Source of the DNA: Dacryopinax spathularia
Taxonomy: Eukaryota > Basidiomycota > Dacrymycetes > Dacrymycetales > Dacrymycetaceae
Direction of reading: 5' to 3'
DNA: 64,000 nt
Assembly: GCA_037974965.1 (NCBI GenBank)
Contig: JBBPFI010000005.1
Span: 1,054,001-1,118,000, forward strand
This document shows positions 1 to 64,000 of the stretch, in pieces. The notes under the pieces are model-generated. The model worked only from the letters and a program-made list of their open reading frames with translations, was not told the DNA's origin and searched no databases. Position 1 is the first letter of the stretch, and each line of letters opens with the position of its first letter. Both the position numbers and the translations under genes were made by a program.

Positions 1-467
1 TGCTTTTCATTCCATCCGGCGACGTCTCTCAGGCGGCTACAACTTTGCCTTATTCCGACTCTCTTCTGCTGACGTTGTGCGTACTTGACGAAAGCTTGTT
101 CTATCATGCTGTGTTATTCGTCTCTGTCACCGTGCCACGCTAGTGCCTTGGATGGTCGCCTCTAATACCGCCAAGGCTGCCATCATCTGCTTACCTCTGC
201 GTCTGAAGCAGCGCCTTTCTGTGCTTATCTCCCTCTTGCACCGTGTATCTTCGCATCGGATCTCGTTTCTCTGTCCTTGATTTTGCTTTTATCCGTTCTC
301 CGCTTACTGCCGATGCAAAATGATGGCCTTGCATCTGAACAAACGCCTCAGGAGTTGGGGCCTCCTCTATATAATGGCCGCTTCTGCTCAGCCTATGGAT
401 GCCTCACTCCGCTGAAGACCCACTTTGCATACTATTCTCACCCTCTTGCACCCTCGCGTTCCCAAGC
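1..467. other. Intergenic, upstream of first gene
   Basis: No convincing coding exon is seen. The stretch is pyrimidine-rich on the plus strand and contains a TATA-like motif (ctatataatgg, near 367-377) about 95 bases before the chosen start codon of the next gene, so the right part probably holds its promoter. Confidence 0.4.
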
Positions 468-1154
468 ATGTCCAGTCCCCTCCCTGAGATCAAACACTCT
501 TTCGTCCCTGTCCTGCCCGGACCGTTCTATACCGGCATTGATAAGGAGACTATTTACCTGATCTACCATAAGAAGGAGCCCAACGAAACCGACGCAACAC
601 ACCAGTGGTCATTCGTTTACTGCGACTCGATGGGTCTCACTTGGTCGTACTGTGTTGGTGCCAAACCAAATGGTCCAAACTCACCCTGGCGATGGCACCG
701 AGTTCCTTTCCGAGTGAGACGAGAAGACCTCATCTTCATTTGGCAAGTTGGGGACCAGGGCTCACTGACGTCGGAGAAGCCCCTTGGACTTGCGTTTGAT
801 GCCTGCCAGAGCAAGGCTGGCCAATATCGTGATCCCTTTCAGAGTACAGACGAGGCGAGAGTCCTGCTCCAGAACCAGCAAGCAGATGCCAGGCACTGGT
901 TTGACGTCCTGCATTGGCTACATGAAAACCACCAGTTTGACCACCCGATTTTATGGACAACATGGAGTTACGAGCCAGATGATTATAGGGGTTTGTGGGA
1001 GCCAGTTGAGATGCAGGCATCGCTCGCTGCATTGTCTCACCATCAAAAACAACTGCCCCAGTTCTCCTTCTTCATAGCAGAGGACGGTGTGATACTACCT
1101 TGCGAGATGGTTGAGTGCACCGATTTCCAGTGGCTCGATCCCTACACCCTTTAA
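468..1154 (+). CDS. Hypothetical protein, about 228 aa, single exon
   Basis: An uninterrupted frame of about 228 codons starts at MSSPLPEIKH and ends at DPYTL. An in-frame ATG lies further upstream at 399, but the one at 468 was preferred because the extra leader is low-quality and the TATA-like motif then sits at a usual distance. There is no signal peptide or membrane segment. The protein is rich in Trp, His and acidic residues (DARHWFDVLHWLHENHQFDH in the middle), which suggests a soluble globular protein. The family is not recognised. The neighbouring arylsulfotransferase gene ends about 490 bases downstream on the other strand, so the two genes converge. Confidence 0.6.
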   Translation: MSSPLPEIKHSFVPVLPGPFYTGIDKETIYLIYHKKEPNETDATHQWSFVYCDSMGLTWSYCVGAKPNGPNSPWRWHRVPFRVRREDLIFIWQVGDQGSLTSEKPLGLAFDACQSKAGQYRDPFQSTDEARVLLQNQQADARHWFDVLHWLHENHQFDHPILWTTWSYEPDDYRGLWEPVEMQASLAALSHHQKQLPQFSFFIAEDGVILPCEMVECTDFQWLDPYTL

Positions 1155-1639
1155 CACATTGACAAGTGCTGGCTCCAGACCTCACCAGTGGAAGGTGTTT
1201 AGCACATGCATTTGCATAATATAGTCTGGCAGAAGTACAGTTCTGCACGATGATGAGCAGAGCCAAATACAGTATGCACCAGGCCCCCAATGACCATCAA
1301 TTACCATCCTCACTTTAGTCGCTCACCTGAATGCTTTCCACTTGAAAGATGCTTGCATGAATGGAAGACCAGCCAGGAGGCCCTCTGATACAGGGGGCAG
1401 CAACGTGGCACACATTCAATGCAAGTACATAGCTGCCGATCATTCATTATGATTGTTCCCTACAGCAATGCTTACAGCACAAATCTTTTCCAGACCCATT
1501 GTCTCCATTCCTGACAGACGACTGGTGGTGTGCCAGTATTTACTGGAAATATTGTACACGAGGATAATAACAGCTCTCAATAGAAGAGTCCTTGCATGTA
1601 CTGAACCGTTCCCACACAACCATCTGAAAATCGGCCCTT
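1155..1639. other. Convergent intergenic space
   Basis: This lies between the stops of two convergent genes. It is AT-richer than its neighbours and carries no exon-like frame. It probably contains both 3' untranslated regions. Confidence 0.4.
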
Positions 1640-3560
1640 TTACGCCATGAACAGCAGCACCGCGCCCAGCGTAACCAACGAAACGCTCGCTGAATGCCCA
1701 ATGACGCTTTTCCCCGCAGCGCTACTGCTCGACCCGCCGGAACCTCCGCTGGAGCTCGTCCCGTTCGTCCCCGACGGACAGCTCGCCAAAACACCAATGC
1801 TCGAGGTATTCGCAGTCGCCCACACCTCCGTCGTCCCCAAGCACGTGCCATTCCCAGCAATCGCCGCCGCAGCATAAAACTGCCCTCCCCCCACCAAAGG
1901 CATGGTCGTCTCAAACCCGCTCTTCGTGACGTTTCCCACCACCCCCAGCTGGGACGAGCTATTCCCCCCTAACAATGCCCAGGTGCGCACTTCCGTAGCG
2001 CCGTTCCAGCTCGCGAACCCGTTCCCATTCCCGTCGAGTGCGAAATCTGGGTTGGTAAGCGGTTTACCGACCCAGGACTGCTTGAACGCCCTATAGCTCT
2101 GGGCAGTGCTGTTATCGCTCGCGAAGTGGACTTCGTATAGCAGCTCCCCGGCCTGGGAGAACTCGGAATAGTAGGGCTGTGCACCCCAGCCGATGAAGGC
2201 GTTCCCGTTCGAGAGGATGGATGTTGAACCTTGGGAGGCGGCGGTGAGTCCGAACGGTGCCGGGTATTCTTGGATCAACGTAGCTGTCATTGCGCTCGTG
2301 TCGATCTCGAGGATCATCCCCCTCGCAACTGGGTCACCCGGTTGGGCGCCGCTGCCGCCGTCGGCGTTGTCGAACAGGGAGATACGGAATGGATTCGAGG
2401 TATCGGCCGATAGGAAGCGTGCATGGTGCTGGAACCAGAAGGTTGTACTACCGCTGTGTTAGTCTACCAGAATAAGCGGTGGGTGGGCGCGACGAAAAAC
2501 GTACTTAGTGCCCATTGTAAAGTTCGATGCCATACCGCCGAGTCTCCACTTGATCTCCCCAGATGTATGGTCAACCAGATAGAGCGTACTGGGCCCCCGC
2601 AATGAGACCAGATAATCTCCATTCGCGTCTTTGTCGATCGAGTTGATATGACAGCTGCCCTCTGAGGTCAGCTGCTTCTAGCAGCAACAAGGAAACGACG
2701 CACTAGTCAAATGGGTTGTCCGAGCTGTTCCCAACAGTTGGGTCTGAGAACCCAAAGTAGGTCTCGCTGACTGCAACATGCTCCAAGCTTCTCCACTCAA
2801 ACAAGAGGTCGCCGCTCCCAAGGTCGATCTCCTGGAAGACGCAGTCCCATGTAAAACCCTCCTCTGGCCCGCCCAGGGAGGAGAGATCGGCGGGCTCGAC
2901 CCGCCAGGACTCAACGATAGCGGTGTTGTTGGGCGTTAGGACGAACTCGTGGAAGTCGGATGTGTTGGCAGTTTGGTTGAGGGAGGAGACGGTGGTGAGG
3001 ACTTGATAGGATTGGTCGAGGACAACCCACTAAGCGGCCGGTCAGCACCGGTGATGGAAGCTGGTAGAAGAACTCACGTAGCCCTCGCCAAAGCCTGCAC
3101 TGGAGAATGTCCCTGTCCTCGACCCTCAGCACAATTTCTGTGAAGGGAAAGAACGGGACGCACCCTGGAACAAACTTAGAACCGGCTCGCCCTGGTACTC
3201 CTGCACAATCAGGTCCATACTATTCCCCCAGTCGATCTCTCCACTCCACACCACGCTCCCCTCATTGTCCAATATTAAAGGTGCGCCAAATGCTGCCTCC
3301 ACGCCGCGGTATGCGATAAGGGTGTAATTGGCGCTGATGGAGGACGCATTGGCAGACGACGAGCCCGTGACGATGTTCACCGCCGGGGGATGTAGTGGGG
3401 AGGAGGTGAAGTTTTGCGTTGGTGAGATTCCCAGGTCGCCGGCGTCGTATTCCGCGGAGGCGGAGTATACGGTGTCTGCTCGCACATGCTGCCAGAACAG
3501 CGGTAGCGAGAAGAAGGCAGCGAGCAGAGGTCCACGTGCAGAGACCGTATCCACTCGCAT
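1640..3560 (-). CDS. Arylsulfotransferase (ASST-type) family protein, secreted or GPI-anchored
   Basis: The gene runs leftwards over several exons (first 3164-3560, last ending at 1640). The N-terminus has a hydrophobic signal segment (LLAAFFSLPLFW). Family hallmarks follow: GEPVLSLFQG, an FHEFVLTPNNTA block, WDCVFQEIDLGSGDLLFEW, then HINSIDKDANGDYLVSLRG and GEIKWRLGG, which is the classic Arylsulfotran_2 core. FWFQHHARF and a long beta-propeller-like C-terminal exon come next. The end is Gly/Ser-rich followed by a hydrophobic tail (SLVTLGAVLLFMA), suggesting GPI anchoring. Bacterial members move sulfate between phenols; fungal members are uncharacterised, so the substrate is unknown. The first exon begins at MRVDTVSARG; the frame further upstream has no ATG. 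Confidence 0.8.
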
Positions 3561-4902
3561 TTCTCCTGCCAACGACGATCAGAACGGGCAGCGAAGAGGA
3601 GCAGGAAGGGCGTACAGAGAGGACTACTACCTGCCTATTTGTAGAATAATCATGCCAGCAAAATGATCCGCCTGGGTCCAAGAGGAAGGGTATTCTTGCG
3701 GAAGATCGTGGGGTTCGGCCCATCCGCAGCAGGCGGGGAGATGGCGGCGAGGGCGTGGAGGAATGTCTAACGATCCTTCGTTTCCTGTTGATTCGAGATA
3801 GACTCCGTTACAAGCGATCCACCGGGCGTCTGCGAAGGGATGTTATCAGAGAACCGAGGAGGTATGACGCTGGCAGGATCGCAACTTACAGTTTTCACAC
3901 CACGCGTTCCTGGCCTTTCTTCCTCGTGCAACATTCCGCCCGATTACTCGTGCTTGTTGGTACACGCATGCCTTGACTTAGTCCAGCTTCCTAGGAACAG
4001 CTCCTCTGCTGACGTTGGTGTAGAATACCGATCAACGCCATCGTGTAATGCTGCATTCCCGATAGTGAATGCGCAGCACGCGGTTCAGGGCACGCGAGCA
4101 GTTCTATATCGGGAGCTCGTGACGGTCCTTTCCATTCCCACACCCGGTATCGGTCTCTCTCATTCCGCTATGGGATGCTTTCGCTGTGAAAACTTTATCC
4201 AGGCAGAGCGGGTCGGTGGTTCGGAGTTATGACCAGGATAATGCACGATGGCCAGGTTGGGCAGCGCTGGTGCTCGCGGTGCGCCTATTTTTAGACGCGG
4301 ATCGAACGGTTTCATTTTTGCCGATGAGTTGTTGGACATTAAAATGTACGACGAACGAGTCAAAAAGCAAGTCAAGGTCGTTCAACACAGCTGCACGATG
4401 TCAGGTCTTCGGGAAGATGCGGAGAACCCGCGTTCTGAAAGTGACAGCACATCAGACGACGCGCGTTCCAAGGAACATAAGAGCAGTCGTCCGACCCCTT
4501 CTGCATCTACGCCACCGATTCATTCAAGCCATACCGTCCACAGTACTGTTGTATGTCGTATTCGGGGAAGGACATATTTCGGAGACAATGGACTGCGCAT
4601 TTGTCCGATCACTTTCCCTGGTCAACGACCAGGTTTTCGGTGAGGGCGAAAAATACATCCGGATCGGCACAAGCGCCGGATTATCTTTCGGTTCGTTACT
4701 TAGTCATACCGAATGACTATTCCGTGTCCGAGGCAGCCGTGGACACGGAGTGTCCGATCGCAATCGGGCGGAGGCAAATATTGTGGGGGTTATCAGCGTA
4801 GCGAGGTGAGGGTCGGTTCGTTTCCCCTCAGTCTCGTACCATCGTCTGCCCGCCTTTACTCGTCGCCTCGAAATCCTCTTCGACTCGAACTAGCGACATA
4901 CG
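3561..4902. other. Long intergenic stretch at the left edge of the accessory island
   Basis: Several short overlapping frames exist on the plus strand (for example 4248-4643), but none has a recognisable motif or a clear exon chain. Two features stand out: the 10-base palindrome TTCCTAGGAA near 3990, and an inverted-repeat cluster at 4721-4755 listed separately. The right end holds the promoter of the first GRF zinc-finger gene. Confidence 0.35.
4721..4755. repeat. Overlapping inverted repeats at the island margin
   Basis: TCCGTGTCC (4721-4729) pairs perfectly with GGACACGGA (4741-4749), leaving an 11-base loop. The right arm can instead pair with the following GTGTCC (4750-4755) around a three-base loop, so two mutually exclusive hairpins exist. 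They sit about 150 bases before the first GRF gene. Role unknown: a terminator, regulatory hairpin or element end are all possible. Confidence 0.6.
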
Positions 4903-5802
4903 ATGGAGGCCGTCGAAGCCGGTAATATCCTCAAGCAGAACGCCACGATGCCGTGGTTGTATTGTAAGTGTGGGGTGTGTTGTATGCTGCGCGTTAGCGA
5001 CGCGCCCGGGAGCGATGGCAAGTTGTTCTATAGTAAGTAACATATTCGTGTATGCGCATATACGCTAACATAATCGTACAGAGTGTCCCGCGGTGGGCGG
5101 AAAGTTGAAGTGCGACGTCAATGGTGGGCAGCGGTTAGCCTGTCAGGTCGCGGCGCTGATCATTCGAAGAGTGGGTGTCGGACGTCGCCTTGAAAGCCGA
5201 CGTGCCGGAGGATGCGACCATCGTTCCTCCTCGCAAGGCAGGCCACCGTCGCCTGCTCACGGATGGATTCGAGATTGCGCCAGGCAACCTGTTGTGCGCC
5301 GCCGAGGAGATCGTCTTGTCCTCGTTGCCTGTCGGCGTCCTTCGTCGCGATAGCGTTGGTGGTGTGAAGCGGACCGCCGGCGAAGCGGGTGTCGAGGGCG
5401 GGGACTCTGAGGCGAAGATGTTGAAGGCGGAACCCGCGCACGACGCGTTCGAGGTGGACCGTGAGAGCGTACGTTTTCCTTCGTTAACGTTGGACAGTGT
5501 TGTTGATCATTGCGCAGAGCGTCTCCACGACTTATTCGGAGATTTTCGAGGGCTACAAGCCGCCCGTCTCCGACGAAATGCTCGGCATGTTGAAAGGCCT
5601 GCCCGACTTGTTGGGCTCGACCGCCTCGTCCGACACGGCCGTCTCGTCCGACGTTCTTCGCGTGTGCAAGGACTTGCCCGAGTTGGTCGGTTCGTTGGTG
5701 AAACGGATTAAGAAGACGGAGGCCAAGTTGAAGAAGCGGAGTGGTGAAGTGCAGATGTACCGCGAGCTGGCGGAACGCGTCGGCGCCGGAGAGGAGGTTT
5801 GA
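4903..5802 (+). CDS. GRF zinc-finger/coiled-coil protein 1 (type I)
   Basis: Four exons (4903-5032, 5082-5123, 5170-5468, 5518-5802) give 251 aa. The finger reads WLYCKCG ... GKLFY-KCP ... KCDVNEWVSD, matching the GRF pattern CxCG, then Phe/Tyr-x-Cys, then Cys-x4-Trp with a following acidic residue. Introns fall just before the third Cys and between the last Cys and Trp, as in five sister genes. A PPRKAGH block follows, also seen in type I sisters as PPGYAGH and LPGEAGH. The last exon holds LKGLPDLL, an acidic/Ser linker and a heptad-like helix (RIKKTEAKLKKRSGEVQMYR). GRF fingers in other proteins (TOP3A, NEIL3, APE2, TTF2) bind single-stranded nucleic acid; a similar role here is inference. 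Confidence 0.75.
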
Positions 5803-6247
5803 GTCGGCGAATCGGTCATGTAATTTTCTGTGGGGCCATGTAATGTTCTGTGTGTACCGTTCATATCCGTAGTTCCGTGCTGTTTGATACCACTTGGGGT
5901 TAATGCATGTGTGAACCAGTACATCTTCTCCGCCGATGACGACTCATCCGCATTTATCCGTGATCGAGAAGATAGGGGACGCGTTTGACGATTCAAGTCA
6001 TTAAGTCGGGATTTCCATTCGTTCTGGGGTTGGTTGTTCCGCTGTGAAGCCAACTCCTGATCGGTTCGTTCTTGTGTTGTTAAGTCATAGTGAGTCGTTC
6101 GGGCTGGTTTCGTTTCGTATCTCCTATTCTAAACGGTATAAGTTCCCGTGCTGTTTCATTAACGTATCGATATATTCTAATCGCCTCCAGTTGCCCCGAA
6201 CCAGCCCGGATCGCTGTTGTCTACGCACGCACTCCCTCCCCGAGACG
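5803..6247. other. Intergenic between GRF genes 1 and 2
   Basis: No exon-like frame beyond shadows. Pyrimidine-rich stretches and the motif cgtatcgatatattc near 6164 precede the next start codon, so this is probably the terminator of gene 1 and the promoter of gene 2. Confidence 0.4.
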
Positions 6248-7681
6248 ATGTCTCATTACACGCAACCGTCTGTACCTTGGCCGTATTGCTTGTGCGGTTT
6301 CCCTGCGGTGGAACTGATGTCGAAGCGTCACCTGTCCGAGGGACAGATCTTTTTCAGTAAGTCGTACTGCCGTGTATGCGCGACTTCGCTAACACGCCGT
6401 CCATGTAGAATGCCCTCGGACTGGTCAACAATGCGGCCTCTGGCGTATGCGTTCTCGTTTGGCAAGTCCGATATCGGTCTGACGAGTTGGTTAGTATGGT
6501 TGCATACCTATTACAAGACGAATGGATTCCCTCTGGACGGTCGTCCGATCCCACCCGGTGAGAAGGGCCATCGTGCACACCTCTTCAATGGTGTGCAGTT
6601 GGCGATCGGTGGGGCGTTTGACGATGCGGTCTTCACTGTTAAGCGGTTCCTTCCGGATCAATCTGTATTTGACTTGATTGACCCGTCTAATCCTGCCCGT
6701 GGTGTGCGCGCATTCGATGGCGTGGCGGATCATCTGACTGGCCGGTGAGTGTCGTGCTGGATGAACCGAATACGCTTGGATTAACGCCTGTCTACAAGCG
6801 GATCTGCCCGTTCGTCCTCGAGCCACGCGTCCGCTGCTCGTTCGTCCTCGAGCCAGGCGTCCGTTGCGTCCGGCGGCGGCTTCAGCAAGGTGAAGGTCGA
6901 GCAGCCGTCCTCGAACCCGGCGAGTGCACAATGCGGCGTGAAGCGACCCGCGGTAGACGAGGACGATGACCGTAAAGTAAAGGCACGTCTGTGTAGCGCC
7001 GATCGTAAGGGCAAAGGAAAAGAGGTCGGGGATCGTGCTGGTTGGTTCGTGAGTGTTTGCTGATTCATTGTGCCATTTGTAGGTCGTCGCGGATGACGGC
7101 GGTGCCCTGAAGACCGAGCCGGTACGTTCCCCGAGGGTCTCGCTGGTGTTTCTGATGATGTCGCAGGAGGTGTGGGTTCTCGAAGACGACGACGTTTCGT
7201 GTGATGAGCTGTCCACGGTACGTATCCTATGCGCTGTAGTTGGTTCACATCTTACTACGTCCTCGTTGTGCGGTAGGGTGCGGTCACGTCGCATCTGCCT
7301 TCGTTGATCTCCGGTCGTTCCTCGGGGGGAACCAACTCCCACAGTGTTGGAAGGACGGTGCCATCCGTCCCGTCTCACGTGTCCCGCACGGCTTCGGTTG
7401 CGATGCCAACTTCGGTTGCTGAGTCCGCTGTCGCGACGAGGGGTACAGAGGGGGTCGACGTTGTTGCGTCTTTAAGCGAGCGATTGGCGGCGGGTCGGTA
7501 CGAGGAGAGCACGTCGGTGGACCCGGACTTCATCAGAACGATTGGTTCGCTCCCGCAGCTCTTCGAACGGCTGCGAGTAGAGCGGGACGCCCTGTTGCAT
7601 CTCATAGAAGAGAAGGATCGTCTCATCCAGACTTTGCAGGGCGAGGTGGACGCGTGGCACGCTAGGTCTAGGGCCGACTGA
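6248..7681 (+). CDS. GRF zinc-finger/coiled-coil protein 2 (type II)
   Basis: Exon 1 (6248-6356) encodes VPWPYCLCGFPAVEL and SEGQIFF. Exon 2 (6409-6444, 36 nt) encodes KCPRTGQQCGLW. Exon 3 from 6495 continues LWLHTYYKTNGFPLDGRPIP, ending at 6744. Together they form a GRF finger CxCG...FF-KC...C-x4-W. A Ser-rich basic linker follows (about 6800-7030, with a 27-base direct repeat SSSSHASAAR/SSSSQASVAS), then acidic segments, and a final exon ending in FERLRVERDALLHLIEEKDR and LQTLQGEVDAW, a strong coiled coil. The middle exon borders between 6745 and 7270 are approximate. The exon 1 and exon 2 lengths are identical to those of GRF protein 5, and the PLDGRPIPP block is almost the same, so these two are close paralogues on opposite strands. 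Confidence 0.72.
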
Positions 7682-7778
7682 CGGGAGACATAACGCATAG
7701 TACGATAGCGCGACATCCTACTTTACATGGCAAAGTATAGTACGCGTAGACAGCACGATGTGAGACCTGCCTTGATAG

Positions 7779-8780
7779 TTACCAGTCTACTTCTACATTG
7801 CTTGAGTACAGTCCGTCCGCGCTTGCGGCCTTGATAACAGTGACCGTGCGCAACTGGAATGTCGCGTGATAGTGACGTTCTGTAGCGGGTTCATCATCGG
7901 CATCGAAGCGCTTGCGAAGTCGGAGTTCTTCCACTACGAGGTCACCACGACGAAGGTTTGCTGGGTCCAGAGGTACTCTGTTGCGTAATCCGTCTGTCGT
8001 AGTGTACACCGCGTTGAATGGTTTCGGCTGTCCCGGTGTTATTCGCAACCGGAGCGTGCAACGTGGCGCACTTACATTCGCCTGCCGGCTGGCATCCTTT
8101 TTGTTCGGTTCGAAAGGAATCTGCATTCGTCCAGCGATGATGGTACTGTAGCTGTGCCGGGTCGCGTCTATAGCGTTTTCAGTGCGGATAGTTCTGTTTC
8201 CAAGGCATGGACCTACGCGTGGGAGGATAGCTGTACTGGTTCAACAGACGCGCAGCGGCTTCGCTGTCGGTCTCCGAAAGGGGTCGAATGCTTATCCACA
8301 CCCTCGGCAACGGTTTCCCTTCGGAGTCGAATAGGGACAGTGAGTAGATGTACCCGCAGACGTATATGGACACGGCAAAGTTGCGATCGTTGACGAGGAA
8401 GTTGGACATGTTGAAGCTGGTTTGCTGTGTACCGAATTTGAGATCGTCCGGCACCTTCGTGATATAGTATGACCCGCGGTCTCGATTATGCTCGTTTCGC
8501 ATCGTCTTGATGCGCCTGAACATGCCGCATAAGCACATCCGCACTGCCGATGTTACAACTACGCACGATTTCAATGTGTCGTCCAACCCGAATAGGTCGA
8601 GGTCCTCCGTGTCCGGCTCGCTGCAGAGAATGAGGTGGGTCGCTGTGTGGTTACGCTGGCGTACAGGTGCAGTTCATTGGGGACGCTATTGTCCTCGGTC
8701 GCAGTCGCCGCTTCGCTCGGTGGGGAAGATCTAAAGAAGGTAATGGAGGCAACTGCAACGGTACTAGCGGGGCTGCTCAC
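7779..8780 (-). CDS. Unrecognised island protein with beta-rich C-terminus, possible CxCG finger
   Basis: The gene reads leftwards from MSSPASTVAV (8780). A short intron after NELHL joins it to EPDTEDLDLFGLDD and then VRMCLCGMFRR...NRDRGSYY, which resembles the first half of a GRF finger (CxCG...NxxRGxxYY); the later cysteines are not evident. Further on come DRNFAVSIYVCGYIYSLSLF and, in the last exon (7779-8126), CTLRLRITPG ... RRGDLVVEELRLRKRF ... HYHATFQLRTVTVI, a pattern of alternating strands like an OB-type fold. Additional coding sequence may extend up to 9260. The family is not recognised, and a nucleic-acid-binding role is only a guess. It ends tail to tail with GRF gene 2, 98 bases apart. 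Confidence 0.45.
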
Positions 8781-9320
8781 GGAATCGTAGTTTCCGTTGC
8801 GTCGGCCAGAACATCGTCAGCCTGATGGACCGTTGGTCGGACGTGCTCCTCATTTCGTGCTCTTGGCCATCGTGAGTCGTAAGCAGGAGATTGTGAGCAC
8901 CGTAGGACGTACGACTTGGTTGGGGATGGAACCGTGGCCGGATGGCTACGCTTCTTCTGTTGAGGCGCCATGCCTACTGTTTCTTGTATCGGATGCTGCA
9001 CAGGTGGTATGTTCCTCGGATTCCTGTCGTATCTATAAGCGTTCGCGTCGAGGTTTGACCGGGGCGAGTTCCACATTACTCATCGTCTCGTAAGCGGGGC
9101 CCGAAGCGTTATTTTGTTGGGTGGAGGCTCCACGCGCGATTTGTATTGTGTCAGTCAATTGACGGGTGATCCCGTTACAAGTCAGACTGTAGCGGTCCGG
9201 TTTGTCCATATCCGCGGCAATGTCCGATTCGGGTTCATACCGCTCCAGATAGAGGGTCAACCCGTTCTGTTATTAAAACGGTAGGTTGTGCGGCCTGGCC
9301 TGGCACGCTACTTCACAGGT

Positions 9321-10353
9321 ATGGCGATGTTCATACGAGGTAGGCGACTTGTTTCCCTGTTACTGTGCTCGTTCACGCGGCATATCATAGCGGACAACGG
9401 CGAACTGCTTCGGGACACGTGGGGTTTTCCGGAAGCTGTACTATTCAATGAGACAAGCGAACGAGTCCGGTGCTTTCCTAGTGACTATGGAGACGTTTGT
9501 GACATGCTCGCGCTCGTGCCCAAGCTTGGCCCGACCGAGCCGGCCCACGATCGCGACGTTGTGTTGCGCTCGGAGGGAAGTGACGGTCAGTGCGTAGCGA
9601 CTCTTCGTATGCAGGGCTTCGTTGCCAAGTGCACTCTCGGTGTTCTGGGGGATTGGGATGGGTGAGTGTCCAGCGCTCTGACGTTGACGTTATTGAGCTC
9701 GCGTGCAGGACGTTAAAAGGATGCGTTTCGGCATCCAATACGGTGTTTTTGGAGCCGGGTAGCGGCGCGTTCGCCGAGCAATGGAGAGCTACATGGAAGG
9801 CCGTCAGAGACGTCCGACGCCTCGTTTCCGCCGAGTCGCATCTGGCGCCTCTGGATCGTGTTCCTACGAGTGAGATGGATACGATTCGTTGTTCGAAGCG
9901 AGTGTTCCGAAAGGTTAGTTGGAGTTGGTGCGATAAGAAGCCGGTTACTGATGTGCGTTCCACCAGGCTGGAAGTTCCCGTCCCCTTGCTTCTCGCAGCA
10001 TTGACGATAGTGTCACTAGAATGAGTCTCCAGAGGGTAGAGAGGGTTTGGGTGCGGGATGAGGAGGTACAATTCTGCCTTCGGCGGCCGAACGGGCGCCT
10101 ATCTCGCTGCAACCCCGCCGTGTTTTCGCAGGGCGACTTCGTGGACGTCGGCGTGACGTTCGATGTCGTCCGAAGGGCTGCGGGTGTGAACGTGTACGTG
10201 CGCCTCGAGCATATGTACCTGCTTGCCAGCGTCGTCGATTTCAATGCCGCTGTGAGTGAAATGCGTTCCAATAGACCTGCCATTGATGTTTTTTGTACGG
10301 TAGAGCATTGCATCAATCCGCGGCGAGGCTGTCGAACCCGTTGCGGGTCGTAG
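9321..10353 (+). CDS. Unrecognised island protein, about 310 aa
   Basis: Three exons fit in frame: 9321-9661, 9709-9913 and 9967-10353. The protein starts MAMFIRGRRL and ends RTRCGS. The last exon contains GDFVDVGVTFDVVRRAAGVN followed by VYVRLEHMYLLASV. This resembles the RRGDLVVEELRLRKR...FQLRTVTVI block of the divergent neighbour at 7779-8780 (Gly-Asp-hydrophobic-Val, basic loop, then two strands), so the pair may share a fold, although the similarity is weak. No signal peptide or membrane segment. The first ATG of the frame was chosen; an upstream exon cannot be excluded in the short divergent space. Confidence 0.5.
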
Positions 10354-10601
10354 AGCGGCGGCATCGCTGGTGTACTTTGAGGAGGAGTAACCGTGGGTCA
10401 TTTTGAGACGCGGACCGGTCTGCTGACACAGCACACTAGCGAAGAGACGTCGTAAGTGGAGGCGGGGCGACCGTGAAAAGGGTGAGGTGCTTATTCGGGC
10501 GGATTCAAATGCTTGTCGATTTAGTCTTCTTGCTATATATTAGCAGCGGCGGGTCGTCCTCCGCCCCCATTGCGTTAGCCCGTCTGTTTTCTCCTGTCCC
10601 C

Positions 10602-11477
10602 ATGCTGACGATACGTTGTGGCGACGGTACGATCATCTCGTTGCCGGCAAGCTTTGTCTCTTTGAGCCGGACGCTTCGCTATCTGGTGGAAGGTAACGTG
10701 CCGTATACTCTTCGCTGCGAAACGAGTACCATGCGATACGTTGTCTCAGATGCTGAGTGTACAAGTGACCCCATTGACGTACCGTTCGCGAACGGGCTCG
10801 TTCTAGCAACGGTACAGGCTGTCTTCCGCTGCCTGCCAATACTGCGTTGCTCAAGGGTTGTGCCGATAGGTATGCACATGGACCACGTCTCATCTTAAAG
10901 AACATTCCGAGGTATCGAGATGTTGCGATAAGAGCACCGGTTCGGTACCGAGTTGGGAGCGGGAGCACTTGTTGGCGGCCGGGGCATCGTGGTGGGTTCC
11001 TCTCCAATAACATCACATGTCGACAAAGCTTATGGTTTCGGTAGGGCGGACTTTTTAAGAGTATGGGTACTGTGCAAAGGTCCTCGGTACATTTCGTTCA
11101 TCGCCTTGGCAGGTAGGGGACTTTTTCGACTTGACTTGTTTGAGGTACGAACTGTCCGGGAGCAAACGTGTAACGCCAGCAGACGGTTCCAATACAGGGT
11201 GGTTTGTTTCAAGTTGATCGCCGACGAGATGGAGGAGCTTGATCCCGCGTCGCTTGGAAGGTATCTGGGAACGAGCGTGCGGAAGGAGCATTCCAAGAAT
11301 GTACGTACGCCCAGTATGAGTGAGCATGAGTTCACGGTATCGTAGAGTTGCGCAATCTTCCCGCAGGAAATCCGAGCGCTCAAGCAGGGTGCCGGCTCGT
11401 CCTGTCAGCGAATTGTTGCCGAGTGCGGGAGTGGAGCGTTTGCAAGCGCTGAAATTCGTCCCGGGTCGACGACGTGA
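10602..11477 (+). CDS. Diverged SKP1-like protein
   Basis: The first exon (10602-10811) reads LTIRCGDGTIISLPASFVSL then SRTLRYLVEG ... DPIDVPFANGLVLAT, which fits the POZ fold of SKP1 (TLxSxDG, lS-x-T-l, IPLPNVxxxIL). After an intron (10812-10855) comes GCADRYAHGP, like the SKP1 CxxYxxH stretch. A later exon reads RFQYRVVCFKLIADEMEELD then PASLGRYLG, matching SKP1 helix VTCKTVANMI followed by PEEIRKTF. SKP1 links F-box proteins to cullin-1 ubiquitin ligases; this copy is so diverged that cullin binding is uncertain. Borders of the middle exons (about 10900-11190) are not resolved. The last exon runs on to 11477, overlapping the stop end of the Helitron gene on the other strand. Confidence 0.5.
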
Positions 11478-14400
11478 GGCGAAGAGAGAACTTGGTGGGT
11501 GGAAAGGGTCGTAACACAAGGAGGCCGTTAAGAGTCCTCACGCGCGAGAGCATGACGTACAGGCTCTGAGAAGATCGACAACTTGCAATGTCCACTATCG
11601 CCCTATCCAAGGAACGTCCCTGACTCTTGTAGTCCGTATATGCGTAGGCGGGAAGTAACGGCAGTTGAGTTCTCGTGACGGATACACCTCGCCATCGGAA
11701 GTGTCGATTAACGGGTACGATGGGCGCCACGTCTTCCGGTAGATTGGGGTGCAGGCGACCGCATCCTTGCACATACACGAATACGACGGCGGCGTGCTGT
11801 GTTCCGTCGTCGCTGCTCTCCAGTCTTGCCCCGCATACAACACCCTCCGTGCCGTTGACGATGTGCTTCGCTATTGCCACGTTCTCGGTCACCATGACTC
11901 GCATTCCAATGAAGAGCGGAATACACCCCAACGAGTCGCCAGAAGTGGTGGAGGATATCGACAGCGCATCAATGCGTTGTTGTCCGTGTAATCTCTTCCG
12001 GCGTATGCGATCGACCGCGTACAGCAGATGGATGTCTTGTTTCAAAGCATTTGCGTGCCTCCTGCTTAACCTCTCATTCAAAGCGTCTCGCAGGCTCTTG
12101 GTGGCCGTTATAATCGGGGCGTTTCGGAAGCGCTCGAGGTCTTCGGGCTGGTGCATTGCAACAACATGCAGCTGTCTCGTTTCCAGTATTTGGGCATCGG
12201 TACGACCGTATGAGCTGGACTGTTTGCGGAGGTCAGTGATCGCGTTGCCGTCTCTAAGTCGTTCCAGGAGGTTGGCCCACCTGACATCCGCGGCTTGTCT
12301 CATGTTTCTACTCAGTAGCACTACGCTGCGGACCTGACTCCATAGAAAAGCGCCGTGGAGTGCGTCCTGGCCAGGAAGCGATTGGGTTATGGACGGCATT
12401 GCCGTATCTGTGAGGCGGCCGTCGAACACCGGCTGCCCTTGAACGGGTCGGAGTTGCCCGAAGTCGCCCAAGAAAATCACGTTGATGCCTCCAAAGGGGA
12501 GCGATGACGCGTCGCCTCCCTTCGCCAAGCTAAGTCTTCGCGATATATCGCTCATGAATTTGGCCGATATCATCGAGACCTCGTCGATGACAAGATATCG
12601 CACGTCGCGCCATAATTGTTCCAACGTTCCCAGATTGATCCTCTTCGACGGCTGCGGGAGCAGCGTGAGCGCGTGAATTGTATAGCCACCGATTACAATG
12701 GCAGCTGCTCCGGTCGGGGCTGATATGCGAAGTGTCTCCGGTACACCCATCGTCTCGAATAGGAAAGCGATCCCTCGAATCACATGACTTTTGCCCGTGC
12801 CACCCATGCCGCCGACGTACAGCAACAGTTGCTTGGCGTCGGCGTTCTGGATATGGTTCGCGATCGTGTCGATTACTTGTGCTTGCTCGGGGTTGTCTTG
12901 CATTCCAAGGTGCTCAATCACACGAGCAGCCGGCGTCATGGCAGCCAGCGTCTCTCCGCCTTGCAGCGAAGATCTCGATCCGGAACGCAACGCGGACACC
13001 GTCTGCACCTCTGTCGTTGGAAGCACCGAGGGGTATCCCACCGGGAAGGAACGACTCGTATCCATGTCACGCAGAGTTGGCCGGCGATCCTTTCTAAGCT
13101 CGGTCATTGTCTCGGCGAAATCCCTCACGAGGACTCTATCCGTATCTGACGCGCTACGTATATCCAACCGTGGTACGTTCAACTCAAGACCCATGCTCGT
13201 GTCCCCTACACATGAAACGGAATCGAGCAAACCGGTCGCGTGCAGCGCAATCTCGTTATTAACGCGCTTAACGTTTTGCTCGACATCCGCGGTCCGCTCG
13301 GCTTCGTCGCTGTCGAGCATGTCGAATTCCGACGCACCCAATGCCGGTTGATTCTCATCTTCGACGTCCACATCCACCGAATCTGGTTCTAGGTCTGCGC
13401 GGTGCGCACTGTTCCGATCACGAACATCCTTGCAATCTCGCAGCACGTTAATGTTATCCATGATCCGCAGCGCGTTGGCCGGGAAGTCGGTGGATGCGTA
13501 TGCCTGCTCCCAATCTTCGTCCCACGGCTTCAAGTCGCTCACCACTCTCCACGGTTTGAAGACGATAAGCATCGCTCTACACCAGGCCGCATAATCCGTG
13601 TCCTTCCGAGGCATCGTCGGTCCTAGGATGACTGGTACGACGGCAGATCCGTAGCTGTATGCCAGCCGATGGGTCGCATGCTGAGGATGCTGCGGCAGAA
13701 ACAGTTCTGTCACAACACGTTGTTCTTCCGCGTTGTCTTCTGCCTCTACAGTCCCATGCTCCCGCCTGATCTTTTCTTTTCTCGAACGCGCAACGAAGTC
13801 GTACAAGTTCAGGCGTTCGAACTCGGCCTGCTGCGGTCGGCACGTGTAGTCCAGCAATTGATTCGTTGCGGAACTATGTGTAGTCGATATCTCCAGGATG
13901 AACTCGAGGGATGGACCGAGTCGTGCACGTTGCACGCGTTGCACGTTGTCCGATTGGTCCACCAACCGACTCCCTCGGCCCCGTCGATCTGCGTCGCCCA
14001 CGAGTCGCCAGAATGCGGCACTATCGATCTTGGCGGTCACAGCGGACTCTATGACCGCTGCATCTTCTGCGGTCCAATGGGATAGCCGGGCGGACTCTTC
14101 ACGTGCGCGTTGCCCTTCATCGGTTTCGTCTTGCAATATGTAGGTCAATATAGACTCGCCTTGCGCAACCAGTGCGTCTCCGCCGGCATGATGGGCAGCC
14201 TCGCGTTCAGTAACGTCTTCAATGATAACCCCGGCCCGTACGCTTGGCGCGTCGGTTATACCTTCCGTCTCAACGGTTACATACTGCGCTTGTTCCTGCG
14301 CGTCTCGCACTACCCGATCGAATACCGACCATTGCATCACGCGGAATCGATGGCTACTGTACACATCCCCTCCCCCTACGTATTCGCTCATAACTTGCTG

Positions 14401-17010
14401 GTGAGAGACTTCTTGCTTGCCCATCATCGCATTAACGAGCCGGGTCAGGACCTTGTTAGACGTCATAGTCGTTCCGTCTGTGGCGGCGCGGTTCTTCTTG
14501 ATGGCCAGTGCGAGAGCGGTCAACCCAGCGTGGGCCGTCAGACTCGGTTTCGTGATATAGTCTGTAATGTAGAATAGCGCAGATTTCGCTTCGTCACCAG
14601 ACATGATCGGTTGAATATCCATATTGCTCTTCAACAGGAACATGGCGACTTCATTGTAATCGTTGATCCAAGGATGTAGCCGTCTTAGAGAAATACGTCC
14701 TGTTTCGGGGTCGAACGAGCTGTTTTCTTGCGTCTCGCCGTCCATCCTCATGCGGCAATTGGCGTCCGTGCGAGCCTCTCCGGGCCGCAGCCGAGACCAA
14801 CAACCTAAAGAATGCACGTGCCAGTTACAAATGCTCACAACGTCCTCTAGGAAATCGTGCATTACCGGCCGAAACGCCTCATACGACTCGAAGTCGCTGG
14901 CCCATGGACCGTTTAGCGTGCATGGATTGACGTCTGTGGCTGAACGGCGCGGAGCAGGCCCGGTTGTCTCCTTCGTTAAGACTGTCGTTTGGGAGGGCAG
15001 ATGGCTCTTCACAGTCCGCTCCAGCCACTCAATGATACGATCTCGCCAGCTCTCATCCACTGTCAGCCGATTTCGCATTGCTTGCGGATGCGTTTGTCCG
15101 CTGACCCAGACGAGCATGTGTATATGCAAAGTACCTCTCCCTTGCGCCTCGACCATGCCGTAATATCCCGTACACGTACCTAACAGACCTGGTCCTCGTT
15201 TGTAGCGCAGAACGACCCGGATGAAACGATCCACTATATCATGGAACACAGCGGCCGATACGCCTGGATTATCCGCGACGCGTCTTGCTCGTCGCGGCTT
15301 GGAGCCAAATGTTTCCCCTCGCAGGATGTCAGGCAGCTCGTTGTAGTCTCCAGTTAACAGCCTGATAATCGGACTATCGAGATCGCTGGGAGTGAATGTT
15401 ATGTAGTAAGTTGGGGTGCCCAAGCTCGTCATCATGCCCCGTATTTCGTTCCGCTTGGCTGTCTTGTAGCCATTAGTACCAGGTGTTTCCCGGCGAACCA
15501 TTTGTATGCTTTGCAACAAACCGAGGATACGTTTCTCATCGTCTGTCAACGGTACGTTGCTCGAATTGGCCTTCAACTTGGCTGCGAGCCTTTCGACCGT
15601 CTCCGCATCCAACTCCGCCATTTGGCGAACGATGGTGTCTTTGCGTTGCTCAGAGACGCGAAAGGAGCAATCCTGATAAGCGCGGCGCTTCTGGATGATA
15701 TTGTGGAAAATGAATGCGAACTGGGCATCTCTTTGGAACCTCATATCGTCTCGCCGCAGCAGGTGACCGAGCTGACGGGACATCGATATCGGATTTCGCC
15801 GCGATGGATGGTCAAATCCGCCCAACGCGTAGGGGTCCAGATGTGGCAGAAGACCGCCAAGCAACGTGTGGTTATGCAGGTCTGGAACGGGCTGGCTACC
15901 TTTTCGACTCAGCACGAACGGTCTTCCGCTTAGGCACTGCGCCAGTGCGCGAGCTTTCATTTCGCGGTCGTTCCCCTTGTCGGATTCGCCAGGTGCGTAC
16001 GAACAGCTCTCCATCAGTATGTCCTCCGACGGCACGTCCTCCTCTACAAAGTGGTTTCGTCGGGAGGGTTCGTCCAGACTCGCCCATTGCCCGTTGCTCA
16101 TTTCGAGATGTCCGATACCAAGGGATGCTGGAAAAGACGGGGTGTCATATTGAGTGGTGTCCGACCCGAAATGTGCCTGGAAGTTCTCTGGTGAAAACAT
16201 GGCGGCTGGTACGTCTAAGTCGGCGCGATACGCTCGACTGTTCTTCACAAGAAACTCCACGAGCGTCCTCACAACGGAGGCGGTCGCCAGAAGTGGACGT
16301 AAGCGCGTCAATTCTTGTTGAGATGGGGGCTGAGCACCAGCGAAAACGGCGGTGAATGCGTCACGCAGGCTGCTGACCGGAGGCGGCAATAGGTTATGAA
16401 GCCTCGCATGGTCTCTGGGAAGTACTATGACGTTACCACGACAGTAACGTTGCGCTCCGCTAACCGGATTTCCATAGAACTGCGTCTTGGTCGGGTCCTC
16501 TTGGAGACGAAAGCAGATATTGTTCGCCTCGTAACGCGCTGCGAGACGCAAGTCAATGCACGACGCTCTTTCGAAAGCCATCCTGACATGGTCTGGCAAG
16601 TGATCGTGCGCGTAGTAGAGGCGGTTGGCTAAGGCAAACGCGGGCATCTTTTTCCGCCTCGTTATCGAGCGATTGCAAGATTTGCACATCGTCAATGTGC
16701 CCTTCATCTCGTTGGGATGCGACATGCCCTTAGGATAGAGAAACGCCCCTTGGTACGCGTCGATGTCATATCCTGTCGGCCGCAGGTCCTGCGGAAACGT
16801 ATCATCCCCTCGAAGCAACCGGAAATCGATACGATTCACGCTAACTACATGCGCCTGCTTCAGCCGTATGCGCTCGGCGCAAACCGCGCACGCCGTCATC
16901 TGATAGCTTTCAAGGCTACTTTCCTCCTGATACTCTTTGATAATACGTAACATGAGCTCTGGATCGTATGCCGGGGGGAAGCAAACAGGCTCCTCTTCGG
17001 CAGTAGACAT
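11380..17010 (-). CDS. Helitron Rep-helicase (HUH nuclease plus PIF1 helicase)
   Basis: A single uninterrupted frame of 1876 aa. The N-terminal part has paired cysteines (ACAVCAERIR, LTMCKSCNRSI) and ALANRLYY, as in basidiomycete Helitron proteins. The rolling-circle Rep domain shows motif 1 TPTYYITFTPSDLDSP, the HUH pair in GRGTLHIHMLVWV (about residue 630) and a two-tyrosine motif YITDYITK (about 817). The C-terminal PIF1/RecD-like helicase has Walker A GGMGGTGKS (about 1405), DEVSM (about 1477), FLGDFGQLRPV, SRNMRQ, a GMRVMVTENV block and AYTDYKSQGRSLDRAIVD near the end. All catalytic residues I can check are present, so it may be functional. A Helitron nicks and unwinds DNA to transpose by rolling circle without target-site duplication. 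An upstream frame in the same phase stops only two codons before this ATG. Confidence 0.93.
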   Translation of the reverse strand: MSTAEEEPVCFPPAYDPELMLRIIKEYQEESSLESYQMTACAVCAERIRLKQAHVVSVNRIDFRLLRGDDTFPQDLRPTGYDIDAYQGAFLYPKGMSHPNEMKGTLTMCKSCNRSITRRKKMPAFALANRLYYAHDHLPDHVRMAFERASCIDLRLAARYEANNICFRLQEDPTKTQFYGNPVSGAQRYCRGNVIVLPRDHARLHNLLPPPVSSLRDAFTAVFAGAQPPSQQELTRLRPLLATASVVRTLVEFLVKNSRAYRADLDVPAAMFSPENFQAHFGSDTTQYDTPSFPASLGIGHLEMSNGQWASLDEPSRRNHFVEEDVPSEDILMESCSYAPGESDKGNDREMKARALAQCLSGRPFVLSRKGSQPVPDLHNHTLLGGLLPHLDPYALGGFDHPSRRNPISMSRQLGHLLRRDDMRFQRDAQFAFIFHNIIQKRRAYQDCSFRVSEQRKDTIVRQMAELDAETVERLAAKLKANSSNVPLTDDEKRILGLLQSIQMVRRETPGTNGYKTAKRNEIRGMMTSLGTPTYYITFTPSDLDSPIIRLLTGDYNELPDILRGETFGSKPRRARRVADNPGVSAAVFHDIVDRFIRVVLRYKRGPGLLGTCTGYYGMVEAQGRGTLHIHMLVWVSGQTHPQAMRNRLTVDESWRDRIIEWLERTVKSHLPSQTTVLTKETTGPAPRRSATDVNPCTLNGPWASDFESYEAFRPVMHDFLEDVVSICNWHVHSLGCWSRLRPGEARTDANCRMRMDGETQENSSFDPETGRISLRRLHPWINDYNEVAMFLLKSNMDIQPIMSGDEAKSALFYITDYITKPSLTAHAGLTALALAIKKNRAATDGTTMTSNKVLTRLVNAMMGKQEVSHQQVMSEYVGGGDVYSSHRFRVMQWSVFDRVVRDAQEQAQYVTVETEGITDAPSVRAGVIIEDVTEREAAHHAGGDALVAQGESILTYILQDETDEGQRAREESARLSHWTAEDAAVIESAVTAKIDSAAFWRLVGDADRRGRGSRLVDQSDNVQRVQRARLGPSLEFILEISTTHSSATNQLLDYTCRPQQAEFERLNLYDFVARSRKEKIRREHGTVEAEDNAEEQRVVTELFLPQHPQHATHRLAYSYGSAVVPVILGPTMPRKDTDYAAWCRAMLIVFKPWRVVSDLKPWDEDWEQAYASTDFPANALRIMDNINVLRDCKDVRDRNSAHRADLEPDSVDVDVEDENQPALGASEFDMLDSDEAERTADVEQNVKRVNNEIALHATGLLDSVSCVGDTSMGLELNVPRLDIRSASDTDRVLVRDFAETMTELRKDRRPTLRDMDTSRSFPVGYPSVLPTTEVQTVSALRSGSRSSLQGGETLAAMTPAARVIEHLGMQDNPEQAQVIDTIANHIQNADAKQLLLYVGGMGGTGKSHVIRGIAFLFETMGVPETLRISAPTGAAAIVIGGYTIHALTLLPQPSKRINLGTLEQLWRDVRYLVIDEVSMISAKFMSDISRRLSLAKGGDASSLPFGGINVIFLGDFGQLRPVQGQPVFDGRLTDTAMPSITQSLPGQDALHGAFLWSQVRSVVLLSRNMRQAADVRWANLLERLRDGNAITDLRKQSSSYGRTDAQILETRQLHVVAMHQPEDLERFRNAPIITATKSLRDALNERLSRRHANALKQDIHLLYAVDRIRRKRLHGQQRIDALSISSTTSGDSLGCIPLFIGMRVMVTENVAIAKHIVNGTEGVVCGARLESSDDGTQHAAVVFVYVQGCGRLHPNLPEDVAPIVPVNRHFRWRGVSVTRTQLPLLPAYAYTDYKSQGRSLDRAIVDIASCRSSQSLYVMLSRVRTLNGLLVLRPFPPTKFSLRLTSSTRDEFQRLQTLHSRTRQQFADRTSRHPA

Positions 17011-17016
17011 GCAACG

Positions 17017-17560
17017 TCATTTCGGATCAGATGCCTGCAGCGGTGCTGTCGCCTTCCTTTTGTTTTGCAGACGCCGTCCGCTCACCGCCGTTCTACTGCG
17101 AAACGCACACACTACGGCACTGCAAGTCGGACGACAATGGTGCTGCGCCATCTCGTCCGCTATCGTATGCCTGTTCTCGCGGCAATTGATGGGTATGCTA
17201 TGTAACGCACATACCTTTATCATGAAATCTTTACGGACGGTCGAGATGATGGTTACGAGGTCAGCGAGACGCTTAAAGCGGACCATACAGACTCGCTGAT
17301 CATGGTATCGTTCTTCGTCTGGTATGGCTTCCACACTCGCAAATACGTCCAACCCGCTGTAATGCGCCGCTAGAAAACCCGTGCTAACTTCCGCCTCGTC
17401 CGCAGTCATGTCATCCGTTACGCCCGTCCGTATGCGAAAGCGAGAAGCGTCTGCGTCACAACATATTGGCATCCGCATCAACATCGGCATCGACATCGAC
17501 ATGCACATCATGCATCGTACGTGCGTCGCACGCATCCGTCCGGAGAAAACCGGCGGCAAT
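17017..17560 (-). other. Probable 5' coding extension of the Helitron gene
   Basis: Upstream of the Rep-helicase ATG the same frame continues. It reads DFMIKVCALHSIPIN, IADEMAQHHCRPTCSAV and VCAFRSRT. From memory this resembles the small N-terminal domain of basidiomycete Helitron proteins, where a helix-rich segment ends in HxC..C and Val-Phe. It is separated from the main ATG by one TGA at 17017-17019. A plausible donor (gcg|gtgagc, near 17080) could splice it into the main frame, or the stop could be a real mutation or a uORF. A hexamer-like repeat of catcga/catcaa units lies at about 17465-17513. Confidence 0.45.
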
Positions 17561-18102
17561 TCAGGACCATAACAGGGGACAGGTGGGCCGACAGCGATAT
17601 CGGCGGCGATAGGACATGACGTTGACCAAAAATACCAGCGCGACAGAAAAGGGTTTAACAAGACAGTCATTAGTGACATGTTCAAACACAACTGCACATC
17701 CTCATGTTGGGGGTTGTCGATGGATGACTCGCCAAAGGAGGTTTGAACCATCTCATTTGCCCCTATCTCCGCTGACATTCTGAAGTCCGACGCCTCCATA
17801 CTGGATGACAACATCAAGTCATGTCCATACCAGATCATCCCCGGCGACTTACCTTAACATGTGCAAGCGATTCCTTGTCTAGATGATGGTGACTAGAATC
17901 TCCTGTCTCCCGTACCAGCGCTGATCAGGAGCTGACTTCACTCAGCATGTCCCTTTCGGCGTCGATCAGCAGACCCTTGCCGAAAGGTGGCGCCACGGAG
18001 ACTTATGTCTCACCAACCGCTGTCCGATGGAGTACAAATACCCGTCATATCGCCTCGAGTCGGATCCCTCCCGCCGCCCATAACAACCATCTTGCTCTTG
18101 TC

Positions 18103-19548
18103 ATGTCCCAGGTTCACCCATACGTCCCATGGCCGTACTGTCATTGTGGATTGCCTACTGTGCAGCTCCGGTCAAAGCGATCCGTCACTCTGAACACCGT
18201 CTACTTCCGTACGCTGCCCTCGTCGCTGTTTCGAGACACGTACCTGACGTCTTCTAGGATGCGTCAAACCAGCGAAAAAGTGCACGTTCTTCCGTCCGTT
18301 TCATACCTTTATCCTACCGGACCTCCAACTGATGCAATCGTAGTCTTCTTGGATGCATTCCTCGAACGCAACGCCTTGCCCGCGGACGGTTGGCCCGCCC
18401 CACCGTTTCACCCGCTTCACACCCCAATGCTGCCCGCGAACGTTAAGCTGGCCGACCACGATCATCTGTTGGCAGCTATGGATCTCGTGGATCATGCCAT
18501 GATGACCCGAACGAGCGTATTGGCTGTTCACGAGGCCGAGCGCGGAGCTAACCGGCCGCCCGCCACTTCCGAACCGATTGCCGCACATTTGCCTGCTCCC
18601 CCTGCGCCGTCAACCACAACCCTTGTTCTCCCCACGCAGCCGCCTACTGTACTCATTACACACTCTCCCCTGCTCCGCGACAAGACACCCGATGTATTGA
18701 CCTCGCCCCTGTGCACAAGTGCGGCGATCGAAATATCGCCGTCATCCCGCCCTCCTACGCCTTCTTTGAGCGCCGGTTGTTCACATAGCGAGCCATTGTC
18801 CCTGAGTCGCTCCGGTCATGTCGACACGAACCCAGACCAGCCGTCCCTCGATGCACCTGTTGCGGCCTCTCTGCCCGAGGCCCGTGCCAGGGTCGCGGCG
18901 ACCTGCACCGCCACCTCGGGCCCATCACAGCAGCTCACTCCGCTGCCCCATCATCCACCAGCAGGCGGAACCGTGCCTGCCGCTTCCGAACTCCCCGTCA
19001 TCCCGTATAGCCCCCCTCCGACTCCACCTCTGCCTAGACACCATTTCGGCATGCGCCGTGCCGCCCGCGCCCCACCTCTTCCTCGCAACAATGCCGATTC
19101 CCATGCCCAACGTCGCCCTGTGTCCCGCCCAGCATCAACCACTCTTTCCCCTCCAGACTCTTTAGTATCACCTGCGGCCCCATCCGTATCGCCCACGACC
19201 ACTGGAACACTGCGCAAACCTTTCCCCTACACCACCTCTGCCTCAAGACCCACTCCCTTTCCCTCCACCGTCGGCAAGTCACCCGGCAAGAATTACAATA
19301 AACCACGTCCTCGATCCGTCTCCTTATCTTCCTGTTCCAGCGACTCCATGGCCCCTCCTCTCGTAGATATATGCGATCATGCCCTTTCCGAAACGTTGGC
19401 GTCCTTACCCACATACCTTGCAGAGTTACTCGACAAGATCCGACAAGCAGAACACCGTAACGCACGTAACAACTTATATATTGCTCAGCTGGAGAGAGAA
19501 CGGGACGCCTTGCGCTTGCGATCCACACACGCCGTTATGACGCGTTAA
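18103..19548 (+). CDS. GRF zinc-finger/coiled-coil protein 3 (type II, long Pro/Ser linker)
   Basis: Three exons (18103-18208, 18258-18293, 18344-19548) give 448 aa. The finger is VPWPYCHCGLPTVQL ... YF-RCVKPAKKCTFF-LFLD, with introns at the same two places as in the sister genes and a 36-nt middle exon as in GRF proteins 2 and 5. LERNALPADGWPAPP aligns with TNGFPLDGRPIPP of GRF protein 2. A linker of more than 250 residues, rich in Pro, Ser and Thr, follows and is presumably disordered. The end is ETLASLPTYLAELLDKIRQA then IAQLERERDALRL, a coiled coil preceded by the family LPxxL signature. An open frame runs back to 17947 but does not contain the spliced finger start. It is divergent from the Helitron gene. 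Confidence 0.75.
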   Translation: MSQVHPYVPWPYCHCGLPTVQLRSKRSVTLNTVYFRTLPSSLFRDTYLTSSRMRQTSEKVHVLPSVSYLYPTGPPTDAIVVFLDAFLERNALPADGWPAPPFHPLHTPMLPANVKLADHDHLLAAMDLVDHAMMTRTSVLAVHEAERGANRPPATSEPIAAHLPAPPAPSTTTLVLPTQPPTVLITHSPLLRDKTPDVLTSPLCTSAAIEISPSSRPPTPSLSAGCSHSEPLSLSRSGHVDTNPDQPSLDAPVAASLPEARARVAATCTATSGPSQQLTPLPHHPPAGGTVPAASELPVIPYSPPPTPPLPRHHFGMRRAARAPPLPRNNADSHAQRRPVSRPASTTLSPPDSLVSPAAPSVSPTTTGTLRKPFPYTTSASRPTPFPSTVGKSPGKNYNKPRPRSVSLSSCSSDSMAPPLVDICDHALSETLASLPTYLAELLDKIRQAEHRNARNNLYIAQLERERDALRLRSTHAVMTR

Positions 19549-19753
19549 ATACGACTTGTACTAGTAGGACCGACGCGATTGCGCCTCATTAATAATCATA
19601 TTCTTGCTGCGATACCCTTTCCAATTCCTTTACCCCTGTGACTCCTTCGCTCACAGCGGAATGCTTCCGGCCGCCGACCGTGAAGTCGGGCCGCTCGAGC
19701 CTTCGCTTCGGCGTTTAGTGCACGCAACACCTCCTCTCGACTTCATCATCATC

Positions 19754-20569
19754 ATGGCTGGTACGTGCAGGTCCATCTACAAGACGTACAACGGCTCACC
19801 ATACCAAGTCGCGGCCAAAGTCACATTCGTCACACACGGCGCTCATACTGTTCGCCTACAAACCATTCGAACTTGGCGGGTGGTCGAAATCCCCAGCGAC
19901 TTTCAACCCCCCCCCACCTGGCCGGTCTTATTGGCTCGACTTCGACCCGGTGACATCGCCTGGGCACGAGATCGCTTCCGTCGAGTGCAACGGTGCTGGT
20001 TCGTGGACAAGGACGGAGGATGGGTCGTAGGAGCCGCAGCGAGTCGGCATCCCGCGCGGCCGCAGCTGGTTCTCTGTGTCGTCGATGAACCTTGCTGGAT
20101 GTCCCTCATTTCGCTGATCAAGAAGATGAGGTACACCAATCCCGATATGGATGAGCAGGTGCGCACCGTTACACCTTCCACACTCCATCGTCAACTCATC
20201 CGTGTACAGGCCACGCCAAACGCCACGGTCTTTGGCTCCTGCTGGGACCCTCTTCCCGACCGACCGGACTTGATGATAACCGTTGGGGTCGGCACAGGCC
20301 CTTCGTATCCGCCGCTTCTTCCTCACACCCCGCCGTTTGCGTTGTGGGTGTTCGGCGCCGACGTCCTCACTTGTCATGTTTGGCTTCGCCTTCACAACGG
20401 ACTTTGGCAATTGGTCCAAGACGGCATTAGCCACCCAGACGGTAGCGGCCGTATCTTGTCCACCGTTCGGCTGGTCCCGATGTGGATATGGGCATCGTCT
20501 TGGAATGTGAGAGCAAAGAGGAAGGCGCTACGAACCGGATCGAATGATCCAAGCGAATATTTGGACTGA
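19754..20569 (+). CDS. Unrecognised island protein, 271 aa
   Basis: A continuous frame starts at MAGTCRSIYKTYNGSPYQV and ends at DPSEYLD. It contains RLRPGDIAWARDRFRRVQRC and many Trp residues, mainly in predicted beta strands, and has no transmembrane or signal segment. The RPGD motif with strands on both sides is faintly like the GD blocks of the proteins at 7779-8780 and 9321-10353. It lies about 200 bases after GRF gene 3 and 300 before a nucleotidyltransferase-fold gene, all on the same strand. No family assigned. Confidence 0.5.
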   Translation: MAGTCRSIYKTYNGSPYQVAAKVTFVTHGAHTVRLQTIRTWRVVEIPSDFQPPPTWPVLLARLRPGDIAWARDRFRRVQRCWFVDKDGGWVVGAAASRHPARPQLVLCVVDEPCWMSLISLIKKMRYTNPDMDEQVRTVTPSTLHRQLIRVQATPNATVFGSCWDPLPDRPDLMITVGVGTGPSYPPLLPHTPPFALWVFGADVLTCHVWLRLHNGLWQLVQDGISHPDGSGRILSTVRLVPMWIWASSWNVRAKRKALRTGSNDPSEYLD

Positions 20570-20873
20570 CTGCAAAACATCTCGGCAACGGTTCAAAGCG
20601 CTGGGGAATCCTGTTGGAACGAAGGAGGCATCCGCGCCGTACTTCGCTTCTCTGTAATGCTATAGGATAATCATGCCACGGAGCCTGATACGGCTTGCAC
20701 ACGTGTACAATCACATAACCAATCACAACTGTAGTCCTATCCCGCCGGGTCAACCCCATCATGAAAGCGTAGCTTCCGATTGGTTGTCGGCACGTCGTCG
20801 CCGCCGTCACATTGCGCGCGGTACATATAGGTTTGTCGGGTCAACGCAGCGACCAGTTTTGCCCAAACCTGCG

Positions 20874-21940
20874 ATGGATCATCAAACGAATTCTTCCAGC
20901 GAACCGCTCGACTTGAGCCACGCACTCCTCGACGAATTACTTGAATACTGCACTGCGCGCCTTCTTTTCCGGATGTCCACTCTTGAAGGGGACATTCGGC
21001 GGCTGGTATTCCGTCACCTGGCGAAACGCTATGACGTGAAGCTCATTCTCAGCAAATTTTTCGACGATCCCGCCGCCATCGTCACCATCATGCAACGCAC
21101 CGGCGCGGTCATCAGCGGATCTCAACCCCTACAGCTCCTCCTCGATGTCACCTGGGACGCGTCCGACTTGGACTTCTACGTACTACCTTCCGCCGCGCAC
21201 AGCCTGCTTCGAGCCGTACAGGGCAGGGGCTACACTGTCCACCGTATCGTGCCAGCGGACTGCTTCCCATCTGCGCAACAACCTGGTCCCCTGTACGGCG
21301 CCAACAGCGAAATTCGTAGCGGTGAGTGCGAACCACTCGCATATATTCAACTTGAACCACCCACAGTGGCCACGTTACACAAACGGCTCCATTCTGGCGT
21401 CATCGGGAAGGTTCAAATAATCGTTCCTGCTCACGGTATCATCCCATGCATCCTCAGTTTTCACTCCAGTGCGCGATACATTGTTCCCGACTTCAACCCC
21501 TGACGAGTCGCTTCGCAGCTTGCGTTATGTCTTGGTTGACTTGGGACCGGCTATTCAGCCTGTACCCGCTGGCCATCATGCAACGCATGGCCCTGGCGCT
21601 CGACAGGCGCATGGGTCTTCCTTCCCTTCACGCCATCGATAAATACAAGAATCGTAATTTTCGCTATCAATCCGACCTCACCGAACTCGAACTGTCGACC
21701 GCTTTCGCCCTCGGAACACGATTTATCGGCGACTCGCACTGCCTCATCATCCAACAGGGTGACCGTGCATCGTCTACGTTGCCAACCTCTCCACTGCGAC
21801 CATCAAACGATCATTACGATGGATCTTGGCTGTTGTTAAAGGACCATCACGGCCACTATTTTCATCGCTTCACTCGGACTCCGCATATATACGGAGCGCC
21901 GAACCGAGACTTCGTGCGATCTTCTCACCAGTCGTTATAA
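20874..21940 (+). CDS. Nucleotidyltransferase-fold protein (Agaricomycetes family), copy 1
   Basis: Three exons (20874-21321, 21367-21468, 21519-21940) give 323 aa. MQRTGAVISGSQPLQLLLDV followed by SDLDFYVLP is the Gly-Ser plus Asp-x-Asp signature of a nucleotidyltransferase fold. The second exon contains GKVQIIVP, and the junction of exons 2 and 3 makes FHSTCVMSWLTWDRLFSLYP, a very characteristic core of an uncharacterised family common in mushroom-forming fungi. FALGTRFIGD follows. Both acidic residues of DLD are kept, so nucleotide transfer is conceivable, but no member known to me has an assigned activity. The gene is convergent with its paralogue at 21963-23010, with only 22 bases between the stops. 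Confidence 0.72.
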
Positions 21941-21962
21941 GCGCGAGTCATTTCATCTATTA

Positions 21963-23010
21963 TCACGTCTCTTTCGTCGCGTCTAACTTGCCACCGTAAG
22001 GGACAGTCGTGCTGTAAGCAATAAGCCTCGAAACCTCATGCTGAAAAGCGTCCCCCGGGCCAATACGAGCTAGCCACCAGTCCGTACAGCAATGCATCAG
22101 CGGGTCGCGGCATCCAGCCGTCCGGCTCTCCCCACGGAGTGCGCATGAGCCAACCCAGCTCAGTTCGTCCCCGATCCATCTCACGCCGCTGGGACACACC
22201 CGGCGACTCGAGTCTTCCCAGGAAACGTGCCGCAGCAATCCCGTAAGCGTCTGCGTCCTCCTGTTGGCCTCATCGAACCCAGCAACTGCCACTGGGAAGG
22301 ACACCTTCAACCGCAACGTAGCACTCGGATACAACGAGTATATCCACCTCGTTGTCATGAAATTCATCAAAGCCGCTGGGGTGTATTGAGCTCGTCTCCA
22401 CTGCACAATCCGAGTCGGTGCACTTACTTTCCGGCAGCAACGGAATACTGAGACTGGGCGTGAACTTCACCGACACCACGCGAATGATTCCCCCGGACGG
22501 AGACGTAATGCAGGTAACTGCTCGTATAATTAGCAAGAGAACAGTACGTCACGGAGTATATAACGCACCACCCGTTGCGTCGCACGGAATCGGAGCTCCG
22601 CTTTGATCAGCGATTCTGCTGGACCGATACGGCCCTTGCGCTGTAATGTTGCAGTCGGACCGTACAAGCACGTCCAGGACGCTGGCGGCGTCGGCCGTAC
22701 GAACATAGATATCAAGCACCCAATACCGGCTCGGCCTTCCCAACAAACTCGCAAGCAATCCCAGTCCAGACAACGCTGCTCCGCTCCGTTCCATCACTTC
22801 TTCGAGAGCTCGACTGTCCTCGAGGTAAGGCCGTAGAAGAACGTGCGGATTCCAACGTTCTATCATCATGCCGCAAACAAACGCATAATCTTGTGTGTCG
22901 CCCTTTCCGACTACTATCAAGTCCGGTATGTCGCAGAGTGAGAGGATGCGATGGTACGGCTCGAACGCACCAACACGCTCCAGTAGAGACACGTAGCGCC
23001 GACGGGCCAT
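21963..23010 (-). CDS. Nucleotidyltransferase-fold protein, copy 2 (diverged)
   Basis: Three exons on the minus strand (22572-23010, 22428-22517, 21963-22375) give 313 aa. They have the same intron phases as the neighbouring paralogue. The signature is worn: ERSGAALSGLGLLASLLG then RYWVLDIYVR, so the Ser-Asp-Leu-Asp motif has become Val-Leu-Asp. The third exon keeps MNFMTTRWIYSLYPSATLRL and SGVRWIGDELSWV, matching SLYP and RFIGD of copy 1. Loss of one acidic residue suggests reduced or lost catalysis. The first ATG that gives good similarity was chosen; an upstream in-frame ATG near 23138 would add a short leader. The two copies are inverted, consistent with an old inverted duplication. Confidence 0.65.
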
Positions 23011-23243
23011 GGCCACCTTCTCCCTTCCAATCAGCACACCCGTCGTGTATATGTAGCAACGTTTCCGTAGTGTCCTCGATGACCCAACGCTTACCACATC
23101 AGAGTCACAGCTCCGCCCTGTATTGTTTCCTGCTGTCATGTGGCCCTGTTCCGTACCTCGCCGGACCGCCAATCGCCGCCGACAGCGGGTCGTATAATAT
23201 CCCACGTACCTCCCCACGCATCCTTCCCTGTCCCCGGTCAGAC

Positions 23244-23961
23244 ATGTCAGCTAACCATCCGGCCCACATTCCCGAATCGGAGCTGATCCGCCTCATACTC
23301 GCACCCGTGTCTGATGCAGCTTACGTGCCCCTCTTGGGATTTACCGTCACCGACGCCGAGCTGGAGGATGTAGGCAGAATGGTCCTGCCAACCATATGTC
23401 TCGAGTCCTACCGCGACCATTACCCTGAAACATCCCTAACGACTTCGCTGGTATGCGCCGTTCCCTCTTCCGCGACCGTTACCAACGCCAACGACACGTT
23501 AGAGACGTTGCTCCCACATTGCGCACCTCCACAACCTGGACCGTGCCGCCAAGCATATTGGGTTGACGCAGTCGGACGAACCACAGCTGCCCACGTCCAT
23601 CAACACCCTGCGTCTACGATTCTACCGCTGGATCGGCGCCATTTTCTTGAAATATCGCTCCCGAGCGGCTGCGAGATTGATCGACCTTGACATCCTCGAC
23701 CCAGACGATACTAGCGACTTTCTATCAGACGTTCCGCCGGCGTTTCCAGACGTTGTCATGAACAACGCCCCACAAGACGCCCGAGTTGTCCCTTACGATA
23801 GCAGTACGGCGGGTGCCAAACATGACCTTCTCAGTCGCGCAACAAGTGCAGATCTTCCGCTCACATGGGACGTTCGTCCCTCAGGTCCGCATCACACACG
23901 CACTTGGACGGCCCGCATTTATCGTACGAGTTTAGGCTTGTCCTACCCGTCGCGGAACTGA
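23244..23961 (+). CDS. Unrecognised island protein, 221 aa
   Basis: Two exons (23244-23450, 23503-23961) joined by a 52-nt intron give a clean frame from MSANHPAHIPESELIRLILA to SLGLSYPSRN. The middle reads RFYRWIGAIFLKYRSRAAAR then LIDLDILDPDDTSDFL. It is helix-rich at the N-terminus with an acidic stretch in the middle. It shares a divergent 230-base promoter region with nucleotidyltransferase copy 2 and converges with GRF gene 4. No family assigned. Confidence 0.5.
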
Positions 23962-24103
23962 CTACGCTTAGACAAAGACTCGCTCATAGGCGAGGCGTTC
24001 AGCACTAAGAAACGGTCGGCCGAGGACGCCGCCGCCGTCGACGCGCTGAGGCGTCTGGGGTGGGATGTTCGTTACTGATTCTGTTCCACGCTGCATCGTA
24101 CTT

Positions 24104-24823
24104 CTATACCCATGCCATACCGTTATCAATGACATCGTACGCCTCTTCCAACCTGCGTTCCAATCCAGCCACACAGTTCTCTTCCTCCTCCAACCGTCTA
24201 CGCAAGGCCTCGACGAGATCCAATATCGCGGTCAACTCACTCACCCCTTCACGCGCAGATAGATGTTTCGAGTCTTCCAAGCCGATTGCTTCCAACATCG
24301 AGCAGAGCTCATCGTCGCCCTATCCAACATGTCAGAACCATTGTGCCCACACGGGGATAGCCATAATCACCTTAAGTTCTCTCGGCGTTCGCTTGCGACC
24401 GTAACGCTCCCTAAACGGATACGGTAGTAGATGATACGCCTTCTCCGCCGCCTTACGCCTCGCATCCTCGGGCGCGGCGAACCCTGGCATACTATAATAG
24501 CTTTCGTGACCAGCATAACCGGGCGGTACCACCCTCCAAGGCGAGCTCAGTTCGCATGCGTTAGCGAGATCGTCCACCCAAACTATGCAACGATCAGTCT
24601 GGGAGCGCAATCCGTCGCACGACGCGCACCATGGACTTGACAACGCATAGTCATAGACATTTGCGGGCATCCTGCGATACATCAGCGCCGTGCCCACCTT
24701 GGGACACACGGTATACGTACTGTAGAACAGATTGCCTGCCGATCCGGGTGCATTGCTAACCTGCAACGTGCAGGGCAGACCGCAAGCGCAGTAGAGCCAA
24801 GGCAAAACGGGTAGTTCAATCAT
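24104..24823 (-). CDS. GRF zinc-finger/coiled-coil protein 4 (type I)
   Basis: Four exons on the minus strand (24721-24823, 24630-24671, 24371-24582, 24104-24319) give exactly 190 aa. The finger is LPWLYCACGLPCTLQVSNAP ... NLFY-RCPQMSMTMRCQVH-VWVDDLANA: CxCG, Tyr-x-Cys, Cys-x4-Trp with a following Asp. The middle exon is 42 nt, as in GRF protein 1. VVPPGYAGH repeats the family proline-glycine-histidine block. The last exon is almost all coiled coil (LVEALRRRLEEEENCVAGLE then RRLEEAYDVI). This compact member shows the minimal architecture: finger, about 70-residue middle, coil. Confidence 0.78.
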
Positions 24824-25028
24824 GTCGGACGAGACAAGACGAACACAGTTCCTCGGCATCCGTTCTTATATTGCGTGTCGCGATACCGCATCGCTTTCAA
24901 TGACTCGCCTTTCGGCGGCGATTCGATGTCCCTCCGGCAATCCATGTGTTCCACCCCTATTGACGAATGACTCGTAGACAACCCCTTTCGAGCGAAGGCT
25001 GTCAAGTCATATACAATCGTTATCGCAT

Positions 25029-25668
25029 GCAGGTCGACCTTCCTCTACACGAATACGGCCACGCTTTGGGGGCCGAAACGTGCCGACGAGCCCAGGACGC
25101 AGGGTGGATTCGCAATATGCTCGCCTAATAGGCCATCAGCGCAGAGCCCACATGCTGTCTTCGGCAGACGTACCCCAAACACACTGTCCATGTCGATCAT
25201 AACGACCGCGTTGCCCAACAATCACACCTTGGAACGTCGGCTGCAGTGAGAGGCGACCCTTTTCTCTCACAACGGAACAAGATGACCCGCTCCGCGCCAG
25301 CGTCACCGTCGGCCGCCCCATCTCGTCAACCAACCGCCACCACGTATGAGCAGACACCGCGCCCACAAACCAACCATACCTCGCAAACGGACTCATGTAA
25401 GTCCATTCACCTGCATCACGCTGGCGTTAACCTTTAGCTTCTCCAGGACGAAACAGAGTCGATCGAGGACAACCACCCTTTCGCAAAGCCTGACATGAAC
25501 CGCTTGCTCCAAGGCATCCAAGCAATTCCAGACTTCATCGAGCGATGTGAGGCGAAACTCCACAATCTTGAAAATATCGCCGAAGCCGACGAAGCACTTA
25601 TCTACGAACTCCAACGGGAGATCAAACGACTTCGAGCCACCACGCACCGGCCCGCTCCATGCGGTTAA
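25029..25668 (+). pseudogene. Partial GRF-family copy lacking the zinc finger
   Basis: The last exon (about 25438-25668) encodes MNRLLQGIQAIPDFIERCEA and ALIYELQREIKRLRA. This matches the IxxLPxxL plus coiled-coil ends of GRF proteins 1-3. A low-complexity Ser/Pro/Thr linker (SAPASPSAAPSRQPTATTYE) lies upstream near 25280, and a short frame at 25029-25127 (HEYGHALGAETCRRAQDAGW) resembles the post-finger block of GRF protein 4. No CxCG-bearing exon is seen between GRF gene 4 and this point. It is probably a 5'-truncated member, though a gene with an undetected first exon is possible. Confidence 0.35.
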
Positions 25669-25764
25669 CCCCAGCAATACGGCTCAATCTGTTCATTATT
25701 GTAGTCCTAACGCATCTTGTACCGTACCTACACAATACAAACTGTTCGCAATACCCCAACGTCC

Positions 25765-26779
25765 TCACGCCCGGCTGATACCAAAGCCAACCTTCGCCTG
25801 CGATACGGCCGCCTGCAGGGACTCAACGTCCGCATGCCTTTCCATGACGGCCGACGCAAGGATTCGCAAATCATCCTCCAACCGCGAAAAGACTCTCGTC
25901 AACGTAGCCGTTGCGGTCTCCACCGACTCAGCGTCGCTGTCGGGACCGTTCCCCGCTACGTTGCCCGTATCGTGTTGTTCCGTAATCGTAGGGCACACTC
26001 GCTTGCCCCTCGCGTCTGACTCTTCCTACAGACGTATCAGCGGATAGGTCCGTTTAACCAAAACGACCTCACATCGTCCGTCCCATTTGAATCTCTGCTG
26101 CGCTTCCGTTGCCTTTTCCTATCACCACGTTGACTGCCACGCCTTCCACTCGCCTCACCAGCCACTGCGGTGCCTCTGGTCCCTCCGGCACCCCCGCGCT
26201 CTTCTTGATTCGTCCGCTTCCGTCTGGTACGACGTCGGTCAGCCAAGCCGTATACCCGATCCGGAAACGGACGGTTTGCTTACCCGCCACGAATACGTTC
26301 TATGTACGAAGCAAGAGCAATCACCCCCCTAGACGGATCTGATGGGTCGGATAATTTGAACTCGTCTTGGTCCGGTAACCACCGCAGAACGTGCGCAACC
26401 GCTTCATCCATCTCCCTACCCTCAGCCATCTCCACGTCTTCAGCCAACAACGGAATATGATCCTCCTCCTCAGGCGGTATCGGCCGGCCGTCAACGGGAT
26501 ATGCGAACTCTGAGTATAGTTGGTGGAGCCAGACTGTATCATCCCGTTCAATACCATTGCCACCGAAACGATTGACAGCGCTTACCCCACGTATCGCACT
26601 GATAGCCAGTGCGAGGACACTCTGCGAATTGAATTTACTGGCCCGCTCCGATAGGAACGATCGGACTTACTGAAGAAAATTTGGCCCTCCGACAACGGCT
26701 GACCGGACTGCAGCTCTACCGTAGGCAATCCACATCGACAATACGGCCAGGGAAGCGACGGTTGAACCCAATCGACCAT
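25765..26779 (-). CDS. GRF zinc-finger/coiled-coil protein 5 (type II)
   Basis: Exon 1 (26671-26779) encodes LPWPYCRCGLPTVEL and SEGQIFF. Exon 2 (26586-26621, 36 nt) encodes KCPRTGYQCDTW. Exon 3 from 26533 encodes VWLHQLYSEFAYPVDGRPIP, acidic residues and DEFKLSDPSDPSRG. Further exons follow, and the last (ending 25765) holds DLRILASAVMERHADVESLQ, a coiled coil. Exon 1 (109 nt) and exon 2 lengths equal those of GRF protein 2, and DPSDPSRG matches DPSNPARG of that protein, so the two descend from one duplication. Middle exon borders around 26000-26290 are approximate. Confidence 0.7.
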
Positions 26780-27075
26780 GGTTCGACTTACAAAACGATA
26801 CGAGGTGGAGTCAAGCGGGCGGAGAGATCTGGAATGCTGATCAGCACCATCTGCGCAATCCAGGCGCTTTATAAACCTTCGCCGAACCGTATCAACGAGT
26901 CACACAACGATCGACTCGCCCCCTATTTCCTCGCGTTCCAACGATAACTCCGCCGACAAAGATTTACGGTTCGCTCAAAACTGCACCGCGGCATCGAAGT
27001 CATCTCGGTCAAACACGTTGGACTCATAAGCAGCGTACTGTACAAAACGACTCATAACGGCTCCAGCATGACTCC
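26780..27075. other. Intergenic between GRF genes 5 and 6
   Basis: No exon-like frame. It holds the promoter side of GRF gene 5 and the 3' side of GRF gene 6, both on the minus strand. Confidence 0.4.
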
Positions 27076-27929
27076 TCAACCAATCTGACGAAGCGCATCC
27101 GTCAACTCCTTCTCCAACGCCACAATCCTCCTCTCTCGACGCTTCAGCTTCTTCTCCAATGATTCGATACGCGCCTGCAGCTCCTGAATGTAACCGGAAA
27201 CAGACTTCAACGTGTCGATCATCGAGTTCAACACGGCAGTAGCGGTACTGCTTTCCGCCTTGATTTCGGCCGTCGTCTTGAACGCGCTCTCGTAGTCACT
27301 CATTTCCGTCTCGCCCTGTGACCCATCAGCATCGCGCAACAAACGAAACCGCCTCACTCACCGCAGAGTAGCTCTCCACCTCGGGCTCGTACGAGGGAGA
27401 CCTTTTCGGGCCCAAGAGCAGTTCATCGGGCGACTCCGACCTGATCCTAATGCGGCCACCGCGGCTACATGACCTCTTCAGCGTTACGGTCGACTGACAT
27501 GTAATTAGACGTACCTCGCCAATTCCTCTGGCAGCTTGCTCATGACAAACTCGGCACTCTCGCGCAAGCGGTCTCGCTCCGCTACACGCACGCCGTCAGG
27601 CGCATATATCCAGTGTCCCGCCTCGCCGGGCAACACTAGCTCTCTCGGACTCGCGATGCCTCGTTCGTTCGCCACGTCGATAACCCAAACTACGTAGCCG
27701 TTCAATTACGAGCCATCCCACGCAGTCCCTACATACCGGTCGTCGTGCAGCGCACATGGTTCATGCGAGCGCATTCTGCCACAACGTGAGTCGATATATG
27801 CGCTCGTTACGTTCCGAACTCACTGAAAAAGAGGTCCCCGGCGCTATCTGGCTCCTTGCTCACATGCAAGGCACACAGCAGACCACAACGGCATACCAAC
27901 CACGGAACGATCGTCTCGGCTTGCGGCAT
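27076..27929 (-). CDS. GRF zinc-finger/coiled-coil protein 6 (type I)
   Basis: The first exons are 27824-27929, 27737-27775 and from 27689. The finger reads VPWLVCRCGLLCALHVSKEP ... DLFF-KCARMNHVRCTTT-VWVIDVANE. SPRELVLPGEAGH matches the PP..AGH block of GRF proteins 1 and 4. The C-terminal exon encodes IQELQARIESLEKKLKRRER then IVALEKELTDALRQIG, a textbook leucine-rich coiled coil, ending at 27076. Splice sites between the post-finger exon and the final exon (about 27360-27530) are not resolved. This is the rightmost member and points inward, mirroring GRF gene 1 at the left edge. Confidence 0.72.
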
Positions 27930-28133
27930 AGTCTTGACGAGTCGAGACCTTGTCGAAGGTGACGGGTCGGCAACGAGACAGAGGAGCAACGAGGTCAGCT
28001 CGGCCTTGTGTGGCGTACCATTTTCAATTGCTTCCGTTGACCAGGTGCTCCCGGAGGGGTTCTCTATCAGATGCACGCGGGGAAAATCCCACTCCGGCGG
28101 CAAGATCGGGCACGATCGGGCTTACATCACAGC

Positions 28134-28152
28134 GCCTGTCAACCTGACAGGC
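28134..28152. repeat. Perfect 8-bp hairpin near the right margin of the island
   Basis: GCCTGTCA, loop ACC, TGACAGGC. It lies about 200 bases outside the start of GRF gene 6 and about 80 bases beyond the stop of the next gene. CTAA followed by T occurs 26 bases further right (28179-28183), the layout of a Helitron 3' end in plus orientation, although the spacing is longer than usual and the helicase gene runs the other way. A tandem gatcgggc(ac)gatcgggc lies just before it. Confidence 0.5.
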
Positions 28153-28233
28153 TACAAGATTTATGGCGGCTCGAAGTCCTAATTCTTCCGAGTGTCGTTG
28201 TGTTCATTACCCTCTGTTTGTGGGCGAAGTCTC

Positions 28234-29063
28234 TTACATACAACACGAGAACTCAACATCGATGGTCAGAGAAACGCCTGGTCCATCTCCGGGAATCTGC
28301 TTCAACTTGTCCTGTCTGGCGAAAAGGGGTTTTCCGCCAAGCTCCGCACAAGGATCCGGCGGATCGACGAGGCTGCAGCTGGAGCTGGCCATCAGCACGC
28401 CGCTTCACCTTGGGGCAATGCATTGTCAAACCCACCCCCAGTACGTATACCTATAGTCCGCAATGCCATCATCTTGGAGTAGGGTCGTATGTTCGCTGAT
28501 GCTTTCGCAGCTCACGTTGAGCGTCGTGGGATATACGGAGCCTGCAGCAATATGAACCACGGGAGAAGCCCCGAACAGAGTTGATAGGGACGTACAGCTG
28601 CTTATGCCTGGTGGGGCGCAGAGCGGCTTTACCCTGTCGAACCAGCACTCCGATCCGAACCGCTGGTCTCGCACGACTGCAAGGGGAGACGGTAGCCACG
28701 TCAGCGCCACAGCGATCCCAGCCTGACGACGTACTTACGCAAGAGTCGGTATACACCCCCTCTCTCTTGGTAGTATGCACCACTTCGAGTAAGCAGCATC
28801 TCATTCGAGGAGCAAGTATCAGTGCAAAGCGGAGCCGTGCCCTTCCAGACCGCGCCGCTGACGAGGAGGTCGAGTGGTTCAAGCCTGTAAGTCAATGGGA
28901 TCGCTTGATGAGCAAGGTGCATGCGCATGAGGCAGAAGCTCGCCTACAGCGGCTTAATGCCAACCGTCGGTTCCGTTAGGTCCACTCCAGCTCGTGTCAT
29001 GAGAGTGGTTCCTGCTGCGGTCACCATCCCGAGGGCACATGCTCCACAGAGGAAGCTCCGCAT
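28234..29063 (-). CDS. Small secreted Cys protein, GTAP family member 1
   Basis: Multi-exon gene starting MRSFLCGACALGMVTAAGTT (signal peptide). VDLTEPTVGIKPL is then spliced to LEPLDLLVSGAVWKGTAPLC and TDTCSSNEMLL. Later exons give RFGSECWFDRVKPLC, a segment around TTLNVSCESISEH, and a last exon SLVDPPDPCAELGG ... LTIDVEFSCCM. At least nine cysteines are spread through the mature part, implying several disulfides. The gene has the same exon order as family member 5 at 41627-42487. The W-[RK]-G-T-A-P-x-C core is known from secreted proteins of fungi and some animals, without a defined activity. Secretion is predicted; function unknown. Confidence 0.7.
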
Positions 29064-29995
29064 GGTAAACAATGCGATTTGAAGTAATGGAGAAATCGAT
29101 AGGAAGAGGGTAGAGCGTGAGAGCTGCAACGTTTCGACCAGGAGGGACGGATGCCGTATATCCCATTCGGCCGCTGACTACATTCGTTGAGAAGATCTTA
29201 GGGGTCAGTGGGGCGCTAGCGTCATTGTCAGTGAACGGGAGGCTTGCAAGTTGCAGCAGTAAATGTTTCACACTCTTGGTGGCTGGCTTTGCGCGACATT
29301 CCGGTACGAGGCTCTCGTCATCAAGGCTGGCAACGGCGTAACAAACACTAACTCAAAGTAGATGACCCATTTCCCCAGTGAAGTTTGAACGCCTCAGGCC
29401 GGTCCTTCGTTCTGCCATGACAGAGTTGCGGCCGTGTCCCTTATTTCGGTTCTGAGAAATCTGGTTGTTCAGCCGAATATCCACAATGTATGACTTTCTT
29501 CATTGCATCGTATAGTTACAGCTGTCAGGGTACAAGGAAGGCACATCGCAGTTTGACCTCGTCACCTTCTTGTGCGTGACGACAATCCAGCAGGAAATCC
29601 GAACAGTGCGCACTATCCCCGCTCCATCGAATACAATCGGGACAACGTCGCATCGCCGATCCTCTACAGAAGCGGGCTCGCCGTATTTCTTCCGCTGGCG
29701 GTGAGTTTCAATCAACGGGATAGCCCGCCGGATCTGGGTAGTCCTCGGGGGTGTTTAGCCCTGCGAGGTTTGATATCTGCTCCGCTGAGCTTCTGTGACC
29801 AATGTATCCGGGTGCGCGCTATCGGCGAGCTTGCGCCTATAACCCGCCCCACGTCGGCGAAGTTCTTCCAAGTCCGTTCGGGAGGAGATGATTTCAACTC
29901 GTGTGCCCCTGGATGATGTGACCGCGGCCGAGGAAGTACGCCAGGTCCCGGTGTTCCTGTTTGTTCGCCCCGGCTGCCAGGACGGTCTCCTTCCA
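29064..29995. other. Intergenic, about 0.9 kb
   Basis: Short frames on both strands lack motifs and exon chaining. It contains the promoter side of GTAP member 1 and the 3' side of the seven-helix gene. Nothing else recognised. Confidence 0.35.
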
Positions 29996-31217
29996 TCAGA
30001 CGTCCGTTGCAATGACAGTGCTGGAGCTGATGGTAACACCTTGACCCTTGCTACTCTGGACCGACATGGGAACGGGCGAGATGGCACGAGCCTTGTACGA
30101 AAGCACGCTGGTGCGGATGATCACCAGGCAGAAGACCTGATCGAAGTTTAGTGCTCCGAGATCGGATGACATTGAGGACGTACGATTCCGATCACCGGCG
30201 TGAGCATCTCCAGCATGATGAAACTCGCGGTGTCGTCAATGACGACCAGGATCAGGGCGACAAACAGCGCAGCAAGATAAATGGCGGCAGACTCGACGAC
30301 AATGAGCAGGATAGGCAGCAAGCTCAACCCGTTCGCCCGGAAGGCTGCAATCTGCTGCTCATGATGCCACAGGCGGAATGCGATCAACGAGGTTGTTATG
30401 AGGTTGAGGCCGAGCGATAGTGAGTACCAAACGCTGATGTACGTCTTGTAGAGGTGGTCGAACGCCTATGTCGCTCTGTTAGGCACCCCGGATGACTCAA
30501 CAGCCGAAAAGATAAACATACGATAGAGTCCGGGTTTGAAGTTGGAAATAAATGCGTTGTCATGTAATAACCAATTACTGCAGAGATTGTCAGAGACGAA
30601 CGCGTAGATGGGGAGTAGCACATACCTGCCGCAGCCACCCAGAGGGCCAATGGGAATACAGGTATCCAATTGTTTCTATTCCAAACCAGCCAAGATCGAT
30701 AAATCTGATATGTAAATTATAAATAACAAAGGAGGGAGGAAAGGTAAAAATGTGACGCACATTGAACAGGTCGCCTAGCAAGCTCTGTGTAACGTACACC
30801 GCGTCCTTCACGCTCTGCGTGGGCTCCACGAGAGAATACATGAACGCTGCTGCGCCACCCGGCGTTTCGTTTTCGTATATATATGCTTGAATCATTCTCC
30901 AAGTATCGACGCCAACGTGTACGGTTGCCAGGGCAAACATGAGAATCGCAGAGATGAACATGGGCTGTCGACCGGTTCAGCGAGGTTTCCAACCAGGGTG
31001 CCGAGGATAGACGCACCAGATTGGCAGACGTGAGCCACCTCTGCTTAAGCCATAGGGCGTATATGCTTGCAGCGAAGATAGGCAGGAACAGTCCTAGTCG
31101 AGAGGTCAGATCCGTTCCAGCTAGGGCGGTATTGCAGAACGCGTGCGCACCATACATCACCGTCTCGAGCCATACTGACACCAAGAACGCGGTATCCGAC
31201 CGAAGGTACGCAACCAT
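29996..31217 (-). CDS. Seven-helix membrane protein of the Agaricomycetes type
   Basis: Several exons on the minus strand. The start MVAYLRSDTAFLVSVWLETV plus spliced MYG-LFLPIFAASIYALWL gives helix 1. Next come ISAILMFALATVHVGVDTWR, an ENETPGGAAAF loop, VKDAVYVTQSLLGDL, a WLVWNRN-type segment, LNLITTSLIAFRLWHHEQQI, and a long pair of helices (LLPILLIVVESAAIYLAALF). The end is AISPVPMSVQSS ... TVIATDV. This order (WLETxxYG, ATxHVGxD, PGGxAA, xxDAxYxTQ, SWxVWNRN) is shared by a large, uncharacterised family of multi-pass proteins in mushroom-forming fungi. Ligand or transport role unknown. Exon borders near 30100-30470 and 30600-30760 are approximate. Confidence 0.75.
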
Positions 31218-31807
31218 CTTCTCGAGAAGGGCATTCGTTCACGTAAATTCAACGTAAATTGAATGGTCATGTCGAGCTAAAGTACTGAACGCAAGAGCAG
31301 CCATCGGAGGTATGGGGCTGGAAAGCTGTTGTCTCAAGCCTCTTGCTCACGACTTGGCGGGCCAGCCATCTTCAAGGACAAAGCACGAGCACCGTTCTGC
31401 GACGTAGTCCACCTTGGCCCCCGCGGCGCCAAGAACGGTACTCGTGATATTAGCAACTCAGGTTGATTCATGGGCAGGAAGGTCGCCTGAGGCACGTAGC
31501 GGGAAGATAGGAGTAAACCACAAACAGGGCAGAGAGACCGACCAGAAGGCGCGCGCGTACAGAGCAAAATCACGTGCCATGCGCCACATTCCAATCGTGT
31601 CTTCTTGGGACGCCCACTATTGAATGGGGCAACACAATGCATCATTGTCCACAGTAAATATTGAGCACAGGGGTATCGAACAACATGTAAAATTGATAAA
31701 CAGATCAGCGGCAAGACAAAAGAGCGAAGACGATTATGGCGACTTCCTGTTGGGTTGATATCCAAGCGTCATCCATCAGTGCAGGCGGGATGTACCGCAC
31801 GACCATA
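31218..31807. other. Intergenic, about 0.6 kb
   Basis: No exon-like frame with motifs. It separates the divergent promoter side of the seven-helix gene from the 3' end of the five-module gene. Nothing else seen. Confidence 0.35.
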
Positions 31808-34623
31808 TCAGACGCGTTCCGTCTGCTTCTCGTTTACGGCCGGGTCTACCACGCGGAACGACACCCTCCGCGCCTGCCTGAGGATTCTTGCAAGTAGATA
31901 GATCGCCACAAGCTGCAAAGCAAGGATGCTGGAAAGCATCAGGAACCAACCCCGGGTCATTCCCATTGACTTGGCATAGCGGTCCAGGACGGCCAAGATC
32001 CGTTCCTTGGCGTTTGTTGGAGTTCTCCGCGGCGGTGCATAGTATGAAGAAGAGGATCGGTTTGCTGGAACGGCTTTGCCTGGGTGGCTGGCTGGGCCAG
32101 ATGTCATGGACGCGTTCTTAGGCGTCGGTTCCCCTATACCATATTAGCACAATACCGAGATCCGATGAAGGAGAACGCACATTGCAGCATTTGAGCGAAA
32201 GAAACGAAGTCGTCCCATCTAATCCATAATCCGGGTGGCGCTTGACCCAATTCGTCAATCCGACGCTCCCCGTACTTTGTGGCCACGGTCTGCGACCAGA
32301 GCGTCTCCACGGTGAAGCTGTGCACATTAGGCGAGATGCGCAACTCGCGGCCGATCTTGATCGTTACATGATCCAGACCAGGCACGGTCTCCGCATACAC
32401 TTCCAGTTGTCTGATCCACCATTCCATGAACCATTCGGACGAGTACGTTCGGAAGGGTGACCTCCGGATAGAATGCGTGGGTAGACCGATCTCCAAGAAC
32501 GCATCGCAAGGAAGAGGAGTTCGCAGGGGATAATCGGTGGGCAATACCCACCTGCCAGTGGGTGGGACGACAAGGGACGTAGGAGCTGGTGTCGACGTCG
32601 TAAGGGAATCCGGATACCCTAAAGCAGGGAATATGAGCACACATCGCAAATCGAAACAAGTTGCGTACAGGGCATCTTCCGCATACCGAGGACGAAATCA
32701 TCCCACCGGACGCAGTATCCCGCCGCTATCGCACAAGACTCGGGCGACGCGCCCTGTCGACCGGTGGCAACATATAGTACCATCGGAAGCTGGAGCTTTC
32801 CCTGACCATGATCGTCTTTCCACCAGAATTTGACGTGGACCCAATCCATGGGAAGTTCCGGCCTTCTGTCGGCCACTTTCAGCGCCGAAAGCCATTGATC
32901 GACTTCCCGAATAACTGTCAGACCGCGATGTACTTCGGTAACTTTGTTTCGTTGGAGGCGGTATGTTTGACCGTACACCTGCGCTTCTACGTATGCGTGC
33001 TCCGGAATGCCAGTGCTGAAGAAATCGTCGCTGGAGTCGATCCATAGGGAGGGTGGGAGGTGCTTCCCAGTCACAGGGTCGACTGTCCCGAAGCGCTCAC
33101 TTGTGATGAATGACATGGCGTTGGCGATTTGTCCAGGGCGAGCGACGTCGGTGGTTGATGGTGGAGTGATCGGTTTTCTACCGGAGGACTGTCCTTGCCC
33201 TAACATGAGCCGTCAGCTTGGACAGTCGTTACGCAGCATAGTACTCACAAGGCATCTTCCTCATCGCCTTGACGAAATCGTTCAGCCTGATACGCTGACC
33301 AGGCGGGATGGGGCGTTCATCTTTGCCCTTGGCATCCCAATGATCGGTTACAACAAAGACCTCGCCCTGCCTCAAGAGCTCCGAATGTCCGTCTTGCGAT
33401 TCCTCCCACCAAAACGAGACGACGACCCAATCCTTCTTCTCTTCCGAAGCGCGTCTGACGCAGCTAATCACGGATACAAGCCAGTCGCCGACGCTCACGG
33501 ATGGAGGTTCTTCCAGTCGAGGGTAGCCGCGATAGCTCGGCTGTAGACGGAGAGGGCGAGATGGACATTCAGCGATGACGAACGCATGCCAGGGTTTCTC
33601 CCGTGCTAGCAGGCCATATTCTGTGGGTGCCCAAGTAAAGTGCGGCGGGACCGCAGTTCCTGTGGGTGGTGGTGAAATGCTACCGGCAACTTGGCTAGGA
33701 GCTATTGTTGTTGCTTCGGGCAGTAAAGTGGATGGGCAAGATGGCCCTGAGGTGCGCATCAGTATTTCTATACCACATAGTGTTGGTCAACATACATTCG
33801 GTCGCTCTCATGGCAGCCTTGAATGCCTGCCAGTCGATCAGGACTCCATCACGCGTGGAGGCGTCCGCCTGCCCGATGCCGCGCATACCCAAGTAAATGG
33901 GGGTGCCAAGGAGCGCCCCACCATGAGCCGTGAAGGTGACCTTGAGAAAGTCGCACGTCCCTTTGTTGTACTGACTGCGCATTTTGGAGAGCCATATCTC
34001 GACTGTGGGCATGTCTGCCCCCCAGAAGCGAGATGCGCAATCTTGGTTGGCGGACAAAGCTGTGAAGAGGAAGTCGCATCTGACTTGGAGTTTCTCAAGC
34101 TCGGCGAAGGTGTCCAGAGGCAGGATGGAGCCTTGAACGGCGGACCGGTCCACTACAGGCCTTGAAGCTCCGGAGGATGGCCCTACATATCTCTATCAAT
34201 GTATGTTCGGGTTGACCACCCATCAGACGCACATTTGGAATCCATAAGGACATCCACCACTGTCTCCCAGGACAGTACCACACCATCGGGCGGGCTCTCC
34301 TGAGCGCTCTGTTCGTCACCCTCTACCCCCGTACGAGTGGACGGGATATAGATTTCCGTCTTGTTGTGTATCCGACCGTAATCCACCTGGATCTCGACCC
34401 AGTGGCATGCCGGGTCATCTACCAACGCATGCCGCACCACATCCAACCACCGGTCCAGCGAGAAGTCTGTGTCTGGCGCTCGCGGGATTTGAGGATAATG
34501 GTCGTAGCTGCGCCAGACACCCTTCTCCACACAACTTGCGGTGAGTGATCGGACGTCGTCGAGTGGCCAAGTGGAAAGTGGGAGAGGTTGCTCGCTGAGA
34601 ACGAGCTGAGCAGGGGCCGCCAT
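31808..34623 (-). CDS. Five-module repeat protein with C-terminal membrane anchor
   Basis: Six exons (34233-34623, 33796-34182, 33249-33746, 32669-33199, 32181-32618, 31808-32133) give 856 aa. Exons 1-5 each encode one diverged copy of a module that ends in a hydrophobic helix and a split Trp codon: SWETVVDVLMDSK-W, DWQAFKAAMRATE-W, RLNDFVKAMRKMP-W, RWDDFVLGMRKMP-W, RWDDFVSFAQMLQ-W. Every internal intron is phase 1 after the T of TGG, so exons can duplicate without breaking frame. Modules 3 and 4 also share FWWEES / FWWKDD. Exon 6 has a Ser/Pro stretch and one helix (GWFLMLSSILALQLVAIYLL) near the end, with no signal peptide, so it is probably tail-anchored or single-pass. The family is not recognised. 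Confidence 0.75.
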
Positions 34624-34962
34624 GGTCGGTCCCAAATGGCTCCAAGCTCTAGTGAGCAGTCGAGAAAAGGGAGCGAGCGAGTTCGTGTAGGTAAGGAATG
34701 GAGTCGTAGAGGGAGAGATGGGTATACAAGCAGAGGTATATGCGCTGGAGTGCCGCTGCGGTCGTCGTCAGAACATCGGGGACCTCGGTCCCTAACGGGG
34801 CACGGCTGACTAGTACTTGCGACGTCTCGACAGCTTCTGATCCAACATCCTATCATCCCCACCGCTGTCACTGACGGGGACACTTGAACGATAGTTATAG
34901 CTTCAAGGCAACTCTCATTCCTTGTTCCCATCAATGCCCACAATTCGTATCATATGTCTTTC
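34624..34962. other. Intergenic, promoter of the five-module gene
   Basis: Contains purine-rich plus-strand sequence (gtatacaagcagaggtatatg near 34720) likely to include the promoter of the leftward gene, and the 3' side of GTAP member 2. No coding exon seen. Confidence 0.4.
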
Positions 34963-35736
34963 CTACTGGCAACAGAACACTTCGAAAGACGGCGACAGGA
35001 TGTAAAACTCGTTCTGTTGGCTAGGCTCCTGTGAGAAGACGCCATCCAACGCTACATATGGCGCTTTCAGCATGATAGGTCTTGCGGCATCACTGCTGCA
35101 TAGCTCTGGTGTTGTATTTACCCACGAGCAGGAGGCATACCGAGCTCCCCATTCTTTCGCGCCTTCGCTGTCGATCAGAATTGAGCAATTGATGGGGAGG
35201 GTCACCGTGTCTGGCTCTCGTGCGCCTGTGCTGCGAGATCAGCAGGCAGGGTGGATCAGACGAGAAGGTACGCACAGCTGCTGTAATCTGATGTGCAGAG
35301 CGCCTTCTGAGTATCTAGCAGGCATTCCTCTCCGAAGTCGGTGTCGATCGCATCTGCATAACATGATGAGTTGGCTCTCCATCATTCGTCGCGAGACGAC
35401 TCACAGGTCCACTCCGCGCCATCGTACATGTCAACATAAGTCTCTCCCGGAGCGCAACCTCCCTTGCAGAATGGTGCTGTGCCTAGCGAGAGGCTCGTCA
35501 ATAACGCTGCACCCGCTGCCTTTCACGGTTACCTACCTCTCCATAGCGCGCCATCAACGATGGGCAGCTTCCTCAGCCTGGGCGTACAGAATGAGGCAAC
35601 CCCTCCCGCAAATTTCTTTATGTTGCACTCACAGAGAATGGAAAGAAGGGATGATATCCCAGTCAAGCTTCTGGAATGCTCCTAGCGCCTGCTGGGTGAG
35701 GAGAGCAAGGATGAGGAGGACAATCGTTCTGGGCAT
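34963..35736 (-). CDS. Small secreted Cys protein, GTAP family member 2
   Basis: Starts MPRTIVLLILALLTQQALGA (clear signal peptide), then FQKLDWDIIPSFHSL spliced to RKLPIVDGALWRG and, across a further intron, TAPFCKGGCAPGE. FGEECLLDTQKALC and YSSC follow. The last exon carries TLPINCSILID, SWVNTTPELC and ends SFEVFCCQ at 34963. It shows the family landmarks in order: W-R-G-T-A-P-F-C, F-G-x-x-C...L-C, a mid Cys, and a terminal Cys-Cys. The intron falls inside the GTAP core (after WRG), which differs from member 5. Function unknown; secreted effector or enzyme inhibitor are possibilities only. Confidence 0.68.
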
Positions 35737-36339
35737 GTTGTGTGTTTACACGGCCTACAGGTATTCTCTCCCATTATATCATTGCATACATGTCGCTCAT
35801 ACTACGGCATAGTGAGGTGCTTGGCTATTCTCTTGCGAAAAAAGCGCTCGTTGTCTGTCCCGCCACGTCATGACTCGGAGGCGGGAGCGTGTCGCGCAAA
35901 GGCGGTAAGTCGCGTCACGCGTCGCTGTCTGGGGCGATCTCTACAACCTTCTCCTCCTACATCATCCAGCACCGGCTCTGTCCCCTATCCGTGCTCATCT
36001 TGGCATGTCATCATCCCTATTTGCAACATGTCCAGTGCGGGTGGGGTTGTCTCTCGGAATCCCCGTGCGACTGGGGTGATGTCCGTTCCAAACGAAATGG
36101 TGTCGTGCGCGGAGCTGAGTATGCGAGGGTGGCTTGCTTCCCTGGCTCGGCTGCCTGGCTCCAAAGCGTGGCGGATCATTGTATTGAACCGCCATCTGTC
36201 CGCTTTGGTTCGCCTGCTGGGTCATTTCCAACTTTGGGACCTGTGAATTCCGGGAGGACAGTACAAATATGATATCGCCGAGTAACTCCCCACCTCACTA
36301 CCAACCTCGAACCTCAAAACTCCACATTTACTGGCGAAA
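35737..36339. other. Divergent intergenic region between two GTAP genes
   Basis: Members 2 (minus) and 3 (plus) diverge from here, so both promoters lie inside. A frame at 36028-36246 has no motif and is not supported. No repeats noticed. Confidence 0.4.
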
Positions 36340-37132
36340 ATGCTTTCACTTCTACTGGCCGCGCTGCTGCCTGCCTCTGCATGCGCAGAGGAGCTCGGGG
36401 GCATCATCCAGCCTGGCATTGAGGTCCTGTCAGTGCTGCCTGACACTATGCCGACCCTGACTAAATCCCGTGCCCAGGATGCAGACATTGCCAATAGCAG
36501 GCGGAGTTACCTGGAAAGGTCTGTCTCTGCCCGTGTTCCCCATACTGCACCATACTCATATGGTCCGGTCAAATGTAGGGACGGCACCTCTCTGTAGCGA
36601 AAAATGCGCCGAAAATGAGCTCACAGTGGATAAAGACAGTGAATGGTCGACTTGGTCATGTTTGCTGCTCCCCAGCCCCTCCTGCGCGTTTATTGACCCA
36701 TTCGTACATAGACGCGAAAGACTCCTCATTCGGCGAAGCATGCATGTTCGGCACCGAAAAGTCGTTATGCACAATGCAGTACACGAGCTGTAAGCTTTCT
36801 TGCTTTTTTGCCGCCTCTGTTGAATCTTTGACGAGCACACTCCAGGCGCCAAACAACCCACCCGCACAACGCTTACAATCCAATGTGACAAGTGGGCACA
36901 AGACCAGCTCGACTCATCATTGTGGTACTACACCGGCTGCTCGTTCGCCGACTCGTCTCAAGTGCAGTGCTCACTTCCGAGTGAGAACGCCGTGCCCGTG
37001 TTATTGAGGACCAACGAGGGGGAGCTGTCTAGTCTGTTCTCCACTTGGCCCGAGGGACCAAGGGATGGGTATTTTTGGATTCATCCGGAGTGGGACGTGT
37101 GGTGTTGTCAGTCAAGTAATACTGTCGCATGA
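36340..37132 (+). CDS. Small secreted Cys protein, GTAP family member 3
   Basis: Starts MLSLLLAALLPASACAEELG (signal peptide with cleavage near ACA-EE). After an intron the core is CRDGTAPLCSEKCAENELTV, in which the usual Trp-Arg-Gly is replaced or split by the splice. A further exon gives SSFGEACMFGTEKSLCTMQY then TSC, almost identical to SLC blocks of members 4 and 5. The last exon has VQCSLPSENAVPVLL and DGYFWIHPEWDVWCC. It ends QSSNTVA rather than directly after the Cys pair. Exon borders at about 36515-36580, 36650-36700 and 36800-36880 are approximate. Confidence 0.6.
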
Positions 37133-37549
37133 GCAAGATCTTTTCCGCCCATCACCCAGTATCCAATTCTACAACGGCCATCTGAAAAGGCATCGCAATC
37201 TCTCCGGCAGAGCAGCCATGCGCCCCTTGGGCCTTGGCTTGCCGCCCCGTCTGACCAGGGGTGATCAACAGGCGAGACACGAATTTCATCCCCCCGGGGT
37301 TGCTGCTTTCTAACTCCGGCTTCCACCATCCACTCTTGCCTAATCAACCTTTTCTTGGCATTACATCACCTCTTGTCCAGGGACAATGTGAACCCTTCAG
37401 GTCCTCAGTGGCAGGTTTTGGCGGCGGGGTGTTGTGTAGTACATGCATTTCGATGTATGCGCTACCCCCTGCTCATGTCCGGGTACCAATGCGCTCAATC
37501 ACCATGGCCTCAGGAGCGCTCTAAACGGAAAGGAGGGTATCAAAACGCA
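37133..37549. other. Convergent intergenic space between GTAP members 3 and 4
   Basis: No supported exon. Both neighbouring genes end here, so it should contain their 3' regions. Confidence 0.4.
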
Positions 37550-38488
37550 TCACTTGCAGCAAGTGAACTGCACAGGAGCCTGCAGCGTATAAGGCGGCAG
37601 AGCGCTCTCCCCGCCCGCTCCACCCGGCTCCGTCCCGTCCCAAGCAGGGACAAGCTCCACAATCGGGTCCTGCAGCGCAAACAGCGGTTCTCCGCCTACT
37701 TCCGCACACGGGTCCGGCGGGTCGATGAGCGTGCATCTGCACACAAGGGTATGTGAGCATCTATTGGGCTGGGGAGAGGGAGCAGGGAGAAGAGGGTTAG
37801 GAGTAGAGGGTGGAGGGTGGAAGGGACGTACTGGTCGTACATATGCACCCGGCTCCCGCCGTTGAACAGGAGTGACTGGTCGGCCAGCTGCAGCAGGCCG
37901 CGCGTAGCGGCGTTGCAGGCGATCTTCAACGAAACGGGGACGACCGTGCCTGCCGATCGCGCCAGAACTGTGTTAGAGGGTAGAGGAGGTGGTGGAAAGG
38001 GAAGGGCGTACAGGTTTTGTATTGCGCGGAGGCGCAGAGCGACTTTTGAGTGCTCAGGATACAGCGCGAGCCGAAGTCGTCCGGCGCTACTGCGCTCATA
38101 TCAGCATATCCACGTTCGTCTCCGCATAGACCCGGGCGTGAGAGTAGGGAGAAGTACGCACGCTCCAACTGGGTATAAGGAAGCGTGCTCATCAGCGGTC
38201 TCCAGATCTTGTCTTGTTTTGCGAGCAGGAGCTCGTCCGCGTCGCACGTCGCGCTGCAGAACGGGGCGGTGCCTTTCCAGTACGCGCCCGGGACAAGGAG
38301 GTTGGCCTCGATTAGCCTGTATTGGGCTGTTAGAGGTAGTAGGAGGCGCTGGGTTGGAAGGGCACAGACAGGGTTTGCAGGCCGTAGCTTGGATAGATGT
38401 CTACTGAGAAGAGAGGTGTCGAGGCGGCAGTGACGAGGGTGGTGTAGTACAGGAGACCAGCAGGCAGAGAAAGCAAGAAGTGCATCAT
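37550..38488 (-). CDS. Small secreted Cys protein, GTAP family member 4
   Basis: Starts MMHFLLSLPAGLLYYTTLVT (signal peptide). Later exons give LIEANLLVPGAYWKGTAPFC then SATCDADELLLAKQDKIW, DFGSRCILSTQKSLCASAQY, and ACNAATRGLLQLADQSLLFN. The last exon CTLIDPPDPCAEVGGEPLFA ... QAPVQFTCCK ends at 37550. The DPPDPCAE..G block is shared with members 1 and 5, and the KSLC block with members 3 and 5. This is the longest member, with an extra insertion after the GTAP core (LPYTQLERAYFSLLSRPG). That stretch may instead be a retained intron. Confidence 0.68.
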
Positions 38489-39134
38489 TCAGAAGAGCGG
38501 CAGGTTGATAATGAGCCAGAGATGAGAGCTGGGAGATGGAGAGGGTGGACGATTATCATAGGTTGCACTGGCAAAAATGAACCACATTGTAGGCCGACCA
38601 GCCATCCCGGCTGGTGCCTGCTCGGAGCGAGTACTCCACAAAGCATCCAAGACATCGACAATGGACCAAGGGGTCCTGTTTGACGCGCGAGCGTTTCGGT
38701 CGACGAGCTGATTTCGTCAAAGTGAGTAAAGAGGTTGGTGTATTATTATCGGAGTCACTGTCAGGTAGTTAGTCCAAGAAAGGCGTCGCGGCCGTCCCCA
38801 AAGCCGAAGCGCCCGAATGCCCGATGTGAACCCGTTGGCTATGCCCGATTCGGGTTGCGCGCTCCGTAACATACGTTCTCACCAAAAACATTGGCACGGC
38901 GCAAATTTCATGGTACGGTTGCGCAATGCCGCTGGGGAAACAAACGTCAGCGACGGATTGGCCACCATTTTGTTGGTGGATTAGTTGACGGAGTGTACAT
39001 ATATGTGCTGAGTTGATGGTCAGAAGTCCCGACGGCTCGGCGGTGATTATCTCTAGCCGATAATACTGCCCAAATCTCGCTTGACTGATTGGCGCTCGGC
39101 TCTGTCCCTCTCCACCATCTGCAGCCCATTCCTG
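38489..39134. other. Intergenic between GTAP member 4 and the transporter
   Basis: Divergent promoter region. No coding exon recognised. An in-frame ATG at 39081 lies just upstream of the chosen transporter start. Confidence 0.4.
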
Positions 39135-41072
39135 ATGGCACTCGTACCGGACACCATCCCTCCGAAGCTCGAGGAGGTCGTCGGACCTGCAGCTAGTGAG
39201 CCAGTCACCGACGGCCCAGCATGGACAGCAGCAGAAGAGAGGCGCGTGAGATGGAAGGTAGACCTGCTGCTTATGCCCGTTCTGACCTTCTCCTACGGAC
39301 TACAATTCGTGCGTCGTATTGCCCTTCCATTCCACAGACGACGAGCGCTGACGAGGCGAGGTAGTATGACAAGTTTGTCTTCTCCAGTGGAGCCCTCTTC
39401 GGGTTGTTGGCGGATCTGCACTTGCAGACACCGGTGCCGGGGACGAACACGATGAGCACGCTGCGGTACTCGACTGCGTGCGTCCGCATCCCGCTTCCCT
39501 TCGCAACACGTTCGCTGACTCGAGCTGGCACACAGGACCGCCGCTTTCTACTGGGGCTACATTGTGGGCGTCCTCCCTATAGCCTTGATACTGCAACGGC
39601 TACCGGTCGCAAAGGCTCTGTCGGCGCTCATATTCGTGCGTCTCGTTCTCGGGCGCATCCAGGTGATGCATGGCTGATGTGGGTCTGCACTAGGTATGGG
39701 GTGTCATCGTCATCCTGACCGTAACGGTCAACTCCTACCCGGGCGCCGTCGTCCAGCGGTTCTTCCTCGGCTTGGTGGAGAGCGCCGTCTCGCCCGGCTT
39801 TGTGCTCGGTGCGCCGCGGTCTCATCGTTTTGCCATCTCTCTATCGCTCATATGTTAAGTTAGTGAGCAGCATGTGGTACACCCGCTCTGAGCTGCCTCT
39901 CCGGCTCGGCATCTGGTACTCCGCCACCGGCCTCTTCACGATCGTCTCCGGGCTGATCAACTACGGCATCGGCTCCGCCTCGCTTCACTCGCCCCTCTCC
40001 GGCTGGAAATACATGTACCTCTTCGCGGGCTCCCTCACTCTCCTCTGGAGTGTCTGTCTCCTCCTCTTGCTCCCCGACTCGCCGGCCAGCTCGCATAGAT
40101 GGTTCTCGGAGAAGGAGAGGAGGATCCTGATAGGGAGGATGAGGGGCAATTTGGGCGGGGCAGATAGCCGGCAGTTGAAGTGGGGCCAGGTGAGGGAGGC
40201 TGTGGCGGATTGGAAGGTCTGGTTGATGGGTGCGATGGGCGCGGCGATATATGTCTGCAATGGGGGCGTGACGGCGTTTGGGAGTCTGATCATCAAGGTG
40301 CGCTTGTTGGGCCTTGCCATTACATTCTACGGAGTTACGAACTAAAGCCGCGTGACAGTCTTTCGGATACTCGAGCTTGAGGTCCATCGTCCTCCAGACG
40401 CCAGGCGGTGCAACCACGTGTGTCGCAATCTACATCTCTGGCTGGATCGCCGTGCGTCCCGCTTCCCCTCCCTCCCACAAACTCAGATGCTGATAGACCG
40501 AACAGAGTCGCTACCGCAACACGCGCTGTCTCCTGCTCGCCCTCACTTGCATCCCGGTCCTCATCGGTGCTATCGTCATCTGGAAGGCGTCCTGGTCCGT
40601 CCCCGGCGTCGCTCTCTTCGGCTACTACCTCCTCCCCATCTTCGGTGCTCCCTACGTGCTTCTCCTCGCCCTGGCGAGCAACAACATCGCCGGAGGAACT
40701 AAGAAGGCCTGTGCGACCGGGGCGGTGTTTGTAGGGTACAATGTGGGCAACATCGTCGGCCCGTACCTGGTCAACACCTCCCAAGCACCCGTCAAATACC
40801 GCACAACGTGGATAAGCATCATCGTCGTTATGTGCTTCACAATCCTCTCCTCCGGCATCCTGTACATCGCCTGGGTGCGTGAGAACAAGCGACGAGACGC
40901 CCTGCCGCAAGCAGCAGAGACAAGTGCGAGGGAGGGCGAATGGGAAGGAACGGAGAAGGTGGGTGTGCAGACGGGCAGGACGGAGACGGATTTCGAGAGT
41001 GCGGACGGGATCATGCATGTTGAGAAGGATCTGACGGACTGGGAGAACCTGAAGTTCCGGTACTCACTATGA
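39135..41072 (+). CDS. MFS transporter, allantoate-permease (Dal5-like) type
   Basis: Several exons. The N-terminal AEERRVRWKVDLLLMPVLTF then SYGLQF is spliced to YDKFVFSSGALFGLLADLHL. Next come YWGYIVGVLPIALILQRLPV, SYPGAVVQRFFLGLVESAVS then PGFVL, SSMWYTRSELPLRLGIWYSA and GWKYMYLFAGSLTLLWS. A central loop LPDSPASSHRWFSEKER precedes the C-terminal half (GVALFGYYLLPIFG, NIAGGTKKACATGAVFVGYN, VGNIVGPYLV), ending in an acidic tail and NLKFRYSL. RxxLGxxE(S)xxxPG and Yxx-R-E-L-P-x-R are hallmarks of the anion:cation symporter family, which imports vitamins, allantoate or organic anions. Twelve helices are expected. The substrate cannot be told. Confidence 0.82.
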
Positions 41073-41626
41073 TCCTCCCTCGCCGTTGTATGCTCCCATA
41101 GGATGGATGGGAGGAGAATAATAATAATTGGAATAGAATCGATGGCTCTACGGTGAAAACCATCGGCGCGCCCCAAAGACCCAGCCTTCGGTGATACCGC
41201 TGACCGCCTGCGAGTGTATCGCCGAACATCGATTGATGACGATCGATCCCTGAGAGAACCACCGTTCATTGTCACATCGGGCGACGGTCCCACTGCCCGC
41301 CATCCGACTCAATGCGTGGAGCCAACCACCACATATATTCCCTTCAGCAAGCCGCTCTATCCTCTACATCCTTAAGCCAGCCTCTTCGGATTTGAAACTC
41401 GGATGTCGACTGTGACGGACCAGCGGTTTGCGGAGTCTGGGGTCGACAACAGCGTGCGTGGAGAGCCGCGACGTCCGGACGGCTGGGCAAGTTGGGGCAA
41501 GCTGGCGCTGGGTTGAGTGGTACTACTGTCGAGCCTGGGACGTATACAAAGGCCTGAAATCGATTTGTCGTCCACTGTAACAAGCACCTCCACCCTCGCC
41601 TCTGCACCTAAACAAGCACAATCGAG
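41073..41626. other. Intergenic, promoter of GTAP member 5
   Basis: No supported exon. A catatatattccc motif near 41331 could serve as a promoter element some 290 bases before the next start. Purine/pyrimidine composition is otherwise ordinary. Confidence 0.4.
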
Positions 41627-42487
41627 ATGATGTTATCACCGCTCTACGCAGTCCTCGCTGCCGCCACGGTGTCTGCGACGCCCTTCCACGCACAAAAGCG
41701 GGACGGCGTCGACCTCTGGCCCGAATGGGACGGCATCAAAGCCCTGTACGCTCCTCGCTCCCTCGCCCGGTTTTTCGCCTAGCTAACCGTTCACACCAGC
41801 TTAGAACCGCTCAACCTCCTCGTAGACGGCGCCTACTGGCGGGGCACAGCTCCTTTCTGCAGCGACACCTGTTCCTCTGACGAGCTCGTGCTCGTAAAGC
41901 TCAGCAGGGCCTGGGATCCGGACTTTGATTTCACGGAGCTGTACCGTACGTCCATGTCCAGCCGTTGTAGAAGCTGCGCGCGCATCCTGACGCCTGCGTA
42001 TCATTGATCGTAGTCGCAAAAAACTCGGACTTCGGGGGCTCTCCGTGCTGGTTCGGCACGCAAAAGTCGCTGTGCGCTCGGGCTGGTCAAACTAACTGTA
42101 AGCGTCCCGGGCCAACCCCCGTGTGCCTTGCTTCTGGGCGGCCGGTCGCTGACGCTGCCTTGGCAGGTATGACAAAGCCCGCCACTCTCACAATCAGCTG
42201 CGAGAACTGGCACAATATCATGCAAGGCGTAGGAATCGAGTTTGGTCCAATCTTCGACCACAAGTACGACGGGTATGTTTCCCTCGCTCCCGTCGTCGCT
42301 GTCCTCTTAGTCTTACCCCCGCTTCAGCTGCAGCCTTGTCGATCCGCCGACGGATCCGTGCGGCGTCGAGAACGGCGGGAATGGGGGGCAGCCGATTATG
42401 GTCAAGCAGTTCCCGTTTCACTCGGTGAACGACGAGGGGCCGCCGTATCTGTTTACGGTTGACGTGGAGTTTTCTTGCTGCGCTTAG
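41627..42487 (+). CDS. Small secreted Cys protein, GTAP family member 5
   Basis: The clearest member. MMLSPLYAVLAAATVSATPF (signal peptide) is followed by a Lys-Arg pair and VDLWPEWDGIKAL. After an intron comes LEPLNLLVDGAYWRGTAPFC then SDTCSSDELVLVKLSRAWDP. A third exon gives DFGGSPCWFGTQKSLCARAG, a fourth TKPATLTISCENWHNIMQGV, and the last SLVDPPTDPCGVENGGNGGQ to YLFTVDVEFSCCA. The exon order and the LEPL[ND]LLV start of exon 2 match member 1 about 13 kb away. Kex2-like processing at the KR site is possible. No enzymatic motif recognised. Confidence 0.75.
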
Positions 42488-43008
42488 GCATTCGCATCGA
42501 AGGAATCAATATGAGATACATCCCTCTATGCATGATACCTGTGTGAATTGCACACGAAAAAGCACGGCATGCGGACAGAAACACGGTATCTCGGCACCAT
42601 TGACCTCCGGTGCCGCCGTTGGGTGCGCCGGGGTTGTGATGCCATGCGCGGGCAAGCAGGGAGAGCGATCCGGATTCTTACAATGACTCGTATGGAAGGC
42701 CTCCCAAGCTTCATCGACCATCCCAGTCTCACCGTCCCCTGGCGGCCGGCGGTGTCACCAGCAACCCACGGGCCACACTTGCTAAATCTTAGTCACTCAA
42801 ACTGCCTCAAAGCATGCGAGGTTATTGTGCAAATGACGGGTACGTGCTCAGAGACATGATCGGGATTCACCCGTGGATCAGTAGCTACTTACCCGAACAG
42901 AAATACGCGGCAACGCTTCACGCATTGCCGACGTATTTCAGAAGGGTAAGCTGTTGGCACAGGTTCAGGCTTGATGGCAGACACTGTGACACACAATCTT
43001 GATGTTCC
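42488..43008. other. Convergent intergenic space
   Basis: Lies between GTAP member 5 and the ISG12-like gene. Short frames on both strands show no motif. Nothing else seen. Confidence 0.4.
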
Positions 43009-43587
43009 TTAGGCGAAAAACTTGAGGAGAGCGGTGGTCATCGTGCCCACGAAGAGGGCAGCACCGGAGATAGCTTGCCAGGCTGCGACGGCTTGGACGC
43101 CCATGGCACCGCCCATGGCGTAGGACTGGATCAGGGCAAACACGGAGCCGGCTGGCGTCACACCTCCGAACATTGTCATCTGGATCCATGCAGCCAATGA
43201 GCCTGAATAGCACTGTTAGAGGACGTGCTGTTCCTTACGAACGGCGCGGGCGTACCTGCCACTGGACCGGCTGGTCCAAATCCAGCAAGACTGAAGAACA
43301 AAGGCCCTGTGAGAACCGGCAGGCTGATGATCGTGACCATCCAGCTCGCGCCCAATCCGAGCAGGCGAAGCTGCCAGCCATACTTCCCCAGCAAGACAGC
43401 CAGAGGAGCAAGCAGCGTGGAGAGATTGTCAGTGATTGCAACGTTGATAAGCGCGCTCGACAAAGGACTGGCGACTCTGCCTGGTTAGAGATGCGTCAAT
43501 CCCCGAAAAGCAAAGATAAAGTGATTTGCAACGCGAACCTGCGAGGTGCTTAGCCGTCAATACAAGGGTGTTGTATAGAGCAGCCAT
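43009..43587 (-). CDS. Interferon-6-16/ISG12-like small membrane protein
   Basis: Three exons give about 155 aa: MAALYNTLVLTAKHLAG, then SPLSSALINVAITDNLSTLL ... LPVLTGPLFFSLAGFGPAGP, then spliced VAG-SLAAWIQMTMFGGVTP and AGSVFALIQSYAMGGAMG. The Gly/Ala-rich GPVAGSLAAWxQ...AGSxFAxxQS-x-AM-GG pattern is the hallmark of the Ifi-6-16 family, whose animal members (IFI6, IFI27) are mitochondrial or ER membrane proteins. Fungal homologues exist but are uncharacterised. Several hydrophobic helices and no cleavable signal are evident. An in-frame upstream ATG at 43632 would add 15 residues. Confidence 0.75.
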
Positions 43588-44078
43588 CCTTAGAGTAACT
43601 GGGACGATCAAGACTATAACTGAGGAAGACAAGCTTAAGACAGAGACGAGCGAGTGATATAGGGCTCAGGCTGCCAGCTGCCAGCACATCGCCTTCTGGT
43701 ATCGCTTCCGGTTCGGGAATATGACTTGTTAGGAATGAGTCCCGCAGAAGCAGAGGCCATGCGGCAAATGCAGTCGACATCATGTCGAGCAGAGAAAGTT
43801 CAGAGGCCAGATAATGACGAGTCATGCTGATCAGGTGTTGGGCTTAGCTATAGCCTTTCCCGCTGACATTTCGAAAATTCCGAAGAAGACCAGGAACGTA
43901 GAGCCAGCGACCGCATCTCCACGGCAAGTTTATCGTGGTCGGGTTAGTAGCCATGATACCACCTTCTAGGCGTAGTGCTGCAAAACAGATCCATTATACT
44001 GATACAGGAGCACAAGACCCGATTCGACGAGGACAGCTCCTCCGCCAAAGCGAGCCTTATGCCAACGAGGAAACGTCC
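43588..44078. other. Intergenic with one unsupported frame
   Basis: A minus-strand frame at 43550-43825 has some hydrophobic character but no motif and no clear link to the ISG12-like gene. Otherwise it is the promoter of that gene plus the 3' side of eIF2B alpha. Confidence 0.35.
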
Positions 44079-45578
44079 TCAATCCGCAAAGACGCCGACC
44101 AAGTATCCGCTGACACCCTGAGGCGTAAGGATCCCGACATCGCTCACGACCAAGCTGATCAAGTCGGGTCGGGTATAGTCCACTTCCGGGTTCTGGTCCA
44201 CTTGTTCTTTCGTCATCCCGCCCGCTAGGCCAACAGCGAATAGAGGTCCGAATCCGGATTTTGGCTGTTCTCGCGAAGGGGTCGGGGGGATTGCGGAGCC
44301 GTGAGCTGAGCCTGCGAGGGAAGCGATGGAGGATGCTCGGGAAAGGAGGAGGTTGGGCGTTTGTTGACCGCGGGAGGGATGCTGTGCCGGGACTGGCAGG
44401 TAGTTCGGCATATAGGGTAGGTCGTATTGGTTCAGCGGGAAATGCCGCAGGAATTTATAGCTGAACCATTGTCAGCCCACTGCTGTGGGAGCGAGAAAGC
44501 AAGCGCACCTCTCCGCGAGAGCATAGAATGGTCGTCCGCTATCTTTGGCGATCACCGCCAAACCCGCAGTCCCCACAGCATTGATCAACCCACCACTCTC
44601 CACCACAGCCTCGGAGCCAACCAATACCAGATCCACCTTATCCATGATGTACGCAACGGCGGTGTCGAGGATCAGAGTACATGGTATCTGCATTCGCTCC
44701 AGCAGGCTCACGGTCTTGACCCTGCCCACAGTCAATAGGCGCCTATAGCTGCGTAATTGGCACGCTTACCCTAATGAACGCGGACGAGCTTCTGTAACGT
44801 AGACAGATATCCGTTTGCGTGACCTGTGGGCGGCCAATAGCGCTTGCATGACCACCCGGGAGTATGAATGCGTCAAGATCTAGTATCCGGTTAGTCTACG
44901 CAGCTGTGGGGCGGGAGCTTGAACGCACGACAGCATCATCCTGAATAAACCCAAGTGCAAACTTGGAAATCTTATCCCTCGACTCGGTCGGTAGTACCCG
45001 CGCATATGCCCTCCCCTGTTCCACGATCTCCTGCTTATGTAGAGCAAAGTCCTGTATAGCAATTAGGACCAGCACCATTCTGCCGCCATAAGCCGCTCAC
45101 ATCATGCTCTTGCCGGGTTGTCGTCACGTATCGTACGAAGAGGTCACAGCCAGCTGATAACGATATTGGGTTTGCCGTGCCCTTCTTGAGTTTGTCGGCG
45201 CCTGATTGGAGTTCGTGCACGAGTTGGGACATGGTTTGTGCTGCAAGCCGAGTCAGTACCCCCGCTCAACGAGATCAGTGCAACGAGCGAACCTGATGAC
45301 CGCTCCACCAGCTCCGTTAAAGCAGCCACGGCGGCTATCGGCATTGGTAGCTACAACCCTCCCTAATCAGCCGGTGTCTAGAGTCGAACCCAAGAGCTAC
45401 GTACGTCCTCATCGCTCAGCAAGTTCTTGTAGTGCTGCACAACGTCAAACGGCGGAGGACCAGGCAGCGGCGCGAGCTGGTCTCCATCTTCCGATATTGC
45501 AGAGGGCGACATGATGGGTACTGTTAGAGGAGTTGCCGATAATGGCGAGGACGTCACTGGACTCGTGGTGGATTCCAT
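44079..45578 (-). CDS. GCN3: Translation initiation factor eIF2B, alpha subunit
   Basis: Multi-exon. [15 protein letters not shown] near the N-terminus, [36 protein letters not shown] then [59 protein letters not shown] then [20 protein letters not shown] and [20 protein letters not shown] are diagnostic of the eIF2B alpha/beta/delta fold and best fit alpha. The C-terminus carries an insertion rich in Ser/Pro ([20 protein letters not shown]) before [20 protein letters not shown] then GVSGYLV. eIF2B recharges eIF2 with GTP in the cytosol; the alpha subunit senses eIF2 phosphorylation in the general amino-acid control response. Exact borders of the small exons around 44750-45330 are approximate. 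Confidence 0.88.
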
Positions 45579-46137
45579 GACTCTGACGGGGGAGCGCGTA
45601 ATAATAGAATGCGGGTACTGTAGGGGAGAAGCGATGTCGAGAAAGGATTATCTGAAGTTTTGGGTCCGCGGTTTGGAATGAAGCTGAGGGCGCGGGGTGA
45701 CCTGTGCTCTTACTTCGGACGGCGTACAACTCAACTGCAAGCAAGGTCGTCCATATCTCTCTCGACGTCCGTTCAGAGGAGATCATGGAAGAAATTATAC
45801 AGGTCAGTATTCTAGTCTGACCGAATACACAGGAAGGAGTAGAAAGTCTGCTACAGCCCAGTATACGGCGCCCCGCGCCGCGGAACATACCAATGCAATA
45901 CCCGTTGCCAGAGGAAAGTCGCGGGACCGGCATGTTGGATATTGCGACTCGTTGACCGATCCGTACTCACCGTAATCGCACAAGTCAGGCTCTATAAGAG
46001 ACCATATCGCTTGCGGAAATATAGCGTGATCGCAGATGGCCGTAAGGGCGGCGTCGTTGGCGGAGAGAAATAATCTGGTAACACTGGTCGTCTATTACTC
46101 GAGTAAGCCATCTCCTTGAAGGATATGAAGGGAGGCC
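45579..46137. other. Intergenic, promoter of eIF2B alpha
   Basis: No supported exon. It holds the promoter side of eIF2B alpha and the 3' side of the F-box-like gene, both on the minus strand. Confidence 0.4.
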
Positions 46138-47454
46138 TTACAGATGCACCATAAACTTCTCCATGTACGGTGGGCCACTGCAAGTGGTATACGTAGCTTC
46201 GAACGGTAGACCAATTTCTTCGCACTTCTCCGCGAAACGGGCGTAGGTCGTATCTGGTAGATTGGATGTGACCTCGATCTTCTCGATCTGCGGTATCCGC
46301 ATGCCGATAGCATTAAAGAGTGCCGTGGCGATTGGCGACGGGAATCGGTCATGCGGAAGGTCGTTGATGAATATAATCTGGCGGACTGTAGGCGGCAGAA
46401 GGAGGAACGAGAACGGTTCAAGGAGTTTGTTCCGACGGCATTCGACCACTTCGAGGGCGGGCAGGTCTCGGAGGAACCAGCTGCCGGTGTTTGGCGGGAG
46501 GGAGAGGAACTCTGTTTCTTCTAGGATTAGCTTGCGTAGCTTTGTTCCGCCCGGGAGGGAGGGCGTGACGGCTAGCCATGCTTCGGGTGCTTCGACGATC
46601 CGACCAACGTGGGAGACATGCAGTTCTTCGGCGAAGTCGGCACATTCCGCCAGTGCTTGCCAGACGAATCGGACGGGTCCTCGGGCCCATGTCTTGCCGC
46701 TGAGCTCGACGCGCTTTGTTGCTCGGAACGAGGCTCGTGCCTTGCTTCCCAGGGAGAACCGAAGTTGAAGCAAGTGCTGACGCACCCAGGACATGTTGTC
46801 GAAGTGCCCGCTGACGTACGGAAGCCACTCTTCCTCTTCCTCCTGCTGGTTGGGTCGACCCAGATGTCGGGATATGCCGAATGACGTTATTGATGTTGGT
46901 GGTACATATGGCGTATACAGACCAACAAGATTGTCGCACAGGGAAAGAAGCTGGATCGCGCAAGCGAATATATCCGAATGGACCAGATCCTTCGGTCGCA
47001 CATACTGAGGAACCTGGATGGCGGCTAACCGAATGGCGGCGGCGAGGTCTGGCCGTTGGCGAAGTGTCCTGAGAAGCAGGTGGAGATCACCGCCGATAGC
47101 GACGTGGGAAGGCAAGGTCGCCTTCTCATCTTCGTCCGACCTTGAAATGGGTCGATAGATCAGAAGTCGGTCGTACTTGCGTGGAGGCGGGGCCGTACAG
47201 GTCCAAGTATATTTTCGCATCATCACTTCTATGGAGCGGTATAGCACTTTCTCGGCCGCGGCACGGACGGCACGACATGTCTTCGTATAGGCGCTCAGGT
47301 CCCGCCTGGATGCGGAGAAGTTGCTCCAACAATTGAGCTTGTTTTGTTCTTTATCCACCACGCTCATTACATAGCGCGGATCGTCGCCGTGGATGTGCCA
47401 GGCGATCGCTTCGAGCAGCTCGACCGGTAGGCTCAGAAGACCGGCCAAGCACAT
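46138..47454 (-). CDS. F-box-like protein, 438 aa
   Basis: Single frame from MCLAGLLSLPVELLEAIAWH to KFMVHL. The N-terminal LLSLPVELLEAIAWHI ... AYTKTCRAVRAAAEKVLYRS has the Leu-Pro-x-Glu-Leu and downstream Cys-Arg pattern of F-box domains in basidiomycetes. The rest contains irregular leucine-rich segments (LRKLILEETEFLSLPP, LPALEVVECRRNKL) suited to a degenerate leucine-rich repeat fold. Such proteins usually recruit substrates to SCF ubiquitin ligases; the partner is unknown. No introns needed. Confidence 0.7.
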   Translation of the reverse strand: MCLAGLLSLPVELLEAIAWHIHGDDPRYVMSVVDKEQNKLNCWSNFSASRRDLSAYTKTCRAVRAAAEKVLYRSIEVMMRKYTWTCTAPPPRKYDRLLIYRPISRSDEDEKATLPSHVAIGGDLHLLLRTLRQRPDLAAAIRLAAIQVPQYVRPKDLVHSDIFACAIQLLSLCDNLVGLYTPYVPPTSITSFGISRHLGRPNQQEEEEEWLPYVSGHFDNMSWVRQHLLQLRFSLGSKARASFRATKRVELSGKTWARGPVRFVWQALAECADFAEELHVSHVGRIVEAPEAWLAVTPSLPGGTKLRKLILEETEFLSLPPNTGSWFLRDLPALEVVECRRNKLLEPFSFLLLPPTVRQIIFINDLPHDRFPSPIATALFNAIGMRIPQIEKIEVTSNLPDTTYARFAEKCEEIGLPFEATYTTCSGPPYMEKFMVHL

Positions 47455-48088
47455 GATTGGTCCAGATGCTGATAATCACGTGTCAGCGCGTATTAGGACA
47501 TGGTCCCATCTCTACCCACTTGAGGTCGAATCCAGTCAGACAATGTCGGTCTATAGCTGCCTCATAGCGGATTAGAACAGGAAAGGACGGGGGGGATGTT
47601 GACCGAGGGGACAGGGCTGGCGATAGGTTGATCAAGCGGGCGTGGACAGACAATCTTTGCCGAGAGGCTCGCCCTAGCTCGAGCACGCGTTGCTACAGAA
47701 CACAGCAGAAGCGAGCGGCAAGACGGCCCGCCGGAAGATTAGGAAATGCGTGCCCCTCAGGGCATATCGATGATATCGAAGATAGTCGTGACTCCAACAT
47801 GGGACAATCGATAGCGTTGACCGTCGACCATTACGGCTGCAAAACGTAGGGGATTGATGGGGCCATCAATGAACGTGGGACACAACTGACAACGCGGAGG
47901 ATCATCGGCGGAGATCGAGAGTTACTCAAAAGCATCCGAAGATGGGACTTCACGTGACCTGAAATGGACGCGCCCTATTTTCCTTGCGGATGCATTTGTT
48001 GGGCGTCACCATCGCGTGCCCCGTTGTTCGTCCCACAACCAATTCCCCCCATCATTCATCAACGGCCGTCTCTTTGTTCTCATCCATC
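47455..48088. other. Divergent intergenic region
   Basis: The F-box-like gene and the large disordered-protein gene diverge from here, so both promoters are inside. An in-frame ATG at 47984 exists upstream of the chosen start of the next gene, but its leader is low-quality. No other feature recognised. Confidence 0.4.
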
Positions 48089-51000
48089 ATGGCCGATACG
48101 ACAACAGCAACAACATCAACACCATTACGAACGACACTAACTGACATACGTTTCTTATTCTCACCAGCAAAGTCAGAAGACCGGGCTAGTTTCGCTGCAA
48201 GCGTCGATGACGGAGAGCAGGATGAGGCGACCGTTGGGGAGCTTTTGTTACCGGAGGAGGTGCTCGAGGGGTTGAGGCCGACATCACCGCAGAAGGCGGG
48301 TAATGTGACTGGCACTCCGGCAGGAGTGGAGCTTGATGAACAGGCAGACGTGTCTCTTTCTGGTACGCTAGTGATCGAACACTGCCAACTGCTCGTTTTC
48401 TGATATCGAAACCAGCCTCGTCGGCGTCATCCAGCTCTCCGTCTACACCTGAGCAATCCCTGCTTCTGTCTCATTTGGCTGCTCGACCGCTTCAGTCGAC
48501 GCCGCGTGGAGGCCTGACTGACTCTCCGGCTGGACCGTCGACTCCGATCAGACTTGTCGACAGTGTCCAACTATCGAACAACACTCCGGCACGAGTGCCT
48601 CAGTCCGAACTATCGATCGCACGAAACATACCTCTGCCGCCATCCCCATACCTCGAAGATGCCCGACAACCCCCTAGCTCGCCGCTGGCTTTACCTCAGT
48701 CCGAGCTCTCGATCGCTCGCAACATTCCTTTACCGCCTTCTCCACTCCCCGTGAACTCCCCAGCGCGGTCAGAGCTCAGCATAGCTTGCCAGATCCCGCT
48801 TCCGCCGTCGCCAGCTGTCGAGCTACCGCAATCGGAGCTCTCTATTGCACGCAACATTCCTTTACCTCTATCGCCCTCTATCGTCCGATCTCCAGCAAAC
48901 GAATCACGAGTTACGGGCGAAGAAGTGGACGGAGAGGCGTCACTGGTCACGACCGACCTGCAAGCTATTCAAACCTTAACAGATGGTGTCCCCATTACTC
49001 CTTCCAAGCACCGAACTCCATCCACCAGCGCGACGTCCGTCGAGCTCGGTCGAGGTCTGCGCGAACTGTTCGCCGCCTCTCCAGGAGCACGAGTCGTCCC
49101 CCTCATACAAGAGACCTCCGTGGACTTCCTCGTCCCAATCGGCGGCGACTCCTCCATATCACTCTCCATGCCCCACCCACCTTCCGTCCTGGAATCGGAC
49201 ATATCGATGTCCTCACTGCTCAACGCTGTCTTCCCGCCTCCAGCTTCAATCTCCCAGACAGATTCGAACGAATCGTTCGATATCCTCCGTACGCCTGCTC
49301 CGCCAGAGCACTCCGGCTCATCATCCTCCGATATGGCCGTCCCGACAGTAGAAGAACTGCTTCATCAGACCGCGTTCACCTTCTCGTTCGTCCCGAGCAA
49401 TCCTTTACCGACGCCGATAACGAACAGGGTTGACGCGAACGTACCGGCTCTAAGGCTGTCAGAGGTCATTAGGCCTGAAGCGTTCCTCCCGACTCCTCAT
49501 CGACCAGAAGGGTCCTCCGCCGCACCCGCGGTTGCCTCTCCTTTTCCTAAGGCTGCAGCCGTGCTGGCGGACAAGCTGCTCGCTTTGCCCATTCCGACGG
49601 CTAGTCACCCTTCCGCTGCATCGGGGAACACAACTGCCCCTTTAGAGGAAACGAAGACCAGCCCATCTGCGAATGTGGAAGCGCAGAGGAGCCCCACGAA
49701 GACCGCCGCCCCACAAGAGCCGCCTTCCACTCCCCGAACCTCAGCCCCTGACCTTGCGGGAGCCCGCAAGCCGAAATGCAGCAAGCGCAGCACCAATAAC
49801 GGAGAAGACCGAGCCACCGCTCCAAAGAAACATACATCCGATAAGGAGGAGAAGAAGCGGAAACGGAAGGAGGAAGTCAAAGACTTCACCGCCTTAGGGG
49901 ACAAGGAGAATGCAGCACCGGTCCCACCCCGACTGACGAGGTCGGCTTCTTCGAGGTCTGCTGAATTGTCGTCCAAGCTGGTGAACGCTGTTGCCGCTAC
50001 CACAGCTGCCAACCGTTCTCCGTTAAAACCTTCGAACGGCGCACCAGTAGCCGCTCCTCCGTCTTCTCCGACAAAGAACGTCCCCCTGAAGCCCTCCAAA
50101 CCCGCCGCAATGCCTAAGCCCGCACCTACCTCCAAGCTCCCCACCGCTGCTAAGAAACGGTCTGCTCTGCCTGTCCCTACCGCTATTCCTCGACCTGCTG
50201 CGAGTCGGTTGGCTGCACCGGGGTCCTCGTTGAAGACATCGACTGCGCTGAAGACTTCTGTGCCTGTACCGCCCATCGCTCAGCGTGTTAGCGTTGCTGT
50301 CCCGACCGCTGGTAGTCCCTCGCGGTCACTGCTTTCTTCAGGGGTAAGTCCTTTGTGCATAGATTGTACCCCCCATAATCTGACATTCTGTCAGGCAATG
50401 CGCGTACCTTCTCCCAAGAAACCCGCCAGAAGTCGACTCGCCGAATCCGCACCAGCGTCAGCCCTGTCTCCGGCTCCTACGCTGTTCTCCGGACTTCGCG
50501 GCTTAGCGCCTCCGCCTCCTTTCGGGTCATTCGACTTCCGCAGTGGTCCCTTTGCACCGATGCCTTCACCGGCAATTCGTAACCTTGGCTCGCCTGTCCG
50601 TGTGATGCGGAACGGTAGCACGCAGGAAGTCCCGCTTCGGAAAGCCAGCTCGACTGAAGCGACTGAGACGAAGCGCGGCCCATCACCGCCGAACGCTGCG
50701 GATACCAAGACCTCCGCTCCGAATTCGTCCTCTACAACGTCGTCCGAAACCAGGGTCGCAAGCACCGAGGCCCGTCCTACCCGGCGAATGCCAACCCGTC
50801 AAGCGAAGACCGATTCGCCGCTCGGCGGAGCGAAAACGAAGACGCCCGCTCCGGTCAAAGGTCGTGTGGCCTCCATGAAGAAACCTGCCCCTGAGCCCGC
50901 ATCCCGCATGCCCGCGATGAGCGAAGTCGAGCTACGTCAGCTGACGGCTAAGAACACGCGGAAGAACGAGCAGGTGCATTCCCAGATGGAGATCGTCACT

Positions 51001-51689
51001 GTCTACCGGGACATGCCTCGTCCTCCCAGCCCAAGCTCACGTATCCGAACCGTCGCGGAGAAGGAGAAAGAAGAACGGAAAGTCTCAAGGGACGAGCGCG
51101 CGAAGCGCCGAAATGCTGCCAGAGGGTCGAGTGACACAGAAGAGATCGAGCAACCTAAGATAATCGAGCGCCCGCTTAAGCATGCCCGTGGACCGGGGGA
51201 CGACGAGGACTACAGCACGCCCGCTTCCAAGCGCCGCCGAGTGGAAGAAGGCTCCGAAGAGGAAAGGAGCGACGACACGACCGTCTCCAAGAGCTCGAAG
51301 CGGTCTCGGCGGTCTTCTTCTGCTACTCCGGGGAGGAAGAGACGGATCAAGGCTGTGAGGTGGGATAAGGCGCTCATCGTACCGCCTCAGTTGCCAGTGG
51401 TGCAGGTACCGTCCAAGCGCAGCCCTAGTACGGAGCCTCCCGCCAATGGCTGTCTAAAGCCCGCGTCTAAGGTACGCTTCTTCTTCTTCTCCTTCCCTCT
51501 GAGTCCAGGATGAGGTGTTGATAACGAGGGCAGGAATATCAGTTAGACGCACTGGGAAATATTCCTGAGGCCGGCCAAACGCCCAAGGACGTCGAGAAAC
51601 AGCGAATCAAAGTTGCTAAGTTCATATACAACGACGACGCCCCCGAGTCCAGTACAGCCAGCACGCGTCGGCCGCGAAAAGCCTCATAA
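48089..51689 (+). CDS. Large disordered nuclear-type protein with short linear repeats
   Basis: Starts MADTTTATTSTPLRTTLTDI. A first exon to about 48360 joins the long exon 48475-51469. A 51-nt in-frame stretch at 50344-50394 has perfect intron ends (ggg|gtaagt ... tgtcag|gca) and is probably spliced. The last exon from about 51543 gives LDALGNIPEAGQTPKDVEKQ to RPRKAS. Four copies of a motif SELSIARNIPLPPSP occur near residues 130-240. The body is Ser/Pro/Thr-rich, with many SP and TP sites suited to cyclin-dependent kinases. Basic clusters (KKRKRKEEVK, SKRRRVEEGS, GRKRRIKAVRW) look like nuclear localisation signals. About 1100 residues. No folded domain recognised; a chromatin or cell-cycle role is conjecture. 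Confidence 0.7.
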
Positions 51690-52156
51690 ACCCCTTACTC
51701 CCCCAAACCCCACTCACGCGCGCAGAGGACTGTCACCATCGATGGGCCCCAAAGTGACAGCAGGCACACGAGTAGACAGGACGCGGGATGGGAGTAGACA
51801 GCAGGCGCGCGGGGTAGATACCAGTAAACATCGATACCATCTTTCTTTTCCGTTTCGATTTGAAGTGTTTGTCGGTGCACGCCCGCCCCTGGGAGTGTGT
51901 TGCATTTGTAGTTATGTACATTGCGGGTGATTAGCATCTAATGAATATTATGTTACATACATGAACTGGAGATATTTCCTTCGCAGGCGGTCAAAAGCGC
52001 CCTGCTTCGTGTGCGGGCCAGGTACAGTAGTATGCTGTGCGCAAGTTGGGACTTGCCGGCAAACTGTGCAGACTCAACCATGGCAACGTGGACCACTTCT
52101 TCTAGCTGCCGGGCGTCCGGTCGTGGGTGTAGAGATGCAGACAGTGATCGGAGCCC
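51690..52156. other. Convergent intergenic space
   Basis: Between the stop of the disordered-protein gene and the stop of the lysine-rich gene. No exon recognised; likely both 3' untranslated regions. Confidence 0.4.
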
Positions 52157-52718
52157 TCAACCAAACGAAACCCGTTTCCTCCCCTCCTTCGCCCTCGGCT
52201 TCTCCGGCTTGCTCTTCCCCTCCTTCTTCCCGCCCTGCATCTCCACCTTCTTCATCTCCTTCTTCCGCTTCTTCTTTTCCTTCAGCTTAGCAGCAGCAAG
52301 CGCCTTAGCCTCTTTCTGCTCCCCCATCAGCTACTCACGCAAAGGTGAGAAGAGAGAAGCAAGTACGCACGAGCTTAAGATCTTTCGGCCTCGGCTTCTT
52401 CTCCTTCTCCGCTTCCCTGGTCTTGCTCAACACTTCCTTCTACACCCCTCAATCAGCCCAAGTTCCCCAATTACTACTCCAACACAAGCAGAAAGGGAGC
52501 CAGAGGGAGAAGGAACGCACCTTCCGCTCAACCTTCTCCCTCGTCTCCTCCTCTTTCCCCTCCGCGATCAACTCAACAAGGCTGATAATATCTTTCTGCG
52601 CTTCCCCTCTATCAGCCCTCATTCTTTTCTCCTTGCTACATAAGTGAAAGGGGAAAGGGGAGGGACGCACGGCGTTATCGACGAAGACTTTCCGTGGTCT
52701 GTTGGGTTTCTTGGCCAT
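52157..52718 (-). CDS. Small lysine-rich protein, probably nucleolar
   Basis: Short gene with several small exons: MAKKPNRPRKVFVDNA, KRMRADRGEAQKDIISLVEL then IAEGKEEETREKVERK, EVLSKTREAEKEKKPRPKDL, and a final exon KEAKALAAAKLKEKKKRKKE then MKKVEMQGGKK to GRKRVSFG. The high Lys/Glu content and basic runs are typical of ribosome-biogenesis factors and nucleolar proteins. I do not recognise the exact family. It diverges from the RWD gene across a 159-base promoter region. Confidence 0.55.
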
Positions 52719-52877
52719 TTTCGTGGTGGTGGTGGTGAGGGGATGGTCGAAAATATCAACAACGCCACTCGCAGGGTTAGGGTTTGGGCGCTAAGAATAC
52801 ATCTTCGGACACTTCCTGCTGTGGAATTCGAGTCACTCTTCCCGGGCGGTCCACACTGTATAATATCACCCTGCGAT

Positions 52878-54027
52878 GTCAGGTATGCAAACGAGAGTGG
52901 GATTTCGGAGCGCTATTGATGTTCGTCCTCGATATTGTTAGACGAATTCGAGCAAACGCTACAAGAGGAATTCGAGGTCCTCGAGAGTATCTTCCCCGAC
53001 GAGCTCGAGCGTGCGTCCCCCACCTCCTCTCGTCTACCCATCTCCGGTAGGCTGCTAACATACAATCGTAGGAATATCCCCAACAGAACTCAAAATCCGT
53101 GTCGAGCCCGACCAACCCTCTTCCTCCGAACCCCGTGCGTCCCCTGTGCTCCTCCTACACCCCCATGAGCTAAGCTGACGACGATGTTGCACTGGGAGAG
53201 TAGTGATCGTTTCGTTACATGTCACTTACCCACCAAGTTATCCGAACGAAATACCCGGGTTGGAGATAGAGGAGGTAGAAGGGGAGATCGCCGACCTGGA
53301 GCGTTCTACGCTGTTAGATGGGTTAAAGCTAGCCGTAAGTCCTCTCCTGTCCTCTCCTTTCTCTCCCCGTGACTGCGTTCCACGTGGGCTCTGCCTGGGC
53401 TGTGATTTTGACGGGCATGGGTAGGCCGAAGACAGCCTAGGCATGGCGATGGTCTTCACCCTCGTCACCCACCTGCAATCCGCGCTCTCCACCCTCCTCA
53501 CAACGCGCGAAGCAGAACGTCAACGCCTCGCAGCCGAGCAAGCAGCGCGAGAAGCAGAAGCCGAAGCGGAACGAAATCGCGGTACGCCCGTGACGCCAGA
53601 AGCGTTCAAGGAGTGGAGGGAGAGATGGTTGAGGGAGAGGAGGAGGAGGATGGAGAGGGAGGAAGAGGAGAGGATGAGGGGGATGACGCCGAAGGAGAGG
53701 GAGGAGTTTAGGCGGGCGAAGACCAAGTTGACTGGTGCGCTCTTGTTCTTGTTCATGTGCTTTCCTCCCCGGTGCGCTCGCTGGTGCCGGTGCGGCTCTG
53801 GGGTTCCTCCTCCTTACGGTGGACGTCCTTGAACAAAGAGCTGATTCACCCTCGCAGGTCGCCAACTATTCGAACGCGACCGCACCCTCGGGAAAGAAGA
53901 AGACGACCTAGTAGGGGAAGAAGGCGTCGAGAGCGTCGATATCTCAAAATACGACCGTACACACGCAGACGATGACGAAGAAGAAGAAGAGGGCGGGGGG
54001 ATCGTGCTGGGGGAGGAGAGCGACTGA
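52878..54027 (+). CDS. RWD-domain protein (Gir2/RWDD1-like)
   Basis: The first exon is only 7 nt (ATGTCAG, 52878-52884). After an intron to 52941 the frame gives MSDEFEQTLQEEFEVLESIF then PDELERISPTELKIRVEP. Next exons: LIVSLHVTYPPSYPNEIPGL then EIEEVEGEIADL, and AEDSLGMAMVFTLVTHLQSA. YPPxYPxxxP is the RWD hallmark. The C-terminal half is a charged helix (EAFKEWRERWLRERRRRMER, GMTPKEREEFRRAKTKLTGR) and ends in an acidic tail GIVLGEESD, as in yeast Gir2 and animal RWDD1. These bind DRG-family GTPases (Rbg2/DRG) and Gcn1 at ribosomes. The eIF2B alpha gene, also in the general-control pathway, lies 9 kb away, probably by chance. Confidence 0.85.
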
Positions 54028-54173
54028 ATGCGAGGTCGGGGAGGCGGTCGAGATCCTGGGCAAGGGGCGATTAATGCAATTACGAGATTTGCCACGTTTG
54101 GGTGTGAGGGGACGGGGCATAATGTACAGAAATGCGAGATCTACATCGACTTCGAGGGAGAACAGGTGCCGGG

Positions 54174-55589
54174 CTAGGCAGACGGAGCAGGCGAAATCAA
54201 CCCCTCCTCCTCCCCGCCCAATTCACGCTCCTCCCCAGGCTCGACCTCCTCCGCCGTCCCACCAGACGCTGGGCTCCTCCCTCCATCCGCCTCTGCGGCA
54301 GCCCAAGGCGTCCCACCCCCACTGCCAGCCTGACTCTGCTGACTCTGCCAGGGCATCCCTTCCCCTCCCACAACCGTCCATTTCCCCCCCTCCCTTTCCA
54401 CTCCATTCTGCTTCCCATTCCCATTCACCACCTTCCCTGCACTCCCATTCATCCCGTTCACCCCCTTCCTGGGAGGCGCATACTCCCCCAGCCCTCTTCC
54501 TCCTTCCGGAGCAATGATGCCCCTGAGATGGGAAGGGATGTCCTCCAGCCTCGTATTGAACTGTCTTCGCGTTTCTTCTTCCATCGAGCGCCAGAACTCC
54601 AGCATGACCGCTATACTGTCCCTTACCCCCGCCAGCGCCGACAGAGAGGAAACTCCAAATGCATGCTGCCATTTTCTTGCCTGATTCTGTCCTGCCGGAA
54701 AGGGGGAGGTCGCAGTCGCAGGAGTCGGCTCGACGAGGGTGAGATAGTCCGCCCACGGCATCTCCGGCTGCTTCAGTAGCGCCAGAGCGAGCAAATGACA
54801 CGCAGCGGCGATCACGTTCGCCGGCTGGAGGACGCAAAGCGGAGTGTAGAGCGTATCGCTCGCCACTGTCCACCCTAAATCCTGTTCCTCCTCCCCCGCC
54901 CTCAGCTCATCAAGCGTAATCACAAGCACGCCCTGCACATGCCCCACCTCCAAATCGAACGCCAGCGCCTCGGCCAGCACAAGCTCATAAACCGTAATGA
55001 GCTGTTCAAAGCGCTGGACCTCCTTTTCGTGCGCTTTTAGGAGGTCGGAGGTGGATTGTTGGGTGGAGAGGGAGGAGGTGGGGGAACGGTGCAGTTTGAT
55101 TATGACGGCGGAGGCGACGTCGTGCAGCTTTCGGCCGTTTTCTTCGGTTTTGCCCGCGAGGAAGAGGCAGGTGGCGGCGATTTCCTGTGCGGGGGCGGGA
55201 GGCCGAGCTCGTCAGCGGGGAGCTCGACCGTATACGGGGAGAAAGCGGGGAGGAGGGAAAGGCGGGAGGAGGGGGAGGGACGTACGAAACGATGATAGTC
55301 CACAAAAGAGAAGCGCATGTAGAATCTATGAAAGTAGACACACGCAGCGGACATCGTATGCTGATGCCTGCCCACACACCCCATATCAGCTTCATCACCC
55401 TTAGGTAGTTAGGCGAAGGGAGGGGACACACATGCCGAGTTGCAGCCCGACCCGGAAGAGGAACTCGATCCCCCTCGCTCGTTCGACGCGTTCTTGGTGC
55501 AGCGTGTATCCATCGGATTGGGAGGGGGTTTGATAGAGCGCGGAGGGTGTGAATAGCCATTGGAGGACTTCGTCCGGTAGCGAGGCCAT
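54174..55589 (-). CDS. Cyclin of the transcription type (cyclin T/K, Bur2/Ctk2-like)
   Basis: Starts MASLPDEVLQWLFTPSALYQ then TPSQSDGYTLHQERVERARG and IEFLFRVGLQLGM. After further exons comes ATCLFLAGKTEENGRKLHDV then ASAVI, the standard cyclin-box 1 end (CLFLAxKxEE). FEQLITVYELVLAEALAFDL starts box 2, followed by PANVIAAACHLLALALLKQP and a long Gly/Ser-rich tail with NGMNGSAGKVVNGNGKQNG. The KxEENGRKL form is typical of cyclins T and K, partners of CDK9/CDK12-type kinases that phosphorylate RNA polymerase II. The tail (about 54174-54480) is low-complexity and probably disordered. It converges with the RWD gene, 146 bases apart. Confidence 0.8.
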
Positions 55590-56249
55590 GCCGATGTCAA
55601 TATGGGTCGGGAGTGATAGGAAAAGGGAGGAGCGGGGAGGACGGGACGAGGGGAAGGGAGGGCAGGCGCCGGTTGGGAAGGGGATGGTGGGAAGGGAGGG
55701 ACGGGCGCTAATTATGTTCAATTCAAGTTGGTGAGGTGGCGACGGGTTGAGGCCGGCGTTGTGAGTGACGACCACCTCGGCGGAAACGATGGATTCCTCT
55801 CAACCGGCCGATATCGGCTGGTATACTTCGTTGCTGCAATATACTGTCGTTACTACTTCTCTGCCATGATGGGTTACTTTGTCGTCGGACGACGTCGGAC
55901 TACGTCCCGGAGCCCCATGCCTACCTGTAGCAGTCGTCCTCGGCCAGGCTGCTGCTCCGAATGACGACGTCCCAACCTCATTGACCTCTTCGCCTGTTTT
56001 CATTCATTGCTCTCTTCTGGAAGGCCTGACATACGGCCGCCGGTCGCCTTGACCATGCTTTTTAGGGGCTTGGCATCCACTACCCTATAAGATGCCTCCC
56101 TTCTGGAAATGGGAAGAGTTGGCACTCTGCTCAGGACTGGTCTCCCGGTTAACTCTCTTTCGGCTCTTTCGTTTTTGACCTGCTGGGCAGGCCGCACTGT
56201 ACTCTACGCAATAACTCCTCATCTCCACATTCTCAGACTAAGAAAAGAG
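55590..56249. other. Divergent promoter region
   Basis: The cyclin gene and the secreted Ser-rich gene diverge from here. Plus-strand pyrimidine-rich sequence precedes the second start. No supported exon. Confidence 0.4.
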
Positions 56250-58044
56250 ATGCTCCTCTCCCTCTCTGCCCTCGTACTAGGCCTCTCCGCCTCCCCCCTC
56301 GTCCACTCCCTCCCCCTAACCGCACGCGAAGTCCCCCAAGGTCCGCCCCTCCTTCCCTTTCCTAGCAGCTCACTAACCCCAACCCAGAACACTCGCACGA
56401 ACAATTCCTCACCTCCGTCCGCACTTCCCTCCAATCCAACAACCCCCTCCAGATCGTCGACCCCGTGTTCGGCCTGCTCGGCAATGCAGCCGCAGCGGGC
56501 GGAGCAGGTCAAGTCTCAGACCCCGACTGCCTACAGCAAGCGACCGCCGACCAGGCATTCACCAATGCCAAGTCCGCCGGCGACGTACAGGGCATGGTCA
56601 GCGCCCTGATCTACCGCGCCCTGGAGCGAAACACCGGCTCCGTCGGCCTCGCCTCTCCTCCCTGCACAAGCCTGCAAGCCACAAACCCCGAAATAGCCGC
56701 CATATCCCAGCATCAAGATCCCGCTTCCCCCAACGCGGCCGCTACGAACAAAGGCATCACCCTCTCCCTCGCGCGGCAGATTGCGAGTGTTGGCGGAGAC
56801 CCGCTGGAGGCGTTGAAGAGCGGGACGTTCGCCCCTGGGACGGTGGGGGACCCGACGGGGAAGGGGAATACGTGTGATGATGCGGGTGATGCTGTGGGGT
56901 GTATCATCACTCAGAATCTGCTTGTGGAGGATGCGACGCCTGATGAGATCCAGGCGGCTGTGGCGGGGATGGGCGGAAACTCGACGGATGCGACGAGTAC
57001 GAGCGCTGGCAGTGCGGCGGATGCGGCGGGGAGTGGGACGTGCCCGCCGGCGGCAGTGACTACTTCGGCTTCTGCAGCTGCTGCTACGTCCACGGCCGCT
57101 TCCAGCTCTTCTAGCTCTTCCTCGACCTCCTCTACCTCTACCTCCGCGTCCTCGAACGGCACCAACCTGCAAACATTCACCGGAGCCCGTAAGCCCTCCT
57201 CTTCTTCCCATCTTCTCAGCCGTAGCTGATAGGAGTCGTCTGCAGTGGGCGGCATAACCCCCCCTCCCGTCCTAGCCGGAGGGAAAGGGTTCATAACCGA
57301 CAACTCCGAGTTCCTGAACCTCGCTGCTGCTCTGGGGAGGTCCTGCGACGTGCAACATAATCAATGCGCGTACGTCCTCCCTCTCCCTCTTCCCTCCTTG
57401 CCTTCCTCGGTGTTGCACGTTATTGGATAGGATGGGACTGATATGGGTGTTAGCAATGCGGCGAATGCGCAGCATCAAGCTGGGTTCTCCGTGGCAGATT
57501 GCGATAACCAGGATACGCAGTGTAAAGCCGCTGCCTCCAGCTCGTCCGTCTCCTCCGCCAGCTCGGCGGCTGCCACCGCTGCGTCGGTAGCGAGCACGAC
57601 GACGACGACCACCACCACCACCCAAGCATCAGCAGCGAGCGCAACAAACGACGCCGTCTCCACATCTAGCTCTTCCGGCGCGAACTTGCAGACGTTCACT
57701 GGGGCGCGTACGTCCCCCTCCTGTTCTGCATTTTCTGATGGTGGCTGATAGAAGTGTTCGTAGTGGGCGGCATCGCCCCCCCTCCTGTCCTTGCCGGGGG
57801 AAAAGGGTTTGTGACTGATAATTCCGAGTTTGTTAATCTGGCTGCGGCGCTGGGGAGGTCTTGTGATGTGCAGCATAATCAGTGCGCGTGAGTCCCTTTC
57901 TTCAATTCTTGTGCGTCGGGGCATGGGGAATGGGTTGTTGACGGTGATGGTAGGAATGCGGCGAATGCGCAGCATCAGGCTGGGTTCTCGGTGGGGGATT
58001 GTGATGCTCAGGATACGCAGTGCAAGGCTGCTGCTGGCGCTTAG
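56250..58044 (+). CDS. Secreted Ser/Thr-rich protein with duplicated C-terminal module
   Basis: Starts MLLSLSALVLGLSASPLVHS (signal peptide, dibasic-like TAREVP after it). A second exon (from about 56386) has VFGLLGNAAAAGGAGQVSDP, SLARQIASVGGDPLEAL and a Ser/Thr tail. Then a module occurs twice: LQTFTGA, GGI-x-PPPVLAGGKGF, TDNSEF-x-NLAAALGRSCDV, QHNQCA-NAANAQHQAGFSV and DCD-x-QDTQCKAAA. Copies lie at about 57160-57540 and 57685-58040, separated by a Ser/Thr linker, with introns at the same places in both (after FTGA and after QCA). The NxAN...C...Q..C pattern is common in secreted proteins of mushroom-forming fungi. The linkers are likely O-glycosylated. Function unknown. Confidence 0.78.
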
Positions 58045-58118
58045 GACGGGTAGTGTTGTCCATTGTTAACAAGCGATACAACGCATGTAGCCGTCTTGAT
58101 GTGCTTGTCCGCGCGCGC

Positions 58119-59282
58119 TCAATCCCTCCCCCCATAAGGCGTCATATCCATCTCCGGATACCTCTCCCCCACCCCCCTTCTACACTCCTCATCCTCCCAA
58201 TACTCATCCCCCACGGCCGGAAACCCAACAATCTCCCGCTCCCTCGGCGTAGCCCTCGTAACAAACCTGTCCATCTCCTTACTGCCCCCCTGGGCCGTAT
58301 ACCGGTGACTGCCCAACCAAGGTACGCCACGCGTGTGATACGCCAAGAAATGGTTGAACCTACAGCCCTCCTTTGCGAGCATCCGCGAGCCCCGGTGGAA
58401 CGTGCGCATACTGTAGATCAGCACCGACCCTGCGGGCACCAAAGCGGGCCGCTCGTGCGCATATATCTCCGGATGCGCCTCTTTCGAATAATGTCTCTGC
58501 CCTGTCGGAGGCAGGTGCTGCGTGTATTCCGCCGGGACTACGTATGTGGGCCCGAGGTCCAGGGTGACATCGGTGTAGTAGACGATCATGGGCAGGTCGA
58601 ATGCCTTCGTTCCTCGCTGGGGAATGACGAGCGTGTTGTTCGAATAGTCTCGGTGGAGCTGTTGGTCGTAGTCCGCTTTGCCTGCATATTTCCCCACCAG
58701 GGCGCTGTGCGACATGCTGAAGTTCCCATGTCCATGCAGCCGCTCGGCGAAAGCGACCAAGAATGGATGGGTAGAGATGGAGTTGAGCGCGTCGGACGCA
58801 AAGGGGAAGTCGTACCTCACCCACCCTGGAGCTGTCTTAGCCGCCCCGCCCGACCAGAGGGTGCCGAACATCGGGTATCGCCGGGAGTACTCTTCGTACG
58901 AGGGCATATGGAGGTCGATCCCTGCGCGGCAGGCGCGAAGCTCGGAGGGGGTGAGGAAATGGGGGATGAGGACGTAGCCGTGGGCGTGCCAGTGGTCGAT
59001 GTCGGTTTGTTTGATGGAGGCGTGGGCGGCTTGGTAGCGTTCCTGCGGCGTGCGAACATGGTGAGCACGCGGGTTGATGGAGAAGCACAGGAGGTGGGAG
59101 AGGAGAATGGGGGGAGAGGGGGGGCGTACCTCCCATGTCTTGGCCTCCTCGCCGTTGGTGCCGTTCACCTCAGGCTTCCCAGCAGCAGCAGCAGGCTCCT
59201 TCCCCACAGCACCGGGGGCATCAACATGAACCCCCGCAGTCCCATTAACCCCATTGACCTGAGCCTGAGCCTGAGTAGACAT
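58119..59282 (-). CDS. Phytanoyl-CoA dioxygenase-family protein (Fe(II)/2-oxoglutarate oxygenase)
   Basis: Two exons (59130-59282, 58119-59042) separated by an 87-nt in-frame intron give 358 aa. IDHWHAHGYVLIPHFLTPSE is the usual start of the PhyH fold. QQLHRDYSNNTLV supplies the His-x-Asp iron ligands, and SVLIYSMRTFHRGSRML supplies the distal His and the Arg that holds 2-oxoglutarate. VVPAEYTQHLP and FNHFLAYH are further family positions. All key residues are present, so it should be active. The N-terminus is Ala/Gly/Val-rich and low-complexity, with no peroxisomal signal at either end (it ends YGGRD). The substrate is unknown; fungal members include secondary-metabolite oxygenases, but no cluster partner is adjacent. 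Confidence 0.85.
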   Translation of the reverse strand: MSTQAQAQVNGVNGTAGVHVDAPGAVGKEPAAAAGKPEVNGTNGEEAKTWEVRPPSPPILLSHLLCFSINPRAHHVRTPQERYQAAHASIKQTDIDHWHAHGYVLIPHFLTPSELRACRAGIDLHMPSYEEYSRRYPMFGTLWSGGAAKTAPGWVRYDFPFASDALNSISTHPFLVAFAERLHGHGNFSMSHSALVGKYAGKADYDQQLHRDYSNNTLVIPQRGTKAFDLPMIVYYTDVTLDLGPTYVVPAEYTQHLPPTGQRHYSKEAHPEIYAHERPALVPAGSVLIYSMRTFHRGSRMLAKEGCRFNHFLAYHTRGVPWLGSHRYTAQGGSKEMDRFVTRATPREREIVGFPAVGDEYWEDEECRRGVGERYPEMDMTPYGGRD

Positions 59283-60138
59283 CCCGAGCAGAGAGAACTG
59301 AATAGAAAGGGCCTACGAGGATATCGTAGTACACCCCGATAAGAGATCGCATCTTGTTTGTGTCTGTTATACCTCCCTCGAAGAGAAGCGAGGCGAAGGG
59401 TGGTGGAGGGGCAGTGAGGTGAGGTCGGAGGATGTTACCATATTGAGCAAACGGGAAGTGAGGAGAGCGGGGCTCCGCGTTCTACGCCTACTACGCCGGA
59501 CGGGGCTCGGGGCGGGTTACCGGAGTCGGCACCACCTCCGGAGGCCGAGCGAGTTATTTAGGCAGAGTTCAACCGGACATAGAGCTCCTAAATTATCGTG
59601 CGCCTGCTGACCGGTTTGTTGCCAGTTTGTCCCTGCTGCCTGCTCGACGGGATGAGCTGTGGATCGTACATAGGTGATGGGAGGTGCCGGTGTTTTTCCT
59701 GCGACGTACATTACGGTACGGGCCAAGCGAGCTCGGAGCTGCCCAATTAGGCCTAGGCCCGAACCAGCCGTTCAAATCTCAGGAGAGGTCGCGGTAGGCA
59801 AGCACGCCTACCCGCACTGCATCGAGCAAAACCAACAGGCGTATGAAGACCAGTGAGGAACTCATACGATAGGTTTGGTCAGAATGAGCAGGCTCCCGAC
59901 GGAGCGGCGTTTTCCTCGAACGAAGTGGAAGATCAGCTGCATGCTGCATACATGCATGGTCCCGCATCGCTAGACACGACCAGCGAGTATAGATCGCCCG
60001 TTATACGCGCATATATTAAGCAGCCATGTACTACCAAACACGGCCAACGTCCTTCAACCTGCGCAGGACCACGTCCATAGCCAGAAGCAAAGCAAAGCAC
60101 AGTAGCGCATACATCCTCCTTTTCCTGCTTCGGTGCGT
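59283..60138. other. Intergenic, about 0.86 kb
   Basis: No supported exon. A gttcaaatc-like box at 59770-59778 was checked for a tRNA and no cloverleaf was found. It holds the promoter of the oxygenase gene and the 3' side of the ribosomal-protein gene. Confidence 0.4.
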
Positions 60139-61086
60139 CTACCGGGTCTTGGCCATAATCTTTTGGACGAGCTTGACTTTTCTCCTGACCTGTGAGGGGT
60201 GTTAGCATGAATTTCACGTAGCAGGCAGGGTGAAAACACGAGGAAGGTGGGACGAGAGTAGGACGCGGAGAAAGACAAGGCTAAGGATAAAGCAGAAAGG
60301 AGCACGCACGTTCATCGCAAACCTCCGCCGATGTCTCTCGCTCCTCAACCGATACCTCCTATCACTCGGCACCTCATGCCTCGCGTCCCTCATCCAACAA
60401 TACCTAATCTGGTTCCTCGTCGCATATCTCGAGAACCTCGTCCACGCCCTGCCGATGTCTCCGCCTAGGACGTACGTCTCCCGGCCGGAGTGGACGGTCG
60501 CGGGCGGGGAGCGGGCGACCAGGAACTGCCAGGATCGGCGGAGCCAGCGTTCGGAGGGGGGCTGGGCGGTCTGGCGGCGCGAGGGGACGAGGGCGATGCC
60601 TTGGATTACGGAGGCCCAGGGGTCGTGGGGGCCTCCGGAGGGCGAGGCGGTGCCGGGGATCGCGGTAGATGCAGAGTAGGAGGAGGAGGAGGAGGAGGGG
60701 GAGAAAGGGGAGAAATTGGCCAGGAGGGAGGGTCGCCCGCTGGGGGGAGGCTGGGAACCGGTGCCGGTCCAGTTGAACGACGGCTGCTGCCAGGCACTCG
60801 AGAGGGGCGCTTCGGGCGGTGGGGGGGCGGTGGGGTCTAGCCGCGGGGAGCGGAAGAACCCGCTGCCTACTGTTGGCCCGTTGCTGCTGCTGGGGCTGGA
60901 TGGGCTGCTGGGGGAGGAAGAGGAGGGGAATGAGAGGGCGTCGTCGTCTGCCCGTCTGAGGGGGGTGGTGCTTAGCGTGCGTCGGGATGCGAGTACACTG
61001 CGGGAGGTAATCGTAGAGCGGATGGCATGGGAGGCGGCGAGGGAAGTGCGCGACGTTGAGAGCGTCTGACGGAGGAGGGAAGCCAT
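60139..61086 (-). CDS. MRP21: Mitochondrial small-subunit ribosomal protein bS21m
   Basis: Two exons (60310-61086, 60139-60189, 120-nt intron) give 275 aa. The C-terminal part SGRETYVLGGDIGRAWTRFS ... NQIRYCWMRDARHEVPSDRR then RLRSERHRRRFAMN-VRRKVK matches the S21 family, with the basic tail KLVQKIMAKTR. The N-terminus MASLLRQTLSTSRTSLAASH ... SVLASRRTLSTTPLRR is a mitochondrial presequence rich in Ser, Arg and Ala. Between them lies a long Ser/Pro-rich low-complexity stretch. The protein is much longer than bacterial S21 (about 70 aa), as usual for fungal versions. Frames upstream of this ATG lack the targeting signal. Confidence 0.8.
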
Positions 61087-62240
61087 CTGACCGGCATGAG
61101 CATACAATCCAGCAATGTGGAATGTACGACGAAAACGCACCTTGATCCCTCTCACTCTCACTCCTTCACCGTTCCAGAACTGCTGATGCCCACTGCGTTC
61201 AAGTCCCAGATATGCGCTATTCTTTCCCTTACACTGGGTGTGATCGGACACGGTAGCGATCTTGCCTCAGGCTGGAGCCGTTCTCGAGGATGCGCAGAGG
61301 AGGAGGAGGAGGAAGAACGCAGCGAACCCTAGCGGAAGCAACCCACTTCCCGTTCGGGCCTACCACACTTTCACCTTATCTCCGACACCTTCTTCTCGTC
61401 AACCGTGACCCCGGGCAGCCCAAAGCGCATACACCTCGCTTTTCCAGCTCTTAAAAGCTAACTGGCTTCTCATCTAGCTACCGAGCTTGTTTATGGACTT
61501 AAACATCGGCGATCGCCGCGCCTGCCGAACATGCACAAACCGACCACATATCACGCGCAGGCCTCATGTCCGCCTCGTGCTCCCTCGGGCCGACTGGACA
61601 TGATACGCTCACTCCCCCGCCCTCCGAGCGTATTTTCCAGCATATACTGTCAAACTACATCCTTTCTCTCTGGAATGCGACATCTGGCTGACTCGGACGA
61701 AATCTGAATGGCGCAAGCTCTCGCGCATGGCTCAATCCACCTCGTCGGGTCTAGACTTTGGGGGTAGCAACCCTCCCCCAATATCTGCCTTCATGCGCCG
61801 GAGCACGCTGGACGTCCTGAGCGCTGGCTCGTTCAGAGGGCGCGTATTTGTCGGCCGTCCTACGTTGGTCGCTTGCTTCTGCTGTTTGGCTCGGGAGTAC
61901 CACAGCAGCCACGGCGGGTTCGGCGCAGATCTCGGGCTGTTCGGTACTCTTGGGAACGGGGTGGCTGCTGCGCTTGCCTGGCTGAGTTGGACATTGACTG
62001 CTGGGGCGTGCTGAGTCCTTCGTTTTCCTGACTCTGAACTACCGCGCTGGACTGCATATATCTCATATCTCTGCGTAGCTGCTGGCCGATTTGCGTGCTT
62101 GTGTCTGTCCCTCGTTTGTCGTCCCCCGGCCCTCGCTTGACCCTCCTCTGCCCTCGTCATTCCTCTCCCCCACTTCCCGCCGTCCACAATCATACACGAA
62201 CCCCTCCTCCCCTCGCTTCACCCCGCCAAAGCAAAGCGAG
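61087..62240. other. Divergent intergenic region, about 1.15 kb
   Basis: The ribosomal-protein and cysteine-rich genes diverge from here. Frames at 61727-62014 show no motif. Both promoters and possibly long 5' leaders are inside. Confidence 0.35.
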
Positions 62241-63203
62241 ATGTGTCACCCCCTCCTCCTCGGCCTCAAAACGACCACCTGCGGCTGCTTCCTCCCCCTC
62301 AGACGCGAATTCGTCGACTGCCTGTCCGAAACCTGCACGTCCTCGCTCTGTCACCCTTACGACTGTGTCGGCTACCTGTGTACGTGCGCGAGGGTGTGGG
62401 AGGGGGAAGAGCTGAGGGTTGTGGGGTTTAGGGAGGGGGTATGTGCGGCTTGCTGGGAGGGGGAGGGGAGGTGAGTCTTAACTTGCTTGACGCTTCTTGC
62501 GAGCGGGAGGGGGAGGTTGTCTGCTGTATGCTGATGAGTGATTGGCGTGTGTAGGAGCTTCTCGCCCCAGACAGTTTATCGGAAACGCGTCCTCTCCCCC
62601 GCGCTACACGAAATGTCCGCGAAGTACAGTACGATGACCCGAACCCGTACCAACCACAGCTCGCGCACCCCGTCCTCCTTCTCCAATCCCCTGAACGCGG
62701 CTGTCCCCACCCATGGTGCGACCGGGAGATCTCGCTCAAGGCTCACGCTCAGCCCGGACGACCCCATTCCAGAGGGTAGAGCAGGAGAAGGAGGAAGGAA
62801 CATCTCCCGCGCCTCAGGTCGGTCCTACGCCAGCCTAGCAGACCTCGGGTTCCCAGCTCGTCCTCCCCCGCCTCACCCTCCCTCCCGCCTGCCTTCCTCC
62901 TACAACCCACTCCCAGCTCGCGCCCCATCCACCACCTTCTCCCATCTCCCCGCAGGCCGCTCCTCCCGCCTAACACCCCACGCCCAACATACCGCCGCTG
63001 CGGGATATGGTGCCAAGAGCGGTAGAAGGGGGAATAAAGAGGATGAGGATGAGATCTGGTATTGGGGGGACTATGATGTTCGTCCTCCCACTTCGATGAC
63101 GCTTCAGCGGGAGAGCAGGCGGTGGGAGAGAGTTTGGAGAGGGGTGGAGAGGAGCGAGAGTCGTAGTGCTGGGAGTTGGGGCAGGAAGGCGCAGGCGGGC
63201 TAG
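62241..63203 (+). CDS. Hypothetical protein, Cys-rich N-terminus and disordered tail, 292 aa
   Basis: Two exons (62241-62470, 62555-63203) join in frame. The first encodes MCHPLLLGLKTTTCGCFLPL ... DCLSETCTSSLCHPYDCVGY ... LCTCARVWEG ... GVCAACWEG, with about a dozen cysteines in 75 residues, suggesting a zinc-binding module. The second exon is Ser/Pro/Arg-rich and acidic near DEIWYWGDYDVRPP. No signal peptide, so the cysteines more likely bind metal than form disulfides. Family not recognised. Confidence 0.6.
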
Positions 63204-64000
63204 CGTTGGGAGAGGCGAGGTTGGATGTACGTCTCAGGGAAGAAGAGGCTGAGAGGTGCATGGGGCTACGTGGGGATGCGACGCTGGGCGTTGCTGCTTG
63301 GATTATCGGGGATCTTCTTCTTGTTGATGCTCTCGTCTGTTTGGTCTTCGACGTTGTTGTTGTTGTAACAAAAGAAAGCCGTCTGTATCGTTCACTGCCG
63401 ATAAGTCTCGGAGCTACATTCCAGGCCCAGTAGACTTGAGACAGTCGCGACACGCGCCTCGTCGACCCCTGTCATGGACGACCATCCTCCTCCTCCTCCT
63501 CCTCTTCTCGCACTCCCTGTTGCCATCCCTTCCAATGCATCAATCCTCTGCGACAGCAACTACCGTCCGTCTGTCCTCTGCGAGATGTCCAATTATCCAA
63601 CGATGAACGTCGCCGGAATTGGGATGAGTTGAACAGCGCTGGATCCCGACCGTCCGCCGATCTCGCTTTGACGGGGCTCAGGGGTTCATACCCCAACCGA
63701 TCCCCGCACAGGAAACGAGAAACGGATGTCTTGGTTCGGATCATGCATATTGCCAACTTAGGAGAATTTGAGGAGTGCAGATATTCCGAAAGAGCATGGG
63801 GGCCAGGAACATGAGGTGCGCACTACTTCCCAACCGCTTCCAGTACCGCTCTGACCTCCCTCCACGGCAGTCGTCTACGGGAAGGGATGCGAACGAAACC
63901 GTGCATTACCGCAAATCGTCGTCGGCTGCACAGCAGCCAGTTCCACATATTCTACACACCTACATACATGTGCCCCAGCCCTACAAGGGAAATGTCCGAA
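63204..64000. other. Window end, possible start of another gene
   Basis: A short frame 63474-63632 (MDDHPPPPPPPLLALPVAIP ... VAGIGMS, 52 aa) could be a small protein or a first exon, but no continuation was established before the window ends. The tcctcc repeat at about 63483-63510 is simple sequence. Nothing else recognised. Confidence 0.25.

Follow-up and report, generated by a model that had tools for sequence, protein, structure and literature searches.

Six genes encoding GRF-like zinc-finger proteins, a RepHel transposase gene, and a set of further genes form one 23.45-kb mobile element with Helitron2-type ends in the 64,000-nucleotide stretch of Dacryopinax spathularia DNA analyzed here (the window, in whose positions all coordinates are given). 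The element spans 23,452 bp (4615..28066, no strand assigned), its 3′ limit being accurate only to within a few bases. The initial annotation had the six genes packed around a Helitron gene; that link was right and proves stronger than proposed, but the genes belong to the element rather than to its neighborhood because they lie inside its termini. Constant gene order, the lack of matches outside elements for the two fingers searched, and purifying selection indicate that they are most likely the element's own genes. On balance, we favor the reading that they are coding parts of a 23.45-kb Helitron2-type rolling-circle transposon carrying its own accessory-protein kit for single-stranded DNA.

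The window was compared with the 29.2-Mb assembly of the same D. spathularia genome (24 contigs). Four copies of the element were found at unrelated sites, on contigs C5 (that of the window), C14, C8, and C7, and their flanks (approximately 5 kb on each side) displayed no mutual match at E ≤ 1e-5. Blastn alignments of the window with the C14 and C8 copies stop at 4615 and 28067/28068. One other copy is 98.7–98.9% identical, one approximately 66–73%, and one (C7) is more diverged; the three divergent copies have 13 genes in common, in the same order, comprising RepHel, the six finger genes, a coil-only relative of these (g13), and five others. A 5′ terminal hairpin, CCTGGTCAACGACCAGG (4617..4633, plus strand), includes the asymmetric inverted repeat of that end, CCTGGTCAACG, at a distance of 2 bp from the TC terminus; C5, C14, and C7 have TC-CCTGGTCAACGACCAGG in identical form, with a stem of 7 bp, and C8 carries one change and a stem of 6 bp. 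The 3′ asymmetric inverted repeat CCTGGTCAACG (28035..28045, minus strand) lies 21 nt inside the 3′ end, with one change in C8, and is accompanied by a weak palindrome, CTCCCGGAG (28048..28056, no strand assigned), of three pairs and -2.0 kcal/mol. The base preceding TC is A in four of five cases and T in C5, and no target-site duplication was noticed at these occupied sites.

Helitron2 elements are described (Bao and Jurka, 2013, PMC3627910; PMC5148889; relevant sections) as having a 5′ asymmetric inverted repeat that lies 0–2 bp from the end and forms a hairpin, and a 3′ repeat approximately 20–30 bp inward of the 3′ terminus. The element has the same RepHel, 5′ repeat and hairpin position, and 3′ repeat distance, and in some Helitron2 elements RepHel likewise runs opposite to the TC-end orientation (same sections of PMC3627910 and PMC5148889). 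It differs in the weakness of its 3′ palindrome and in size, the Fusarium FoHeli elements being given as approximately 5–11 kb (PMC5148889, relevant section) as against 23.45 kb with 13 shared genes.

The RepHel ORF (11380..17016, minus strand; 1878 aa) unites a Rep domain bearing the HUH motif with an SF1/PIF1 helicase, the combination expected of a Helitron: Pfam recognizes Helitron_like_N (3e-35) and PIF1 (5.9e-21) as well as DUF6570, and both HIH and Walker A are present. No Helentron-type endonuclease domain was found among the eight Pfam families matched at E ≤ 1. In this copy an in-frame TGA divides the main ORF from an N-terminal part (17020..17451, minus strand) that is conserved in C8 and C7. 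Other genes include g8 (19754..20569, plus strand; 271 aa, one exon), which had no Pfam or NCBIfam match, shares a 27-residue stretch with PHROG 13095 (function unknown; E 3.3e-5), and, modeled alone with AF2, gave no usable fold (pLDDT 38.9). The conserved part of g9 (20946..21922, plus strand) carries the motif ISGSxPLQL..SDLDFYV, which may be nucleotidyltransferase-like; Pfam does not support this assignment, g9 drawing only an unrelated family there (E 0.024). A possible g9 paralog with a degenerate motif, g10, lies at 21966..23016 (minus strand).

The six finger genes have complete spliced ORFs, with GT-AG introns of 45–60 nt and start codons exactly where the initial annotation had put them, at 4903, 6248, and 18103 (plus strand) and 24823, 26779, and 27929 (minus strand). 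Gene A (4903..5802; 251 aa; exons 4903-5032, 5082-5123, 5170-5468, 5518-5802), gene B (6248..7681; 371 aa, seven exons), and gene E (27076..27929; 220 aa, five exons) each encode a GRF-like finger followed by a coil, and in gene C (18103..19548; 448 aa, three exons) a long low-complexity middle separates the two. Genes D (24104..24823; 190 aa, four exons) and F (25765..26779; 268 aa, five exons) end in helical-looking tails, preceded in F by a basic stretch. The CxCG...[FY]-x-C...C-x4-[WF] finger reported earlier, with introns before the third Cys and the final aromatic, was recovered in every spliced ORF; the full pattern is CxCG-x18-[FY]-x-C-x6-8-C-x4-[WF], and in all six genes intron 1 falls within the codon that precedes the third Cys, with intron 2 likewise inside the codon just ahead of the final aromatic. 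When the gene models were projected onto the C8 copy, GT/AG sites and open frames were kept for all six. In C7, gene D projected fully, gene C was open but had no ATG at the projected start, gene E was open provided that its second intron has been lost, and for A, B, and F the tails could not be projected. The predicted introns are thus confirmed by copy-to-copy comparison rather than by RNA.

All six spliced fingers carry the GRF signature (CxC, [FY]xC, and C with a final aromatic), and Pfam GRF (PF06839) matches five of them at E 3.6e-5 to 0.059; gene C has no match at E ≤ 1, and at E ≤ 10 all six are matched. Where reported, scores range from 13.9 to 24.3 bits and none reaches the curated 25.9-bit cut-off, so the fingers are called GRF-like rather than GRF. 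A profile search of the PDB with the fingers retrieved the GRF fingers of NEIL3 at E 4.1e-4 and 2.7e-3; 29 TALE-type chains ranked above these were rejected, as in the three alignments seen insignificant repeats had merely been summed. GRF zinc-finger proteins such as NEIL3 display the same CxC..[FY]xC..C..aromatic finger, whereas those of the element fall below the Pfam cut-off, have PW preceding the first Cys, and are transposon-borne. Other members of the class are APE2, TOP3A, and the GRF-coiled-coil proteins of plants, in which a finger is followed by a coil. A genome-wide Pfam GRF search gave four other matches, none within the window; two of these, both on contig C4, are strong and appear to represent a single ordinary GRF gene.

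Selection was measured between C5 and C8 as pN/pS, the finger part being taken as the first 66 codons; values were.223/.576 for gene A,.182/.670 for B,.332/.772 for C,.198/.766 for D,.142/.712 for E,.157/.797 for F, and.161/.755 for RepHel, ratios that are approximate only because synonymous sites are near saturation (no dS value could be calculated for C, D, F, or RepHel). The finger genes are therefore under purifying selection between diverged copies, about as strong as that on RepHel in four of six, with A and C clearly less constrained; in all six, pN is lower in the finger part than in the whole gene. In an orthology tree the finger genes group by position, with the minimum of five label changes, a value that none of 200 shuffles equaled.

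The PWxxCxCG pattern had 33 matches in the DNA of the genome and two for a reversed-pattern control, and 24 of the 33 make up four sets of six, one per element, which excludes chance clustering. Of nine solo matches outside the elements, the four inspected were rejected as finger genes, having stop codons and no F-x-C half. The same six genes stand in fixed order around RepHel in C5, C14, C8, and C7. The test proposed earlier, whether such genes lie closer to Helitrons than expected by chance, was run in this one genome: at E ≤ 10, finger F had 34 exon matches and finger D 30, every one of them inside the four related elements, in searches that could miss strongly diverged members. At 26 other Helitron loci, covered as the matched RepHel segment plus 1.5 kb and hence not always on both sides, scanning with a finger HMM yielded no additional convincing finger; such absence is weak evidence because the HMM missed a diverged gene on C18. 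The status of the latter as a finger relative is doubtful: kinship is suggested by intron positions, spacer, and coil judged by eye and by a weak match to B (E 0.013), while the gene matched only itself in the genome at E ≤ 10 and forms a very long branch in the orthology tree. Since the finger set was seen at four of the 25 Helitrons listed, with this doubtful relative in addition, Helitrons as a group cannot depend on it. Beyond this genome, the six-finger alignment had no protein-database match at E ≤ 0.01 among 7999 candidates, in a search dependent on shared short words and for genes that mostly contain introns, which gene prediction may overlook. With RepHel as a control, the database returned 85 proteins, many from named basidiomycetes (best, Calocera, 51%), indicating that fungi are covered. 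Seven finger-pattern matches in viral contigs included no relative.

The C-terminal coiled coil described in the initial annotation stood in part. A, B, C, E, and a seventh gene, the finger-less g13 (25331..25667, plus strand; limits approximate), all end in one shared coil-like motif, but the tails of D and F gave no significant score for it. A single-sequence model of the last exon of gene E is one 77-residue helix (pLDDT 93), which fits a coil without proving one. The initial annotation had not included g13, the element termini, or the other conserved genes.

A role for the finger proteins in Helitron replication, one of two that the initial annotation had entertained, is plausible by analogy with known elements. 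RPA-like proteins occur in plant Helitrons and are reported for those of zebrafish, sea anemone, and Drosophila, where, as may be the case here, an element-borne protein believed to bind single-stranded DNA accompanies RepHel (PMC4683698, relevant section). The element differs in having zinc-finger-plus-coil proteins, six per element; Pfam recognized no RPA-like domain in the proteins scanned, among them the first halves of g9 and g10 but not g13. We infer that the finger proteins could be oligomeric accessory factors of comparable function. Each divergent GRF finger would hold single-stranded or forked DNA, and each C-terminal helix would oligomerize, possibly mixing the paralogs and coil-only g13; jointly, the proteins would coat or organize the long displaced strand, or the circular single-stranded intermediate, made by RepHel.

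Alternatively, the proteins may regulate the element, binding its ends or transcripts so as to adjust transposition, or counteracting host silencing, instead of coating replication intermediates. We give such self-regulation a modest chance: at each end of the element a gene of the A/D/E group stands with one from the B/C/F set, both reading inward (A and B on the left, E and F on the right), the basic stretch of F could be a nuclear signal, and diverging middles (gene C is 51.7% identical between C5 and C8, RepHel 74.0%) could mean an arms race. Yet conservation is highest in the fingers, and no further DNA-recognition motif was seen. Less probable is an action on protein or RNA, the fingers serving, for example, as modules for assembling a larger nucleoprotein particle of the element. 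GRF-type fingers may bind RNA or protein too, zinc ribbons often do so, and coils and low-complexity middles suit assembly; nothing specific speaks against this reading.

That the genes are passive cargo captured from the host is very unlikely. Gene capture is frequent in Helitrons, and those of Pleurotus include captured genes whose origin is unknown (PMC4289320, relevant section), but the F and D searches at E ≤ 10 found no host copy, and the same six genes recur in four copies, orthologous by position and under purifying selection between C5 and C8. Least credible of all is a host gene family clustering around Helitrons as repressors, the other role that had been entertained: proximity alone speaks for it, whereas the genes lie between the termini of a mobile unit inserted at four sites with unrelated flanks, keep their identity, order, and selection in its copies, and have no member elsewhere in the genome in the F and D searches.

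The preferred reading, an accessory kit for single-stranded DNA, bears, in our view, on the way in which kilobase lengths of single-stranded DNA are copied and protected by RepHel, and six paralogs with a finger of ssDNA-binding type kept under selection are candidates for expression and testing. In open-license PMC text, no paper was found joining Helitron with GRF zinc finger, GRF-type, or zf-GRF, and nothing relevant on giant or large Helitrons. The Pleurotus elements HELPO1 and HELPO2 are likewise basidiomycete Helitrons with extra genes but are of 1.5–13.7 kb, show AT insertion, and terminate in CTRR-type ends, and the sections describing them do not mention a GRF set (PMC4289320). A Microbotryum study counted Helitrons as intact at 5–11 kb (PMC10502011, relevant section), a range that would miss elements like the 23.45-kb one, and genes of giant Helitrons may be counted as host genes.

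More tentatively, and with rather less confidence than we attach to the kit itself, basidiomycetes may have a class of giant Helitrons, each with many genes on 23 kb to perhaps 33 kb or more, that encode their own replication or packaging kit, in which g3 would be a near-universal companion, g4 a second core gene, and the six GRF-coil proteins, in one lineage, a mixed coat on the ssDNA intermediate. Neither g3 (7779..8738, minus strand; limits approximate) nor g4 (9321..10390, plus strand; 288 aa, five exons) has a significant family match; a protein-database search with g3 gave nothing at E ≤ 0.1 among 984 candidates, and profiles run against the PDB gave nothing significant for g3 (best E 0.3) or g4. 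Relatives of g4 lie downstream of RepHel at 11 of 25 RepHel loci listed for the genome, and those of g3 at 24 of 25, which points to a Helitron core gene matching no family.

The six finger genes of the window, A, B and C on the plus strand (starts 4903, 6248 and 18103) and D, F and E on the minus strand (24823, 26779 and 27929), lie within a mobile unit that runs from 4615 to about 28066. Its limits are placed there because alignments of the window with the copies on contigs C14 and C8 stop at these points (left limit 4615 in both, right limit 28067/28068), a further copy on C7 has ends of the same kind as those of the C14, C8 and window (C5) copies, and flanks of ~5 kb per side of the four copies gave no inter-copy match at E <= 1e-5. 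The initial annotation was right to link the genes to a Helitron, although rather than being packed around it they sit within the element's limits. In the 29.2-Mb, 24-contig genome containing the window (C5:1054001-1118000), the DNA pattern for PWxxCxCG occurs in 33 places, 24 of which form four sets of six on C5, C14, C8 and C7; the reversed pattern, used as a control, occurs in 2. Genome searches with proteins F and D at E <= 10, in which every first-look candidate was scored (28 and 26, respectively), returned 34 and 30 matches. Within this one genome the proposed proximity to Helitrons was borne out, all of these matches falling inside the four intervals, each of which bears a Helitron Rep-helicase transposase (RepHel). 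The RepHel ORFs nearest to that of the window are also found there (itself, 99%, 74% and 61% identity). Database matches of RepHel, of which the best named one is from Calocera, together with the shortness of the introns suggest a basidiomycete host.

At the left end of the element TC precedes CCTGGTCAACGACCAGG, which forms a hairpin of 7 bp and holds the repeat CCTGGTCAACG; at the right end an inverted copy of CCTGGTCAACG lies 21 nt inside, together with a weak palindrome. The C8 copy has one change in each repeat. In published descriptions of Helitron2, a distance of 0-2 bp separates the 5' repeat, set in a hairpin, from the terminus, the 3' repeat is about 20-30 bp inside, and RepHel is reversed in some elements (PMC3627910; PMC5148889). 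As judged from sequence, the ends of the element fit this description, in both the hairpin repeat after TC and the internal 3' repeat. The base preceding TC is A in the C14, C8 and C7 copies and in a short derivative, and T in the window copy. This derivative (C8:1007410 to about 1007760, a 351-bp span) matches the left-end 92 bp at 93% and the right-end 26 bp at 100%; having both ends of the giant element in ~350 bp, it looks as a non-autonomous copy would be expected to. Its terminal bases are unlike those of the large copies, which is part of the reason that the exact 3' end is known only approximately. A degenerate left end lies at C15:503763, beside a fragment with 85.6% identity to the 3' part of C8 gene E and the following spacer; tandem repeats of 132 nt are also present at this locus. 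Helitrons of the basidiomycete Pleurotus are given as 1.5-13.7 kb (PMC4289320), and those taken as intact in a Microbotryum study as 5-11 kb (PMC10502011). No Helitron carrying GRF genes was found in the open-licence literature.

Reading and splicing the sequence by hand confirmed six complete genes with starts exact to the nucleotide. Their introns are 45-60 nt and GT-AG throughout, and both sites originally claimed are present in all six, intron 1 splitting the codon preceding the third Cys and intron 2 that preceding the final aromatic residue. The spliced fingers have the consensus CxCG-x18-[FY]-x-C-x6-8-C-x4-[WF]. The fingers restored by splicing are recognized by an independent profile, Pfam GRF (E = 3.6e-5 for A, 1e-4 for B, 4e-5 for D, 9.9e-4 for E and 0.059 for F); C had no match at E <= 1, and all six proteins matched at E <= 10. 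None of the six exceeds the curated cut-off. When the PDB was searched with a six-sequence profile, the GRF fingers of NEIL3 were retrieved (E = 4.1e-4 and 2.7e-3); 29 TALE-type chains that ranked over NEIL3 were set aside. Two adjacent strong GRF matches at C4:1206794-1207223 (E 5.9e-15 and 7.9e-13) probably belong to a single ordinary GRF gene of the host that has no relation to the element.

The C-termini of A, B and C have a similar coil-like segment, which recurs in g13, a seventh gene that lacks the finger. A profile built from these four scored the E sequences of C5, C8 and C7 at 27.5-40.1 bits (maximum 7.9 bits over 100 shuffles of each sequence), and the last exon of E is predicted, by structure prediction without alignment, to form a 77-residue helix (pLDDT 93). 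The D and F tails gave no significant score against this profile, so that the suggested C-terminal coiled coil is supported by a shared coil-like motif for A, B, C and E but not for D and F.

Gene order is fixed, C5, C8 and C7 having in common A+, B+, g3-, g4+, RepHel-, C+, g8+, g9+, g10-, D-, g13+, F-, E-. The C14 copy is 98.7-98.9% identical to the window across the compared parts, with five of the six finger genes readable in full and open and C seen in part only. Projection onto C8 left all six open with splice sites kept. On C7 the fingers and spacers of all six genes are open, E is without its second intron, and the position projected as the start of C is not an ATG; tails were modelled there for C, D and E. 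In a finger-plus-spacer tree each of the six positions forms one group (5 changes, the minimum; 0/200 shuffles as low), support being weak for the B (37/2) and F (73/36) groups; the six-gene set is therefore most likely older than the split of the copies. Selection has acted since the split of C5 and C8, between which synonymous changes are close to saturation: pN/pS is.142/.712 (ratio.20) for E and.157/.797 (.20) for F, equal in constraint to RepHel (.161/.755,.21),.198/.766 (.26) for D and.182/.670 (.27) for B, which are near it, and.223/.576 (.39) for A and.332/.772 (.43) for C, which are weaker. In all six, pN is lower for the finger part than for the whole gene. Between C5 and C14, five genes have 18 silent and 17 replacing codon changes, too few to judge recent constraint. 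In the window copy an in-frame TGA lies between the conserved N-terminal part and the main RepHel ORF at 17017-17853, where C8 is open, and the C14 copy has a stop within the main ORF. The ORF at 23239-24000 (+), with a weak C7 match and none listed in C8, is a possible variable gene of the element.

Since NEIL3 GRF fingers are described as binding single-stranded DNA or forks (PMC9266487), the finger proteins may do likewise, and their coils would oligomerize them. They could thereby serve the single-stranded intermediate of RepHel, the role believed to be that of the RPA-like proteins of plant and animal Helitrons (PMC4683698). The main rival to such an accessory role is regulation by the element through the finger proteins.

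Elsewhere in the genome, 47 RepHel matches collapsed to at least 25 loci (25 of 53 first-look candidates scored). Relatives of g3 lie on the same strand 0.4-7.3 kb downstream of RepHel in 24 of the 25 listed loci, and g4 relatives are likewise downstream at 11 of them, on the strand opposite to RepHel; 6 of 30 g3 loci in the genome are without a listed RepHel. Gene g3 (7779-8738), for which Pfam, NCBIfam, PHROG and PDB searches gave nothing significant, is likely to be a Helitron core gene. A Helitron on C18, with a RepHel 55% identical to that of the window over the N-terminal half, carries g3, g4, g8-like and g9-like genes. A gene beside it (minus strand, 2324-923 of locus L048) has both finger-gene intron positions by eye, with CTYH replacing CxCG; its standing as a diverged finger-coil relative is doubtful because a search with it retrieved no other finger gene. 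Outside the element, about four tandem ORFs of the FWW...WDDFV..MRKMPC type, paralogous-looking by eye, occupy 32134-34767 (-), and the two that were scanned had no Pfam match. Finally, RepHel, g4, g3, g8-like and g9-like genes extend over about 33 kb at both C17:249837-282831 and C4:986757-1019744, two loci with matching scores and spacings. At each, the g9-like gene and the start of RepHel are about 33 kb apart, which suggests Helitrons still larger than the window element.
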